Origin: an uncultured Lachnospiraceae bacterium
GTDB taxonomy: Bacteria > Bacillota > Clostridia > Lachnospirales > Lachnospiraceae
Assembly: GCA_947629545.1 (NCBI GenBank)
Contig: CANREE010000004.1
Coordinates: 1-55,716, forward strand
Length of the DNA stretch: 55,716 bases
Direction: 5' to 3'
Made by a program: the position numbers and the translations under genes. How positions within the stretch are numbered: position 1 is the stretch's first letter; each line of letters begins with the position of its first letter. The notes beneath the pieces were generated by a model that had not been told where the DNA came from, did not search any database, and saw only the letters and a program-made list of their open reading frames with translations. This document shows positions 1 through 55,716 of this stretch, one piece after another.

Positions 1-111
1 AATAGATGTGGGGCCAATCTTAACAAGACCGCCTGTGACTGTGACAGGAGTTCGTTGGACCCAAGAATGTCTGTTATCCAGGATATTTTTAATCAGTTTA
101 AGGAGGTGTAA
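1..111 (+). CDS. DUF177 (YceD family) protein, C-terminal end only
   Basis: Reading frame 1 is open from the window edge to a TAA at 109-111. It encodes about 36 residues including CGANLNKTACDC and then DPRMSVIQDIF. The cysteine-rich NLN motif and the DPR-x-xx-L tail are typical of the end of DUF177/YceD proteins, which bind or process 23S rRNA precursor and normally sit directly before rpmF. The stop lies three bases before the rpmF ATG, so the two are co-transcribed. The start and most of the protein lie outside the window. Too short for the usual ORF cut-off, but motif and position agree. Confidence 0.8.
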   Translation, partial: NRCGANLNKTACDCDRSSLDPRMSVIQDIFNQFKEV

Positions 112-114
112 ACC

Positions 115-300
115 ATGTCTATCTGCCCAAAGAACCGGACTTCCAAAGCCAGGAGGGATAAGCGGAGATCTGCTAATTTTAAGATGGGTTCCGTGAATCT
201 GGTGAAGTGCTCCAGGTGCGGCGCTCTGATGATGCCGCACAGAGTCTGTAAAGCCTGCGGAACTTATAATAAGAGAGAGATCATTCCGGTTGAGGAGTAA
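115..300 (+). CDS. rpmF: 50S ribosomal protein L32
   Basis: Structural protein of the large ribosomal subunit. The 61-residue product starts MSICPKNRTSKARRDKRRS and carries two CxxC pairs (CSRCG near residue 34 and CKACG near 47), so it is the zinc-binding C+ form of L32. Length is normal for the family. A good ribosome binding site (AAGGAGGTGTAAACC) precedes the ATG and overlaps the end of the DUF177 gene. A terminator-like hairpin follows at 346-379, so the ribosomal unit probably ends there before plsX. Confidence 0.97.
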   Translation: MSICPKNRTSKARRDKRRSANFKMGSVNLVKCSRCGALMMPHRVCKACGTYNKREIIPVEE

Positions 301-345
301 TACATTGCTGCGGGTTTGGCCGGCAGCAGGATTATGCGTATTGCG

Positions 346-379
346 GCGGTACAGTCAGATGGCTGTGCCGCTTTCTTTT
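346..379 (+). terminator. Rho-independent terminator after rpmF
   Basis: Arms GCGGTACAG (346-354) and CTGTGCCGC (363-371) pair over nine positions with one G-U, with an 8-base loop, and are followed by TTTCTTTT. The position fits the end of the DUF177-rpmF unit. Confidence 0.7.
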
Positions 380-419
380 GCCGGTTATAGCGAAACATTG
401 TTTCCGCGTCAAAAACAGG

Positions 420-448
420 TTGATTTCTATTTTGATATGAGATATAGT
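420..448 (+). promoter_or_regulatory. Promoter for the plsX-acpP-rnc-smc-ftsY run
   Basis: TTGATT (420-425) and TATAGT (443-448) are separated by exactly 17 bases, about 45 bases before the plsX start and after the rpmF terminator. I did not see a convincing fatty-acid regulator (FapR-like) operator here. Confidence 0.6.
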
Positions 449-492
449 ATGGATAGATGAACCTGAAAGAGACTGATAAGGAGCAGCTTGAG

Positions 493-1521
493 ATGATCAG
501 AATAGCGGTAGACGCCATGGGAGGTGACAACGCCCCGGGCCAGATCGTGGCCGGAGCCGTGGACGCGGCAGCAGAGCGGCCGGATGCGGAGATTCTGCTG
601 GTGGGTCAGGAAGAAACCGTGAATGCGGAGCTTCATAAGCATTCGTACGACCAGTCCAGGATTCGTGTCGTGAATGCATCTGAGGTCATTATGACGGATG
701 AACCGCCGGTGAACGCGATCCGCAGGAAGAAGGATTCTTCTATCGTTGTCGGTATGAACCTCGTAAAGCATGGTGAAGCGGAAGCTTTCATTTCGGCAGG
801 AAGTTCAGGTGCTGTGCTGGTGGGAGGTCAGGTCATCGTGGGACGCATCAAAGGTATTGAGCGGCCTCCGCTGGCGCCGCTGATTCCCACAGAGAAGGGC
901 GTATCCCTGCTGATCGACTGCGGAGCTAATGTAGATGCGCGGCCCTCACATCTGGTACAGTTTGCCCGGATGGGTTCTATCTATATGGAGAATGTCATAG
1001 GTATCAGGCAGCCGAGAGTTGCTATTGTTAATATTGGCGCGGAGGAGGAGAAAGGCAACGCCCTGGTCAAGGAAACGTTTCCTTTGCTGAAAGCCTGTAA
1101 AGATATTAACTTTATCGGCAGTATCGAGGCGCGAGAGATTCCTCATGGCTATGCAGATGTGATCGTCTGTGAAGCTTTTGTGGGTAATGTGATCCTTAAG
1201 CTTTATGAAGGCGTCGGCGCGACGCTGATCAGTATGGTCAAGAAAGGCATGATGACTGATCTGCGCAGTAAGATCGGGGCCCTTCTGGTGAAACCCGCGC
1301 TTAAGACGACGCTGAAACGCTTTGATGCGAGCGAATATGGCGGTGCGCCGCTTTTGGGGCTGAACGGGCTGGTGGTAAAGGCTCATGGAAATTCGACAGC
1401 AACGGAGATTCGGAATTCCATTATTCAGTGCGTATCGTTTAAGGAACAGGATATCAATGGAAAGATAAAAGACAGCCTGACAGCAGGGGCCTGGGAGCCC
1501 GATGGATCAGGCAAAATCTAA
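493..1521 (+). CDS. plsX: Phosphate acyltransferase PlsX
   Basis: Makes acyl-phosphate from acyl-ACP and phosphate, the first step of the PlsX/PlsY route to phosphatidic acid. It is a peripheral membrane enzyme. The 342-residue product starts MIRIAVDAMGGDNAP, the standard PlsX N-terminus, and contains the family phrases GANVDARP and ALVKETFPLLK. An in-frame ATG at 457 would add 12 residues, but AAGGAG at 478-483 lies nine bases before the ATG at 493, and family alignment supports 493. It is followed 21 bases later by acpP, which encodes its acyl-carrier partner. Confidence 0.95.
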   Translation: MIRIAVDAMGGDNAPGQIVAGAVDAAAERPDAEILLVGQEETVNAELHKHSYDQSRIRVVNASEVIMTDEPPVNAIRRKKDSSIVVGMNLVKHGEAEAFISAGSSGAVLVGGQVIVGRIKGIERPPLAPLIPTEKGVSLLIDCGANVDARPSHLVQFARMGSIYMENVIGIRQPRVAIVNIGAEEEKGNALVKETFPLLKACKDINFIGSIEAREIPHGYADVIVCEAFVGNVILKLYEGVGATLISMVKKGMMTDLRSKIGALLVKPALKTTLKRFDASEYGGAPLLGLNGLVVKAHGNSTATEIRNSIIQCVSFKEQDINGKIKDSLTAGAWEPDGSGKI

Positions 1522-1542
1522 GGCAGAAAGGAGTGACGCAGT

Positions 1543-1773
1543 ATGGAATTTGAGAAATTACAGAGTATTATTGCAGAAGTCCTCAATGTAGACGCTGAGG
1601 ATATTACCATGGCCACGACTTTTGTTGACGACCTTGGTGCAGATTCTCTGGATGTTTTTCAGATTATCATGGGAATCGAAGAAGAATTTGATATCGAGAT
1701 TCCCCAGGATGCTGTGGAGAACATCGTGACGGTGGGCGACGCAGTTGAGCAGATCAAGAATTCGTTGAGTTGA
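1543..1773 (+). CDS. acpP: Acyl carrier protein
   Basis: Small acidic cytoplasmic carrier of acyl chains in fatty acid synthesis. The 76-residue product contains [21 protein letters not shown]. The serine of the DSL motif is the 4'-phosphopantetheine attachment site. Length and four-helix composition are normal. AAAGGAG precedes the start by a normal distance. It sits between plsX and rnc, the common clostridial order. A hairpin between this gene and rnc (1792-1834) may reduce readthrough. Confidence 0.95.
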
Positions 1774-1791
1774 TGAAGCAGGTCGGGTAGT

Positions 1792-1834
1792 AAGCGGGCG
1801 CTGCGGGGATAAAACCCATAGCAGCGCCTGCTTT
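1792..1834 (+). terminator. Hairpin, possible attenuator, between acpP and rnc
   Basis: AAGCGGGCGCTGC (1792-1804) pairs with GCAGCGCCTGCTTT (1821-1834) with one G-U pair. Only three T follow before the rnc ribosome binding site. It could be a weak terminator that keeps acpP expression above that of rnc and smc, or an RNA processing site, since RNase III is encoded just downstream. Confidence 0.45.
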
Positions 1835-1849
1835 GTGAGGAGGGTTTTC

Positions 1850-2539
1850 ATGAACAGAGATCCGGAAGAGCTGGAACAGGTGATCGGTTACTGTTTCCAT
1901 GACAGGAATTTATTCCGGCAGGCATTAACCCACAGTTCCTATGCCAACGAGCACCGTCTCGAAAAGTCGGCGAGCAACGAACGGTTGGAATTCCTGGGGG
2001 ATGCGGTGCTGGAGCTGGTGTGCAGCGATTACCTGTACCGCCTTCATGAAGAGATGGCTGAAGGGGAAATGACGAAGCTGCGGGCAAGTATTGTGTGCGA
2101 GCCGACGTTGGCGCTGTGCGCGGAAGAACTGCGGCTGGGTGAATATCTGCTGCTTGGAAAAGGCGAGGAGACTACCGGCGGCAGGGGGCGGGCAAGCGTT
2201 GTATCGGACGCGATGGAGGCATTGATCGGAGCTATTTATCTGGATGGTGGTTTTGCTAATGCAAAGGAGTTCGTCAGCAGGTTCGTGCTGAATGATATCG
2301 GGCATAAGCAGCTCTTTTATGATAGCAAGACTATCCTGCAGGAAATGGTACAGGCGGAGAATGCAGGCGAACTGCGTTACGAGCTTCTCCGCGAGGCGGG
2401 GCCGGACCATAATAAGACCTTTGAGGTGCGTGCCCTCGTAGGCGATACGGAAGTGGGACGTGGAAGCGGACGCACCAAAAAGGCTGCGGAGGCGATGGCA
2501 GCTTACCGGGCGATCTTGCGGAGAAACAAGGATAGCTGA
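1850..2539 (+). CDS. rnc: Ribonuclease III
   Basis: Double-strand-specific endoribonuclease that matures rRNA and cuts structured mRNAs. The 229-residue product has the catalytic signature NERLEFLGDAVLELV near residues 43-57 and a second acidic cluster (SDAMEALIGAIYLDGG). A C-terminal double-stranded RNA-binding domain ends in the lysine/alanine-rich GRTKKAAEAMAA helix. AGGAGG upstream fits the ATG at 1850 better than a GTG at 1835. The hairpin just upstream could be a self-cleavage target, as for some other rnc genes (inference). Confidence 0.95.
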   Translation: MNRDPEELEQVIGYCFHDRNLFRQALTHSSYANEHRLEKSASNERLEFLGDAVLELVCSDYLYRLHEEMAEGEMTKLRASIVCEPTLALCAEELRLGEYLLLGKGEETTGGRGRASVVSDAMEALIGAIYLDGGFANAKEFVSRFVLNDIGHKQLFYDSKTILQEMVQAENAGELRYELLREAGPDHNKTFEVRALVGDTEVGRGSGRTKKAAEAMAAYRAILRRNKDS

Positions 2540-2582
2540 GGGCTGCAGGGTATTTACAGGCGAAAGAGCATGCAGGTGGGTT

Positions 2583-5500
2583 ATGTATCTGAAAAGTATT
2601 GAGGTACAGGGTTTTAAATCCTTTGCCAACAAGATCTTATTTGAATTTCATAACGGTATTACAGGTATCGTGGGACCGAACGGCAGCGGCAAGTCTAATG
2701 TGGCGGACGCGGTACGCTGGGTGTTGGGCGAGCAGCGTGTGAAGCAGCTGCGCGGCGCCAGTATGCAGGATGTGATCTTCTCCGGCACGGAGCTGCGCAA
2801 GCCGCAGGGCTTTGCTTATGTGGCGATCACTTTGGATAACTCGGATCATCAGCTTGCCATTGATTACGACCAGGTGACGGTGGCCAGACGGATCTACCGC
2901 TCCGGAGAGAGCGAGTATCTTTTGAATGGAAGCGCCTGCCGTCTGAAGGATATCTATGAGCTGTTCTATGATACCGGGATCGGCAAGGAAGGCTATTCGA
3001 TCATTGGTCAGGGCCAGATTGACAAGATCTTAAGCGGGAAGCCGGAGGATCGGCGGGAACTGTTTGACGAGGCAGCCGGCATCGTCAAGTTTAAGCGCCG
3101 CAAGAGTATTGCTGTAAAGAAGCTGGAGGACGAGCATCAGAATATGGTGCGCGTGGAGGACATCCTGGCGGAACTGGAGAAGCAGGTAGGGCCGCTTAAA
3201 AAGCAGTCGGAAACAGCGAGAGAGTACCTGCGTCTTAGGGAAGAACTGAAGACCTGCGAGGTGAACCTGTTCCTGAATGAGACCGGGACGCTGAAGATAC
3301 AGCTGGCGGAACTTACGGAAAAGGAAACTATTGTAAATGCGGATCTGGAGGAAACGCGGAAGGAAGCTGATCGGATCCGTTCGACTTATGAGGAATTGGA
3401 TGGATCTATCGCTGCGCTGAATGGAAAGATTGAGGAACTGCGCAGTAAGCGGAATGCAGAAGAGGTCCTGAAAGGCAATCTGGAAGGTCAGATCAATGTA
3501 CTTCTGGAACAGATCAGGGCGGAACAGTTAAATGCCGAGCATCTTGCCCAGCGTATCAGTGCGATTGAACGGGATATGGAGGAGCGGCAGACGCAGATCA
3601 CAGGATATCTGTCGGATAATGCCGATATTGCCGGACAGACAGAAGCGAGTGAGAGGAAGCAGGAGGAAGCGGAGGAAGATCTTCGCCGTGCGGATGAGCG
3701 GATCATGCTTCTGGACGCGAAGATCGAAGGCCATAAGTCCAGCATTATCACGAATCTGAATGAGAGGGCCTCCCTGACTGCCAGACAGCAGCATTATCTG
3801 ACGATGCTGGAGCAGGTGCAGGTACGTCATTCGGAGGTGGCCCAGCGCCTTCTGCGGATCAAAAGTGATGAATCTGTACAGGCGGAGCTGTATGACGCGG
3901 CAAAGGCGGAGTTCGCGCAGGTAGGCGAGACGATTGAGGAACTGAACCGGGCCGGGGAGGAATGCGGGGAGCGGATTGCCGGACTGGAGAATGAGGGACG
4001 CCGGCTGAACCGAAGCCTGAATGAGAAGCAGCAGGAATACAGGGCAAGTTTTGCCAGACTGGAATCCCTGCGTAATCTGGCCGAACGTTATGACGGGTAC
4101 GGCGGCAGTATACGCCGCGTGATGGAAGCGCATAGCCGGGACAGGGGCGTATATGGGGTGGTTGCGGATCTCATTACGACGAAGAAGGAATACGAAACAG
4201 CGTTGGAAACGGCCCTTGGCGGCAGCATCCAGAATATTGTGACCGATACGGAGACGACGGCCAAGCAGCTGATCGAATACCTGAAGAAGAACCGTTACGG
4301 CAGGGCTACATTTCTTCCGCTTGACAGTATAGGACGGAGCGGGAGCTTTGGACCGAAAGAGGCGCTCAAAGAAGAGGGCGTTCTGGGTCTGGCCAGCCAG
4401 CTGGCCGAAGCCGACGGCCGGTATGCTGGTCTTGTGGAATATCTGCTGGGTCGGGTGGTGGTGACGGACACGATCGATCATGCGATCGCGTTGGCCCGTA
4501 AATATAAACATTCCCTGCGTATCGTAACGCTGGAGGGCGAACTTTTAAGCGCCGGCGGGTCAATGACGGGCGGTACATTCAAAAACAGCAGTAATCTTCT
4601 GGGACGCCGCAGGGAGATTGAGGAACTGGAAAGTCTCTGCGAAAAGCTCAATAAACAGGCGGAGAAACTTCAGTCGGATCTGGAGTTGAACGAAGGGCTT
4701 TTGGCAGAGCAGCAGGAGGAATTAAAGAAGCTGCAGGAGATTCTGCAGAAAACCTATCTTAAGCAGAATACCGTACAGATGAATATGACCCAGCTGGAAG
4801 AGAAGATCCAGGAGATCGCTGATTCCGGCAGGGATTTGTATATCGAAAACCAGCAGTTAGAGGAACAGATTCTGGATCTTAAAAAGAATCAGGAGGAGTT
4901 GTCTGTCGATGTAAAAGGTCTGGAGGATCAGAATGATCAGGCGAATCAGGATATTGAGAGCCTGACGAAGAGGCTGGAGGAGGAGCGGACCGGGCGCGAG
5001 GAGATAGCCGGGGTTCTCGCTGCCGTTCGTCTGGAAACGGCGAATCTTCAGCAAAAATATTCTTTTGTTCTGGAGAATGTAGACCGCGTGAAAGAAGAGA
5101 TCCGACGTCTGGAGGAAGAGAAGACACTGCTTTTGGAAGGCAGCCATGATAGCGGCGCGGTGATTGAAGGGAAGAATCAGGAGATTGAGGAGCTGAAGGG
5201 CCATATTCTGGCATCCGAGGAGCGCTCCCGCGAACTGGACGGGGAAATTGAAGAGGACAGTGCCGGACGGGAAGCGCAGATGGCGAAGCAGAAGGGGCTT
5301 TTTGAGAAACGGGAGGAGCTGTCCGGCCGTTTGTCCCAGTTAGATAAGGAGCAGTTCCGTCTTCAGAGTCAGCAGGAGAAGGTAGGCGAGCGTCTGGACC
5401 GCCATGTGGACTATATGTGGAGTGAATATGAACTGACCTATACCACGGCGGAAGCGTTCCGTGATCCGGAGCTTCGTTCCGTGCCGGAGATGCGCAGACG

Positions 5501-6143
5501 CACCGAGCAGCTGCGCTCGGATATCAAGGCCCTCGGGAATGTGAATGTGAATGCCATCGAGGATTATAAGGAAGTCTCCGAGCGTTATGAATTCATGAGT
5601 ACCCAGCATGAGGATCTGGCCCGTGCTGAGGCGACGCTCCTGCAGATCATCAGTGAACTGGATGAGGGGATGCGGAAGCAGTTTACGGAGAAGTTTCGTG
5701 ATATCTGCCGTGAGTTCGACAAGGTATTTAAGGAGCTGTTCGGCGGTGGTCACGGAATGCTGGAACTGGTGGAAGACGAAGATATTCTGGAGGCAGGCGT
5801 CCAGATCATAGCCCAGCCGCCCGGTAAGAAGCTGCAAAATATGATGCAGCTGTCCGGCGGTGAGAAGGCGCTGACGGCGATTTCCCTGTTATTTGCGATT
5901 CAAAACCTGAAACCGTCACCGTTTTGTCTGCTTGACGAGATCGAGGCGGCGCTTGATGAGTCCAATGTGGACCGCTTTGCACGTTACCTGCATAAACTGT
6001 CGAAGAATACGCAGTTCATCGTGATTACCCACCGCAGGGGCACAATGGTCAGCGCTGACAGGCTTTACGGAATAACGATGCAGGAAAAGGGCGTATCGGC
6101 GCTGGTGTCGGTAAACCTGATCGAGGATGCATTGGACAATTAG
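2583..6143 (+). CDS. smc: Chromosome segregation protein SMC
   Basis: Large ATPase that, with ScpA and ScpB, condenses and segregates the chromosome. The 1186-residue product starts [17 protein letters not shown]. Walker [10 protein letters not shown] lies at residues 31-39. Long coiled coils flank a hinge around residues 500-640 ([15 protein letters not shown]... GGSMTGGTF). The C-terminal ABC signature [10 protein letters not shown] is near residue 1088 and Walker [13 protein letters not shown] near 1115. The open frame extends upstream to 2460 through rnc, but homology starts at 2583 and AGGTGG precedes it. ftsY follows directly. Confidence 0.97.
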
Positions 6144-6158
6144 AAAAGGAGAATGGCT

Positions 6159-7082
6159 ATGGCAGAAGGCAGAAAAGGCTTTTTTGGAAGGCTGGCGGAA
6201 GGCCTTCAGAAGACGAGAGAGAATATCGCGGCGGGGATCGACTCGATCTTTTCCGGATTTTCAGCCATCGACGATGATTTCTATGAGGAGATCGAGGAAA
6301 CCCTGATCATGGGTGATTTGGGGATCACTGCGACGATGAAGGTCATGGACGATCTGAGGCGGCAGGTAAAGGAACAGCATATCAAAGAACCGTCTGCCTG
6401 CAGGGAACTTCTGATGGAGAGTCTGAAGCGTCAGATGGATCTGGGTGAAAATGCCTACGATTTCGAGAATCGAAAAAGTGTTGTGCTGGTGATCGGCGTC
6501 AACGGCGTCGGTAAGACGACTTCAATCGGCAAGCTGGCCGGCCAGCTGAAGGAGCAGGGCAGGCACGTAGTCCTTGCAGCAGCGGACACCTTCCGTGCGG
6601 CGGCGGTGGAGCAGCTGACGGAATGGGCAGTCCGTGCCGGCGTGGAGATTATTGCTCATCAGGAGGGCTCTGATCCGGCGGCGGTAGTTTATGATGCAGT
6701 GGCGGCTGCGAAGGCCCGCGGCGCGGACATACTGATCTGCGACACGGCAGGACGTCTTCATAATAAGAAAAACCTGATGGAGGAACTGAAAAAGATCAAT
6801 CGAATTATCACCCGCGAATATCCGGATGCTTATCGCGAGACGCTGGTGGTTCTGGATGGGACTACCGGACAGAATGCGCTGGCGCAGGCGCGGCAGTTCA
6901 TGGAGGTGGCGGATGTGACCGGCATTATCTTAACGAAGCTTGACGGGACGGCAAAAGGCGGTATCGCGGTGGCGATCCAGGCGGAACTTGGCATTCCGGT
7001 GAAATACATCGGCATTGGCGAGCAGATCGACGATCTGCAGAAATTCGACGCGGATGCGTTTATTAACGCATTGTTCGCATAG
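6159..7082 (+). CDS. ftsY: Signal recognition particle receptor FtsY
   Basis: SRP-receptor GTPase that docks ribosomes making membrane proteins at the Sec translocon. It has a short N domain, then G1 GVNGVGKTTSIGKLA near residue 112, DTAGR, and TKLDGTAKGG near the end. The 307-residue length indicates the compact form without a long acidic A domain. Two in-frame ATGs lie at 6153 and 6159. AAAGGAG ends at 6151, only one base before the first but seven before the second, so 6159 is the likely start. It sits 15 bases after smc. Confidence 0.96.
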   Translation: MAEGRKGFFGRLAEGLQKTRENIAAGIDSIFSGFSAIDDDFYEEIEETLIMGDLGITATMKVMDDLRRQVKEQHIKEPSACRELLMESLKRQMDLGENAYDFENRKSVVLVIGVNGVGKTTSIGKLAGQLKEQGRHVVLAAADTFRAAAVEQLTEWAVRAGVEIIAHQEGSDPAAVVYDAVAAAKARGADILICDTAGRLHNKKNLMEELKKINRIITREYPDAYRETLVVLDGTTGQNALAQARQFMEVADVTGIILTKLDGTAKGGIAVAIQAELGIPVKYIGIGEQIDDLQKFDADAFINALFA

Positions 7083-7105
7083 AGAGAGAAAGGACTTGAT
7101 CAACC

Positions 7106-8323
7106 ATGATGACACTTGAGAGTTTTGAGGAAGCGACAGAAGTCGTAGGAAAGGTAATTCAGGAGACCAAGCTGGTCTATAGTGAGTACTATTCCGAGCA
7201 GACCGGCAACAAGGTCTATTTCAAGCCGGAGAATATGCAGTATACCGGCGCCTATAAGGTTCGGGGCGCTTATTTTAAGATCAGCACCCTGACTGCCGAG
7301 GAGGAGAAGAACGGTCTGATCACTGCCTCCGCCGGGAATCATGCACAGGGTGTGGCTTACGCCGCCAAGCTGGCCGGTGTACCTGCAACGATCGTGATGC
7401 CGACGGCTACTCCGCTTATTAAGATCAACCGTACAAAAGGCTATGGGGCCGAGGTGATCCTGTACGGCGATGTCTTCGACGAGGCCTGCGAGTATGCGCA
7501 GAAGCTCGCAGAAGAAAGAAAAATGGCATTTGTCCATCCGTTTGACGACCTGGCAGTGGCCACCGGACAGGGTACCATTGCGATGGAGATCATCAAGGAG
7601 CTTCCCACTGTGGATTATATTCTGGTACCCATCGGCGGCGGAGGTCTGGCGGCAGGCGTTTCGACGCTGGCGAAGCTTCTGAATCCAAAGATCAAGGTCA
7701 TCGGCGTGGAACCGGCGGGGGCGAACTGTATGCAGGAATCGCTGGAGGCCGGTCATGTGGTAACGTTAAAGTCTGTCAGCACAATTGCCGACGGCACGGC
7801 GGTCAAGTGTCCCGGTGAGAAGATATTCCCTTATGTCCAGCAGAATGTGGACGGCATCATTACCGTGGAAGACAACGAGCTGATCGTGGCTTTCCTTGAC
7901 ATGGTGGAGAATCACAAAATGATCGTAGAGAATTCAGGTCTCCTGACCGTGGCCGCCCTGCGTCATCTGGATGTGAAGAAGAAAAAGATCGTTTCTATCT
8001 TAAGCGGCGGTAACATGGATATCATTTCCATGGCTTCCATCGTACAACACGGCCTGATCCAGCGCGACAGAGTCTTTACCGTATCCGTGCTGCTGCCGGA
8101 TAAGCCCGGCCAGCTGGCGAAGGTGTCCACGCTTTTGGCAGAGCATCAGGGCAATGTGATCAAGCTGGAGCATAACCAGTTCATCAGCATCAATCGCAAT
8201 GCGGCTGTGGAACTGCGTATCACGCTGGAAGCTTACGGCACCGACCATAAGAATGAAATCGTTCAGGCGCTGAATGATGCCGGGTATCGTCCGAAGGTAG
8301 TTAAATCCACGGGAGCGTTTTAG
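7106..8323 (+). CDS. ilvA: Threonine ammonia-lyase with ACT domain
   Basis: PLP enzyme that converts threonine to 2-oxobutyrate and ammonia (isoleucine synthesis or threonine breakdown). In the 405-residue product, GAYKVRGAYFK places the PLP lysine at about K51 and GGGGLAAG is the phosphate-binding glycine loop. The last ~75 residues (VSVLLPDKPGQLAKVSTLLAEHQGNV) form an ACT regulatory domain. This is the short single-ACT type found in Clostridia, which could be catabolic (tdcB-like) or biosynthetic. The site reads AYK where many relatives have SFK. It is 23 bases after ftsY, and a strong terminator follows. Confidence 0.93.
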   Translation: MMTLESFEEATEVVGKVIQETKLVYSEYYSEQTGNKVYFKPENMQYTGAYKVRGAYFKISTLTAEEEKNGLITASAGNHAQGVAYAAKLAGVPATIVMPTATPLIKINRTKGYGAEVILYGDVFDEACEYAQKLAEERKMAFVHPFDDLAVATGQGTIAMEIIKELPTVDYILVPIGGGGLAAGVSTLAKLLNPKIKVIGVEPAGANCMQESLEAGHVVTLKSVSTIADGTAVKCPGEKIFPYVQQNVDGIITVEDNELIVAFLDMVENHKMIVENSGLLTVAALRHLDVKKKKIVSILSGGNMDIISMASIVQHGLIQRDRVFTVSVLLPDKPGQLAKVSTLLAEHQGNVIKLEHNQFISINRNAAVELRITLEAYGTDHKNEIVQALNDAGYRPKVVKSTGAF

Positions 8324-8393
8324 AACGTCTGCCTTCCGATGCTGTGCGCAAATCCGGTCAGTCTGCCCCAATAAAACCATATAATGAAGGATA

Positions 8394-8432
8394 ATAAGGC
8401 GAAATATTATGGAATATTTCGTCTTATTTTTG
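8394..8432 (+). terminator. Rho-independent terminator after the threonine ammonia-lyase gene
   Basis: AAGGCGAAATATT pairs with AATATTTCGTCTT (one G-U) around ATGG and is followed by ATTTTTG. Together with the new promoter at 8464 this separates the smc-ftsY-ilvA run from the nucleoside salvage genes. Confidence 0.85.
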
Positions 8433-8463
8433 TAAATCGATAGAATTTTTTGTTAAAATGTGC

Positions 8464-8469
8464 TATACT
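8464..8469 (+). promoter_or_regulatory. Extended -10 promoter for the acetyltransferase-deoC-cdd-pdp run
   Basis: TGC directly precedes TATACT (8464-8469), an extended -10 element. The -35 region 17 bases upstream (TAGAAT) is weak, which extended -10 promoters tolerate. Confidence 0.5.
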
Positions 8470-8511
8470 GTAAAGGCTGAGCGGTAAGATAGAGAAGGGG
8501 AGGGTTTCGGT

Positions 8512-9303
8512 ATGATGATTGAACTTGGGAGGGCAAAACGACAGGTTATTCAGTTCCTCTGTGAAGGCAGCAGGGATGTCCTGCTGCGCGGTGCGGCGGA
8601 AGGTGCCATCGGCCGGGTGTGGGTCCCCCATCTGACCAATCCTTCCTACTGTCTGGTGGTGGTCGGTGATTTTGCTTATCTTCTGGGTCTGCCGCCCAGG
8701 GGAGAGAAAGCGCTGGATCTGAAAGGACAGATCTTTGAATCCGCGCAGCAGGCGTTTCTCTATCCTCAGGATGAACGTTGGTCTGACTGGATCGAAGAGC
8801 AGTTCCCCGGTCAGCAGCGGATCGTGACCCGTTATGCGCTTAAAAAGGACGAGCATCATTTTGACATGGAAAAGCTTCGGGAATACGTGGGAGCTGTGCC
8901 CAGGGGCGTCCGGATCCGGCGGATCGACGAGAGGCTCTATCATCTGGCCCTGAAGGAGGAATGGAGCAGAGATCTCTGTTCGAATTTTGATACTGCTGAT
9001 CGCTTTCTGAAATATGCATTTGGTTATGTGGCCCTGAAGGGCCGCGAGCTTCTGGCCGGCTGTTCCTGTTATGGCGTCAGCGAGGGAATGATGGAGATCG
9101 AAGTGGATACGCGGAAGGATTGGCGGCGGCAAGGTCTGGCTCTGGCCTGCAGCGCAGCCTTTGTTCTGGAATGTTTGGATAAGGGACTGGTTCCCAATTG
9201 GGACGCGGTCAATCTTCAGTCTGTGGGACTGGCGGAAAAGTTAGGGTACGTGTTTGAGAGGGAGTATCAGGTATACCGCCTGAAGGAAATGGAGGAAAAT
9301 TAA
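8512..9303 (+). CDS. GNAT-type acetyltransferase (GNAT_acetyltran-like)
   Basis: Predicted acetyl-CoA-dependent N-acetyltransferase of 263 residues with unknown substrate. The C-terminal half shows the GNAT core: MEIEVDTRKDWRRQGLALACSAAFVLECLDKG contains the R-x-x-G-x-A acetyl-CoA loop, and the end (NLQSVGLAEKLGYVFEREY) is the classic final strand. The N-terminal half is the extra domain seen in the Firmicutes family of this name. GGGAGGG precedes the start, which is ATG at 8512 or 8515. It lies four bases before deoC and is probably the first gene of that operon. No functional link to nucleosides can be read from the sequence. Confidence 0.8.
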   Translation: MMIELGRAKRQVIQFLCEGSRDVLLRGAAEGAIGRVWVPHLTNPSYCLVVVGDFAYLLGLPPRGEKALDLKGQIFESAQQAFLYPQDERWSDWIEEQFPGQQRIVTRYALKKDEHHFDMEKLREYVGAVPRGVRIRRIDERLYHLALKEEWSRDLCSNFDTADRFLKYAFGYVALKGRELLAGCSCYGVSEGMMEIEVDTRKDWRRQGLALACSAAFVLECLDKGLVPNWDAVNLQSVGLAEKLGYVFEREYQVYRLKEMEEN

Positions 9304-9306
9304 GCG

Positions 9307-9972
9307 ATGGACAGGAAGGATATATTCCGGGCGGTGGATCACACGCTTCTGGCGCCGGACGCCGTCTGGGAGGAGATAAGGCAGCTTTGCGATGATGCGG
9401 TAACGTACCAAACGGCATCTGTCTGCATTCCGCCGTCGTATGTAAAGCGGGCAAAGGAGTATCTGGGAGACAGGATGGCAGTCTGTACGGTCATCGGTTT
9501 CCCCAACGGCTATAACACCACGGCAGCCAAAGTATTCGAAACCAGGGACGCTCTGGCAAATGGCGCTGATGAAATTGATATGGTCATCAATATCGGAGAT
9601 CTGAAAGATCGGAATTACCAGAACATCTTTGATGAGATCCGCCTTCTCAAGGATGTCTGCGGCAATCATATCTTAAAGGTTATCATAGAGACCTGCCTGC
9701 TGACCGACGAAGAGAAGGTGAAAATGTGCGGGATCGTTACGGAGGCGGGAGCGGATTATATTAAGACTTCTACCGGATTTTCCAGGGCGGGGGCTACGTC
9801 CGCAGATATTCAACTGCTTTCTGGTAACGTCGGTCCGAACGTGAAGGTGAAGGCGGCGGGAGGAATTTCATCCTTTTCGGAAGCGGAAGAATTTCTGCGT
9901 CTGGGCGCATCACGTCTTGGCACCAGCCGTATTGTCAGGCTTGCGAAAGCCGGGGAGGAGAGCCATGGATAA
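9307..9972 (+). CDS. deoC: Deoxyribose-phosphate aldolase
   Basis: Splits 2-deoxyribose-5-phosphate into glyceraldehyde-3-phosphate and acetaldehyde in deoxynucleoside breakdown. The 221-residue product has the Schiff-base lysine in YIKTSTGF (about K153), the ADEIDMVIN strand, and the phosphate site KAAGGIS. Length is normal. It overlaps the cdd start by eight bases, indicating translational coupling, and belongs to a deoC-cdd-pdp catabolic unit. Confidence 0.96.
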
Positions 9973-10372
9973 AGCAGGACTGATCAGGGCGGCGATTGAG
10001 AATCTTCCCAATTCTTATGCACCGTACTCCCGTTTCCATGTGTCGGCTGCGCTGCTTTGCAGGGACGGAACCGTTTATACCGGTTTCAATATCGAGAATG
10101 CCGCTTATACGCCTACTGTCTGTGCGGAACGAAGCGCCTTTTTCCGAGCGGTTAATGAAGGAAAGCGGGAGTTTGAGGCGATTGCCGTCTGTGGCGGCCG
10201 AGACGGCGTGATCACTGATTACTGCGCGCCTTGCGGTGTCTGCCGACAGGTGATGAAAGAATTCTGCGGACCGGATTTTCTGGTGATTATGGCGAAGTCG
10301 GAGGAAGATTATATTGAGCGGACGCTCGATGGCCTTCTGCCATTGTCATTTGGGGCGGAAACGCTGCGATAG
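9965..10372 (+). CDS. cdd: Cytidine deaminase
   Basis: Deaminates cytidine and deoxycytidine to the uracil nucleosides. The 135-residue product has the zinc site as CAE (C53, E55 catalytic) plus PCGVC, the three-cysteine pattern of the small tetrameric deaminases. NIENAAY is the nucleoside-binding loop. The frame is open upstream to 9917 inside deoC, but MDKAGLI at 9965 is the family start, with GGGGAGGAG just upstream. Its product feeds the phosphorylase encoded next. Confidence 0.95.
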
Positions 10373-10429
10373 CTGTCTGGGACGTGCGGCTGCACAGGTG
10401 CAGAATGACAGAAAACAGGAGAATGGTTT

Positions 10430-11755
10430 ATGGTAAGAATGTATGATCTGATCGAGAAAAAGAAGCATGGCGGCGTTCTGACCGGGGAAGAAATCCGCGG
10501 AATGGTGTCCGGTTACGTGGCAGGGGATATTCCGGACTATCAGATGTCGGCAATGCTGATGGCAATTTGTTTTCAGGGAATGAATGCGCAGGAAACCACA
10601 GATCTTACGATGGCGATGGTTTATTCCGGCGATACGGCGGATCTGTCGGGGATCGCGGGTATCAAGGTGGATAAGCACAGCACCGGCGGCGTGGGCGACA
10701 AGACTTCTTTGGTCATTGGCCCGATCGCGGCGTCTCTGGGCGTTAAGATCGCAAAGATGTCCGGGCGGGGTCTGGGCCATACCGGCGGAACGCTGGATAA
10801 GCTGGAATCGATCCCGGGACTTACGACAGGTATTGATAAGGAGCGCTTTTTTAAGATCGTTGATGAGGTCGGTATCGCTATCATCGGACAGACTGGCAAT
10901 ATGGTTCCCGCAGACAAGAAACTATATGCCCTTCGGGACGTGACAGCCACCGTGGACAGCGTGCCGTTGATCGCCTCGTCGATTATGAGTAAGAAACTGG
11001 CGGCCGGAAGCGACGCCATTGTGTTGGATGTGAAGACCGGAAGCGGTGCGTTTATGAAAACCCTGGATGACTCCATCACTCTGGCGAAAGAGATGGTCGC
11101 GATTGGAACCGGCGCAGGACGAAAATGCTGCGCGCTGATCACGGATATGGATGTACCGCTTGGTCATGCTGTCGGCAATTCTCTGGAGGTGGCGGAGGCG
11201 GTTCGGACGCTCAGGGGCGAAGGACCGGCTGATCTGACGGAGGTTTGCCTGCAGTTGGCGGCAAATATGCTTTTTATGGCGGGGAAAGGAACTGTCGCTG
11301 AGTGCCGCGCTCTGGCAGAGGCAGTTCTGGCTGATGGGCGTGCCGTGGATGTGCTGGCGGCTATGGTGAAGGCGCAGGGAGGCGATCCGGCTTATATTTA
11401 TGATACCTCGCGCTTCCCCGCAGCTCCGTTTGTGAGAAAAGTATTGTCTCCGGCGGACGGATATGTCACCTGCATTGACGCTGAAGGCTGCGGGATCGCG
11501 GCTGCGATGCTGGGCGCGGGCCGCGCAAAGAAAGAGGATGCCATCGATTACAGCGCCGGGATCTGTCTTCATAAGAAATACGGCGATCGACTGAAGAAAG
11601 GTGACGTTCTGGCGGAATTATATGCCTCGGATGAGGCGCGTTTCGCTGGAGCGGAACAAAAATTCCTGGATTCCTATACGATCGGCGAGGCACCGGCGGC
11701 AGAGAAGAAACTGGTATACGCCAGGGTAACGGCGGACGGCGTAGAACGCTTTTGA
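10430..11755 (+). CDS. pdp: Pyrimidine-nucleoside (thymidine) phosphorylase
   Basis: Phosphorolyses uridine, thymidine and deoxyuridine to the base and (deoxy)ribose-1-phosphate. The 441-residue product begins with the helical domain (MYDLIEKKKHGGVLTGEEI) and has the signature KMSGRGLGHTGGTLDKLESI near residues 106-125, the phosphate site KHSTGGVGD, and a C-terminal PYNP_C domain. Acting after cdd and before deoC, it completes a pathway from cytidine and deoxycytidine to central metabolism. AGGAG precedes the start by a normal distance. No clear terminator follows before the 6S RNA promoter. Confidence 0.95.
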   Translation: MVRMYDLIEKKKHGGVLTGEEIRGMVSGYVAGDIPDYQMSAMLMAICFQGMNAQETTDLTMAMVYSGDTADLSGIAGIKVDKHSTGGVGDKTSLVIGPIAASLGVKIAKMSGRGLGHTGGTLDKLESIPGLTTGIDKERFFKIVDEVGIAIIGQTGNMVPADKKLYALRDVTATVDSVPLIASSIMSKKLAAGSDAIVLDVKTGSGAFMKTLDDSITLAKEMVAIGTGAGRKCCALITDMDVPLGHAVGNSLEVAEAVRTLRGEGPADLTEVCLQLAANMLFMAGKGTVAECRALAEAVLADGRAVDVLAAMVKAQGGDPAYIYDTSRFPAAPFVRKVLSPADGYVTCIDAEGCGIAAAMLGAGRAKKEDAIDYSAGICLHKKYGDRLKKGDVLAELYASDEARFAGAEQKFLDSYTIGEAPAAEKKLVYARVTADGVERF

Positions 11756-11818
11756 ACGCCCGACAGTTACTTTTACTAGTTTTGCCATACGTTTCCAAAC
11801 TTTTTTGTGAAAAATTGC

Positions 11819-11847
11819 TTGCCAAGCGAATGCGTCTGTAGTATAAT
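11819..11847 (+). promoter_or_regulatory. Promoter of the 6S RNA gene
   Basis: TTGCCA (11819-11824), 17 bases, TATAAT (11842-11847). The initiation point is expected near 11855, just ahead of the RNA's outer stem. Confidence 0.75.
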
Positions 11848-11854
11848 AACTGCA

Positions 11855-12050
11855 ATGAAACGGATGTGATTCCTGGGATGTACGATAACTCTTACTTTCT
11901 TTGAACCTACATTGTGACAGAAGGGATTCCTATATTTTCCGGTGGATGTCAGGCCTCCGTTTGCAGTGGAAGGCAGAAGCCGGAGTGCGGTTGCCCACCT
12001 AGCTTGGCTAGGCGTCAAATAGTAAGAACCGGCATCTTGGGATTTACAAA
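11855..12050 (+). ncRNA. ssrS: 6S RNA
   Basis: Small RNA that mimics an open promoter and sequesters the housekeeping RNA polymerase holoenzyme. No coding frame fits. The outer stem pairs GTGATTCCTGGGATG (11866-11880) with CATCTTGGGATTTAC (12033-12047) with one mismatch and several G-U pairs, closely matching the ends of known 6S RNAs. Inside, CTCTTACT pairs with AGTAAGA, enclosing a long interrupted stem, and CCTAGC-TTG-GCTAGG forms the 3'-side hairpin. A strong promoter precedes it and a terminator follows. The length of about 195 bases is right. Identified by structure and end sequences only. Confidence 0.83.
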
Positions 12051-12052
12051 TG

Positions 12053-12085
12053 AAAAAAGCAGCGAGCAATCGCTGCTTTTTATTT
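12053..12085 (+). terminator. Rho-independent terminator of the 6S RNA gene
   Basis: GCAGCG and CGCTGC around AGCAAT, extended by an A tract and a T tract (AAAAAA before, TTTTTATTT after). It is placed directly after the 6S outer stem. Confidence 0.85.
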
Positions 12086-12089
12086 CCAT

Positions 12090-12200
12090 GCGAAGAGAGC
12101 GCCAGTGACGCTCTCTTCGTATTTCCATGCAAGCAAGGCGCCGGTGACGCCTTGCTTGTATTTTCAGGTACAAGAAAAGCGCCGGTGACGTTTTCTTGTA
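12090..12200 (+). repeat. Three tandem hairpins of the CCRGTGA-loop family
   Basis: Copy 1: arms CGAAGAGAGCG (12091-12101) and its exact complement (12109-12119) around CCAGTGA. Copy 2: CAAGCAAGGCG (12130-12140) and complement (12148-12158) around CCGGTGA. Copy 3: TACAAGAAAAGCG (12169-12181) and CGTTTTCTTGTA (12189-12200) around CCGGTGA, with one bulged G. Spacer sequence TATTTCCATG is shared between copies 1 and 2. The stems differ in sequence while keeping pairing and loop. Further copies lie at 16062-16134 and 45799-45833. Confidence 0.85.
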
Positions 12201-12229
12201 TTGCACCGTTTGGTAAAATGTGTTATCCT
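12201..12229 (+). promoter_or_regulatory. Promoter of the AI-2E permease gene
   Basis: TTGCAC (12201-12206), 17 bases, TATCCT (12224-12229). The -35 box begins directly at the right edge of the third hairpin copy. Confidence 0.6.
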
Positions 12230-12268
12230 AAAAACAGCTGCAATACATTTTTCTGAAGAGTGGGGCAT

Positions 12269-13507
12269 ATGATGAAAGAGAAGTATGGGAGATATATTAT
12301 ATGGGGCGTGACGGCATTTTTGGTGATCGTGGCCTGCGTTCTGGTGGCGCTGGCGCTGCTGCGCTGGAGCACGGTGAAAGGGGCGCTTGACACGGTGAAT
12401 CAGATTCTGGCGCCGATCACTTACGGTGTTATTCTGGCTTATCTGATGTCACCGGCTTATAACCGGATGGAAGGTTGGTTGAATTCCCTGCTTCAAAAGG
12501 CTGTGAAGGAGCCGGAGAAACGGGTGTCGCTGTCGAAGGCTCTGGCGACCATGGGGAGTCTGATCTTTCTGGCCGCGGTCATTGTCGGACTGATCTCCAT
12601 GATCATTCCGACGGTGGTGGAGAGCATTATGGGTATCGTGAATTCGATCCCTTCTTATGTCCAGAAGATCTCCGTCTGGATCGAGACGGTGTTTGCCAAT
12701 AATCCTCAGGTGGAGACGGCGGTGCTGGATGTTTACCAGCATGGTGTGGATCGTCTGATGGAGTGGACGACATCCACAGCCAACTGGATGCCGAATCTGG
12801 AAACAGCGCTGAATCGGATCTATTCCGGTGTGATGGGCGTGGTCAATGTGACGAAGAACAGCCTGATCGGCGTGATCGTCATGATCTACCTGTTGAATAT
12901 CAAGGATACGCTGACTGCTCAGGCGAAGAAAATGGCCTACGGCCTGTTTACGCTTGGTTTCGCGAATGAACTGGTGGAGAAATGCCGTTTCGTCCATAAG
13001 GTCTTCGGCGGGTTTATTCTGGGCAAGCTGATCGATTCGCTGATCATTGGGATCCTGACGTTTATCATCATGAGTCTGCTTCGAATGCCATATACGATGC
13101 TGATCAGTGTGATCATCGGTGTGACGAATATCATTCCGTTTTTTGGTCCATTCATTGGAGCGATTCCGAGCGCCCTGCTGCTTCTTTTGGTCAGTCCGAA
13201 GCAGTGCCTGATCTTCCTTATCCTGATCCTTTTGATTCAGCAGTTTGACGGCAATATTCTTGGACCGAAGATTTTGGGCAATTCCACAGGGCTTTCCAGC
13301 TTCTGGGTACTGTTTTCCATTTTGTTTTTCGGCGGTATCATGGGGCCGGTGGGCATGATTATCGGTGTACCGACTTTTGCTGTAATCAGCCGTCTGGTGA
13401 GCGAGACGGTGGAGAAACGGCTGAAGAAGAAGGCATTGTCTACAGATACGGATGATTACAGGGGACTGAAGCGTATTGACGAGGACCGAAAAACGTATGT
13501 CAGGTAG
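12269..13507 (+). CDS. AI-2E family transporter (PerM/TqsA-like permease)
   Basis: Integral membrane protein of 412 residues with about eight hydrophobic segments: two N-terminal helices, a polar stretch around residues 130-200, then helices from 210 to 390. The second half has the family sequences FGGFILGKLIDSLIIG and GVTNIIPFFGPFIGAIPSALLLL and ends GMIIGVPTFAV. Family members export signalling molecules or exchange ions, and the substrate cannot be read here. A GTG at 12260 is a possible start, but ATG 12269 or 12272 is more usual. It lies six bases before the next gene. Confidence 0.88.
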   Translation: MMKEKYGRYIIWGVTAFLVIVACVLVALALLRWSTVKGALDTVNQILAPITYGVILAYLMSPAYNRMEGWLNSLLQKAVKEPEKRVSLSKALATMGSLIFLAAVIVGLISMIIPTVVESIMGIVNSIPSYVQKISVWIETVFANNPQVETAVLDVYQHGVDRLMEWTTSTANWMPNLETALNRIYSGVMGVVNVTKNSLIGVIVMIYLLNIKDTLTAQAKKMAYGLFTLGFANELVEKCRFVHKVFGGFILGKLIDSLIIGILTFIIMSLLRMPYTMLISVIIGVTNIIPFFGPFIGAIPSALLLLLVSPKQCLIFLILILLIQQFDGNILGPKILGNSTGLSSFWVLFSILFFGGIMGPVGMIIGVPTFAVISRLVSETVEKRLKKKALSTDTDDYRGLKRIDEDRKTYVR

Positions 13508-13513
13508 GGGTGT

Positions 13514-15943
13514 ATGAAAAGAAGGGGTATCAGATGGATGCTTTGCGTTCCTCTGGCGGTGCTTATGCTGGTGGCCGTGATCCGTTTTGTGGAAAAGCCG
13601 GCGGAGGATGGGATTTCAAGGGCGGCGGCCTGTAAGGCGGCCGCCCTTTTTTTGACGACGGCGGAAGACTGCCGCGGGGAAGCGGAAACGGAACGGTCGC
13701 TTTTTGCCGCTTCGGACCGGCGGCAATGGTATGTGAAGTATATGGATTGGCTGTACCGTGAGAACGTGATCTCTGAGGAGATGTTTCTGCCGGCTGCGCG
13801 TGCGGCGGAAGCGCAGTTGACTTATGGGGAGGCTGTGGAAATGGCCGGCCGGCTTGCGGAGATCGCAGCGGGGAAGGAAACGGGCGCATTGGGGGGCGAG
13901 GGAGAGGAGCGGAATCCGGAAGAGACAGGACGCCGGCTTGCGGAAACTGCGGGTATGACGGAGAAAAACCGTAAAAAGCCGATTCCGGAAGGGCGTTTCT
14001 GGCAACTGTATGATGAACTTTGTGAAATTGCCGGCGACGGAAGCGGGGTGAAGGAAATCGTCCTGCAGATCGTCGGTACGCCGGACAATGTGGAGGATGC
14101 GCCCGCATGGACCGCGTATACGGATCAGGGGCTTTATGGTTTCGAGGGGCTGGGCCTGTCCAGATACGCAGATTGCCGGATCCGTGTTTTGGTGAAGGAT
14201 CATGAGATGATACATATTACTGAAATCGTCTCGGAGGAGGTCGCCTGCCGGAATGTATGGATCGTCCATGCCTCCGAAGGTGAAATTACAGGATTTACGG
14301 GCGACTGCACGCGGACCTTCCGTGTGGAAAAGGGGCTGAAAGAAAGCGAAAGTCTGGAAAACCAGTTGGCGGATCTCTGGCTGTCAGGCGGCAGTGTGGA
14401 GAGGATCGCTGTGAAACGCGAGAGGATTACGGCCAGGGTGCTATCGGTTCGGGATGATGTGATCGAGCTGGAAGGTTACGGTGATGTCGGTCTGGATGAA
14501 GATTTCTGTGTTTATAAGGTCTACGGAGAATTTGAACGGCAGGACCTGTCACAGATCCTCGTGGGATATGATACGCAGGAGTTTATCGTGGCTGACGGAA
14601 AACTGTGCGCGGCGCTGATCGTAAGAAGCTTTGGGGCAGAAACGATCCGGGTGCTGATTTCAGATACTGGTTTTCATTCCATTTACCATTCGGAGATACG
14701 GCTGGAATTTCTAAGTGATTGCGTTATGCGGCAGGATGGGAAAGAGACGGTGTTTTGTGCGGGACAGAGCGTCACGGTAGCGTTTCCCGGCGAACATGCG
14801 GATGATTCAATGATTACGTTGGCCCCGTCCGACCCGCGTCTGGTTTTTCTTCCGGCTGACGAGCGCACAGGGATCCGCGTTGCCAGTGTGATACGCGGTC
14901 AGGGCGCGCCTGTCTGCCCGGGGCGTCTGGAGATCTCCTGCGAAACGGATGGTCTGATACTGGTCAATGAACTGTATATGGAAGACTATTTGAAGCGCGT
15001 GCTGCCCAGTGAGATGCCGTTGTCCTATGAACCGGAGGCCCTTAAGGCGCAGGCCGTCTGCGCGAGAACCTACGCTTACCGGCAGATCCGCGGTAATTCC
15101 TGTCGGAGTTACGGCGCTCATGTGGATGACAGTACCAACTATCAGGTTTATAATAACAGTGAAACCGGACGCGAGGCCGAGACGGCGGTGGACGCTACCT
15201 ATGGGCAGATATTAATATACGGTGACGATGCGGCGGAAACGTATTATTTTTCTACCTCCTGCGGTCATACGACGGATATGGGGGCCTGGGGCCAGGAACC
15301 GGAGCGGACACCGTATTTGCATGCTGTGGAGGTGCGGCCGGACGGAGGGATAATCGAAACGGGGAAAATGGCGGGCGCGGCCGGCGGCCCTTCGGAGGTC
15401 AGTGAGGCAGTTTCCGAAACATCCGGCGAAGAAGCGTTTGCCGCGTTTATCCGTGGGGACGGAGAGAACGTCGGGCAGGCCGATTTCGAGGCTTCCTGCA
15501 GCATGTATCGCTGGCAGACCCGGATCACCGCTTCGCAGCTTCAGGAAAATATTCCCGATATCGGCCGGATCACGGACATGCGGGTCACCGGACGCGGCGC
15601 CGGCGGCGTAGCGCGGCGCGTGACCGTGACCGGTTCCGACGGAACAAAGGAGATCGAGGGTGAAAGCCGGATCCGCGCGGCGCTGGGACATCCCGGCTCC
15701 GTGATCACGAAAAACGGCGGCGGCACTTTAAGCGGCTGGGAAAGTCTTCCGAGCGCGTTCATTTCCATTGAAGAAAAAAAGGCGGAGGACGGCGAAAGGT
15801 GCTGGCTCATCTATGGAGGCGGCTACGGCCACGGCATCGGCATGAGCCAGAACGGCGCCCAGGCCATGGCGAAGCGCGGATGGAAATACGGCGACATTCT
15901 GGATTTCTTCTATGAAGGGACGCGGATGGAGACGGTGTACTGA
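13514..15943 (+). CDS. SpoIID/LytB-domain protein
   Basis: Unusually long (809 residues) relative of the sporulation protein SpoIID, a lytic transglycosylase that acts on denuded glycan strands. An N-terminal membrane anchor (residues 8-24) is followed by a mixed N-terminal region of about 450 residues without a recognised domain. The SpoIID core runs from about 480 to the end: VNELYMEDYLKRVLPSEMPLSYEPEALKAQAVCARTYA, STSCGHTTDMGAW and the closing GHGIGMSQNGAQAMA. The core glutamate (PSEMP) is present. It follows the permease gene by six bases. The N-terminal region may recognise the wall or partners. Confidence 0.88.
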   Translation: MKRRGIRWMLCVPLAVLMLVAVIRFVEKPAEDGISRAAACKAAALFLTTAEDCRGEAETERSLFAASDRRQWYVKYMDWLYRENVISEEMFLPAARAAEAQLTYGEAVEMAGRLAEIAAGKETGALGGEGEERNPEETGRRLAETAGMTEKNRKKPIPEGRFWQLYDELCEIAGDGSGVKEIVLQIVGTPDNVEDAPAWTAYTDQGLYGFEGLGLSRYADCRIRVLVKDHEMIHITEIVSEEVACRNVWIVHASEGEITGFTGDCTRTFRVEKGLKESESLENQLADLWLSGGSVERIAVKRERITARVLSVRDDVIELEGYGDVGLDEDFCVYKVYGEFERQDLSQILVGYDTQEFIVADGKLCAALIVRSFGAETIRVLISDTGFHSIYHSEIRLEFLSDCVMRQDGKETVFCAGQSVTVAFPGEHADDSMITLAPSDPRLVFLPADERTGIRVASVIRGQGAPVCPGRLEISCETDGLILVNELYMEDYLKRVLPSEMPLSYEPEALKAQAVCARTYAYRQIRGNSCRSYGAHVDDSTNYQVYNNSETGREAETAVDATYGQILIYGDDAAETYYFSTSCGHTTDMGAWGQEPERTPYLHAVEVRPDGGIIETGKMAGAAGGPSEVSEAVSETSGEEAFAAFIRGDGENVGQADFEASCSMYRWQTRITASQLQENIPDIGRITDMRVTGRGAGGVARRVTVTGSDGTKEIEGESRIRAALGHPGSVITKNGGGTLSGWESLPSAFISIEEKKAEDGERCWLIYGGGYGHGIGMSQNGAQAMAKRGWKYGDILDFFYEGTRMETVY

Positions 15944-16061
15944 TGCTCCAGAAATCACCTTCGGTCAGGCAGGACTTCCAGACAGTTTTCCTCATTCTGC
16001 ATGCGTCCGCACACAGAAGTGAGTCTTGGCGTTACAATGCACCACGGATCGTGTCAGTATG

Positions 16062-16134
16062 CAAAAAGGGCGCTGATGGCGCTCTTTTTGGATTACGTCA
16101 GTATGCAAGAAACGCGCCAGTGACGCGTTTCTTG
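16062..16134 (+). repeat. Two tandem hairpins of the CCRGTGA-loop family
   Basis: Copy 4: CAAAAAGGGCGC (16062-16073) pairs with GCGCTCTTTTTG (16079-16090) around TGATG. Copy 5: CAAGAAACGCG (16106-16116) pairs exactly with CGCGTTTCTTG (16124-16134) around CCAGTGA. Both copies are preceded by GTCAGTATG, so the repeated unit includes left flank. The pair occupies most of the 278-base gap between the SpoIID-like gene and the ABC exporter. The rest of the gap shows no gene. Confidence 0.8.
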
Positions 16135-16136
16135 TA

Positions 16137-16165
16137 TTGCAAAAATAGTTTGCCTGCTATATAAT
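16137..16165 (+). promoter_or_regulatory. Promoter of the ABC exporter operon
   Basis: TTGCAA (16137-16142), 17 bases, TATAAT (16160-16165). The -35 box starts two bases after the right arm of hairpin copy 5. Confidence 0.75.
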
Positions 16166-16221
16166 AAAAAGGATTTTGATTACAGGTCGATAAATAAGTT
16201 TTATTAAAGGGGTTATGTGTT

Positions 16222-17979
16222 GTGAAACTGATCTTCCGCTATATGAAACCATACGCGAAGGCGATCGCCGCCGTTATGGGACTGAAACTCGCCGCGACTA
16301 TGGTGGAACTCTTACTTCCGTATATTCTGGAGCATATCATCGACGTCACCGTACCGACCGGCAATCTTACGCAGATATTCTTCTGGGGACTTCTGATGAT
16401 CCTGACCGCCGTCGCCACCCGGCAGCTGAATGTGACGGCCAACCGGGGCGCGGTGGAGAACGCCCACAATGTTTCCTACAACATCCGGCAGGATCTGTTC
16501 ATCAAGACGGCCAATCTGTCCGGCAGCCAGTTCGACGCCTTCGGTCTTCCGAGTCTGATCAGCCGTATGACCAGCGACAGCTACAATGTCCAGTCCTGCG
16601 CCCAGTCTCTGCAGACCCTTTGCGTCCGCGCGCCGATCATGCTGGTAGGCGGCATCCTGATCACGATGACCATGGACTGGGTACTTTCGGCGGTGCTCTG
16701 CGTGATGCTGCCGATCATGCTGGTCGTTATCTTAAGCGTGTCCCGGTACGGGATCCCTCTCTACAATAAAGTGCAGGAGAGCCTGGACGATGTGGTCCGG
16801 GTCATGCGGGAAAATATCACCGGCATCCGCGTGGTAAAGGCCCTTTCCAAGACAGATTATGAGAAACGGCGCTTCGCGGCCAGCAATGACGCCATGACCC
16901 GCAACGACGTGAGGGCCAGCACGATTATGGCCCTGCCGGGGCCGATCATGCAGCTTTGCCTGAACACCGGTCTCACGCTGGTGGTCTTCATCGGCGCGAT
17001 CCGCGTCAATAACGGACAGATGAATCCCGGCGTGATCCTGGCGTTTCTGACGTATTTCAACATGGTACTGCAGGGCGTCATGGCGATCAACCGCATTTTC
17101 ATGATGATCAGCAAGGCGTCTGCGTCTGCGAACCGCATCGCTCTCATTATGGCTGCGCCGCAGGATCAGCGCATTCTGACGGCTGAGGAGGCGAAGAAGC
17201 CGTCCGGCGATGCGTTTATCCGGTTCGAACATGTGAATTTCAGTTACGGCGAGGCGGGAACGGCTCAGGCCGAAGCCTTCGGCGGCAGCAGCCGCGAGCA
17301 GTGCCTCTACGATATCGATTTCTCCATTAAGAGGGGCGAGAGCCTGGGGATCATCGGCCCCACCGGCTGCGGCAAGACCACGATCATCAATCTGCTGATG
17401 CGTTTCTACGACGTGGAAGACGGCGGCGTCTTTGTGGACGGGAAGGATGTGCGCAGCTACGAAAAGGACGACCTTCACCGAAAATTCGGCGTGGTCTTCC
17501 AGAACGACATGGTGTTTAACGACACCCTTCGCCAGAATATTTCCTTCGGACGGGACATTCCGGAGGACAGGCTTACTCAGGCGACGAAGGACGCCATGGC
17601 GGCGGAGTACATAGCAGGTCTGGACGGCGGCCTTGACTACATGGCGGATATCAAGGGAGCCAATCTGTCCGGCGGGCAGAAGCAGCGGCTCCTGATCGCC
17701 CGTGCTCTGGCGGCGAAGCCGGAGATATTGATCCTGGACGATTCCTCCTCGGCGCTTGACTACAAGACGGACGCTTCCCTCAGGAAAGCGGTCTTTGAAA
17801 ATTACGGCGGCACGACGACGATCCTGATCGCGCAGCGCGTCAGCTCCGTCATGAACATGACCAATATCCTGGTCATGGATAACGGGCGCTGCATCGGTTA
17901 CGGAAACCACGAACATCTGCTTGAGACATGTCCGGAGTACCGGGATATCTTCAACACGCAGATGGGCGCTTTGGCTTGA
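16222..17979 (+). CDS. ABC exporter, half-transporter with degenerate Walker B
   Basis: Inner-membrane efflux half-transporter of 585 residues: six transmembrane helices (about 1-310), then an ATPase domain with Walker A GPTGCGKTT, signature LSGGQKQRLL and Walker B ILILDDSSSALD. The catalytic glutamate after Walker B is replaced by aspartate, so this subunit's own site is degenerate. Start is GTG at 16222, with AAAGGGG nine bases upstream. The second half-transporter follows after 15 bases. Together they should form a heterodimeric multidrug- or lipid-type exporter. The substrate is unknown. Confidence 0.92.
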   Translation: MKLIFRYMKPYAKAIAAVMGLKLAATMVELLLPYILEHIIDVTVPTGNLTQIFFWGLLMILTAVATRQLNVTANRGAVENAHNVSYNIRQDLFIKTANLSGSQFDAFGLPSLISRMTSDSYNVQSCAQSLQTLCVRAPIMLVGGILITMTMDWVLSAVLCVMLPIMLVVILSVSRYGIPLYNKVQESLDDVVRVMRENITGIRVVKALSKTDYEKRRFAASNDAMTRNDVRASTIMALPGPIMQLCLNTGLTLVVFIGAIRVNNGQMNPGVILAFLTYFNMVLQGVMAINRIFMMISKASASANRIALIMAAPQDQRILTAEEAKKPSGDAFIRFEHVNFSYGEAGTAQAEAFGGSSREQCLYDIDFSIKRGESLGIIGPTGCGKTTIINLLMRFYDVEDGGVFVDGKDVRSYEKDDLHRKFGVVFQNDMVFNDTLRQNISFGRDIPEDRLTQATKDAMAAEYIAGLDGGLDYMADIKGANLSGGQKQRLLIARALAAKPEILILDDSSSALDYKTDASLRKAVFENYGGTTTILIAQRVSSVMNMTNILVMDNGRCIGYGNHEHLLETCPEYRDIFNTQMGALA

Positions 17980-17994
17980 AAGGAGGCGGTGAGA

Positions 17995-19773
17995 ATGCCT
18001 GGAAGAGGAGATCGGGGCGGCAAAAAAGAGAAGCCCAGAGACGCGAAGAAATCGCTTCGCCGTATTCTTTCTTACCTGAATGACTACCGGTGGCCGGTGA
18101 TCGTGCTGACTCTCTGCGCCTTCATCAGCAATTTCGGCAACCTTCTCGGGCCGAATTTCGCCGGAAAAGCCATTCATGCGGCCGGCGCGGGCGCGGGAAA
18201 GGTGGATTTCGACGTGGTATTTTTCTATGGGAAATGCATGCTGGCGGCCTATCTGGCCAGCGGCCTTCTCACGTTTTTCATCAATATCGGTATGATGCGG
18301 GTCAGCCGCAATGTGGTCCGTAAGATGCGCAAGGACGTGTTCGACAAACTGATGACCCTGCCGGTCGGGTTCTTCGACCGGAACCAGGCGGGCGACATCA
18401 TCAGCCGCGTCAGCTACGATATTGATGTGGTGGGCACCAGTCTGGCAACGGACGTGGTGCAGATCATCACCAGCGTCGTCACGGTCGTGGGATCCTTTCT
18501 CATGATGTGCGCCATTTCCCTGCCCCTTGTGGTTTGTATGCTGGTGACGATCCCCATGGCGATCTACTACACCAGATACATGGGCCGCAGGACCAGGCCC
18601 CTGTATTCGAAGCGCAGCGCCGCTTACGGCCGCATGAACGGCTTCGTGGAGGAAATGTTCACCGGACAGAAGACGATTCTGGCTTACGCCTATGAGGACG
18701 GCGTCTGCGGGGAGTTCAGCGAAATCAACCATGCGGCGGCCGACGCCTACCGGGATGCAGATACATTGGGTATGACCATGGGCCCGACCGTCGGGTTTAT
18801 TAATAATCTGGGCCTGTCGCTGATCGGCCTGGTGGGCGCGCTGTTCTATCTGTGGGGCGTTGTGGATCTGGGGCAGATTTCCTCCTTCGTGCTGTATTCG
18901 AGGAAATTTTCCGGCCCGATCAACGAGATCGCCAACATCATCAATGAGATCTACTCGGCCCTGGCCGCGGCGGAGCGGGTATTCCGCCTGCTGGACGAGC
19001 CGGAGGAGATTCAGGATATCTATAACGCCAGGGTGCTTTCGGAGGTGGAAGGCGATGTGGAGGCGAAGCATGTATCCTTCGGCTATGTGCCGGGCAGGAC
19101 GATCCTTCACGACCTGAACCTGAAGGCCAATCCGGGGCAGACCATCGCCATCGTTGGACCTACCGGCGCCGGCAAGACGACGATCATCAACCTGCTGATG
19201 CGCTTCTACGACGTGGACGAGGGCGCGATCTATGTTGACGGTAATGAGATCCGTACCGTGACCCGCGACAGCTTGCGGCGGACCTACGCGATGGTGCTGC
19301 AGGATACCTGGGTGTTCCGCGGAACCATTTACGACAATATCGCCTACGGCAAGGAAGGCGCCTCGATGGAGGAAGTGATCGCCGCGGCCAAGGCGGCCCG
19401 CATTCACAGCTACGTGATGCGTCTGCCCGACGGTTACCAGACCGTGATCAGCGAGGACGGCGGCAATATCAGCAAGGGCCAGAAGCAGCTTCTGACCATC
19501 GCCCGGGCGATGCTCTATAATACCCACATGCTGATTCTGGACGAGGCCACCAGCAACGTAGATACGTCCACGGAGCGGCAGGTGCAGCAGGCCATGCGGC
19601 GGCTGATGGCGGGCAAGACCTGCTTCGTCATCGCCCATCGTCTGTCCACGATCCAGAACGCGGACCGGATCCTGGTGGTGGACCACGGCGACGTGGTGGA
19701 GCAGGGAACCCACGAGGAGCTGATGGTGCAGAAGGGGTTCTATTATAAGCTGTATGCGTCGCAGTTTGAGTAG
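17995..19773 (+). CDS. ABC exporter, second half-transporter
   Basis: Partner half-transporter of 593 residues with a basic N-terminal tail, six transmembrane helices and an ATPase domain. Walker A is GPTGAGKTT and Walker B is LILDEATSNVD with an intact catalytic glutamate, but the signature reads ISKGQKQLL instead of LSGGQ. This is the mirror of its partner: the active ATP site would combine this Walker pair with the partner's LSGGQ. AAGGAGG at 17980-17986 places the start at ATG 17995 rather than GTG 17989. The 3' end is imperfectly duplicated just downstream. Confidence 0.92.
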   Translation: MPGRGDRGGKKEKPRDAKKSLRRILSYLNDYRWPVIVLTLCAFISNFGNLLGPNFAGKAIHAAGAGAGKVDFDVVFFYGKCMLAAYLASGLLTFFINIGMMRVSRNVVRKMRKDVFDKLMTLPVGFFDRNQAGDIISRVSYDIDVVGTSLATDVVQIITSVVTVVGSFLMMCAISLPLVVCMLVTIPMAIYYTRYMGRRTRPLYSKRSAAYGRMNGFVEEMFTGQKTILAYAYEDGVCGEFSEINHAAADAYRDADTLGMTMGPTVGFINNLGLSLIGLVGALFYLWGVVDLGQISSFVLYSRKFSGPINEIANIINEIYSALAAAERVFRLLDEPEEIQDIYNARVLSEVEGDVEAKHVSFGYVPGRTILHDLNLKANPGQTIAIVGPTGAGKTTIINLLMRFYDVDEGAIYVDGNEIRTVTRDSLRRTYAMVLQDTWVFRGTIYDNIAYGKEGASMEEVIAAAKAARIHSYVMRLPDGYQTVISEDGGNISKGQKQLLTIARAMLYNTHMLILDEATSNVDTSTERQVQQAMRRLMAGKTCFVIAHRLSTIQNADRILVVDHGDVVEQGTHEELMVQKGFYYKLYASQFE

Positions 19774-19873
19774 AGTGTCTGCGGAGGGGGAACATAAGTT
19801 GCATGACTTCGCGGTTTGAGCAGAATATCTGTGAGGCGGAAACTGGTTATAAAGCGTAGACTGCGAGGCGGAA
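19752..19873 (+). repeat. Imperfect tandem duplication of the ABC gene's 3' end
   Basis: The stretch at 19752-19793, which includes the last codons and stop, recurs with about ten differences at 19800-19843 (GCAGTTTGAG versus GCGGTTTGAG, GTGTCTG versus ATATCTG, GGGGGAAC versus GGCGGAAAC). A third partial copy (CTGCGAGGCGGAA) lies at 19861-19873. Confidence 0.6.
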
Positions 19874-19930
19874 GTCAGGGCTGTCCGGATGAGCAGAATG
19901 GCAGAAGAGCAGGGGACGGAGGGAAAGACA

Positions 19931-20842
19931 GTGGCTGATGTGATTGAAATCCGGGATCTTTCCGGGCCGGAACTGACAGTGTACAACTGCCGCTCGGAGG
20001 TGCAGCTTCTGCGGTATTATGAGCCGCAGCCGGGAATCTTCATCGCGGAAAGTCCGAAGGTGATCATGCGAGCGCTTGACGCAGGATATGAACCGGTGTC
20101 GCTTTTGGCGGAGCGGAGACTGCTGGGGAAAGCGGAAGGATGCCGGGATGATGCATTTGATATGTCTGCGGGGGATGGACCGCTGAATTCTGTTGCTGAT
20201 GCTGCTGATGAGGATCAGGCGGCCCTGCTTCATGAAATTCTGCGCCGCTGTGGGAGTGCGCCGGTTTATATCGCGGGGCTGGATACGTTGACGCAGATCA
20301 CGGGCTTCTATCTAACCCAGGGTGTGCTCTGCGCCATGCGGAGAAGACAACTGCCTTCGGTAGAGAAAGTCTGCGCCGGAGCCAGGCATATCGCCGTTCT
20401 TGAGGATGTGACCAATCAGACGAATATTGGCGCGGTGTTCCGCAGCGCGGCGGCGCTTGGATTCGACGCGGTGCTGCTTACAGGAGACTGTTGCGATCCG
20501 CTGTATCGGCGGTCGATTCGGGTGAGCATGGGGACGGTGTTTCAGATTCCGTGGACGTATATAGATGATATGGATTACGTATCCCGCCTGCAGAATATGG
20601 GCTTCGTTGCAGCCGCCATGGCTCTGCGGGAGGATTCCGTGCGGATCGACGACCCGCGCCTTCTGGCGGAAGAAAAGATCGCTGTCATACTCGGCAATGA
20701 GGGGAGCGGCCTCAGGAGCAGTACGATTCGCGCCTGCGATTACACGATCCGGATCCCGATGTCCCACGGCGTCGACTCCCTGAATGTAGCCGCGGCTGGC
20801 GCGGTGGCGTTCTGGCAGCTGGGGCGGAAGGGAATGGAATAA
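19931..20842 (+). CDS. TrmH/SpoU-family RNA methyltransferase
   Basis: Predicted 2'-O-ribose methyltransferase for tRNA or rRNA. The three SPOUT motifs are present: NIGAVFRSAAALGF, ILGNEGSGL, and IPMSHGVDSLNVAAAGAVAFWQ. The N-terminal part (PGIFIAESPKVIMRALDAGYEPVSLL) is the substrate-binding domain of the clostridial subgroup. The frame is open from ATG 19889, but the family start corresponds to GTG 19931, preceded by GGAGGG with a seven-base gap, so I prefer that (303 residues). The exact target nucleotide cannot be told from sequence. Confidence 0.87.
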   Translation: MADVIEIRDLSGPELTVYNCRSEVQLLRYYEPQPGIFIAESPKVIMRALDAGYEPVSLLAERRLLGKAEGCRDDAFDMSAGDGPLNSVADAADEDQAALLHEILRRCGSAPVYIAGLDTLTQITGFYLTQGVLCAMRRRQLPSVEKVCAGARHIAVLEDVTNQTNIGAVFRSAAALGFDAVLLTGDCCDPLYRRSIRVSMGTVFQIPWTYIDDMDYVSRLQNMGFVAAAMALREDSVRIDDPRLLAEEKIAVILGNEGSGLRSSTIRACDYTIRIPMSHGVDSLNVAAAGAVAFWQLGRKGME

Positions 20843-21178
20843 GAGAAGGAAGAGCAGAACGATGGTACCAACATGAATTCGCCTGATGCAATACCATAAG
20901 CAAAGACAAAACTGCAGCGTTGTTGGGGCAAGGGAGTTTTCGGTTGATACGCTTGAAAATGTAAGAAGATTTTACTTGAATTATTAGGACTGGATTTCCG
21001 AAACACTGCTTCGGAAATTCGCTGAGGAAGAATTCGAAACACTGCTTCGGGTTTCCGGCACATTCGTTTCATTCACGTTGTCGTGGTCGCATTATTTTCT
21101 GTTCATGCGGATCAAAAATCCTGTATGAACGATTGCCACTCAGTCGGAACGAGGAAGATGAGCGGAAGGGAAGCGTTA
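20843..21178. other. Gene-poor AT-rich spacer with two hairpins sharing an ACACTGC loop
   Basis: No gene is supported here. Hairpin 1: TTTCCGAA (20995-21002) and TTCGGAAA (21010-21017) around ACACTGC. Hairpin 2: CGAA (21035-21038) and TTCG (21046-21049) around the same ACACTGC, with GGAA and TTCC further out. The open frame from 21083 into the next gene has no family support in its first 32 codons. Base composition is lower in GC than on either side. Confidence 0.6.
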
Positions 21179-21727
21179 ATGAAAACACTAATATTGAATG
21201 GGTCGCCAAGAGCAAATGGAAACACGGCATCACTTGTTGAAAAATTGGTAAATGCTCTGGAAGGTGACAGTCATATCGTAAATGCATATAGATGTAATAT
21301 CTCGCCGTGCATTGATTGCAGATTTTGCTGGGAAAATGACAGTTGCGCAATTCACGATGAAATGCAGGAGGTATATTCGTATATACAGATATGCGACAAT
21401 ATCGTAATAGCTTCCCCCATCTATTTTTCAGAATTAACAGGCCGATTGTTAGATGTAGGAAGCAGATTGCAGAGATATTTTTGTGCCCGTTTCTTCAGAA
21501 ATGAGATCCCTGTCCCCAAATCGAAAAAGGGAGCGGTTATACTTGTGGGAGGCGGGGACGGACACATAGAAAAACCATATGAAACTGCTTGTACTTTGCT
21601 GCATCATATGAACTGTTATAACATTTATGATGTTGTGTACAGTCATAATACTAATAAAAGATCCGCCGTTCACGACAAAAACATTCTTTGTGGAATAAAC
21701 AGCATCGCGCGGTTCTTTAGCAGTTAA
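21179..21727 (+). CDS. Flavodoxin-like NAD(P)H-dependent FMN reductase
   Basis: Small flavoprotein of 182 residues. It starts MKTLILNGSPRANGNTASL, where GSPRxxGNT is the FMN phosphate-binding loop of the NADPH-dependent FMN reductase family. CIDCRFCWEND carries cysteines often seen in the iron-sulfur-flavoprotein-like members, and IVIASPIYFSELTGRL is the flavin isoalloxazine loop. The donor and acceptor are unknown. The start at ATG 21179 is chosen by family alignment, with GGAAGGGAAG upstream. The gene is visibly more AT-rich than its neighbours and stands alone between long spacers, suggesting acquisition. Confidence 0.85.
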   Translation: MKTLILNGSPRANGNTASLVEKLVNALEGDSHIVNAYRCNISPCIDCRFCWENDSCAIHDEMQEVYSYIQICDNIVIASPIYFSELTGRLLDVGSRLQRYFCARFFRNEIPVPKSKKGAVILVGGGDGHIEKPYETACTLLHHMNCYNIYDVVYSHNTNKRSAVHDKNILCGINSIARFFSS

Positions 21728-22061
21728 GGATTTCCGGTTTAACGAAAAGAGTAACCCAAAGCTCCTAATCGCCGATGTGGTATGGAAATACGAATCGTAT
21801 CAAAATGACAAAGAACATAGATCCCTGGTTCTGGTGTGCAGATTTTCTGTTGAACACATTGTACCATCCTAGTCCAGAAAAGAAAAGCTTGGAATCTCGT
21901 TTAAAATCAAGCACTCTCGGCTTGCTGTTTACCCCTATGAAATTTCATTAAATGAGATCATATTTTACATTTACATATTGACAATATGATATTAAAATGA
22001 TATCATACAAATATCAATACAGAAAATACTCACCACAGTACACAGAATGGAGGCAAAGATC
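21728..22061. other. AT-rich spacer upstream of the SPFH gene
   Basis: A 48-codon open frame (21805-21951, MTKNIDPWFWCADF...) has no recognisable family and no ribosome binding site, so it may be a remnant. The 3' part holds the promoter and dyad listed separately. Nothing else was identified. Confidence 0.5.
21978..22016 (+). promoter_or_regulatory. Promoter of the SPFH operon with an overlapping 30-base dyad operator
   Basis: TTGACA (21978-21983), 17 bases, TATCAT (22001-22006). Overlaid on it is a symmetric array: TGATAT (21987-21992), TAAAA, the palindrome TGATATCA (21998-22005), TACAA, ATATCA (22011-22016). The -10 box lies inside the central palindrome, so a bound protein would block transcription. 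The adjacent ribbon-helix-helix gene is the obvious candidate repressor (inference). Confidence 0.75.
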
Positions 22062-23099
22062 ATGAAGGAGAAAGTATTAAACGGCAATCGGAACGGCATG
22101 CAGATGCTCCTGCTTTTCGGCCTGCTTTACATCGCGGCGGTCGTGACGATCGTGATTGGCGGGATGCAGCTGGATCACGGCTCGAAGACACTTGGGGCGG
22201 TTCTGCTGAGCGTGGGCATCTTCTGGGCGGCAGTGGGATGGATCCCCTTCTGCGGTCTGACGGTCATTAAGCCGCAGGAGGCGGTGGTGCTGACGTTGTT
22301 CGGCAACTATGTGGGGACGCTTAAGGAGCCGGGATTCTATTTTGTTAATCCCTTCTGTTCCGCGGTGAATCCCGCGGCGAAGACAAGGCTCAGACAGAGC
22401 GGCGATGTGGACGGCGACGGGGGAAAATCCATGTCCCTGATCGTGGCGGGGAATTCGTCCGGCACAGGCTTGTCCGAGTCGCCGAGCAAGAAGATTTCCC
22501 TTAAGATCATGACGCTGAACAATAACCGTCAGAAGATTAACGACTGTCTGGGCAACCCGATCGAGATCGGCATCGCGGTCATGTGGCGGGTAGTGGATAC
22601 GGCGAAGGCCGTGTTTGTGGTGGACAATTACAAGGAGTATCTGTCGCTCCAGTGCGACAGCGCCCTGCGCAATATCGTCCGCATTTATCCTTACGACGTG
22701 GCGCCCGGCGTGGATACCACCGGCGACGGCGTGGCCGACGAGGGGAGTCTGCGCGGCTCCAGTGAGATCGTGGCGGCCCGCATCCGGGACGAGATCCAGG
22801 AGAAGGTGAAAGAGGCCGGCATCGAGATCATCGAGGCCCGGATCACTTATCTTGCCTACGCGCCGGAGATCGCGGCGGTCATGCTGCAGCGGCAGCAGGC
22901 TTCGGCCATCATCGACGCCCGGAAGATGATCGTGGATGGCGCCGTGGGCATGGTGGAGATGGCTTTGGAGCAGTTAAGCAAGAAGCAGGTAGTGGAGCTG
23001 GACGAGGAGCGCAAGGCGGCTATGGTCTCCAATCTGCTGGTTGTTCTCTGCGGCAACCGGGACGCCCAGCCCATCGTGAATTCGGGCAGTCTCTACTGA
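22062..23099 (+). CDS. SPFH/Band 7 domain membrane protein
   Basis: Membrane scaffold-type protein of 345 residues. Two hydrophobic helices lie at about 13-36 and 42-62. They are followed by an SPFH domain ([35 protein letters not shown], then [21 protein letters not shown]) and a helical C-terminus ([26 protein letters not shown]). Relatives form large ring or cage assemblies on membranes. GGAGG at 22049-22053 lies eight bases before ATG 22062, so that start is chosen over ATG 22047, which overlaps the site itself. The RHH gene follows after one base, so the two are one operon under the dyad promoter. Confidence 0.9.
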
Positions 23100-23100
23100 T

Positions 23101-23304
23101 ATGGCGGATAACCAGAAGAAGCAGATCCCGCTGCGCCTGTCGGCTAAACTCTACGACGCCATCGCCGCCTGGGCGGAGGACGATTTCCGGTCGGTCAACG
23201 GCCAGATCGAATATTTGCTGACCGAATGCGTGCGGCAGCGGAAGAAGAACGGGAAATACGTATCCGAGCATCTGGATGAGCCGCCGGAGCTGGATATTGA
23301 ATGA
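23101..23304 (+). CDS. Ribbon-helix-helix (Arc-type) DNA-binding protein
   Basis: Small protein of 67 residues. [40 protein letters not shown] matches the Arc/MetJ fold: a short strand (IPLRL), helix A, a turn (RSVNGQ) and helix B. Such proteins bind DNA as dimers at spaced half-sites. It is co-transcribed with the SPFH gene and overlaps the following frame only marginally. The arrayed TGATAT half-sites at 21987-22016 suit autoregulation by this protein. No toxin-like partner is seen, so I do not call it an antitoxin. Confidence 0.82.
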
Positions 23305-23360
23305 TTGCGGGTATGCGGGAAGAATGCAATTGTGGGTACCCGGAGAGAGGAAGTACGCTC

Positions 23361-24107
23361 ATGACGCGCGAGGAAGTATTGACCTACGTGAAGGAACAAT
23401 ATGATACCGAACCGGATTATCCGTGGCGCGGCGACCCAGACAGCGCCGTCCTGCGCCATGGGGACAGCCGCAAATGGTACGGGCTCCTGATGTATGTGAG
23501 CCGCCGCAGGCTGGGGCTTGCGGATCCGGAGCCGGCGGACATCCTGAATCTGAAATGCGATCCGGCCATGGGAGACATCCTGCGGGCGGAGCCCGGCATT
23601 TTCCCGGCCTACCATATGAGCCATACGGAGTGGATCTCTGTTCTTTTAGACGGAACCGTTCCGCGGGACCGGGTTTTGGATCTGATCGACATAAGCTACG
23701 CGATCACGGCTTCGAAGAAGAAAAAGGAGCGGCTGCGCGGCCCGGTGGACTGGATCATCCCGGCCAATCCGAAATATTACGATGTAGAGGCCGGATTTCA
23801 GGAGAATCCCGTGATGGAGTGGAAACAGACTGCCGATATCAGGGCGGGCGATACGATTTACATGTACATGGCCGCCCCAGTCTGCGCGGTTCTCTATAAA
23901 TGCAGAGCCGTGGAAGTGAATCTTCCGTATCATTACGAGGATGAGAACCTGACGATCAAAAAGGCCATGAAGATCGAGCTTCTGGAGCGCTACGCGCCGG
24001 ACCGCTTCACCCGCGAGTTTCTGCGGGGGTTCGGCGTCTACGCGGTCCGCAGCCAGCGGAAGATCCCGCATAGTCTGAGCTGTGAGATGAGCGGGCAGCC
24101 TTCTTAA
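23361..24107 (+). CDS. MmcQ/YjbR-family protein with a PUA/EVE-like C-terminal domain
   Basis: 248 residues. The first ~115 residues (MTREEVLTYVKEQYDTEPDYPWRGDPDSAVLRH... KWYGLLMYVSRRRLG) are the MmcQ/YjbR fold, named for a DNA-binding-like structure of uncertain role. The rest (VDWIIPANPKYYDVEAGFQEN... WKQTADIRAGDTIYMYMAAPVCAVLYKCRAVEV) resembles EVE/ASCH-type PUA domains that read modified bases. The start at 23361 is preceded by AGGAAG with a seven-base gap. A frame to 23301 exists but lacks support. Its 3' end overlaps the convergent kinase gene by four bases. Confidence 0.75.
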   Translation: MTREEVLTYVKEQYDTEPDYPWRGDPDSAVLRHGDSRKWYGLLMYVSRRRLGLADPEPADILNLKCDPAMGDILRAEPGIFPAYHMSHTEWISVLLDGTVPRDRVLDLIDISYAITASKKKKERLRGPVDWIIPANPKYYDVEAGFQENPVMEWKQTADIRAGDTIYMYMAAPVCAVLYKCRAVEVNLPYHYEDENLTIKKAMKIELLERYAPDRFTREFLRGFGVYAVRSQRKIPHSLSCEMSGQPS

Positions 24108-26146
24108 AAGAGAAATTCATTGTCCGGATAGATCCGGTCGATCTCCTCGCGCTGCTCGGGCGAGCAGACAATGTTGTTCAGCCGCGGGAGCCGGTCGAGC
24201 CCCTGATAGTTTATGACGTCAGCCCCGTGTATCTCCAGCCTGGTCAGGTTGGGAATGGCGTCAAGATTTGAGAAATCATTGATTTTCATACCTGCCAGCG
24301 CGATATGCCACACGCGCGGCAGGTTATTATTTTCTCCCATTTCGAATAACGACTCACCGTCTCCCCAGATACCCAGGTATTCCAGATTCTCCAGCCCCTG
24401 AATGTCTTCCAGCTTCAGGTTGTGGGAATAGTAGAAGGTGAGGGAGGTCAGCGGCAGGCCGTTCAGCTCGCTTAAGATATTGCTGTCCAGCCGCTTCAGG
24501 AACAGGGAGTAGAGGTTGGGCAGGGCGCGAAGCTCGCTGTAGTCCGTAAGCTCGATCAGAGACACATCCAGGGTGACGACAGGACCGCCCGCCAGTTCCC
24601 GGATGGAAGTGATACCCCCGCAGTTGCTGATATTCAGCTCGTTCAGATTCGGCAGCGTGGCGACGGAAGCGAGGTTTGTGATCGGCAGATCCGGAATCAT
24701 CAGCGTCCGGATGCTGGGATTGTTCTCCAGCGGTGAAAGATCCGTAAGCGGATTGTAGCCGAGGCCCAGGTAGGAGATCCGCGTACCCTCAAGCAGGGAG
24801 ATATCGTCGATATTCTGGTTATAAAGGCATAAGGTGTGCAGGGAAGGCATATGCACGATGTCTTCCAGCGAGGAAATGGGGCCGCTCTGCAGGAATTTTC
24901 CGCTTTCCTGCGTCCATTCGTCGTAGAACCTGGGGGTATCTCCCCTGAGCCACAGATAGCTGTCATCTACATAGATCTCCAGCCCCATAATATGGATCGA
25001 CGTGATTTGGGCCAGTTCGCCCAGCGTCAGGTCCCTGTCCCAGACCTGCAGCTGCCTGCGGACCGCCTCCTCGATCAGCGGTTCTGTAAAATGGTAGATC
25101 TGGTTCGGATCCGCATCCGCCGCGTCTGTCGTCAGCGGGTCGCCGGAAAGGGCGTCTGCCTGTCCGGAACCGGGCAGCCGAAGGCCGCCGTTTTGCGCGG
25201 AATACAGGATCAAAACAGAGAGTACCAGCACGGCCGCGGCAGGCAGCGCGGCGAGCCAGGCAGGGATCCGTCGTCTCCAGAAAGGAACAGAGTTGTTCCC
25301 AGCGCGGTCCTGCTCCTGCCGCAGAAAGGAATACTGCGCCTCCAGAAGATCCTTCTGGAACTCCTGCACGGACTGGTAGCGTTTATCCGGGTCGAAGCGG
25401 GTAGCCTTTTCAATGATCGGGCGCAGCTGGGCATCGGTCTCGCCGAGGCATTGCTCCGTCGTCTGATACTCGCCGGTCAGACAGTAGAGCAGAAGGATGC
25501 CCAGGGAATAAACGTCGCTCCGCGCGTCGGTCCTCTTAAAGCCGAACTGTTCCGGGGGCGCCGTAAGCTGTGTGCCCATGACCAGGGTGTCGCTGTCCTT
25601 GCTGGTGTCAAAATGTCTGGAAATGCCCAGGTCGATGAAATGGCAGACGCCTTTCGCGTCCACGACTACGTTCTGCGGTTTGATATCCCGGTGGATAATG
25701 CTGGGCTTCATGGAATGGAGAAACGACAGAAGCTCGGTCAGCTGGATCATATAGTGGAAGACCTGCCGTATGGGCAGCCCCGGTTTTTCTTTGCAGGATT
25801 CGCATAATTCTTCCAGCGTGCTGCCCGGAATATAGCTGCGCAGGTACCACGCGCGTTCTTCCCCGGTCCGGAAGCGGCAGATCACGGGAAAGGTATCCGC
25901 CAGCTCCCTGCGCGGCGAGTTGTGGATATCCTGCAGGATCGCCTGTTCATTTGCAAGGATCCGCATGGAAACTGGGTCGGAGGCAGTCTTAAAGATCATC
26001 TGCCGCCCGCTGTCTTTTTCGGCCACCAGGTAGGTTGCGTAGCCGTCCTCCCGCCGGAGGCAGGAGCAGACGCGGTACTGTCCTTTCAGATCTTCCGGCA
26101 GCTCCGTTTCATAGGATGGTTCTTCAAATTTCGGTATATCTGACAT
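24104..26146 (-). CDS. Membrane serine/threonine protein kinase with leucine-rich repeats
   Basis: 680 residues. The kinase domain is about 20-275, with probable ATP lysine K53 (MIFKTAS), αC glutamate in ANEQAIL, catalytic loop HRDIKPQN (H151), IDLG in place of DFG, and APPEQFG activation segment. The glycine-rich loop is degenerate. A membrane helix (WLAALPAAAVLVLSVLILYSA) sits near 293-315. A linker and an external region of SDS22/internalin-like leucine-rich repeats follow from about 400 to the end (NLNELNISNC, NLYSLFLKRL, NLTRLEIHG). The layout suggests an outside sensor and inside kinase. It is transcribed after the HTH gene and diverges from the Hsp70/AAA run. No phosphatase gene is adjacent. 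Confidence 0.9.
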   Translation of the reverse strand: MSDIPKFEEPSYETELPEDLKGQYRVCSCLRREDGYATYLVAEKDSGRQMIFKTASDPVSMRILANEQAILQDIHNSPRRELADTFPVICRFRTGEERAWYLRSYIPGSTLEELCESCKEKPGLPIRQVFHYMIQLTELLSFLHSMKPSIIHRDIKPQNVVVDAKGVCHFIDLGISRHFDTSKDSDTLVMGTQLTAPPEQFGFKRTDARSDVYSLGILLLYCLTGEYQTTEQCLGETDAQLRPIIEKATRFDPDKRYQSVQEFQKDLLEAQYSFLRQEQDRAGNNSVPFWRRRIPAWLAALPAAAVLVLSVLILYSAQNGGLRLPGSGQADALSGDPLTTDAADADPNQIYHFTEPLIEEAVRRQLQVWDRDLTLGELAQITSIHIMGLEIYVDDSYLWLRGDTPRFYDEWTQESGKFLQSGPISSLEDIVHMPSLHTLCLYNQNIDDISLLEGTRISYLGLGYNPLTDLSPLENNPSIRTLMIPDLPITNLASVATLPNLNELNISNCGGITSIRELAGGPVVTLDVSLIELTDYSELRALPNLYSLFLKRLDSNILSELNGLPLTSLTFYYSHNLKLEDIQGLENLEYLGIWGDGESLFEMGENNNLPRVWHIALAGMKINDFSNLDAIPNLTRLEIHGADVINYQGLDRLPRLNNIVCSPEQREEIDRIYPDNEFLF

Positions 26147-26205
26147 ACAATCTCAATCTCCTGTTGCCGTACCGGCAGATCGCATCCGCCGCGTCCCGGC
26201 GCGCC

Positions 26206-26652
26206 CTATTCGTCCTGATAAAGGGGCGCTTCGTTCAACTCCTTTAAAAATTCATTGGTCTGCCGCATGGTATACCCATTTTCAATGCAGAAAATAATTC
26301 CCGCGTCCCGCCGCACCTTAGCATAGAGGGAACCGAGGGCGGCCAGCCGCAGCAGCTGGTTGGTCTCTGAAAGGCTGGCGTCGATACAGAGGCTGATCCG
26401 CAGAAGCATATTCCTGGAGGGCGTCTTCTGACCGCTCAGGATATGGTAGAAGTAGGAACGCTCGATGCCGCTTCGCCGGATCACTTCTTTCGCGTTGACC
26501 TGGTGATGCTCCATGAGCTCATACAGATACTGGCAGAAATCCGGGGGCTGTTCCATATTTCCCAGGGCATCCTCCACGACCGTAAAATGCTTGGACCGCC
26601 GGATAAGCGACAAAAGCTGCGTGGTGGTCAGGCGTTTCTTCTGTTCGTTCAT
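26206..26652 (-). CDS. Helix-turn-helix (XRE-like) protein upstream of the kinase
   Basis: 148 residues. The centre (YLYELMEHHQVNAKEVIRRSGIERSYFYHILSGQKTPSRNMLLRISLCIDASLSETNQLLRLA) is an XRE-like helix-turn-helix with the long LL-R-I-S-L and E-x-x-x-LL helices. The same layout occurs in the HTH-like domain attached to some macrodomain proteins. The frame is open to 26778, but MNEQKKRL at 26652 has GGGAGGT seven bases upstream. It is the first gene of a two-gene unit with the kinase (60-base gap). It may be a transcription factor or a kinase substrate. Confidence 0.75.
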   Translation of the reverse strand: MNEQKKRLTTTQLLSLIRRSKHFTVVEDALGNMEQPPDFCQYLYELMEHHQVNAKEVIRRSGIERSYFYHILSGQKTPSRNMLLRISLCIDASLSETNQLLRLAALGSLYAKVRRDAGIIFCIENGYTMRQTNEFLKELNEAPLYQDE

Positions 26653-26896
26653 CCGGTGTACCTCCCTGTAAATTTTCCATATGATTTGACGATCACAGCC
26701 AATTTCATCCGCAGACGGCGTTCCGCCCGCAGTTTTGTCTGGTATTTTCAGTATATAATAGAATGTTTTAAAAAACAATCTTATATCCGCGGGAGATGAA
26801 AAAAGTCTTCTGTCAGAACACCAAAATATAAGAGTGATGTGCTATCGTAAAAATAGTAAGCAGTTGCTTCCGGCATCGGAAAAGGGGGGAGAAAGC

Positions 26897-27475
26897 TTGA
26901 AAGACCTTCGGATAAAAATTCTGCTTGATGAGTCCATCGCCAGGCGGGGAGCAGCGGCGGCGGACAAGATTTCCCGGTCGATGCTTGCGGACATCGATGA
27001 GAAGATAAAAGAGTATTCCGACGTGAAAACGGAAGGGAAAAATCCGGCGCTCTATGACGATGTGACCGCGTATATCCTGCGTCTTGGCGATCCGCGGTTT
27101 TTGCGGAAGAACGGGACGATCCGGGAGGCGAGATTCTACAGTTACGCCTATATTGACAAATCCACCTGGAGCGAGATGAAATGGGGGCTTGTGGCCACCA
27201 GCAAGAAGACGATTCTGAAGCTGATTATCGCCTTAAAGCTGGATGAGGACGAGGCTGTCCGGCTTCTTCGGAAAGGGCGGAGCGATTTTGACCAGAGCGA
27301 TCCCCAGGACCAGGTTGTGCTGGCCATGATCGACGTGCGGAAGGCAGGTTTTGATATCACTGTGGACGACGCGGTGGAAATTCTTGATTATTACAGTTTA
27401 AACGGCAAGAGATCCTTTGTGAGCATCTACGAGATTCCCGGTTCTTCCGCCCGGAAAAAGGACAGCAGGATATAG
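26897..27475 (+). CDS. HTH-like protein of unknown function, divergent from the kinase unit
   Basis: About 193 residues beginning at a TTG codon (26897), chosen because GGGGGGAG lies just upstream. The GTG/ATG at 26834-26837 has no ribosome binding site. The N-terminal half is basic and unrecognised. Residues ~90-170 (FYSYAYIDKSTWSEMKWGLVATSKKTILKLIIALKLDEDEAVRLLRKG) have the same five-helix pattern as the protein at 26206-26652, resembling the HTH-like module of macrodomain proteins. It lies alone between the divergent kinase unit and the membrane-protein operon. Possible paralogous regulator. Confidence refers mainly to it being a gene. Confidence 0.7.
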   Translation: MKDLRIKILLDESIARRGAAAADKISRSMLADIDEKIKEYSDVKTEGKNPALYDDVTAYILRLGDPRFLRKNGTIREARFYSYAYIDKSTWSEMKWGLVATSKKTILKLIIALKLDEDEAVRLLRKGRSDFDQSDPQDQVVLAMIDVRKAGFDITVDDAVEILDYYSLNGKRSFVSIYEIPGSSARKKDSRI

Positions 27476-27533
27476 ATTTTCTTCATGCGGCGGACGGGGG
27501 GCGGAAGGGAGAAACAAACGGCCGGAGCCGCAA

Positions 27534-27581
27534 AACTTCTGCCGGCGGCATGATGAAATGCGGCCGGGAAAGTGATAAGGT
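27534..27581 (+). promoter_or_regulatory. Shared regulatory element, copy 1, before the membrane-protein/Hsp70/AAA operon
   Basis: AACTTCTGCCGGCGGCA, one base (T), then GATGAAA (27534-27558). It contains the perfect 11-base dyad TGCCG-G-CGGCA (27540-27550). ATGAAA (27553-27558) followed 17 bases later by TAAGGT (27576-27581) could be a weak promoter with the dyad at the activator position. The next gene starts 73 bases after the element. Copy 2 is at 36395-36419. Confidence 0.6.
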
Positions 27582-27630
27582 ATATCCATAACAAAGCCGG
27601 AAACCGGCGATCATTAAGGAGGAAAAAAGA

Positions 27631-28767
27631 ATGAAGAATCTTACGAACGAGCAGCTTGAAGGACTGAAGAACAGGGAGACAGCCTACATCGCCGCGCTTG
27701 AGGGCGGAGAAGACGTCCGTACCGTGCTGGCACGGATCTATGTGGAGAATCTTGACGACAAGACCGAGAAGCAGGGACTTCTCATCGCGGATACGATCCT
27801 TAAAAGCGTCCGCGGGTTTGACGCCGATTATGCCGAGGCCAGGACGGATGTGGACCGGTATGTGGACAAGCTGATGAAGCGGATTGACGGAGACAGGAGC
27901 TGTGCGGAGAGATGCGAATACTGGCTGAAGCTCAGCGCCGGTATTGCGGCCGCGGCCAGCGCGGCAGGCGGCGAAGCGGTGGACCGGGAGGCGGTTATCG
28001 CAGAGCTTGGCGCACTGTCTGTCCCGGAAGGCGAGGCGACGCCGGAGCTGGAGGAGAAGCTGCGCGCCCAGGCGAAGGAAGCCCTGATGAAATCAGGCGT
28101 GCTGCTGGGCTCTCTGGCGGAGCAGGCGGAGGCGCTTGCCGGTATGGATACCGCCGAGGAGGCTGCGGAGCTTCTCATAAACATCGGAAGCCGTGATGTG
28201 GAGTACAGGGCCATCCTCTCCATGCTGGCCTATACCGATATTATCAGCGGCGTGTATGAAGATATGCCTGTGAACATGGGCGCCGCTCAGGTGGCCGCTG
28301 TTGTCTGCGCTCAGATCGAGCAGGCGCGGATCCTTGAGGCCGTCGGGAACGGTTCCCTGGCCGTTGATCTGGCTGTTGCGGCCCTGACCGTGCTGGGCAT
28401 CGTTTTGCTGGCGAATCTCTGCATTACGGCTGCCTTTGCGGCTATCAGCGCGGTCTCCGTATTTTCCGTTATTCTGGCCATTCCCGCCGCGTTCATGGTG
28501 GGAGTCCTGACGGCGAAGGCATTTCTGGTCGCCGCCGATGAATGGGCGAAGCTTGCCGAGGCTATCGTGAAATTCTCGGCGGCCGCCGTAAGGACCGTGA
28601 TGCAGGGTGCCAGGACGGCCGCCGAATATGCAGACCGGAACATTATCCCGAAGGTTGCCGCGCTCGCGGCGGATATGCTGGAGAAGCTCCGCTCATTTGT
28701 CCATACCGGCCAGAAGGCGGAGACAGTGGAGGATGAGGAGGAGATCGTCGCGGCCCCTGCCCAGTAA
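27631..28767 (+). CDS. Predicted membrane protein of unknown function
   Basis: 378 residues, not recognised. The first ~200 residues are acidic and helical. Residues ~245-305 are strongly hydrophobic (LAVDLAVAALTVLGIVLLANLCITAAFAAISAVSVFSVILAIPAAFMVGVL), enough for two membrane helices. An amphipathic helix and an acidic tail (VEDEEEIVAAPAQ) follow. TAAGGAGG precedes the ATG. It heads a same-strand run to 36371 with gaps mostly under 60 bases. It could anchor the Hsp70-like and AAA+ partners at the membrane (inference). Confidence 0.75.
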   Translation: MKNLTNEQLEGLKNRETAYIAALEGGEDVRTVLARIYVENLDDKTEKQGLLIADTILKSVRGFDADYAEARTDVDRYVDKLMKRIDGDRSCAERCEYWLKLSAGIAAAASAAGGEAVDREAVIAELGALSVPEGEATPELEEKLRAQAKEALMKSGVLLGSLAEQAEALAGMDTAEEAAELLINIGSRDVEYRAILSMLAYTDIISGVYEDMPVNMGAAQVAAVVCAQIEQARILEAVGNGSLAVDLAVAALTVLGIVLLANLCITAAFAAISAVSVFSVILAIPAAFMVGVLTAKAFLVAADEWAKLAEAIVKFSAAAVRTVMQGARTAAEYADRNIIPKVAALAADMLEKLRSFVHTGQKAETVEDEEEIVAAPAQ

Positions 28768-28787
28768 TGAGATAACGGAGATTCCAT

Positions 28788-30092
28788 ATGAGAACGCTTC
28801 TTAGGATAAACGGAGAGCGGATCCTGAATTTTATGGATCTGCGGGAAAATTTTTCACCGGCGGAGCTTTATGGCCAGCTTGCAGATTTCCGGCGGTTCGC
28901 GGCGGTACACTGTGTGCCGCTGGGAATCTGCTATACCGATTCCGATACGCAGGAGCTGTATATAGCCCGGTATGTGACGAAGGAATTTTGGTACAGCCTG
29001 CTTGGGAGAAGCCAGTGGCCCGACCAAACGGCGCCGGCACAGCTTCTCGATGCGCTGGTAAAGGAGCTGGTGCCGCAGCGGGAGTCTGCCGGGGAAGAAG
29101 CCGGCACCCCGGAGCAGGACATCGCCGGGGAGGCGGCCGACGGATTTCTGTATGAGAAGCTGGAGGCGATCGTCCGGGGAGGCGTACAGGATGCGGTGAG
29201 AGCCGTGCTTATGCTGGCCATAAGCGAGCTTTCCGAGGTGGACGCCAGGACGGTCCGGTCCGGGGAGTGGCAGGAAAATGACATCCCGAGCCGGCCGGAG
29301 GGCTTCGGCTATGTGGACGAAGCCCCTCTTGCCGTGTCTAAAATTCCATACCGTTTTCTCTGCCGCGGCGGCGGTGCCCTCAAGCCGGGGGAGCGTATAC
29401 GGACGGTGCGGATTGCCGCCAAGGCAGGCCGCAGCGGAAAATTTGCCACGGTGGAACTGTGGCCCGACGGCGCCTCTTCGCCGGTGCTGACACAGAAACT
29501 TGCGCCGGGCGAATACCGGTACTGCAGCGCTGTGGGAGACAGGATCATCTGTTTCCTTCCGTCCCTGTGCGTTAGCGATGACCTGTGCGCTTTCCGGGCC
29601 GGTTATTCGGGGCAGACGATACGCGTGAAGCCCCAAAACGGCGAGGAATGGGAGCTGAGGGAGGACGGCATCACTTCCATGTCCGCCGGAAGCGGCGGAA
29701 GAGGGATGCTGTTTGTACAGAACGGACGGCTGAATTTCGCCTTTTTCCGGGACGCGGAGGATTCTTTCAGCCGGTTTGTGCTTGAGAGCATCACGAAACC
29801 GGCCGTGGAGGTCCGGGTGACCGAGGGCGGTTTCGAGGTGCTTTTAGAGGATGGAACGACGGCTGCCGGCGGAGACGTGCTTCCGAGAACGGGCGTGTTG
29901 TCCTTAAGCGGCGGGGGGCAGGGCTTCGGCCTTAAGGTGCTGGGAGAGAAGGATGCGGGCGAGTGCGCTTTATCTTTAAGCGGCAGGAGCGCCGCGGTTC
30001 TTTCCGGCGGGGGCAGGTGCCGCGCGGCGTTCGGCGGCGGATTTACCCTGGAAAATACGGAAGGCGGCGGTAAGGGCATCCGGTTCACATAG
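28788..30092 (+). CDS. Protein of unknown function, beta-rich C-terminus
   Basis: 434 residues, not recognised. Residues 1-130 are mixed alpha/beta with a charged linker. Residues ~165-434 are rich in short glycine-bounded strands (ITSMSAGSGGRGMLFVQNGRLNFAFFRD, TGVLSLSGGGQGFGLKVLG), suggesting a repetitive beta fold such as a propeller or sandwich. No signal peptide or membrane helix. It sits 20 bases after the membrane-protein gene and 126 before the next. I cannot assign a reaction. Confidence 0.7.
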   Translation: MRTLLRINGERILNFMDLRENFSPAELYGQLADFRRFAAVHCVPLGICYTDSDTQELYIARYVTKEFWYSLLGRSQWPDQTAPAQLLDALVKELVPQRESAGEEAGTPEQDIAGEAADGFLYEKLEAIVRGGVQDAVRAVLMLAISELSEVDARTVRSGEWQENDIPSRPEGFGYVDEAPLAVSKIPYRFLCRGGGALKPGERIRTVRIAAKAGRSGKFATVELWPDGASSPVLTQKLAPGEYRYCSAVGDRIICFLPSLCVSDDLCAFRAGYSGQTIRVKPQNGEEWELREDGITSMSAGSGGRGMLFVQNGRLNFAFFRDAEDSFSRFVLESITKPAVEVRVTEGGFEVLLEDGTTAAGGDVLPRTGVLSLSGGGQGFGLKVLGEKDAGECALSLSGRSAAVLSGGGRCRAAFGGGFTLENTEGGGKGIRFT

Positions 30093-30218
30093 GAGCCGGT
30101 TTTTGTAAAAGCCGCGGCGTCTGGCGTCCCGTGCGGAAAAATGTGTCGGAAAACGAACCGCTGCCGGCGCAGAATGCCGCATTCAGGATGCAGTCCAATC
30201 GGAAGGGAGGCAGATTTT

Positions 30219-31133
30219 TTGAACAGATATATAGGCCGGCTGAATTCCCTTAAGGGAAGAAGCGGCACTCTGCGGGAGAAAGGACCAGCGGCAGCCGGGC
30301 GGCAGGAGATCGCCCAGCTTTCGGAACAGCTGGAGTATATGGAGGATTTTCTGAGCCAGAACCTTTGCAGGCCCGGGAGCTCTATGGCCCGGCTCAGCGA
30401 AGCGCTGGAGAACGGTTACCGGCTGTGGGCCGGTATGGCAGGGCGGGTACCGCAGAATGCGGCGGCCAAGGCGGTTATCGCCGCATTTGACCAGAGCGGA
30501 GGCGTCCGTGATCTGATCGAGGAGCAGCGGCGGTTTGCCGATGAGGCAGAAGGTTTTTCTGACGGAAGCGAGGCCTGCAGGCTGGGCTACAACAGCCATA
30601 TGTTCTATCTGCGCAGCGAGACAGAAAAGCTTGTGACCGACCGGAAGCGGATATTGGACGCTTCTGCGGAGATTCCCCGGGGAGCGGAGGGAAATGCCAG
30701 GTTCATCGGGGAGGAGTGCCAGCATGTGGCGGCCGTCTGCGATATCCCCAAACGATGGTACGACGGAGGAAAGCTTCTGGAAGATATGCGGGCGGGCAAG
30801 CCCATGACCCAGTCCCAGTGGCGCCGGTTCGGGGAGGTATTTCAGGCCGTTGATCTTCTTCGCAGCGATCCGGCCGCTGCCGCTGAGGAGATTGACCAGC
30901 TCTGCGCGGGGCTCCGCATCCGGATGGACGCCATGGACGCCAATATCCGCAGGGGAAGTGTCCTGTACGATTTTCTGGCGAAATATCTGACGGAAGCGTG
31001 GTTTAGCACCTTCGACCCGGACTCGCCGTCCTGCGGGATGGCCGGTATGACTGCCGGGGAAGTGGGGGAGTTCTACCGGACGCAGACGGAAGAACTGACG
31101 GCTCATCTGCCTGCCAGGGGCAGCGCCGGATAA
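30219..31133 (+). CDS. Helical protein of unknown function
   Basis: About 304 residues from a TTG start at 30219, preceded by GGAAGGGAGG with an eight-base gap. The frame is open to 30141 without a better site. Mostly alpha-helical with coiled-coil tendency (EIAQLSEQLEYMEDFLSQN, EEIDQLCAGLRIRMDAMDANIRRG). No catalytic motif seen. It lies directly before the Hsp70-like gene, so it could be a co-chaperone or nucleotide-exchange-like partner, but this is only a positional guess. Confidence 0.68.
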   Translation: MNRYIGRLNSLKGRSGTLREKGPAAAGRQEIAQLSEQLEYMEDFLSQNLCRPGSSMARLSEALENGYRLWAGMAGRVPQNAAAKAVIAAFDQSGGVRDLIEEQRRFADEAEGFSDGSEACRLGYNSHMFYLRSETEKLVTDRKRILDASAEIPRGAEGNARFIGEECQHVAAVCDIPKRWYDGGKLLEDMRAGKPMTQSQWRRFGEVFQAVDLLRSDPAAAAEEIDQLCAGLRIRMDAMDANIRRGSVLYDFLAKYLTEAWFSTFDPDSPSCGMAGMTAGEVGEFYRTQTEELTAHLPARGSAG

Positions 31134-31180
31134 GTCAGAGGGAATGATGGGAGTACAAAACATAAAAGGAGGGCAATACG

Positions 31181-33310
31181 ATGGCAATCTATGCAATATG
31201 CCTTGATATCGGGCATAACCAGTCTTCTGCCTCCGCGCCTGAGATTACGGGCACAGAGGAGGTAAAATGCAGCGCAAAGCGGCTGAATGTGGAAGAGATA
31301 CGGAATATCACGCTCACGCAGCTGATTCTGACCGACCGTCAGATGGATTTTCTGGGAAAGGAGCTGCCGGCAGGCGGAAGCCGCCGGGCCACCTACGGCA
31401 TTCTCTCGCGGATGGAGCAGGAGACGGGGGAGGAGCTGCGGATCGGAGGCGCTCTTCCCGAGCGGATCGCCGGCGGCGAGAAATTCGCTTACTTTAAAGT
31501 CAAACCGGCGGATTTTGACAGCGCCTGCGGGAACAGCGCAGCCGCAAAGAAGAACGGAATCACCCACGGCATTCTGATGGGTTGTTTTGCCTATGCCATT
31601 GTCAGAAATATTTTCCGGTACAACAAAGATGAGCTCGGTTCGCTCCGCCGGCAGGACGCCTGCCTTTTAGTGGGCTGTCCCACCACCTCCGACTGGACCT
31701 CCGAGAAGGCGGAGCAGGAGTATGCGCAGCTGGTGAAGCTGGCCACGGGCACGCGAAGCGTCAGGATCGTGCCGGAGTCCCGGGCCGCGATGTTCAGCGG
31801 CATCGAGGGGAGCGGCGACAATATTTCCGCCGAAAAAGGCGCCATCGTGTTTGATTTCGGCTCTTCTACCGCCGACTGCACCTACATGCTTCTGGGCCGC
31901 AGGATCATTGAGTTCAGCTGGACTTTGGGGGCTCACCAGATCGAGTACAATATGGCGCTGGAGGCGTCAAGGCAGGCGGAGATCAAGGCGAAGACCGCGA
32001 ATATTCCCTTCAGCCCCGGCGGCGACCGGGCGGCATTTATGGAGGTCATGGAGAAAATGCGCCGCTGCAAGGAGGCTTATTACAGCGGCCAGTATGGCGG
32101 AGAAAGCCATGAGGAGCTGTTCTCTTTCTGCAAAGGCGTCAGTCCCGTCATGGACATTGACAGCAGTTTTATGGACAGAGTGGCCGGTGAGATGACATTT
32201 TCCGTCCGATGCAGCGATGACGTTTCCCGGGTCAGAACCGGCAGCTGGAAGGAGCTGTGCAGGGCGTTTTTCCAGGAGGCGGAGAGGCAGGTGAGGGAAT
32301 CTTCTTATACCGCGGTGGATGCGGACGGCCGGAAGAAGACGTATTCCTGCGGCGTGGATACCGTCGTTCTGACCGGCGGCGCCAGCAAGATGGATTTCAT
32401 CACAGAGCTGTGCAGGGAGGTATTTTCCAAAAATGGGAAGACCGCCATCATCTGCGGAAGCGACCCGTCCTACACCGTATCCCAGGGGCTTGCCTGGGTG
32501 GAAATCTCGGATGAGAACAGAGAGTCGTGTATCGCAGCCGCAAAGCAGGCTGTGCTGGAAAAGGAGGACTGCGCGCCCGATAAGCTTAAGCAGGCCATGG
32601 CCGAGAGAATGTATCCTATCATGCAGGAGATATTTATCGGCGCCGCGGATTTGTGGGCGAAGGATGAGCGGGACTATCTGACGGGAGAAGATCTGAAGAC
32701 GATTATCAAGGAAGCGGCGGGCACACCTGAAACGGAACAGAAGATGAAGGATGTCTGCACAGATGAGATAGAGAAATGGAAGGAGCGGCTTTCAGCCGCA
32801 ATCGAGGAGGCGGTCAACAGCCAGGTAAAGAGCCTCTATACCTCAAAGGCTGCCGCGAGCCTTATAATTCCTGCCGACGTGTGGAGGCAGCTGCAGTCGG
32901 ACAAGCTCAATGTGGGGGCCCTTAACATCGACTCTGTTTTCGCGACGATGGATTTCTCAACGCTGATCCGGCAGCAGATCAATCAGATACTGCAGGCGGC
33001 AGCCTGGATCATTGCCGTGTCCCTTGCGCTGGAGACGTTCGGCATCTCGGTTCTGGTGGCGTGGATCTACAGCATGGTCGCGGATGATCTCTGGCGGGAT
33101 ACGAATATGAAGAAGAAGCGGAGCAAGGATACGAGGAGGCGTGTGGCAGAGCAGATGCCGGAAGCCCTCTCGGAGACGAAAGCCAAGAACGAGATGATGG
33201 AAACGTTCGTGAAGAGTCTGGACAACATCACTCAAGGCTTTGAAGATCTGATCGGCGAGACGGTCACCACAGCGGTCGATATCGTGACGCTCAGGCAGTT
33301 TTCCGTATGA
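31181..33310 (+). CDS. Hsp70/actin-fold ATPase with a hydrophobic C-terminal segment
   Basis: 709 residues. The actin/Hsp70 ATP-binding motifs are present: phosphate 1 (YAICLDIGHNQSSAS, residues 3-17), phosphate 2 (IVFDFGSSTADCTYM, near 222) and adenosine motif (VVLTGGASKMDFI, near 393). Phosphate 1 has HNQ where DnaK has GTT. After about residue 440 there is no DnaK-type substrate-binding domain. Instead there is a helical region and one hydrophobic stretch (ILQAAAWIIAVSLALETFGISVLVAWIYSMVADDLW, about 605-640), then a basic tail. AAAGGAGG precedes the ATG. It is followed 46 bases later by the AAA+ gene, a likely working partner. Confidence 0.85.
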   Translation: MAIYAICLDIGHNQSSASAPEITGTEEVKCSAKRLNVEEIRNITLTQLILTDRQMDFLGKELPAGGSRRATYGILSRMEQETGEELRIGGALPERIAGGEKFAYFKVKPADFDSACGNSAAAKKNGITHGILMGCFAYAIVRNIFRYNKDELGSLRRQDACLLVGCPTTSDWTSEKAEQEYAQLVKLATGTRSVRIVPESRAAMFSGIEGSGDNISAEKGAIVFDFGSSTADCTYMLLGRRIIEFSWTLGAHQIEYNMALEASRQAEIKAKTANIPFSPGGDRAAFMEVMEKMRRCKEAYYSGQYGGESHEELFSFCKGVSPVMDIDSSFMDRVAGEMTFSVRCSDDVSRVRTGSWKELCRAFFQEAERQVRESSYTAVDADGRKKTYSCGVDTVVLTGGASKMDFITELCREVFSKNGKTAIICGSDPSYTVSQGLAWVEISDENRESCIAAAKQAVLEKEDCAPDKLKQAMAERMYPIMQEIFIGAADLWAKDERDYLTGEDLKTIIKEAAGTPETEQKMKDVCTDEIEKWKERLSAAIEEAVNSQVKSLYTSKAAASLIIPADVWRQLQSDKLNVGALNIDSVFATMDFSTLIRQQINQILQAAAWIIAVSLALETFGISVLVAWIYSMVADDLWRDTNMKKKRSKDTRRRVAEQMPEALSETKAKNEMMETFVKSLDNITQGFEDLIGETVTTAVDIVTLRQFSV

Positions 33311-33356
33311 TGGCGCGGAATATCCGCTCCTGCGCCGGCGGAGGAAGGGGATTGCA

Positions 33357-35309
33357 ATGGCTGACGGTGTGCTGAAAAAGGTCGCCGCCGCGTGCCGGGA
33401 GGCGATGCTGGCGGGAATGCCGATCCTGTATATTAAGACGGACTCGGATATTTTTATCAACCGGCTTGTGCTCATGGAGGACAAGCCGTTGGTGCTGCTT
33501 GTCAATGTGAGCGGTCAGGGCGGCCGCGACGGCAAGGCCAGGGTCAGCCGGCCTCTCGGCGAGAAGGGGACGTCTTCGGAGAGAACGCTGCCGAATGCGG
33601 TCAATTTTTACCACGAAGTGCCCAATGTATACAGGGGAGGCGACAATCTGTATTCCCGGTGCGAGCACGGCCCGGCCATATGGGCCTGCAAGATGCCGGA
33701 AAAACCGGGGGATGCCGGCGGGATCATGAAGCGTCTGGAGGCGTTTGTGACAGACCGGGAAAATCCCGCCCACCGGCAGTATGACGTGCTGCAGAGCAGC
33801 GTCGTTATCCTGTATTCCCTGACGCCCTGTGTGTCCCCGATGCTCCAGGCCTACACGGAGATCATCGACGTGCCGTATCCGGACGAGGAGGAGATACGCG
33901 GAATCATCAAATCCGTCTCCGCCGGCAGGCTCAGCCAGGCCGGAGGGGACATGCTCTCCAGCCTGTGTACCTATTTCCTGGGCTTTACCGAGGAAGAGAT
34001 TGTCATCACGATGCAGCAGATCATGTCCGTGAAACGTCTGGATGAGATGGACGAGGCCCAGTTAAAGGAGCTGATGGTGGAGACCGTCTGCCGGCGCAAG
34101 AAACAGAAGCTGGAGGGCGGAATCCTGGAATACTGCGAACTCCGGGGCAGGATCGGCGGCATGGAGCGGTACAAGGAGTGGCTGAAGAAGCAGAAAGGGC
34201 CCCTGCAGAACTCCAACGCCTACCGGCGGAGCATCGGAACACCGCCGCCGAAGGGCGTGCTGATGTGCGGCATTCCCGGGTGCGGCAAATCTGCGGCGGC
34301 CAGATTCACGGCCCAGGAGCTGGGACTGGAACTGCTGCGCATGGATGTGGGAAGTCTGATGGACAGGTTTCAGGGAATGTCCGAGCAGAGAATGCGGGAC
34401 GCCCTGCGGATGGCGGAGACCGTGTCGCCGTGCGTACTGTGGCTGGACGAGCTGGAAAAAGGATTCAGTGCGGCAAGCGGCGACGGGGACAACGGCTCGT
34501 TTAAGCGGATGTTCGGCTATATGCTGAGCTGGATGCAGGAGAACACGAAGCCCTGCTTTATCTTCGCCACCGCCAATGACATCGGGCAGCTGCCGAAGGA
34601 ATTCTTCCGCTCCGGCCGTTTTGACGCGCTGTTCGCCGTATATCTTCCCACGGCCGAGGAGTGCGCCGACATCCTTAAAGTGAGCATGGAAAAGAGAATC
34701 GCCGAGGCGGCCAGGGCCCGCAGGGCCGACACGGCCGATGTGGCCATCTTTTCCGGGGACTGCGCCGATCCCGGCTTCCTTCTGGATTTTGTGAATGAGA
34801 ACCTGACTGGCCCGGGCGGCCGCCCGAGGATCGTGGTCGGTTCCGATCTGGATGCTCTGGTGTCCCTGGCGCTTCGCACGCTGCAGAAGACGGCGGCGCT
34901 TCGGCCCATCACGAGGACAGAGTGGGGAAATGCCATGAGACAGATTCTGGAGGATGACACTTTCGTCACCTACGGGCAGGGAGAGGAGAATATCGACGCC
35001 ATCGCGGTTTCCTATTGCCGCCTGCTTCGGAAGGGATTTATCCCCACCTCGAGAGACGCGCTTTTTGGAAGCTCGGATTATCACCGGGAGAATCTGGACC
35101 GGATGAGAGGCAGAAACGCGCCCGGAGCGAACGGGCAGGATCCGGGAAAATGCGGGGACGCACCGCAGCCGGCCGCGATTCTGGCAGACAGCGGCAGGGA
35201 ATTTGCCAACAGCTATGACCGGGCGGTCAGCCGCTTCCTGCGCGGCCGGATCAACGAGGCCGCCGCGGAGATTGAAATAAACGAACGGGAAAAATTATAC
35301 AGGGGGTAA
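33357..35309 (+). CDS. Ycf46-like AAA+ ATPase
   Basis: 650 residues. The N-terminal ~250 residues look like a degenerate AAA module (VTDRENPAHRQYDVLQSSVVILYSLTPCVSPML). ILEYCELRGRIGGMERYKEWLKKQK leads into the active AAA domain: Walker A CGIPGCGKSA (about 302-311), Walker B VLWLDELEKGF (near 360), sensor 1 FIFATAND, arginine-finger region FFRSGRFD. This order is that of Ycf46-family ATPases. A C-terminal helical region of ~190 residues follows. No protease domain is fused, but a metallopeptidase gene comes four bases later. Likely an unfoldase or remodelling engine. Confidence 0.87.
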   Translation: MADGVLKKVAAACREAMLAGMPILYIKTDSDIFINRLVLMEDKPLVLLVNVSGQGGRDGKARVSRPLGEKGTSSERTLPNAVNFYHEVPNVYRGGDNLYSRCEHGPAIWACKMPEKPGDAGGIMKRLEAFVTDRENPAHRQYDVLQSSVVILYSLTPCVSPMLQAYTEIIDVPYPDEEEIRGIIKSVSAGRLSQAGGDMLSSLCTYFLGFTEEEIVITMQQIMSVKRLDEMDEAQLKELMVETVCRRKKQKLEGGILEYCELRGRIGGMERYKEWLKKQKGPLQNSNAYRRSIGTPPPKGVLMCGIPGCGKSAAARFTAQELGLELLRMDVGSLMDRFQGMSEQRMRDALRMAETVSPCVLWLDELEKGFSAASGDGDNGSFKRMFGYMLSWMQENTKPCFIFATANDIGQLPKEFFRSGRFDALFAVYLPTAEECADILKVSMEKRIAEAARARRADTADVAIFSGDCADPGFLLDFVNENLTGPGGRPRIVVGSDLDALVSLALRTLQKTAALRPITRTEWGNAMRQILEDDTFVTYGQGEENIDAIAVSYCRLLRKGFIPTSRDALFGSSDYHRENLDRMRGRNAPGANGQDPGKCGDAPQPAAILADSGREFANSYDRAVSRFLRGRINEAAAEIEINEREKLYRG

Positions 35310-35313
35310 AACG

Positions 35314-35967
35314 ATGGTTGTGATAGACGACGTAATTGTCTTTGCAATCGCGGCTGGGTTAGCGGCCCTGCTTGCCAAAATTGAGAATCTGATCCGATCA
35401 TGGCACTACCGCTCCATGAAGCTGCCAAAGGACGCGAAGGAGGAACTGAGCGAGAAGGACTGGGAGGAGGTTGCCGCCACCCGGGAGCTGATCACCCGGA
35501 TCTTTGGCGAGGATCCTGTGGAGAGCCTTCGCCAGAGCAGTAATAAGGAGCGGATCGACCGGATGGACGAATTCGCCAATAAGCTGGCGCAGCTCTACGG
35601 CCTGGATATCCAGGTGGATGTGACGGTGGACGCGGTCGAGAAATGCGGGGCCTACAACTGGTCGGAGCGGAAGGCGGTTTTCAATATTCTCCTTCTGATG
35701 GTGGACGGACAGAACGAGAATTTTGATTACTGCGTGTGGGAGTCTTTTGACACGATTGTTCACGAGCTTCGCCACGCCGTCCAGCACAAGAGCATTTCGG
35801 AGCCGGGCTTCTGGGGCTTTACACAGCAGCAGCGGCAGGCGTGGGCCGACAATATGAGTAATTACATCAGCAGCGCCACGGACATGAAGGCGTACACACG
35901 GCAGCCGATCGAGAGGGACGCGTTTACCTTTGCTGCGGCGGTGATCGAGGAGGTAAAGAAGAAGTGA
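35314..35967 (+). CDS. Membrane-tethered HExxH metallopeptidase-like protein
   Basis: 217 residues. An N-terminal hydrophobic helix (VVIDDVIVFAIAAGLAALLAKI, residues 2-23) is followed by a soluble domain with the zinc-protease motif HELRH near residue 150, in TIVHELRHAVQHK. A downstream ERDAFTFAAAVIEE near 200 may supply the third zinc ligand. The domain would face the cytoplasm or exterior depending on topology, which I cannot decide. It is four bases after the AAA+ gene and overlaps the next gene by four, so it is tightly coupled. It may degrade what the AAA+ protein unfolds (inference). Confidence 0.8.
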   Translation: MVVIDDVIVFAIAAGLAALLAKIENLIRSWHYRSMKLPKDAKEELSEKDWEEVAATRELITRIFGEDPVESLRQSSNKERIDRMDEFANKLAQLYGLDIQVDVTVDAVEKCGAYNWSERKAVFNILLLMVDGQNENFDYCVWESFDTIVHELRHAVQHKSISEPGFWGFTQQQRQAWADNMSNYISSATDMKAYTRQPIERDAFTFAAAVIEEVKKK

Positions 35968-36371
35968 AAGTGACATTCAGTGAATATAAGGAATATATGC
36001 AGGGCGACGGATACGCGGAGCGGGAGATTACAAGGATTTTCCGCGCGTTTAAGGCCATGGACGGCCAGAGCCGTTCCTGGCTGGTCTGGTGGATTGTGGC
36101 CCGACGTCTTCCGAAGGATGAGATCGAGGGCATCACGGCGCGTTACCTGATCGAGGAGCGGGGCTTTAAGCCGGTCAACGCATTTATCATCATGGACTGG
36201 CTCAAGAGCGAGCCGGAGACGGCGAAGTATTTTCTGCTGAAGACGGAGACCGACGCCAATATCGGAGAGAAGGCGGTCAGGGAGCTGGAAAAGCTCATGC
36301 CGGCGGTTCAGACGCAGTCTGCGCCCGGGTCTTCCGGGCCGGAGGCGGACGAATCCCTCGGCGACAGCTGA
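35964..36371 (+). CDS. Small helical protein of unknown function
   Basis: 135 residues from a GTG that overlaps the metallopeptidase stop (GTGA). Helical and charged (FSEYKEYMQGDGYAEREITRIFRAFKAMDGQSRSWLVWWIVARRLPKDEIEGI), with a tryptophan-rich patch and a disordered tail (QTQSAPGSSGPEADESLGDS). No known domain recognised. It is the last gene of the first run; the second copy of the shared element follows at 36395. Translation coupling suggests it works with the peptidase, perhaps as an adaptor. Confidence 0.7.
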   Translation: MKVTFSEYKEYMQGDGYAEREITRIFRAFKAMDGQSRSWLVWWIVARRLPKDEIEGITARYLIEERGFKPVNAFIIMDWLKSEPETAKYFLLKTETDANIGEKAVRELEKLMPAVQTQSAPGSSGPEADESLGDS

Positions 36372-36394
36372 ACGGTCCGGACAGGGGATCTCAT

Positions 36395-36442
36395 AACTTC
36401 TGCCGGCGGCAGGATGAAAATGATCTTCGGACGTGCTATTCT
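36395..36442 (+). promoter_or_regulatory. Shared regulatory element, copy 2, before the VWA/RNA-repair operon
   Basis: AACTTCTGCCGGCGGCA, one base (G), then GATGAAA (36395-36419), identical to copy 1 except for that one base. Dyad TGCCG-G-CGGCA at 36401-36411. ATGAAA (36414-36419), 17 bases, TATTCT (36437-36442) preceded by TGC is a plausible weak -35 plus extended -10. The first gene starts 79 bases after the element, against 73 for copy 1. Confidence 0.62.
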
Positions 36443-36497
36443 TTAGAAGAAAGGAACGTTTGGAGAAGGAAAACCGGAGGAAGCGGGAGGCGTGAAG

Positions 36498-36722
36498 ATG
36501 GACAGAAAAGAGAACACGGCCAGTAATTTTTTCAGGGAGAGAGGCGGCGGAAGAAAAATGACCGTCAGCACCCGGAAGGAGACGACGCTGGCCGCCATAG
36601 AGCACAGTATCAACGTCCGGAAAGCGCTGCGGAACCGGGCCGGCCGCGGGATGTTCGGGGACTTTCAGGACGGTCCCCAAACGATTCCGGAAGGGAAAAA
36701 GAAAGGGGGTTGCGGCAGATGA
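36498..36722 (+). CDS. Small basic protein of unknown function
   Basis: 74 residues, strongly basic (MDRKENTASNFFRERGGGRK... VRKALRNRAGRG... GKKKGGCGR). GGGAGG seven bases upstream selects ATG 36498 over GTG 36492. Its TGA overlaps the ATG of the next gene (ATGA). No known domain. It could be a leader or nucleic-acid-binding peptide. Coding status rests on its ribosome binding site and tight coupling. Confidence 0.55.
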   Translation: MDRKENTASNFFRERGGGRKMTVSTRKETTLAAIEHSINVRKALRNRAGRGMFGDFQDGPQTIPEGKKKGGCGR

Positions 36723-37507
36723 ACCGGGCAGTATTTGACACATTTTACACGGACAAACCGATTCTCGGCATGCTCCATCTGAACGGAGAATCGCCGGAGG
36801 CGGTGGACGAGTGGGCCAGACGGGAGATCGCCCAGATGTATGAGAACGGCGTGGATGCCGTTCTGGTCGAGAATTATTTCGGAAATACAGACGATGTGGA
36901 GCGTATGCTCCGGTACCTTCAGAAAGAGTATCCCCAAAAGGTGTACGGCGTCAATGTTCTCGGCAATCCCCGGCTGGGCTTTGAGCTGGCTGCGCGGTAC
37001 GGCGCGGCATTTCTGCAGATGGATTCCGTCTGCGGCCATTTACGGCCGGGAAAAAGGGCGGAGGCCGGCGTAGGACCGGGCCATTATTATGGAATGTATG
37101 ACAGCGACTTCGCGGACTGGCTGGCAGGGCTTCGGGCGCGGTTCCCCGTATTCCTGCTTGGCGGCGTCCGGTTTAAGTACCAGCCGGTCAACTCCGGGCG
37201 CAGCGTCGAGGAGGATCTGGCGATCGGAAAGGAGCGCTGCGACGCCGTTGTCGTGACCGGCGCCGGCACCGGGATCGAGACGGATATGGAGAAGATCCGG
37301 CAGTTCCGCAGCGCGCTGGGGGATTTCCCGCTGTTTGTCGGCGCAGGGATGACGGAGGAGACCTGCGAGGAGCAGCTTTCCGCCGCGGACGGCGCCATCG
37401 TAGGAAGCTGGTTCAAGGCGGGCGGCGTGACGTCCGCTCCCGTAGACCCTGCGCGCGTGCGGCGCTTTATGGATGCGGTGAAACGGGTGAGGGCAGCTCA
37501 GCCGTAA
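36719..37507 (+). CDS. BtpA/SgcQ-family TIM-barrel protein
   Basis: 262 residues of the BtpA family, a TIM-barrel group named from a cyanobacterial photosystem I biogenesis factor but widespread in non-photosynthetic bacteria with unclear roles. Seen: ILGMLHLNGE at the N-terminus, YENGVDAVLVENYFGN, VYGVNVLGN, DAVVVTGAGTGIETD and GAIVGSWFKAGG, the ordered strand ends of the barrel. GGGGG sits nine bases before ATG 36719. It overlaps the upstream small gene by four bases and precedes the VWA gene by 23. The substrate, possibly a nucleotide or sugar phosphate, is unknown. Confidence 0.83.
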   Translation: MNRAVFDTFYTDKPILGMLHLNGESPEAVDEWARREIAQMYENGVDAVLVENYFGNTDDVERMLRYLQKEYPQKVYGVNVLGNPRLGFELAARYGAAFLQMDSVCGHLRPGKRAEAGVGPGHYYGMYDSDFADWLAGLRARFPVFLLGGVRFKYQPVNSGRSVEEDLAIGKERCDAVVVTGAGTGIETDMEKIRQFRSALGDFPLFVGAGMTEETCEEQLSAADGAIVGSWFKAGGVTSAPVDPARVRRFMDAVKRVRAAQP

Positions 37508-37530
37508 TTCGGAGAATGGAGGAATTTGAA

Positions 37531-38175
37531 ATGAAAAAGGATTTAACGGAGCTTGTGTTTATTCTTGACCGCAGCGGCTCAATGCAGTCACTGGAAAGCG
37601 ACACCATCGGCGGTTACAACAGCTTCCTGGAGAGGCAGAAGGCCGAGCCGGGCGAGGTGATCGTCACGACGGTGCTGTTCGACGACAAGTATGAGATCCT
37701 GCATGATCACGTGGATCTGAAAAAGGTTGCGCCGATCACGAAAAAAGAGTATTATGCAAGGGGAATGACGGCGCTTCTGGACGCGGTGGGAAAGACCGTT
37801 ACAGAGGTGGAACACCGCCAGAACTTTATGCCGGAGGCGGAAACGCCGGCGAACACGATGGTGGTCATCATCACGGACGGGCTGGAGAACGCCAGCCATG
37901 AATTCAGTCTCAGCACGGTCCGCCAGATGATCACGGCGCAGCAGGAAAAGCACGGCTGGGAATTCATTTTCCTGGGCGCTAATATGGATGCGGTGAAAGT
38001 CGCCGGAGGTCTCGGTATCAGCGCGGACAGGGCCGTGAATTACCGGCCGGACGCGGTGGGAACGGCGACGAATTTTGACGCGTTGGGCCAGGCCGCGTCC
38101 GCTGTGAGAGGCCACGGAAACGTGGGCAGCAGTTGGCGCGGAAAGATTGACAAAGATTATAACGAGAGAAAATAG
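37531..38175 (+). CDS. VWA-domain protein with intact MIDAS
   Basis: 214 residues, essentially one von Willebrand A domain: LVFILDRSGSM (MIDAS DxSxS at D13, S15, S17), a MIDAS threonine in RGMTALLDA and an acidic VVIITDGLENAS loop. It has no signal peptide, so it is cytoplasmic. GGAGGAA places the start at ATG 37531 rather than 37516. Cytoplasmic VWA proteins act as metal-dependent adaptors for AAA+ ATPases, kinases and RNA-binding complexes (TerY, Ro60 and MoxR partners). Here it lies between the AAA+ run and the RNA repair genes. Confidence 0.88.
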   Translation: MKKDLTELVFILDRSGSMQSLESDTIGGYNSFLERQKAEPGEVIVTTVLFDDKYEILHDHVDLKKVAPITKKEYYARGMTALLDAVGKTVTEVEHRQNFMPEAETPANTMVVIITDGLENASHEFSLSTVRQMITAQQEKHGWEFIFLGANMDAVKVAGGLGISADRAVNYRPDAVGTATNFDALGQAASAVRGHGNVGSSWRGKIDKDYNERK

Positions 38176-38186
38176 AGGGCGCGCAG

Positions 38187-39176
38187 ATGCTTGAATTGCC
38201 GGAAGTGACGGACACATCCGGCGGAAGAAAGGAGAAAAGCCCTGTGACTTTGAAGGAAACGCTTGATTATGAGATCGCCTGGCAGGAGAGGATCGCCGCC
38301 ATTCCCGGGGAGAAGATGAAAGCTTACCTTGAGCGGGAATTTACAAAGCTCCCGATCCTGACGCAGGCCATGCTGGAACCTGATCTCCCGTGGGAGTTCC
38401 GGCCGGAGTCTCTGGAGATCGACAGCTATACTGCGAACCAGATTTTCTGTTTTCTGGGTTATCCGGCTAAGAAATACGGCGGCAACTGCCAGGCCCTGGC
38501 CGATCGGTACGGCGAGAACCATCAGGAGGCTTGGCGGTTGTATCAGGCGCATAAAATACGCATTGCGGAGGTCAAAAAAGAGGGCGAAGATGCGCAAAAG
38601 GCTGCCTCTGAGGAATACATGGCGCATTATCGGACCCTGACGGAAGAACAGCGCCCGATCGCGAATTACGCGATGGCCAGGCAGGTTTCGCCCGGGAGCA
38701 CGAGCGGATTCCATTTCAGGCCGTCTTCTCCGTCTGTATGGCCTTTCAGCTATTATAGCTGGGCGGACACGAAGCCGGTGCCGGGCGTAGCTTTTTCCAT
38801 AGGCCGTGCCTGCTTTGCCGGAAGGGATCCGTTATTGTTTTATGCTTTAAATGACTACGAGAAGATTTCCAGAGGCACGCCGCTGGAAAAGGCCGTTTTC
38901 CAGACGGGAGACGGGTGGCTTCAAAAGGTATATCCAACCATCGAAGGATATTCCAGCGGGATTCGGACGGTGGGCTTTTTGGGAGGTATCATCCTGTTCC
39001 GGCTGGATGAGGAGAAGATTCGCAGGCTCGACATCTTTTACAGCGTGCCGAAGGAGGAGAAACAGGAGGATTATATTTTTACCTGGCCGGGGGCCGGGGA
39101 GTTTTCGTGTATACTGGGGGAGATTGTTGACGGTAAACTGATCCCTCTGTATCTTGATGATTTTGTCATGAAATGA
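38187..39176 (+). CDS. Protein of unknown function
   Basis: 329 residues, not recognised. The N-terminal ~180 residues are helical and charged, while the rest has tryptophan/tyrosine-rich strands (PFSYYSWADTKPVPGVAFSIG, DYIFTWPGAGEFSCILGEIVDGKLIPLYLDDF). Start ATG 38187 has GAGGG upstream, but GTG 38244 with AAAGGAG is also credible and would remove 19 residues. It lies 11 bases after the VWA gene, so it belongs to the same unit. Confidence 0.68.
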   Translation: MLELPEVTDTSGGRKEKSPVTLKETLDYEIAWQERIAAIPGEKMKAYLEREFTKLPILTQAMLEPDLPWEFRPESLEIDSYTANQIFCFLGYPAKKYGGNCQALADRYGENHQEAWRLYQAHKIRIAEVKKEGEDAQKAASEEYMAHYRTLTEEQRPIANYAMARQVSPGSTSGFHFRPSSPSVWPFSYYSWADTKPVPGVAFSIGRACFAGRDPLLFYALNDYEKISRGTPLEKAVFQTGDGWLQKVYPTIEGYSSGIRTVGFLGGIILFRLDEEKIRRLDIFYSVPKEEKQEDYIFTWPGAGEFSCILGEIVDGKLIPLYLDDFVMK

Positions 39177-39235
39177 TATCCGGGTCAACATACCTTTTGA
39201 TCTCGATATCATAAAACAGAGAGGGGGTTCGTCCG

Positions 39236-40759
39236 GTGTGGCAATGGCAGTTTAAGAGTCTGGCAGAGCGTGCCGGCATGGGGGATATAAAGGCCATGTT
39301 GCGGCTCGGGGAATCGTTCCGGGGAGAGCTTCCTGCGGCCTATCTGCGTCTGGAGGCGGAGTGGGAAGAAAATCCCGGGCAGAAAGAGGACGAACTGGCG
39401 GATTATCTCGAAAACCACGGGGCGGATGCGTTTAACGCGCGCGCGGGGATCCTGTGGTATCTGCGCGCGGCGGCCTATGGAAGCGCCCCGGCAGAGGAGA
39501 TCGCGGCGGCGCATCCCGGATGGGGGAGGCTTTCGCTGCTTCCGGAGAAGTTTTTCATCCCCGGACAGGATTTCCGCGTCAGTATCCGGGGAAGCGAGCT
39601 AAGGAAGGCCGGCCTGCTGAATATGAAGGCGGAACAGGAGTATTCGATCCGTTCGCTGGATGAGGACGGCATCTTTTATGCGGAGACCTATCATGGTTAT
39701 GAGGGGCCGGATGAGGACGGCTTCGGGATGGAAGAACTCTATGATTTTTACGCGTTTGACGAATTCTTCAACTGCCTCGGCTGCCTGAAGGGATACTCGA
39801 ATCTGGACTATCGGAACAATGAAGAGCGTTTCCTGCGCGAAATCCGGACAGCCGGGGAGAACTACCGGCGTCAGCGGGAAGAATACTGGAGGAGCACAAA
39901 AGCGGGGAGCGATTCCGAACGCTGCAAATGGCTTCTTGCCGGGCATAAAGTCGTCACGATCCGAAACGGCGTGCTGGTTTCCTTCAGGGAAGACGGGCCG
40001 GGCTATACGATCCCGGAGCAGGTGTCCGCGATCGGCGCGAACGCATTTTCCGGCAATGATACGCTTGAGGAGATTCTTGTTCCGGCGCAGGTCGGAAGCA
40101 TCGCCGGTTTTGCGTTCAGCTCCTGCAAAAGTCTGCGGAAACTCATTCTGCCGGACCATCTGACCGCGCTGGGAAGCGGGCTTTGCATGGACTGCCGCCG
40201 GCTCGAGGAGATCCATCTGCCGGAGATGCTTGAGGAGATTCCCGCCCGTATGTTCCAGTTCGGGAGTGCGTTAAAGCGGATCCGGCTGCCGGAGGGGCTG
40301 AAGCGGATCGGGGACGAGGCGTTTTCCTACAGCGGGCTGCAGGAGATCACATTGCCGGATGGGGCCGCGCTGGGCAGGAAAGCATTTGCGGGTTCTGAGC
40401 TGCGCGCGATCCGCATCCCCGGGAATGCGAAGCTGGGCGAGGCGGCATTCTGGTTCTGTCAGGAGCTTGAGGAGGCCGTGCTTGAGGAAGGGATCACCGG
40501 GCTTCCCGGCAAGATTTTTGCAAACTGCAGCAGACTGCAATCCGTACGCCTGCCGGCGTCGCTTCGGGTGATCGGAAGCTGCGCGCTGGACAGCAGGAGC
40601 TTAAAGAGGGTTGAGATCCCGGAACAAGTGCAGGAGATCGCATACGGCGCATTTTCCGGGAACACGGTCCTGTATGGGAAGGCGGGAACAGCGGCGGAGC
40701 GCTATGCCGCGGAAAACGGCCTGCGGTTCGTGAATAATGCTTCGGCCGGCCGCGGATGA
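39236..40759 (+). CDS. BspA-type leucine-rich repeat protein (LRR_5)
   Basis: 507 residues from a GTG start with GAGGGGG eight bases upstream. The first ~245 residues are acidic and unrecognised. From about 255 there are tandem 22-24-residue repeats of the LRR_5 type (AIGANAFSGNDTLEEILVPAQVGSIAGFAFSSCKSLRKLILP...), ending TAAERYAAENGLRFV, the usual BspA terminus. There is no signal peptide or membrane helix, so it is probably cytoplasmic, unlike most BspA surface proteins. A protein-binding role fits its place beside VWA and RNA repair genes. Confidence 0.83.
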   Translation: MWQWQFKSLAERAGMGDIKAMLRLGESFRGELPAAYLRLEAEWEENPGQKEDELADYLENHGADAFNARAGILWYLRAAAYGSAPAEEIAAAHPGWGRLSLLPEKFFIPGQDFRVSIRGSELRKAGLLNMKAEQEYSIRSLDEDGIFYAETYHGYEGPDEDGFGMEELYDFYAFDEFFNCLGCLKGYSNLDYRNNEERFLREIRTAGENYRRQREEYWRSTKAGSDSERCKWLLAGHKVVTIRNGVLVSFREDGPGYTIPEQVSAIGANAFSGNDTLEEILVPAQVGSIAGFAFSSCKSLRKLILPDHLTALGSGLCMDCRRLEEIHLPEMLEEIPARMFQFGSALKRIRLPEGLKRIGDEAFSYSGLQEITLPDGAALGRKAFAGSELRAIRIPGNAKLGEAAFWFCQELEEAVLEEGITGLPGKIFANCSRLQSVRLPASLRVIGSCALDSRSLKRVEIPEQVQEIAYGAFSGNTVLYGKAGTAAERYAAENGLRFVNNASAGRG

Positions 40760-40831
40760 GGAGAAATCCATACTTGGGGCTGACTTGGTTATGAAGCGAA
40801 GAGAAGGGAAGAGAAGAGGCGGAAACGCAGC

Positions 40832-41533
40832 GTGGGCAGTTTGGATGAGCGATATGATAAAATGACCGCGGCGGCCTGGATCCTGGGCCATGCGCGCGGT
40901 ACCGGCGTGCCGGAACTTCCGGCTGCAGTCAGGGACAAAACGGCCGGTGAATGTTCGGGGGAGGAGATCGACCGGATTTTTGCCGCGGGGCAGGCGGCGG
41001 GTCTGAAGCTGTATCCGTTTAAGGCGGGCGTGCAGGTTCTGGCGCGCACACGCCGGACTATGGGCTTTCTGCGCTCCGTTCCCTTCGAGACGATGCTGGA
41101 CGTGGGCAGCGGGCGCGGCGTCTTCCTGATTCCGTTCATGAAAGAATTTCCGTGGGTGCGCGTGACGTCCCTCGACCTCCTTGAAAAGCGGGTGACATTC
41201 TTAAATGAGCTGGCGGACGGCGGCTTCGGACAGCTTCGCGCGCTGCAGAAGGACATCTGTGAGCAGCCGTTTGCGGACGGCAGCTTCGACGTGGTCACGA
41301 TGCTGGAGGTGCTGGAACATATCCCGGATGCGGAGAGGGCGGTGAAGGCGGCCGTACGTATGGCGAAGCGATATGTTGTCGTCACCGTTCCGTCGAAACC
41401 GGACGATAACCCGGAGCATATCCATCTGCTGACGAAGGAGAAGCTGACGCGGATGTTTTATGACGCGGGATGGACGCGGCTGCATTTTGACGGCGTGGAG
41501 GGACATCTGTTTCTGGTGGCGGCTGCGTGTTAA
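40832..41533 (+). CDS. Class I SAM-dependent methyltransferase
   Basis: 233 residues from a GTG start with GAGGCGG upstream. Rossmann methyltransferase motifs: MLDVGSGRGVFLIPFMKEF (motif I, near residue 88), VTSLDLLEKRV (motif II), ALQKDICEQPFADGSFDVVTMLEVLEHI (post I to IV), VVVTVPSKPDDNPEHIH. It is of the Methyltransf_11 kind with unknown substrate. It is not Hen1, the RNA 3'-end methyltransferase tied to other bacterial RNA repair operons, because the Hen1 metal-binding EExxHxxH pattern is absent. It lies 47 bases before the RNA ligase. Confidence 0.85.
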   Translation: MGSLDERYDKMTAAAWILGHARGTGVPELPAAVRDKTAGECSGEEIDRIFAAGQAAGLKLYPFKAGVQVLARTRRTMGFLRSVPFETMLDVGSGRGVFLIPFMKEFPWVRVTSLDLLEKRVTFLNELADGGFGQLRALQKDICEQPFADGSFDVVTMLEVLEHIPDAERAVKAAVRMAKRYVVVTVPSKPDDNPEHIHLLTKEKLTRMFYDAGWTRLHFDGVEGHLFLVAAAC

Positions 41534-41580
41534 GCCGCGGTCTGCGGCTGCCGTGAATGAACGGTAAGAGGTGAGTGAAA

Positions 41581-42375
41581 ATGAATCCGTTTGCGATACG
41601 CAAATACCCCCGGACGCCGCATCTTGAGGGCTCCCGCCTTCAGCCCGGTGACGAGGATCTGAGTCAGATTCCGTTTGAGGCGGTCCGCGGGAGACATCTG
41701 GTTGTCGAGGAGAAATGCGACGGCGCGAATTCCGCCATTTCCTTCGACGCAGACGGCGGGCTTCTGCTGCAGAGCCGCGGGCATTATCTGACGGGCGGGG
41801 AGCGGGAGCGCCATTACAGCCTGATGAAGCAGTGGGCCACGGTTCACCGTGACGCTTTTTATGAGCTTCTCGGGACACGGTATATCATGTACGGCGAATG
41901 GCTCTACGCGAAGCACACGGTATTCTACGACGCGCTGCCGCATTATTTCCTGGAATTCGATATTCTGGACCGTGAGACGGGGATTTTTCTGGACACGCCG
42001 ACCAGACAGCGGATGCTTGCGGGCTTTCCGGCCGTGTCCGTTCCGGTGCTGGGCGAAGGCCGGTATGAAAGCAGAGAACAGCTGCTTAAACTTCTGGGGC
42101 AGTCCCGGTATGTGACCGGAAACCAGAGACGGAGTCTGTATGAGGCGGCCGTAAAGCTGGGTCTGGATCCGGAGAGAGCCTGCGCGGAGACGGAGCTTTC
42201 CGGGATGATGGAGGGGCTTTATATCAAGGTTGAAGAAGACGGGCAGGTGGCTGAGCGGATGAAATTCGTGCGGGCCGCTTTTTTGCAGTACGTGGATTTC
42301 TCGGAGACCCACTGGCTCGATAAGCCGATTATTCCCAATCAGCTCGACGGCCCGGTGGAGCGGTTGTTCGCATGA
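41581..42375 (+). CDS. RNA ligase (Rnl2-like nucleotidyltransferase fold)
   Basis: 264 residues. Seals RNA 5'-phosphate to 3'-hydroxyl ends through a lysyl-AMP intermediate. Motif I is VVEEKCDGANSA, with the adenylated lysine near K45. Motif III-like YIMYGEWLYAKHTVFYDALPHYFLEFDIL, motif IV EGLYIKVEE and motif V ERMKFVR follow. GAGGTGA six bases upstream selects ATG 41581. The length is that of a bare catalytic core without added domains. The end-processing partner follows 16 bases later, so the pair can heal and seal broken RNA. Confidence 0.88.
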   Translation: MNPFAIRKYPRTPHLEGSRLQPGDEDLSQIPFEAVRGRHLVVEEKCDGANSAISFDADGGLLLQSRGHYLTGGERERHYSLMKQWATVHRDAFYELLGTRYIMYGEWLYAKHTVFYDALPHYFLEFDILDRETGIFLDTPTRQRMLAGFPAVSVPVLGEGRYESREQLLKLLGQSRYVTGNQRRSLYEAAVKLGLDPERACAETELSGMMEGLYIKVEEDGQVAERMKFVRAAFLQYVDFSETHWLDKPIIPNQLDGPVERLFA

Positions 42376-42391
42376 GACGGGAGGCAGGCAG

Positions 42392-43576
42392 ATGAAAGAC
42401 GCGGCACCGGATTTTATCCGGGAATTTCAGGAATGTGTTCCGAACGGCCCGACGGATGAAATTGACTGGGACAGAATCGGGCGGCTGCTCGCCCCGGCCG
42501 GCTTTACGGCGATGAAAGAGACGCCGCAGAATCCGGTTTTCCATGGCGAGGGCGACGTATACAGGCATACGCAGCTGGTCTGCCGGAAACTGCTTTTAAA
42601 TCCGGGATTTTTCGGGCTTTCCTCCGGACGGAGAACGGCGCTTTTTCTGGCTGCGCTTCTTCATGATATCGGGAAGACGAAGACGACCCGCTGTGAAGGC
42701 GGCGTCTGGACTTCTCCGAATCATTCTGCGGCCGGCAGCCGGATCGTAAGGACGTTTCTGTGGCGGGACTGCGCGCTTTGCGGGACACCCGGTGCTATGG
42801 CGTTTCGGGAGGCGGTCTGCGCGCTGGTCAGATACCACATGCTGCCTGTGCATCTGGCAGAGAAAGAGGATGCGAGACGCCGCGTCCGGGAAATAGCCTG
42901 TATCGGCGAGCTTGCTGCCGGATTTACGCCGGATCTTCTGCTTGTGCTTGCGGAAGCGGACGTGAAGGGCCGGATCGCCGGCGATACCGCGGATCTTCTG
43001 GAACGGGTGCAGCTGGCGGGAATTCTTGCGGAAGAGGCCGGTTGTTTGGACCAGCCGTACCGTTTCGGCGACGCGTTTACAAAACGCGCATATCTGTCCG
43101 GCCGGAATGTGGATCCGGATCAGAAACTCTTTGACGCGTCCTGGGGCGAGGTGGTCATGCTGTCCGGCCTTCCGGGTACCGGCAAGGATACCTGGATCCG
43201 GGAGAACCTGCCGGGAATGCCCGTTGTTTCTTTGGATGAGATCAGAAAAACAAGAGGGATCGGACCGGCGGACAATCAGGGCGAAGTCGTTTGGGCGGCG
43301 CAGGAAGCGGCTAAGGCGTATCTCCGGAAAAAGCAGCCGTTTGTCTGGAATGCCACAGATACCGGGAGGGATACCAGGCAGAAACTGGTAACCCTTTTTG
43401 AACGGTACGGCGCGCGGGTGCGGATCATTTATCTGGAAACCGGTTTGAATGAGCGTATCCGCCGGAACGCGGGCCGGCCGGAACCGGTTCCGGAAGCCGT
43501 GGTCGGACGGATGCTGGAGCGGACGGTTCCGCCCATGCCGGACGAGGCGCAGACGGTGGAGTGGGTTTGTGTGTAG
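42392..43576 (+). CDS. HD-phosphohydrolase / polynucleotide kinase fusion (HD-Pnk type)
   Basis: 394 residues. The N-terminal HD domain has H in DVYRHTQLV (about 59), HD in AALLHDIGKTKTTR (H91, D92) and NHSAAGSRIV. The C-terminal P-loop kinase has GLPGTGKDTWIREN near 262, then VVSLDEIRKTRG. The layout matches HD-Pnk enzymes characterised from Runella, which remove 2',3'-cyclic or 2' phosphates from RNA ends and phosphorylate 5'-OH ends. With the ligase just upstream it forms a complete RNA repair pair. It is the last gene of the second run. Confidence 0.88.
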   Translation: MKDAAPDFIREFQECVPNGPTDEIDWDRIGRLLAPAGFTAMKETPQNPVFHGEGDVYRHTQLVCRKLLLNPGFFGLSSGRRTALFLAALLHDIGKTKTTRCEGGVWTSPNHSAAGSRIVRTFLWRDCALCGTPGAMAFREAVCALVRYHMLPVHLAEKEDARRRVREIACIGELAAGFTPDLLLVLAEADVKGRIAGDTADLLERVQLAGILAEEAGCLDQPYRFGDAFTKRAYLSGRNVDPDQKLFDASWGEVVMLSGLPGTGKDTWIRENLPGMPVVSLDEIRKTRGIGPADNQGEVVWAAQEAAKAYLRKKQPFVWNATDTGRDTRQKLVTLFERYGARVRIIYLETGLNERIRRNAGRPEPVPEAVVGRMLERTVPPMPDEAQTVEWVCV

Positions 43577-43766
43577 GGGATGCGTGCGAAACCTGATTTT
43601 TTTGAGAATGGCCTTGAAACCGTCCGATGTAAGTATGAGTCCGGCCCGAAACGGGTATTCTAATCCTGCAAACGTGATGCTGGCTGCCGCGGAAAGCGAA
43701 ATCTCCGGCGGAGATGAAGACAATTCTCGGGCGGCCTGTCACGAATTCATGCAGGAGGAGATTACC

Positions 43767-44081
43767 ATGACGAAACTGGAATGCAATGTAACGAATTGCC
43801 TTCATAATGCGGAGAACCGCTGCTGCAAACAGGCGATTATCGTGGACGGAAGCGAGGCGCGGGAGACTTACGAGACCTGCTGCGGGAGTTTCGACAGGAA
43901 CTCAGAGGGCTCATTTAAGAACCTGTTCAAGACGCCGGAGAGCCGTCTGGAGATTGACTGCGAGGCCGTGAACTGCGTCTATAACCGGGAGCGCCGCTGC
44001 GAGGCGGAACGGATCGGGATAGCAGGCGACGGCGCATCGGAGGCGGAACAGACAGAGTGCGCGACGTTTCTGATGAGGTAG
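43767..44081 (+). CDS. Cysteine-rich protein with two DUF1540 domains
   Basis: 104 residues with two copies of the short cysteine motif: CNVTNCLHNAENRCCKQAIIV... TYETCCGSF and CEAVNCVYNRERRCEAERIGI... TECATF. This is the DUF1540 pattern, probably metal-binding, common in Clostridia and sometimes linked to sporulation. AGGAGGAG upstream fixes ATG 43767. The longer open frame from 43449 is antisense or out-of-frame coding shadow. It is 190 bases after the RNA repair gene and probably separately expressed. Confidence 0.87.
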   Translation: MTKLECNVTNCLHNAENRCCKQAIIVDGSEARETYETCCGSFDRNSEGSFKNLFKTPESRLEIDCEAVNCVYNRERRCEAERIGIAGDGASEAEQTECATFLMR

Positions 44082-44320
44082 GACGGCCGGGCGGAAGGCG
44101 GCCGGAAGCACTGGCGAGGAAGGGCTGTGCAAAGCACAGCACAGGCGCCGAACCAGGGCGGTAAGCAGGCTTATCGCCCGCTCCGGCGCGCTTCCCGCAG
44201 CTGTACATCCCGGCTGATCTTCGCAGTATCTCCGGAATATTTCCGATACGTAAACGCCGATATTCGGTAATTTCTGAAAAGAACATTTTCGGTAATTCCG
44301 GTGATTTCTTAAAAAAACAG
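44082..44320. other. Gene-free spacer with hairpins and a short direct repeat
   Basis: No gene seen. GCTGTGC/GCACAGC (around 44127-44143) and GGGCGGTAAGC/GCTTATCGCCC (around 44157-44180) are hairpins, the latter flanked by GCGCCG/CGGCGC. One of them may end the DUF1540 transcript, though there is no T run. TTCGGTAATT occurs twice (about 44263 and 44289) just before the infC promoter. Confidence 0.5.
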
Positions 44321-44349
44321 TTGACATTTCCCACCGGTCATAGTATAGT
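44321..44349 (+). promoter_or_regulatory. Promoter of the infC-rpmI-rplT operon
   Basis: TTGACA (44321-44326), 17 bases, TATAGT (44344-44349). Transcription should begin near 44356 and give a leader of almost 190 bases. Confidence 0.8.
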
Positions 44350-44355
44350 TATATA

Positions 44356-44508
44356 GGTTATGAAAATAACCGCACAGGAAAGCAGGTATCCACCTCACCT
44401 CGGCACGAGCAAGTGACCCTGGTTTATAGCGATGAAGCGTGAGTCATTTTCATGCGATTCATTTGTCGGGCGGATAGTGTGTGCTATCTGCTTTTGTTTT
44501 GCAAAGTA
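44356..44508 (+). promoter_or_regulatory. infC operon leader (L20-type autoregulatory leader) with terminator
   Basis: Non-coding leader ending in a rho-independent terminator: GCGGATAG (44470-44477) pairs with CTATCTGC (44484-44491), then TTTTGTTTT. Upstream sequence (AACCGCACAGGAAAGCAG, CACCTCGGCACGAG, GCATGAAAATGACTC complement pairs) folds into further stems. The position and terminator match the ribosomal protein L20 feedback leaders of Firmicutes infC operons. L20 is encoded two genes downstream. Confidence 0.7.
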
Positions 44509-44541
44509 CATGGTTCGAAAACATTTTGGAGGTGAACGACA

Positions 44542-45048
44542 ATTAGCGAGTTAATGATCAACGAACAGATCAGGGACAGGGAGATCCGCCTGATCGGTGA
44601 GAACGGGGAGCAGTTGGGTATCATGTCGCCCAGGGAAGCGCTGCAGCTGGCCCATGAGGCGGAGCTGGATCTGGTGAAGATCGCTCCCGGCGCGAAACCG
44701 CCGGTCTGCAAGATTATTGATTACGGCAAGTACCGTTACGAGCAGGCCCGCAAGGAAAAAGAAGCGAAGAAGAAACAGCATATCATCGAAGTCAAGGAAG
44801 TGCGTCTGTCGCCGAATATTGACACCAACGATCTGAATACGAAGGTCGGCGCCGCCAGGAAGTTTCTGGAGAAGGGCGACAAGGTCAAGGTAACATTGCG
44901 TTTCCGCGGCCGTGAGATGGCGCATATGGCGCAGTCCAGGCACATTCTGGATGACTTTGCGCAGGCTCTTTCCGATATCGCGATCATTGACAAGCCGTCC
45001 AAGGTGGAAGGAAGAAGCATGGTGATGTTTTTATCTGCAAAACGCTAG
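44542..45048 (+). CDS. infC: Translation initiation factor IF-3
   Basis: Keeps the 30S subunit free and checks start codon choice. 168 residues beginning I-S-E-LMINEQIRDREIRLIG. The start is ATT at 44542: GGAGGTG (44528-44534) lies seven bases upstream of it but 19 from the first ATG (44554), and the ISELMINEQIR sequence is conserved in the family. A rare AUU start lets IF-3 repress its own translation. Both IF-3 domains are present, with KVKVTLRFRGREMAH in the C-terminal one. It is followed by rpmI and rplT. Confidence 0.95.
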   Translation: MSELMINEQIRDREIRLIGENGEQLGIMSPREALQLAHEAELDLVKIAPGAKPPVCKIIDYGKYRYEQARKEKEAKKKQHIIEVKEVRLSPNIDTNDLNTKVGAARKFLEKGDKVKVTLRFRGREMAHMAQSRHILDDFAQALSDIAIIDKPSKVEGRSMVMFLSAKR

Positions 45049-45074
45049 AATAGACAGTACAAGGAGGAATAGTT

Positions 45075-45272
45075 ATGCCTAAAATGAAGACCAGCAGAGC
45101 GGCTGCAAAGCGTTTCAAAGTGACCGGTACCGGTAAGTTAGTCAGGAACAAGGCCTATAAGTCCCATATCCTGACGAAGAAGTCCCCCAAGAGAAAGAGA
45201 AATCTTAGAAAAGATATCGTGACCGATGAGACGAACGCAAAAGTAATGAAGAAGATTTTACCGTATTTATAA
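45075..45272 (+). CDS. rpmI: 50S ribosomal protein L35
   Basis: 65-residue basic ribosomal protein: [21 protein letters not shown] at the start and [16 protein letters not shown] in the middle are the family signature. AAGGAGG precedes the ATG. Usual neighbours infC and rplT on either side. Confidence 0.97.
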
Positions 45273-45303
45273 GATTTCTTGAATTCAGAAGGAGGGAATT
45301 GTC

Positions 45304-45660
45304 ATGGCAAGAATTAAAGGCGGCTTAAACGCTAAGAAGAAACACAATAGAGTATTAAAACTGGCGAAGGGCTACAGGGGCGCGCGTTCCAAGCAGTACC
45401 GCGTGGCCAAGCAGTCCGTGATGCGCGCGCTGGCGGCGTCTTATGTCGGCCGCAAGCAGCGCAAGAGAGAGTTCAGGAGCCTGTGGATCGCCCGTATCAA
45501 CGCGGCGGCGAGACTTAACGGTCTGTCTTACAGCAAGTTCATTTACGGCCTTAAGCAGGCCGGCGTGGAGATGAACCGCAAGGTACTGGCCGATATGGCA
45601 GTCGCGGACGCCGAGGGCTTTACGAAGCTGGCGGAACTGGCGAAGAGCAAGCTGGCGTAA
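45304..45660 (+). CDS. rplT: 50S ribosomal protein L20
   Basis: 118-residue 23S rRNA-binding protein needed early in large-subunit assembly. [37 protein letters not shown] and [21 protein letters not shown] are family signatures. AAGGAGG precedes the start. It is the likely effector for the leader at 44356-44508. A strong terminator follows. Confidence 0.97.
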
Positions 45661-45706
45661 GACAGTTTGCCGGAAGACCGAATTACAGAGATCGTATGAA
45701 AATATG

Positions 45707-45736
45707 TCCCGGGAATGTATATTCCCGGGCTTTTCT
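45707..45736 (+). terminator. Rho-independent terminator of the infC operon
   Basis: CCCGGGAAT (45708-45716) and ATTCCCGGG (45721-45729) form a perfect 9-base stem around GTAT, then CTTTTCTT. Confidence 0.85.
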
Positions 45737-45798
45737 TATGTCAGGATGCGGAAAGAGTATCGTCGGACGGCCTGCGCCGGGAGACTTATCACATACCA

Positions 45799-45833
45799 AT
45801 ACAAGCAAGGCGTCACTGGCGCCTTGCTTGTAT
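45799..45833 (-). repeat. Hairpin of the CCRGTGA-loop family, minus orientation
   Basis: On the minus strand ATACAAGCAAGGCG, CCAGTGA loop, and an exact 14-base complement. The stem core CAAGCAAGGCG is identical to copy 2 at 12130-12140. It lies between the infC operon terminator and the tRNA terminator. Confidence 0.8.
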
Positions 45834-45845
45834 GGAAACACGCAA

Positions 45846-45880
45846 AACGGTGCGGAACCCGAAAGCTCCGCACCGTTATC
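45846..45880 (-). terminator. Rho-independent terminator of the tRNA-Leu gene
   Basis: Minus strand: AACGGTGCGGA and its complement TCCGCACCGTT enclose about ten bases, then TTTGCG. It starts right after the tRNA 3' end. Confidence 0.75.
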
Positions 45881-45964
45881 TGCGGGAAATGGGACTTGAA
45901 CCCACACGATCATACAATCACTAGATCCTTAGTCTAGCCTGTCTGCCAATTCCAGCATTCCCGC
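45881..45964 (-). tRNA. tRNA-Leu, anticodon AAG
   Basis: Minus strand. Acceptor stem GCGGGAA/TTCCCGC, D arm with AATTGGCAGAC, anticodon stem CTAGA/TCTAG with loop CTAAGGA, a class II variable arm (GAT/ATC) and T loop TTCAAGT. The loop gives anticodon AAG, reading leucine CUU/CUC. 84 bases with discriminator A, CCA not encoded. A34 is unusual outside tRNA-Arg(ACG) in bacteria and implies modification to inosine by TadA. It has its own promoter and terminator. Confidence 0.93.
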
Positions 45965-45974
45965 AAGCCTTGAC

Positions 45975-46003
45975 AGTATAGCACATTTTTGGGGGAATGG
46001 CAA
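45975..46003 (-). promoter_or_regulatory. Promoter of the tRNA-Leu gene
   Basis: Minus strand: TTGCCA (46003-45998), 17 bases, TATACT (45980-45975), ten bases before the tRNA 5' end. Confidence 0.75.
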
Positions 46004-46047
46004 CTGATTTTTTGAAATTTTTTCGTTTGCAGGAAATTTTCACGGGA

Positions 46048-46076
46048 TTGAAGAGGACATAATTTTGTGATATACT
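46048..46076 (+). promoter_or_regulatory. Promoter of the sortase gene
   Basis: TTGAAG (46048-46053), 17 bases, TATACT (46071-46076), 70 bases before the sortase start. It diverges from the tRNA promoter. Confidence 0.6.
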
Positions 46077-46145
46077 TTCTGTCATAACCGGATGGACTGT
46101 AGAAATAAGAAGGCCGGCGCAGACAGACGCGGGAAGGGAGAATTC

Positions 46146-46961
46146 ATGAAGCGGACAGGGAAGCTGCTGATCGGGATCGCGGTGATACTTTTGCTTGCGG
46201 CGGGGACTGTGGCGATCACGGGGCAGTTTGCATGGAACAGGAAGCCTGCAGAACCTTCGGAGCCGCAGACAGAGTCCCAGACGGCGCCGCCGACAGCGCA
46301 GGCCCCGACGGAACCGGAGATTGCGACGGAAGCCGAGACGGAACCCTACGTCTCGCCGATTGATTTTGAAGTGCTCTGGGAGAAGAATCCGGATGTAATC
46401 GGCTGGATTACGATCGAGGGGACGCATATCGACTATCCGATCCTGTATTCCGGGGACAATGACTATTATCTGCATCACGATATTGATGGCAATGAGACGG
46501 TTGCCGGTTCTATTTTTCTGGATCTGGAGGATAAGACGGATATGACAAGCCGCCATAACGTGATCTACGGGCACCGAATGAAGGACGGCAGCATGTTCAA
46601 GGATGTGATCCGGTTCCGGGAAGAGCAGTTCTTTAAGGAACATCCTTACTATACGATCTATCTGCCGGACCGGGAGATCAGGCTGAAAGTGATATCGTGT
46701 TATTATGCGGCCAACAGCTACCAGCTGCGGCGGATGTATTTCCCGACCCAGCGCGCCTTTGATAAATTTGTGGAGCGGAGTCTGGAGAAATGTCCATACG
46801 CGGAGGAGGTGGAGTACCCGGTGAAGTCGCTGTTTACGCTGATTACCTGCAGTTATGAGGTGGACGACGCCCGGACGATGCTGCTGGCGGTGGAGGTAGA
46901 CGGGGATGGGAACCAGATACTGGCGGAGACCGCCGCGGGCGGGCAGACTAAGACGCGCTGA
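46146..46961 (+). CDS. srtB: Class B sortase
   Basis: Membrane-anchored transpeptidase that joins sorting-signal proteins to the cell wall or to pili. 271 residues: signal anchor (LLIGIAVILLLAAGTVAITG, 6-25), a Pro/Thr/Glu-rich stalk (30-70), and the sortase domain with WITIEGTHIDYPILY, catalytic His in NVIYGHRMKDGSMF (about H141), Cys in LFTLITCSYE (about C234) and Arg in DDARTMLL. Motif spacing and sequence are class B. No sorting-signal substrate is encoded in the window. GGGAG precedes ATG 46146. Confidence 0.92.
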   Translation: MKRTGKLLIGIAVILLLAAGTVAITGQFAWNRKPAEPSEPQTESQTAPPTAQAPTEPEIATEAETEPYVSPIDFEVLWEKNPDVIGWITIEGTHIDYPILYSGDNDYYLHHDIDGNETVAGSIFLDLEDKTDMTSRHNVIYGHRMKDGSMFKDVIRFREEQFFKEHPYYTIYLPDREIRLKVISCYYAANSYQLRRMYFPTQRAFDKFVERSLEKCPYAEEVEYPVKSLFTLITCSYEVDDARTMLLAVEVDGDGNQILAETAAGGQTKTR

Positions 46962-47022
46962 CAGGCGGCGATCGGGCCAGATGGAATGATCCTATGAATT
47001 TGTAAAAAATGTGAAATAGCAC

Positions 47023-47051
47023 TTGCATTATGGATCGATATCCATTATGAT
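47023..47051 (+). promoter_or_regulatory. Promoter of the riboswitch-controlled purine operon
   Basis: TTGCAT (47023-47028), 17 bases, TATGAT (47046-47051). The spacer holds the inverted repeat ATGGAT-CGAT-ATCCAT (47030-47045), a possible protein binding site. Confidence 0.7.
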
Positions 47052-47061
47052 AACGGCAGAA

Positions 47062-47164
47062 GCGTGCGACTGGCGGAGTCAGTGGGCAACCACGGGGGAG
47101 CACGCATTTTTGAAAAGCCGACCGCCTGGGCATTATATTTGTGGTGCCCAGGCGGTGTTTTTTT
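47062..47164 (+). promoter_or_regulatory. ZTP (pfl) riboswitch with transcription terminator
   Basis: Senses ZTP/ZMP, which build up when 10-formyl-tetrahydrofolate is short. The conserved cores are present: GCGTGCGACTGGCGG (from 47062), GGGCAACCAC, GGGGAGCACGC pairing back with GCGTGC, and after a linker CCGCCTGGGCA (47122-47132). That last element also pairs perfectly with TGCCCAGGCGGT (47145-47156) followed by seven T, a terminator. Ligand binding should hold CCGCCTGGGC in the aptamer and let transcription proceed. The downstream genes act on the folate-dependent last steps of IMP synthesis, which fits. Confidence 0.92.
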
Positions 47165-47194
47165 CGCGAAGGCAAATTGTTACAGCGCCAGTTC

Positions 47195-47304
47195 TGCGTA
47201 TGGCAGGCTCCGCCGGGGGCTGCTTGCAGATCCCGGCGGAGCCTGCCATACGCAGAGCGGGCATTGGAACAATGCCCGCGACCGAGAAAACGCGAAGCGT
47301 TTTT
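47195..47304 (+). repeat. Three hairpins in the leader between the riboswitch and the IMP cyclohydrolase gene
   Basis: Hairpin A: perfect 23-base arms 47195-47217 and 47232-47254 around a 14-base loop. Hairpin B: GCGGGCATT (47257-47265) and AATGCCCGC (47271-47279) around GGAAC. Hairpin C: AAAACGC (47287-47293) and GCGTTTT (47297-47303) around GAA, with a T run that could terminate. The 428-base gap before the gene is thus fully occupied by promoter, riboswitch and these hairpins. Confidence 0.8.
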
Positions 47305-47389
47305 GAGGTGGCACGTTCGAGGCGGCGCGTTCGCGGAGAATAACCCGCAAAGGCACACATTATCACATCACATAAAGGAGGACAAAACT

Positions 47390-48103
47390 ATGCAGAAACT
47401 GGATTTGACTGCGGAACTCAGGAACAACGCGTATCCGGGCCGCGGAATCGTCGTCGGAAAGTCGGCGGACGGGACGAAGGCGGTGGCGGCGTATTTCATC
47501 ATGGGACGCAGCGAGAACAGCCGGAACCGGGTGTTCGTGGAGGACGGCGAGGGAATTCGTACCCAGGCGTATGACCCGGCGAAGCTTAAAGATCCCAGTC
47601 TGATCATCTACGCGCCGGTGAGGGTTCTGGGAAACAAGACGATCGTGACCAATGGGGATCAGACGGATACGATCTATGAGGGGATGGATAAGCAGCTGAC
47701 GTTTGAGCAGTGCCTGCGGAGCAGGGAGTTTGAGCCGGACGGGCCGAATTATACGCCGCGGATTTCGGGGATCATGCATATTGAACGTGGCGGGTATAAT
47801 TATGCGATGTCGATCCTTAAGAGCGCGGATGGGGATCCCTCTTCCTGCCAGAGATATACGTTCGCGTATGAGAGGCCGCTTAAGGGCGAGGGACATTTCA
47901 TTCACACCTATATGCATGACGGGAATCCCCTGCCCAGTTTTGAGGGCGAGCCGAAGCGGGTCGGGATCGAGGGAACCATTGATGAATTTACGGAAATGGT
48001 CTGGACCAGTCTGAACGAGGAGAATAAGGTGTCGTTGTTCGTGAGGTTTATTGATATTCAGACTGGGGAGTATGAAAGCAGGATTGTAAATAAGAATTCG
48101 TGA
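47390..48103 (+). CDS. IMP cyclohydrolase (PurO-like family)
   Basis: 237 residues resembling the stand-alone IMP cyclohydrolase family (archaeal PurO fold), which closes FAICAR to IMP. N-terminus LTAELRNNAYPGRGIVVGKSADGTKAVAAYFIMGRSENSRNRVF and the RYTFAYERPLKGEGHFIHTYMHDGNPLPSFEGEP segment are characteristic. AAAGGAGG fixes ATG 47390; the longer frame to 47141 runs through the riboswitch and is not coding. It lies behind the ZTP riboswitch and just before the formyltransferase, so the two replace bifunctional PurH. Confidence 0.87.
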   Translation: MQKLDLTAELRNNAYPGRGIVVGKSADGTKAVAAYFIMGRSENSRNRVFVEDGEGIRTQAYDPAKLKDPSLIIYAPVRVLGNKTIVTNGDQTDTIYEGMDKQLTFEQCLRSREFEPDGPNYTPRISGIMHIERGGYNYAMSILKSADGDPSSCQRYTFAYERPLKGEGHFIHTYMHDGNPLPSFEGEPKRVGIEGTIDEFTEMVWTSLNEENKVSLFVRFIDIQTGEYESRIVNKNS

Positions 48104-48168
48104 AAGGTACGCGGCCCGGCAGTGATCTGTCCCGGGCTCAGGTTTCCGAATGGAAGGAGAATGATGAG

Positions 48169-49347
48169 ATGAAAGAACTGGAATTGAAGTATGGGTGTAA
48201 TCCGAATCAGAAGCCGTCTCGGATATTTATGGAGAATGGGAAGGAACTGCCGATTACGGTGTTGTCGGGGAGACCGGGGTATATTAATTTTTTGGATGCG
48301 TTTAATGGATGGCAGCTGGTGAGGGAGCTTAAGAAGGCGACGGGGCTGCCGGCGGCGACTTCGTTTAAGCATGTGTCGCCGGCGGGAGCGGCGGTGGGAC
48401 TGCCGCTCAACGAGACGCTTAAGAAGATCTACTGGGTGGATGATATGGGTGAGTTGTCGCCGCTGGCGTGCGCTTACGCGCGGGCGCGGGGAGCGGACCG
48501 GATGTCTTCGTTTGGGGATTTTATTTCTCTGTCGGATGTGTGCGATGTGGATACGGCGAGGATCATTAAGAGAGAGGTGTCGGACGGGGTGATCGCGCCG
48601 GGGTATGAGCCGGAGGCATTGGAGATCCTTAAGAGCAAGAAGAATGGGAATTACTGCGTGATCCGGATCGATGAGAATTACGTGCCGGATCCGGTTGAGA
48701 AGAAGCAGGTGTTCGGGATCACGTTTGAGCAGGGAAGAAATGAACTGAAGATCGACGATGAGCTGATGTCGAATGTAGTGACGGCCAACAAGGAGATCCC
48801 GGAGGCGGCAAAGATGGATCTGGCGATCTCTCTGATCACATTGAAATACACGCAGTCGAATTCGGTCTGCTATGTGAAGGGCGGACAGGCGATTGGCATC
48901 GGAGCGGGACAGCAGTCGCGCGTTCATTGTACGAGGCTGGCAGGGCAGAAGGCGGATAACTGGTTTTTACGTCAGGCGCCGCAGGTGTTGTCACTGCAGT
49001 TCGTGGACGGCATCAAACGGGCGGACCGGGACAACGCCATCGATGTGTATATCGGGGAGGAGTATATGGATGTGCTGGCGGACGGCGCGTGGGAGAAGAC
49101 GTTTAAAGTGAAGCCGCCGGTATTTACCCGTGAGGAGAAACGGGCGTGGCTCGATCAGATGACGGATGTGGCTCTGGGCAGCGATGCGTTCTTCCCGTTT
49201 GGCGATAATATTGAGCGGGCGAAGAAGAGCGGCGTGAAATACATTGCCGAGCCGGGAGGCTCCGTAAGGGACGATCAGGTGATCGAGACCTGCGATAAGT
49301 ACGGGATGTCCATGGTGTTTACAGGGATCAGGCTGTTCCATCATTGA
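48169..49347 (+). CDS. AICAR formyltransferase (PurH N-terminal domain absent)
   Basis: 392 residues. Transfers a formyl group from 10-formyl-tetrahydrofolate to AICAR, the penultimate step of IMP synthesis. Active-site TSFKHVSPAGAAVG (K-H pair), QSNSVCYVKGGQAIGIGAGQQSRVHCTRLA and the terminal DAFFPFGDNIERA... IAEPGGSVRDDQVIE... VFTGIRLFHH are formyltransferase motifs. The methylglyoxal-synthase-like IMP cyclohydrolase domain of normal PurH is missing, and that activity is supplied by the upstream gene. AAGGAG is nine bases before ATG 48169. Both genes fall under the ZTP riboswitch. Confidence 0.93.
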   Translation: MKELELKYGCNPNQKPSRIFMENGKELPITVLSGRPGYINFLDAFNGWQLVRELKKATGLPAATSFKHVSPAGAAVGLPLNETLKKIYWVDDMGELSPLACAYARARGADRMSSFGDFISLSDVCDVDTARIIKREVSDGVIAPGYEPEALEILKSKKNGNYCVIRIDENYVPDPVEKKQVFGITFEQGRNELKIDDELMSNVVTANKEIPEAAKMDLAISLITLKYTQSNSVCYVKGGQAIGIGAGQQSRVHCTRLAGQKADNWFLRQAPQVLSLQFVDGIKRADRDNAIDVYIGEEYMDVLADGAWEKTFKVKPPVFTREEKRAWLDQMTDVALGSDAFFPFGDNIERAKKSGVKYIAEPGGSVRDDQVIETCDKYGMSMVFTGIRLFHH

Positions 49348-49435
49348 CAGGGTACCCTTGCGCGGTATGCGGCGATCGATTGGCCGGTTTAAGATCCCAT
49401 GAGACCGCAACTTTTTGCCATTCATCTGGAAAACG

Positions 49436-49464
49436 TTGACATTTTCCGTGGTAATCATTATAAT
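49436..49464 (+). promoter_or_regulatory. Promoter of the DegV gene
   Basis: TTGACA (49436-49441), 17 bases, TATAAT (49459-49464): a consensus housekeeping promoter 52 bases before the start codon. Confidence 0.8.
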
Positions 49465-49515
49465 TGTATGTAGTTAACGAAACTATATATGATGGTTCTG
49501 AACACGGAGGGGAGT

Positions 49516-50355
49516 ATGGGATACAAGATTATTGGCGACAGTTGCATGGATATTACGGCAGAAATGCGGAAGGATCCGCATTTTCAGATCATCCCGCTGA
49601 TGCTGCAGGTGGATGACGTCCATGTGATCGATGACGAGACCTTTGACCAGCAGGCGTTTTTAAAGCTGGTGCGGGAAAGTCCTAACTGTCCGAAGACGGC
49701 CTGCCCGTCGCCGGAGACATTTAAGAAGGCGTACATGTGCCCGGAGGAGAATGTTTATGTGATCACGTTGTCAAGCCCGCTCAGCGGCAGCTATAACAGC
49801 GCGATGGTGGGACGTAAGATGTATGTGGAAGAGTTCGGACCGAAGAATATCGCGGTTATCGATTCCTGGTCGGCGTCGCCTGGGGAGATGCGGCTGGCGA
49901 TGATGATTCAGGAATATTCCGAGGCCGGGATGGCTTTTGAGGAGATCGTGGAGAGGATCGAGGCGTTTAAGACAGATAAGATGCGTACTTACTTCGTGCT
50001 TGAGAATCTGGACACGCTGAAGAAGAACGGCAGATTGACGGGGCTTTCCGCGTTCATTGCAACAACGCTGAATATCAAGCCGGTCATGAGTGCGGAGAAA
50101 GGCGTTATCATTAAGCTTGACCAGGCGCGCGGAATTAACCGTGCTTTGGTAAAGATGTGTGCGGAAGCGGTCGGCCGGGCAGATAAGCCGGAGGAGCGGA
50201 TACCGGTGATTGCCCACTGCAATAACCGGGAACGGGCGGAGTTTGTGAAGAAGGAGCTTATGAAGCTTGTTGGTTTTAAGGATGTTCTGATTACGGAGAC
50301 CGCGGGGGTCGCCACAGTCTATGCAGGCGACGGAGGGATTATTCTGGCGATCTGA
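49516..50355 (+). CDS. DegV-family fatty-acid-binding protein
   Basis: 279 residues. DegV proteins bind fatty acids and, as FakB, present them to the kinase FakA for phosphorylation. Seen: KIIGDSCMDIT at the N-terminus (the DS-x-D signature), TACPSPETFKKAY, VYVITLSSPLSGSYNSA, YFVLENLDTLKKNGRLTG and the final GVATVYAGDGGIILA. Start ATG 49516 is chosen by family alignment with GGAGGGGAG upstream. No fakA is nearby, and several DegV paralogues per genome are usual. A terminator follows. Confidence 0.93.
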   Translation: MGYKIIGDSCMDITAEMRKDPHFQIIPLMLQVDDVHVIDDETFDQQAFLKLVRESPNCPKTACPSPETFKKAYMCPEENVYVITLSSPLSGSYNSAMVGRKMYVEEFGPKNIAVIDSWSASPGEMRLAMMIQEYSEAGMAFEEIVERIEAFKTDKMRTYFVLENLDTLKKNGRLTGLSAFIATTLNIKPVMSAEKGVIIKLDQARGINRALVKMCAEAVGRADKPEERIPVIAHCNNRERAEFVKKELMKLVGFKDVLITETAGVATVYAGDGGIILAI

Positions 50356-50378
50356 CAGAGACAGGAACAGAGGAAGGA

Positions 50379-50422
50379 AGCGCTTTCCCGGCATGCGTGG
50401 TTTCGCCGGGAAGGCGCTTTTT
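50379..50422 (+). terminator. Rho-independent terminator after the DegV gene
   Basis: AGCGCTTTCCCGGC (50379-50392) pairs with GCCGGGAAGGCGCT (50405-50418), one G-T, and ends TTTTT. Confidence 0.85.
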
Positions 50423-50507
50423 CTGAAAAATGGCTTGATAGGCTGTTTTTTTGTTAGTATAATAAAAATGAACGACAATGCGAACGGATACAAAGGAGGG
50501 AGCCAGT

Positions 50508-52559
50508 ATGGGTATAAAAGCGGTGTTTGCCAGGGTCCGGCTGATTGTGACGCTGCTTGCGGCGTCCTGTTTTCTGTGCGGCTGTGTATCGTATGGGACG
50601 GCTGTAGATACGAAGCTGGAACTGGAAAAGGATCTGTCCGGTGTCCGTATCATGGATGTGTCGTTTTATAAGAGAACATTTTCCCGCAATTTTAATGGGA
50701 GCGTAGAAGACTTAGACCGGGTGATCGCGGAGAACTGTCCGGAAGAACTTATCTGGAGTCATGAGACGAAGGACGATAAGGAATGTTATCATGTGGAACT
50801 TCCATTTGACTCACCTTTTGATTATCGGGTCAAGGTCATGGTGATCACGGGCCGGAGCGTGGACCTTGAGATACGCGCGGCGGATTCTGTATGGGAGAAA
50901 GGAATCGTCGTCAAAGAAGGTTTTACCAGTTCAGATCTTCTGGAGTGGATGAAGAAAGCCCTGGTCGCGGAAGGTATGGTCGAAGAGGAATTGGCGGACC
51001 GTATCTTTGGAATGGAAGGCGGGGCAGTGGTTTATGACGGGAAAAACTACCCTGCCGGGGCGCCTGTACAGATTGATGAAATGATGTCCGCGCCGCCGGA
51101 TAAGCTGGAAGTGCGGACAACCATGAAGGATACGGGCCGGTATGACAGAAGTTATACTGTCTTTGTACCGCAGAAATCTCTGGATCTGAACGGTGAGGAG
51201 ATAAAAGCGTATCTGGGCGGCCTTGTTCCGGCAGATGCTGCGTCTGTGTGGGGCGCCTATGAGAATGGAGAAATGCTGAGCGTGACGGAAGAAAATATGG
51301 ATCTTTCGGAGTTAAATGCGTTCAGCCGTACTTTTCTTAACGCCCCGGACAGTGGGGCGTCTGTGACGGATGCGGCGTCGGAGGCGAAGGTATTTTCTTT
51401 TGTAAACGATTGGAATGAGAAGCTGGATCTGGCTGCGTTTTGTTCGGCCGGAAACGAGGCTGTTACCGTCGGCTACTATGTAAAGCCGGAGAACGGCGCG
51501 GAAATAAGCGGACAGCCGGATCCCGGACGGGCTTCGGATGATGACGGTTATCTGTTGCTGAGCAGCGGAAAAACGGGCAGTTTGGACGTGACGTTCCGGT
51601 TTGCAAAGGTTTATCGGATCCGCCATACCGATATCAATACAAGGGCCGACGCGACGGGGAAGCTGGACAGGACTATGACGCTGACGCTGGCGGAGATGCC
51701 GGATGCGGCGCATCGCGACCAGATCGTAAGCCGGCTGCGCGGGCGCAGTGCGGGGACGGGCGCCGTAGTTGAAGAGGTGTCTGCCGGTCATGCTGCGGGA
51801 CTTGAAACCGTGGCCGCCGAAGACGGTTTCGCTGTCGCGGTTACTGCGACGGGAGACGCCGCTGCCGTCGCGTCGGCATACAGCGAAATTCTTGGCGGAA
51901 AGACAGAGATCAGATGGGAAATGTCCGGTGGGTTATTCAGCGTACGCAAATCTTTCTCCTATCAGGAAACGGCGGATTACCGTGATTTTCTTGCTGATGT
52001 GACGGATGATCACGGTATTACGTATATGCTGGAATTTGTTGGCACCGGCTGCGCTCCCGCTAAAATGGACCAGAAATCGCAGGATGCGCTTGATGCGTCC
52101 GGGCTGATCCGTATGGTGGATGGTAAAACCGTGATTTATGAAACAGCAGAAACGTCTTATACCGTGACGGAATCCGCCTACGGCGTCCATGTGCAGGGGG
52201 TTATCTTCTGGATTGTGATCCTGCTTGCGGCTGTGATCGCAGTGGCTGCAGCCATAAGGTGCGTCTTAATGCGGAAGGAGAAGCGGGAGGCGGGGAGCCG
52301 GCAGATGAAGAAACTGACGAAGCGTGCGGAGGAAAAGAAGCTGCGTCGTGCTGCGAAAGCGGCTGAACGTGCGGAAGCGGAGGCTGCGGAGGCGGCCAGG
52401 CAGCTGACCGGCCGGAGGCAGGATGCAGACGCGGGGCTCCCGGCTGAAGGGCCCGCGGAGAGAGAGGACGGGCAGGGAGAAGATAATGTGCAGGATTCCG
52501 AAAGAAAGAATATAGATTCAGAAGACGGAATGGAGAGGAGATCAGATGGAGATCAGTAA
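50508..52559 (+). CDS. Lipoprotein with a C-terminal membrane helix, unknown function
   Basis: 683 residues. Signal peptide (MGIKAVFARVRLIVTLLAAS) ends in lipobox LCGC, with lipidated cysteine about C26. A long extracellular region of repeated alpha/beta units follows (LDRVIAENCPEELIWSHETK, TMKDTGRYDRSYTVFVP, FRFAKVYRIRHTDINTR). A second membrane helix lies near 558-580 (VIFWIVILLAAVIAVAAAIRCVLM). A basic coiled-coil cytoplasmic tail rich in AERAEAEAAEAA follows. AAAGGAGG is seven bases before ATG 50508. The 3' end overlaps galK by 14 bases. Family not recognised. Confidence 0.8.
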   Translation: MGIKAVFARVRLIVTLLAASCFLCGCVSYGTAVDTKLELEKDLSGVRIMDVSFYKRTFSRNFNGSVEDLDRVIAENCPEELIWSHETKDDKECYHVELPFDSPFDYRVKVMVITGRSVDLEIRAADSVWEKGIVVKEGFTSSDLLEWMKKALVAEGMVEEELADRIFGMEGGAVVYDGKNYPAGAPVQIDEMMSAPPDKLEVRTTMKDTGRYDRSYTVFVPQKSLDLNGEEIKAYLGGLVPADAASVWGAYENGEMLSVTEENMDLSELNAFSRTFLNAPDSGASVTDAASEAKVFSFVNDWNEKLDLAAFCSAGNEAVTVGYYVKPENGAEISGQPDPGRASDDDGYLLLSSGKTGSLDVTFRFAKVYRIRHTDINTRADATGKLDRTMTLTLAEMPDAAHRDQIVSRLRGRSAGTGAVVEEVSAGHAAGLETVAAEDGFAVAVTATGDAAAVASAYSEILGGKTEIRWEMSGGLFSVRKSFSYQETADYRDFLADVTDDHGITYMLEFVGTGCAPAKMDQKSQDALDASGLIRMVDGKTVIYETAETSYTVTESAYGVHVQGVIFWIVILLAAVIAVAAAIRCVLMRKEKREAGSRQMKKLTKRAEEKKLRRAAKAAERAEAEAAEAARQLTGRRQDADAGLPAEGPAEREDGQGEDNVQDSERKNIDSEDGMERRSDGDQ

Positions 52560-53865
52560 AGCATTGGCGCTATTGGAATCCGAAACGGCGAAACGGCTGT
52601 TCGGGGAACTGTACGGGGATGCGGCGGCGGAGAATACGGCCCGTTATCAGAAACTGGTGCGGGATTTCGCGGACAAATTTGGAGAGGCGGACGTGCGGCT
52701 CTTCAGTTCGCCCGGACGCACGGAGATCAGCGGCAACCATACGGACCACAATCACGGCAAGGTGCTGGCCGGAAGCATCAATCTGGACTGTATCGGCGTT
52801 GCGGCGGTCAATCATACGGACAGGGTCCGAATCGTCAGTCAGACGTTTGATCAGGAATTTACAGTCGACCTGAATGCCCTGTCACCGAGTCCGGCAATGG
52901 CAGGTACGGAGGATCTGGTGAAGGGACTTCTGAACGGATTTAAAGAATCCGGCTATGAGGTGGGAGGCTTCGACGCGGTCATTACCAGCAATGTAATCAG
53001 CTCTGCGGGCGTCAGTTCCTCCGCGGCGTTTGAGATGCTGCTCTGCTCGATGCTGAATACCTTTTTTAATGAGGGCCGCATGAGTGCGGTGGCTTATGCC
53101 CACATCGGCAAGTATTCGGAGAATCACTACTGGAACAAGGCTTCGGGACTTCTTGATCAGATGGCTTGCGCGGTAGGAGGTCTGATCACGATTGATTTCT
53201 ATGAACCTCAGGCGCCGAAGGTGGAGAAGATCGAATTTGATTTTGCGTCGCAGAACCACAGTCTGATTATCGTGAATACAGGACGGGGGCACGCAGATCT
53301 GAGCGCTGATTACTCGTCTGTGCCCGTCGAGATGAAGAAGGTGGCGGAATTCTTCGGCAAAGAGGTCTGTGCTGAGATCAGGGAAGACGATGTGATCGCG
53401 CATCTGGCAGAGGTACGGGCTTTCGCGGGTGACCGGGCTGTGCTGCGCGCGCTGCATTTCTTCGAAGAGAATAAACGTGTGGATGCCGAAGTGGAGGCAC
53501 TGCGGAATGGAAGGTTTACGGATTTCCTCGCCAATATTACCGCCTCCGGCAATTCCTCCTGGAAATGGCTTCAGAACTGCTACACCGATTCCAACGTGCA
53601 GGAGCAGGGCATTACGGTTGCACTGGCGCTGACGGAGCTGTTTATTGCCCAAAAGCAGCGGGGGGCCTGCCGTGTCCATGGCGGCGGCTTCGCAGGCGTC
53701 ATTATGGCAATGCTGCCGAATGACATTGTGGATGAATATGTAGAGATGATGGATAAGGCGCTGGGAGAAGGCAGCGCTTACCGTATGAGCATCCGGCCCT
53801 ACGGTGCGGTATGTGTGGACGGATTGCTGCAGGATTTCGGTTCGTTTGCCGGCCGGCGTTTTTGA
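52546..53865 (+). CDS. galK: Galactokinase
   Basis: Phosphorylates galactose to galactose-1-phosphate. 439 residues with the GHMP-kinase galactokinase signature GRTEISGNHTDHNHG (near residues 58-72), ATP-binding SSAGVSSSAAFEML, and C-terminal GGGFAGVIMAML. Somewhat longer than typical, with an N-terminal helix before the signature. GGAGAGGAG precedes the ATG. It overlaps the lipoprotein gene by 14 bases, so translation is probably coupled. No other Leloir gene is adjacent. A terminator follows. Confidence 0.92.
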   Translation: MEISKALALLESETAKRLFGELYGDAAAENTARYQKLVRDFADKFGEADVRLFSSPGRTEISGNHTDHNHGKVLAGSINLDCIGVAAVNHTDRVRIVSQTFDQEFTVDLNALSPSPAMAGTEDLVKGLLNGFKESGYEVGGFDAVITSNVISSAGVSSSAAFEMLLCSMLNTFFNEGRMSAVAYAHIGKYSENHYWNKASGLLDQMACAVGGLITIDFYEPQAPKVEKIEFDFASQNHSLIIVNTGRGHADLSADYSSVPVEMKKVAEFFGKEVCAEIREDDVIAHLAEVRAFAGDRAVLRALHFFEENKRVDAEVEALRNGRFTDFLANITASGNSSWKWLQNCYTDSNVQEQGITVALALTELFIAQKQRGACRVHGGGFAGVIMAMLPNDIVDEYVEMMDKALGEGSAYRMSIRPYGAVCVDGLLQDFGSFAGRRF

Positions 53866-53882
53866 AAAGGAATCTTTCAGCC

Positions 53883-53925
53883 GGGAAAATCCCGTTCGGA
53901 TCCTGGATCCTGAACGGGATTTTCC
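53883..53925. terminator. Bidirectional terminator between galK and the DAHP synthase gene
   Basis: GGAAAATCCCGTTC...GGATCC (53883-53902) pairs with GGATCC...GGATTTTCC (53905-53925) with one bulge. A-rich on one side and T-rich on the other, so it can serve both convergent genes. Confidence 0.8.
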
Positions 53926-53958
53926 ATAAAAACGATCGAATGGCCATTTATTGGGAAT

Positions 53959-54987
53959 TCACAGTCCTTCGGCGATTTCGTAGATCAGCCGTTCTGAATC
54001 TTCCCATCCCAGGCACGGGTCGGTGATGGATTTGCCGTAGCAGTGCTCGCCGATCTTCTGGCTGCCTTCTACAAGATAGCTTTCAATCATGACGCCCTTT
54101 ACCATTTCACGTATCTCCGCTGAATGGCGGCGGCTATGGAGCACTTCTTTTACGATGCGGATCTGTTCTTTGTACTGTTTGCCGGAATTAGAATGGTTGG
54201 CATCTACAATGCAGGCCTTGTTCTGTACGTCCCGCTCTTCATAGAGGCGGTGCAGCAGGATCAGGTCCTCATAGTGATAGTTGGGCAGGTACTGACCGTG
54301 TTTATTAACTGCTCCGCGCAGGATCGTGTGGGTTAACGGATTGCCTGGCGTGTGTACTTCGTATCCCCGGAAAATAAATTCATGGGCGCCCTGTGCGGCA
54401 ACCACGGAATTCAGCATGACTGTCAGATCGCCGCTGGTGGGGTTTTTCATGCCGACAGGCACATCGCAGCCGCTTGCTACCAGACGATGCTGCTGATTCT
54501 CAACGGAGCGGGCGCCGACGGCGATATATGACATCAGATCCGACAGGTAGCGCAGATTCTCAGGATAGAGCATCTCGTCTGCAGTGGTCAGTCCGGTTTC
54601 CTGAACCACCCGCATATGCATCCGGCGGATGGCGATGATGCCCTCGTACATATTGGGTTTCTTCTCCGGGTCCGGCTGGTGCAAAAGCCCCTTATAGCCT
54701 TCTCCGGTGGTGCGCGGTTTGTTCGTGTAGACGCGGGGAATGAGAACCAGCCGATCCTTCACCTTCTCCTGGATCGGAACCAGCCGGTGCACATATTCCA
54801 GAACCGAGTCCTCGTTGTCCGCGGAACAGGGGCCGATGATTACAAGAAATCGGTGATCTTCACCGGTCAGTATCCTACGGATTTCTTCGTCTCTTTGGGC
54901 CTTCACTTCAGCCAGACCGTTGGGCAACGGAAATTGCTCCCGGATTTCGGCGGGAGTCGGCAGTTTATTAATAAATTCAAGTCCCAT
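53959..54987 (-). CDS. aroF: 3-deoxy-7-phosphoheptulonate (DAHP) synthase, class I
   Basis: First enzyme of the shikimate pathway: condenses phosphoenolpyruvate and erythrose-4-phosphate. 342 residues with LVIIGPCSADNEDSVLEY, LVLIPRVYTNKPRTTGEGYKGL, GARSVENQQHRLVASG, GMKNPTSGD and VDANHSNSGKQ, the metal and substrate sites of the AroFGH type. It has no chorismate mutase fusion, and which aromatic amino acid inhibits it cannot be read. AGGAGAG lies before the ATG. The 100-base upstream gap shows no T-box. Confidence 0.95.
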   Translation of the reverse strand: MGLEFINKLPTPAEIREQFPLPNGLAEVKAQRDEEIRRILTGEDHRFLVIIGPCSADNEDSVLEYVHRLVPIQEKVKDRLVLIPRVYTNKPRTTGEGYKGLLHQPDPEKKPNMYEGIIAIRRMHMRVVQETGLTTADEMLYPENLRYLSDLMSYIAVGARSVENQQHRLVASGCDVPVGMKNPTSGDLTVMLNSVVAAQGAHEFIFRGYEVHTPGNPLTHTILRGAVNKHGQYLPNYHYEDLILLHRLYEERDVQNKACIVDANHSNSGKQYKEQIRIVKEVLHSRRHSAEIREMVKGVMIESYLVEGSQKIGEHCYGKSITDPCLGWEDSERLIYEIAEGL

Positions 54988-55088
54988 GGAAGTATCTCTC
55001 CTAATTCAGTCAGATTCCCCCCCAGGCATTTGTCCCGGGTACACCCATAAGCTTTTCGGGTCAGTTTAAGAATGGCAGTCAGACAGCA

Positions 55089-55529
55089 TCAAAAATTATG
55101 CTCCTCGAAATCCGGGATGCCGTCGCCGTCCAGATCTATCATAGGAGGCGCGCCCGGCCCTCCATAGAATTCCTTGCCGACTACGTTGCGGTTCTGACGT
55201 GCCGCCTCAACGGCACTGGAAAGCATACGTCTCACTTCCATGGGCCGCTTGATATTTTTGAGGACGATCTCCCCTGCGGAATCAACGCGGGTCTTTATAA
55301 TGATGTCGCCGGTTCCGAAAATCTTGCCGCCCAGATTTTGTCTGCAGGTGATGTCTACAATGCGGTACAGCAGGGTCTCCTCAAGCGTGGTATTCAGGAA
55401 GCCGGTCTTTATCATCAGACGCTCATCTTCGATATAATACTTGGTGAAGCTCAACGGGAACCACAGATGGTGTTTGCGGTCCTGCCACAGGATGCCAGGC
55501 ATATCGTTTACATTTACTGGTTCTGCCAT
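55089..55529 (-). CDS. PH-domain protein with EF-hand-like C-terminal loop
   Basis: 146 residues. Residues ~10-110 (ILWQDRKHHLWFPLSFTKYYIEDERLMIKTGFLNTTLEETLLYRIVDITCRQNLGGKIFGTGDIIIKT) form a bacterial PH domain (bPH2/YdbS type). The C-terminal end DLDGDGIPDFEE fits a 12-residue EF-hand/dockerin calcium loop (acids at 1, 3, 5, 9, 12). No signal peptide or membrane helix, so it is probably cytoplasmic or membrane-associated. GAAAGGAG precedes the ATG. It is followed 101 bases later by the DAHP synthase gene on the same strand. Confidence 0.85.
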   Translation of the reverse strand: MAEPVNVNDMPGILWQDRKHHLWFPLSFTKYYIEDERLMIKTGFLNTTLEETLLYRIVDITCRQNLGGKIFGTGDIIIKTRVDSAGEIVLKNIKRPMEVRRMLSSAVEAARQNRNVVGKEFYGGPGAPPMIDLDGDGIPDFEEHNF

Positions 55530-55582
55530 GTGAGAACTCCTTTCCCTTGGTAAGATTCCTATAAGATCAGTAAATCATGGAT

Positions 55583-55611
55583 ATTTTATCACGGGGAAAG
55601 TCGGATGTAAA
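55583..55611 (-). promoter_or_regulatory. Promoter of the PH-domain gene
   Basis: Minus strand: TTTACA (55611-55606), 17 bases, TAAAAT (55588-55583), 54 bases before the start codon. Beyond it to the window end no gene is seen. Confidence 0.6.
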
Positions 55612-55716
55612 GACTGTTTTCCCGGTCATTTTCACGGCGGTGTAGGTTTACAATACATGTGTTACAACTGAATAATTAATAAAGCAGAGATCCCTCTTTT
55701 GTGTTATATTTTAGTC

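Follow-up and report, generated by a model that had tools for sequence, protein, structure and literature searches.

A recurrent operon encoding Hsp70-type and AAA+ ATPases with a putative zinc peptidase in some gut bacteria of two phyla, and its association with RNA-repair genes

Here we describe a core operon (positions 26834-36371; orf213, mem378, p434, p330, and genes for an Hsp70-like protein, an AAA+ ATPase, an HExxH peptidase and s135) whose distribution among genomes indicates a conserved, horizontally exchanged protein machine present in some gut bacteria of two phyla. It lies within a 55,716-nucleotide stretch of an uncultured Lachnospiraceae bacterium (contig CANREE010000004.1; hereafter the window), followed by a loose accessory second half in which the trio of methyltransferase, RNA ligase and HD/Pnk genes matters most. 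Within the open-licence literature searched, we recognised no description of the core operon. Genes of the region are summarized in Table 1.

Table 1. Genes of the core operon, its accessory half and the adjoining residents, with the evidence for each assignment
Gene or product	Position	Strand	Evidence and remarks
Transmembrane Ser/Thr kinase with LRRs	24104..26146	-	PF00069, E 4e-21; resident beside exchange site, outside transferred block
HTH protein	26206..26778	-	Weak HTH matches below cut-off; resident together with kinase
orf213, first operon gene, encoding a small conserved protein	26834..27475	+	No Pfam match
mem378, membrane protein with hydrophobic hairpin	27631..28767	+	Hydropathy; no Pfam match
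p434, N-terminal part helical, C-terminal part beta-propeller-like	28788..30092	+	No Pfam match
p330, no family name	30141..31133	+	Sub-cut-off Pfam match only, E 0.03
Hsp70-type ATPase, C-terminal part helical	31181..33310	+	Profile and predicted model
AAA+ ATPase, FtsH/Cdc48 type	33357..35309	+	PF00004, E 4e-25
HExxH zinc peptidase, hydrophobic N-terminus	35314..35967	+	Motif conservation; below every family cut-off
s135, small partner gene	35964..36371	+	4-base overlap with peptidase gene; no Pfam match
BtpA family protein, optional passenger	36710..37507	+	PF03437, E 2e-25
VWA protein, accessory	37516..38175	+	Pfam E 1e-4, weak, under Pfam cut-off
p329, accessory, no family name	38187..39176	+	Absent in G012
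BspA-type LRR protein, accessory	39236..40759	+	PF13306, E 1e-42
Class I SAM methyltransferase, trio member	40832..41533	+	Pfam E 4e-15
RNA ligase, trio member	41575..42375	+	PF09414, E 6e-33
HD and polynucleotide-kinase-like enzyme, trio member	42392..43576	+	PF13671 (AAA_33), E 4e-22; PF01966 (HD), E 3e-6

Both same-strand gene runs described in an earlier note on this DNA are present, and most of its domain calls (kinase/LRR, AAA, BtpA, LRR, methyltransferase, ligase, and HD-Pnk) are strong in Pfam, the VWA call falling under the cut-off. The first run, placed by that note from 27631, has to be extended upstream, as the conserved set begins at orf213. The btpA reading frame starts near 36710, and a 75-codon frame opens in-frame at 36495 and is continuous with the VWA gene in G002, where btpA is absent. 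Scans of positions 26000-44600 returned 15 promoter sites (6.7 expected) and 27 terminator sites (17.6 expected), and do not delimit transcripts.

Another 15 clostridial genomes also carry the core parts together; the four proteins aligned are 16-61% identical, and gene order is shuffled among carriers. These carriers were drawn from a scan of 36 loci, each with at most 10 kb of flank, after dropping L049 (a duplicate of L072) and L141 (overlapping L068) and excluding same-genus loci (L055, L056, L073, and L087). While the Hsp70-like protein is present in 15/15 carriers by construction of the scan, the AAA+ protein is likewise found in 15/15, mem378 in 14/15, the peptidase in 13/15, p330 in 11/15, and orf213 in 10/15. 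The L064 locus shows no peptidase. The AAA+ version also occurs at three Bacteroidota loci, and a short version at ten others, in which the AAA+ protein is replaced by a protein of ~900 amino acids (HerA/DUF87 in the single one scanned) that accompanies the Hsp70 and, usually, the peptidase and s135. In one relative (L050), a DO-GTPase2 is present and Hsp70 was not detected. The earlier note had itself proposed looking for the Hsp70-like, AAA+ and peptidase genes as a conserved block elsewhere; the block was found in other genera and in a second phylum. Across the 31 loci having the peptidase, s135 adjoins it in 27, and the two form the near-constant pair around which the NTPases are swapped. 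Two findings mark the gene set as more than a chance assembly: it reappears in other genomes, and dN/dS relative to G002 and G012 mostly stays under 0.5; some genes carry too few changes to judge, and the value of 1.00 for mem378 against G002 rests on very few changes. Carriage is sparse: the Hsp70 query (E ≤0.001) had matches in 6 of 116 relatives, of which one is the source genome itself and just three more belong to the genus, and mem378 matched none of the 390 other genomes of the class (its own genome being the sole match among 391), and hence gave no neighbours.

Assignment of the Hsp70-like protein is weak from the single sequence (Pfam MreB 9e-5, HSP70 1e-3), and the earlier call gained its footing from a 26-sequence profile, which clearly matches Hsp70 ATPase domains of solved structures (best E 7e-12), and from the predicted model (Foldseek E 1e-10 to Hsp70). 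Profile and Foldseek both place an Hsp70 nucleotide-binding domain in the protein, and its nucleotide-site segments are conserved. No beta-sandwich substrate-binding domain was found: Hsp70-chain matches among those listed end by position 395, and the predicted model has no strand past residue 425. Hydrophobic segments are present in many of its relatives. The AAA+ protein matches PF00004 and the FtsH/Cdc48/PAN models, not MoxR; the VWA-AAA+ pairing raised earlier is not supported, this AAA+ protein not being of the MoxR kind that partners VWA proteins.

The peptidase reaches no Pfam family cut-off, and what stands of the earlier HExxH call is the motif itself, which is conserved together with a downstream Q..E motif in an alignment of 22 sequences. 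H150, E151, and H154 are invariant in this alignment and E200 nearly so, and we infer that E200 is the downstream acidic metal ligand, in a gluzincin-like arrangement. Searches of solved structures gave two matches (E 0.002) to a clostridial-neurotoxin-like protein, in its catalytic chain and spanning ~33 residues about the HExxH motif, and two to oligopeptidases (E 0.08-0.1); kinship with either was rejected, the matches being read as a shared zincin motif. Hydropathy detects an N-terminal hydrophobic segment in 13/16 peptidases and hydrophobic segments in 17/17 mem378 proteins, on which basis both are predicted to be sited at the membrane. For orf213, of which 11 sequences were aligned, Pfam searches with 11 members returned five weak, unrelated names and no others, and a relationship to the neighbouring HTH protein was rejected (hhalign probability 6%). 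A second look at the p434 fold mainly covers residues 259-434, with the N-terminal half scarcely included. No PHROGs match was obtained for orf213, p434, p330, the Hsp70, or the peptidase.

The earlier note had also proposed a relay through the kinase, an idea that the data do not bear out. The kinase occurs in 7/26 genus genomes. In G013 and G019 it adjoins another cassette, and the HTH gene is present in both; among the 36 scan loci and their flanks, a kinase homologue is present in only two, both from the same genus (L055 and L056). Compared with G002, dS is 0.26 for the kinase and 0.40 for the HTH gene, within a range of 0.26-0.49 for yjbR, kinase, HTH, and infC, versus 0.00-0.08 for the block from orf213 to pnk (core and trio). 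Based on these dS values and its neighbours in G013 and G019, the kinase was rejected as a part of the system, and kinase and HTH gene are older residents of an exchange site that, in relatives, holds another Hsp70/dynamin cassette (cassette B). In the comparison with G012, trio and HTH gene do not differ in dS (0.12-0.14 and 0.14, respectively), and a joint recent transfer of core and trio therefore rests on G002. A phage or plasmid origin was likewise rejected: searches with the Hsp70 yielded no relatives among viral contigs (reaching close relatives only), plasmids, or phages, and neither did a search of viral contigs with the AAA+ protein.

Such a core could also be a protein quality-control or envelope-stress machine with no role in conflict, in which the Hsp70-type and AAA+ ATPases pull damaged membrane proteins to the zinc peptidase in FtsH-like fashion. 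The FtsH/Cdc48 type of the AAA+ protein fits this explanation, as do the hydrophobic segments of the peptidase, mem378, and many Hsp70-like relatives, and the Pfam and PADLOC scans of the proteins, in which no toxin effector was recognised. Housekeeping machines, however, are rarely as patchy as the core is by the Hsp70 and mem378 counts above, and at one site the core exchanges with another cassette; we regard a pure quality-control role as unlikely.

That the RNA ligase is tied to the block, as previously suggested, is upheld by co-occurrence far above background. The ligase is present in 13/15 core carriers (missing in L059 and L063) versus 2/244, 9/297, and 1/149 in three controls (about 1-3%; Fisher p at most 2e-15). 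The search covered 28 of the 36 scan loci, namely the 15 carriers and 13 others, leaving out L055, L056, L073, L079, L081, L083, L087, and L089, and the family control of 9/297 excludes the core carrier G321, whose 47,316-base contig is the same as L072 (10/298 if included). Family genomes with an AAA+ relative and without the Hsp70 core have the ligase in 1/16 cases (p 6e-6 versus carriers; 1/15 and p 1e-5 without G349). Carriers may be generally defence-rich: HsdR was found in 11/15, versus 26/54 non-carriers (46 belonging to the family and 8 to others within the order, a subset of the controls; p 0.07). Ligase and core share a contig in four genomes (G745, G747, G749, and G755), and the trio is on a different contig from the core in 8/13 ligase carriers, the rest being those four and G756. 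Among 18 ligase loci compared, the HD/Pnk enzyme lies beside the ligase in 18/18 and a methyltransferase homologue is present in 13/18; as to a Hen1-type 2'-O-methyltransferase, the trio's enzyme gave general SAM methyltransferase matches only. The trio also works elsewhere, since Hsp70 was found in none of 11 ligase carriers drawn from the controls (G914, the sole ligase carrier of the 1/149 control, is outside these 11). Within the genus, a ligase subfamily at 50-56% identity is found in 8/25 other genomes, and G013, which holds cassette B, carries a ligase 95% identical. Only two phage records matched the ligase, at 26-31% identity.

Among the remaining accessory genes, a btpA homologue lies on the core's contig in L135, and a VWA homologue adjoins the ligase in L136. 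In L069, L131, and L135, homologues of the BspA-type LRR gene lie close to the core or the trio. The p329 gene is also found at the contig end in G013 and, in G001, downstream of what remains of cassette B; G001 retains the LRR gene as well. Since accessory genes thus accompany cassette B in G013 (ligase) and G001 (p329, LRR), the accessory half has no fixed link to the core operon within the genus. VWA, BtpA, and p329 are optional (BtpA is missing in G002 and p329 in G012).

Enrichment of the ligase, its location on the core's contig in four genomes, and the shared low dS against G002 support a link between core and trio; the link is weakened by the eight carriers with the trio on another contig, by its absence from 2/15, and by its presence without the core. 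These latter observations, together with an accessory half found after cassette B too (in G001 and probably in G013) and passenger genes that come and go, would suit two or more independent systems in one hotspot (the operon and the RNA-repair trio, with LRR, VWA, BtpA, and p329 as passengers), having no joint mechanism. Hotspot sharing, however, leaves carriers with the trio elsewhere in the genome unexplained, and does not sit well with 13/15 carriers against about 1-3% in controls when HsdR climbs merely from 48% to 73%. We consider independence a genuine possibility, though less likely than not.

In gene content, the core resembles known conflict systems but does not qualify as one of them. 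In IetAS, an AAA+ protein is partnered by a subtilisin-type serine protease. The core likewise couples a peptidase to an AAA+ ATPase, but has a zinc peptidase, together with Hsp70 and further subunits; no peptidase S8 match was found in Pfam scans of the window proteins, and the AAA+ protein matches PADLOC IetA (60.6 bits) in the AAA domain region only, with an NCBIfam score of 51.9 against a cut-off of 510. PADLOC matches of the core proteins were confined to shared types (kinase, AAA, and HD). Dynamins, as in Eleos (LeoA/LeoBC dynamin-like GTPases), occur in cassette B and near the core in L058, L061, L062, and L065, with weak LeoA/LeoBC scores in the four scanned, and none in the window. 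In Kaur et al. 2020 (PMC7159879), HSP70 is one theme of GTPase-centric (DO-GTPase/GAP1) conflict systems, which share with the core an NTPase switch with Hsp70, membrane components, and exchangeable parts. The HSP70 component is present in the core as an Hsp70 ATPase domain, and L050 has the DO-GTPase2; the window, in contrast, has the AAA+ protein and peptidase-s135 pair instead, and its 20 scanned proteins gave no DO-GTPase or GAP1 Pfam match up to E 0.1. MoxR-vWA ternary systems (PMC7159879) also bring an AAA+ ATPase and a VWA protein together, but the AAA+ protein here is of FtsH/Cdc48 type and the VWA gene lies outside the conserved operon. Type III-A CoCoNuT operons with extensions share an Hsp70-like domain, a Cdc48-type AAA+ (one active domain), VWA, LRR, kinase, and HerA variants (PMC11090510); the window differs in its separate zinc peptidase and RNA-repair trio, and no McrB-like GTPase or McrC was matched by Pfam among the 20 proteins. 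The trio resembles Pnkp1-Rnl-Hen1 RNA repair (PMC4411300) as a set of kinase/end-healing enzyme, RNA ligase, and methyltransferase (PF09414 and PF13671 being above cut-off), and differs from it in the HD domain of its healing enzyme and in its mostly clustered genes.

Tentatively, we read the region as a proteolytic switch, anchored in the membrane and gated by NTPases, in which RNA repair would serve recovery, its likeliest purpose being defence against phages or competitor toxins; the constancy of the peptidase-s135 pair while NTPases swap supports the switch. At rest, the Hsp70-type ATPase, p434, and mem378 would restrain the pair at the membrane in an inactive state. The propeller and Hsp70-like parts would bind a signal of invasion or damage, be it a disturbed membrane or a protein that is foreign or misfolded, whereupon ATP-driven remodelling by the AAA+ ring would strip s135 off the peptidase, or feed it s135 or another protein. 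Cleavage would then stop growth or remove a protein of the intruder. RNA broken by the invader's toxin or a host RNase would be healed by HD-Pnk and sealed by the ligase, possibly with methylation, and repaired RNA would allow survivors to recover. A broader, rather doubtful proposal is that of a new class of immune machine across Bacillota and Bacteroidota, in which a membrane-anchored zinc peptidase and a small inhibitor-like partner would form the fixed effector, with interchangeable NTPase triggers (Hsp70 and AAA+, Hsp70 and a HerA-type motor, or DO-GTPase), and the clostridial RNA-repair trio would make the response survivable.

These results suggest that an Hsp70-type ATPase can be part of a dedicated peptidase machine, and place orf213, mem378, p434, and s135, as protein families without a Pfam match, in a conserved gene set of gut bacteria that spans phyla. 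They also provide a case, open to testing, in which protein-cutting machinery tends to be accompanied by RNA repair, a pairing relevant to cell survival after RNA damage of the cells' own or of foreign making.

The window, contig C4 of an assembly of 2.95 Mb in 162 contigs, carries a same-strand gene run and a minus-strand kinase-HTH pair flanked by yjbR and infC, and the gene island described in the earlier note is soundly observed. G+C content is 0.56-0.61 within 28001-44000 and lower in the flanks (0.50-0.55 in 1-14000; 0.52-0.55 in 44001-54000), with 0.56-0.58 likewise reached outside the run (14001-20000 and 22001-26000).

Coordinates of features in the window and in loci of other genomes
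Feature	Location	Coordinates	Remarks
6S RNA	window	11867-12047	
yjbR	window	23301	
Kinase-HTH pair	window, minus strand	24104-26778	
Gene run	window, plus strand	26834-43576	
Core operon	window, plus strand	26834-36371	orf213, mem378, p434, p330, Hsp70-like, AAA+ (Ycf46-like in the earlier note), HExxH peptidase, s135
Accessory genes	window		btpA, VWA (presumably MIDAS-type), p329, LRR
RNA-repair trio	window	40832-43576	methyltransferase, RNA ligase, pnk (HD-Pnk in the earlier note)
infC	window	44554	
tRNA-Leu, anticodon AAG	window	45880-45965	just beyond island
ZMP/ZTP riboswitch	window	47056-47138	
Cassette B	L016 (G013:C53)	4728-15870	dynamin-like GTPases with weak LeoA/LeoBC scores
Cassette B, first genes	G013		176-aa protein, M48-like peptidase, 563-aa protein, two dynamin-like GTPases
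Cassette B, remaining genes	G013		two smaller genes, distant Hsp70-like gene, p329 start at contig end
Similar cassette, onset after kinase	L111 (G019:C48)	12881-16247	M48-like peptidase, counterpart of 563-aa protein (563/582 aa in L016, L111), dynamin-like GTPases
Tandem duplication of peptidase-s135 pair	L059	12119-14253	
Two Hsp70-like genes	L063	9986-19122	second with 601-aa gene of unassigned family
Radical SAM/SPASM gene	L067	10220-11533	immediately 3' of mem378; 430-aa gene in matching position in L065
WG-repeat proteins	L038	10745-12742	close to related AAA+ gene
WG-repeat proteins	L040	4661-7579	close to related AAA+ gene

Scanning one genome per species with a profile built from three Hsp70-like proteins gave 36 loci: two block copies (L055, L056) and two cassettes B (L073, L087) in the same genus, 15 clostridial carriers (L057-L069, L071, L072), three Bacteroidota loci with the AAA+ (L070, L086, L089), ten Bacteroidota loci, Egerieousia among them, in which a ~900-aa protein replaces the AAA+ (L075-L083, L090), and four others (L074, L084, L085, L088), of which L074 (Nitrospirota) has the ~900-aa protein and a weak peptidase match. 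Iterative profile searches of the 15 carriers recovered Hsp70, AAA+ and p434 in all, mem378 and s135 in 14 each, peptidase in 13 (none found in L064), p330 in 11 and orf213 in ten; L066 ends right after its Hsp70 gene. Identity to the window across the carriers is 16-61% for p434, s135, peptidase and Hsp70. The AAA+ gene lies upstream of Hsp70 in L065-L067 and mem378 downstream of s135 in L058, L065, L067 and L071; since gene order thus varies, the set itself is conserved, beyond mere order. Gene content, its conservation and the catalytic motifs are shown by the comparison, as are the low dS shared with G002 and the co-occurrence described below.

Peptidase and s135 are adjacent (<200 bases apart, same strand) in 27 of the 31 loci having the peptidase, three same-genus copies included, and one of the other four, L081, sits at a contig end. 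The protease of IetAS is a subtilase. Among the ten short Bacteroidota loci, nine have the peptidase and eight s135; the single ~900-aa protein scanned from these carries a HerA/DUF87 domain. L050 combines mem378, AAA+, peptidase and s135 with DO-GTPase2 (29.2 bits, cut-off 27), no Hsp70 being detected there. In six Lachnospiraceae loci (L042, L043, L045, L046, L048, L052) a related AAA+ occurs together with a family of ~575-aa proteins, and four of these loci have an 886-995-aa family as well (HerA/DUF87 in the one member scanned); they are perhaps a second undescribed set.

The pair-plus-swapped-NTPase logic is close to that of other systems in Kaur et al. (PMC7159879), which are defined by DO-GTPase/GAP1 or MoxR parts; searches of the window found neither. 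Hsp70, Cdc48-type AAA+, VWA and LRR neighbours are shared by type III-A CoCoNuTs, but McrB and McrC are the defining parts of those systems (PMC11090510).

Within the genus, the block behaves as a movable unit at a site of exchange; it stands beside the same left-hand genes in three genomes (the window genome, G002 and G012). Against G002, dS is 0.49 for infC, 0.28 for yjbR, 0.26 for the kinase and 0.40 for the HTH gene, and falls to 0.00-0.08 from orf213 through pnk, so that the operon together with the trio has the look of a single block shared recently. Against G012 (yjbR 0.42, kinase 0.18, HTH 0.14), the operon is distinct by low dS (0.03-0.08) and the trio, at 0.12-0.14, is no different from the HTH gene. 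G002 lacks btpA and G012 lacks p329. The kinase is present in 7/26 genus genomes; in G013 the same kinase is followed by cassette B in place of the block, and G001 has cassette B remnants, then p329 and the LRR gene. The earlier note's interpretation as a system holds, but its inclusion of the kinase was wrong.

The RNA ligase occurs in 13/15 carrier genomes versus 0/13 other genomes searched alongside. Background frequencies are 2/244 in the class, 1/149 in the family of G745 and 10/298 among family genomes including carrier G321 (9/297 without it), giving Fisher p values of 4e-18 (2/244), 1e-15 (9/297) and 2e-16 (1/149), with controls that are not habitat-matched and with two close relatives, L065 and L066, both counted among the carriers. 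At >=60% ligase identity the counts are 12/15 versus 4/297, 1/244 and 1/149. Of the 16 genomes in the family that have an AAA+ relative and lack the Hsp70 core, one carries the ligase (G308; p 6e-6); leaving out G349 makes this 1/15 (p 1e-5). Counting against a ligase-core link, genome searches did not find the ligase in carriers L059 and L063, Hsp70 was found in 0/11 ligase carriers from the controls, and 13/25 other genus genomes have a ligase match. Eight of these 13 belong to a second subfamily at 50-56% identity (G003, G005, G007, G010, G011, G016, G022, G024), in whose genomes the core was not seen, as far as searched; the G001 match is a 44-residue remnant, and the ligase of G013, a cassette B genome, is 95% identical with an internal stop. 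Core carriers may also be defence-rich in general (HsdR in 11/15 versus 26/54 non-carriers, p 0.07).

Ligase and core share a contig in G745, G747, G749 (about 20 kb apart on 45,992 bases) and G755, and lie on different contigs in the other eight ligase-bearing carriers outside these four and G756. In G756, pnk residues 290-394 end the core's contig and 23-282 the ligase's, consistent with one gene split between contigs, and no exact overlap of >=16 bases was found between the ends. Trios beside the core in L135 and L136 are accompanied by LRR and BtpA genes plus a weak p329 match, or by VWA; parts of the window's accessory set thus recur. The trio's activities resemble Pnkp1-Rnl-Hen1 (PMC4411300), but it has an HD domain instead and its methyltransferase is unassigned. 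RNA repair, as the earlier note proposed, is probably the trio's role.

A defence role for the block is a candidate, unproved reading. Operon parts would be sited at the membrane, with sensing via the propeller-like and Hsp70-like parts, activation driven by the AAA+ and the peptidase controlled by s135; RNA cut in the episode would then be repaired. Because peptidase-s135 is near-constant while the NTPases are swapped, the comparison suggests that the pair does the work and the NTPases act as its trigger.
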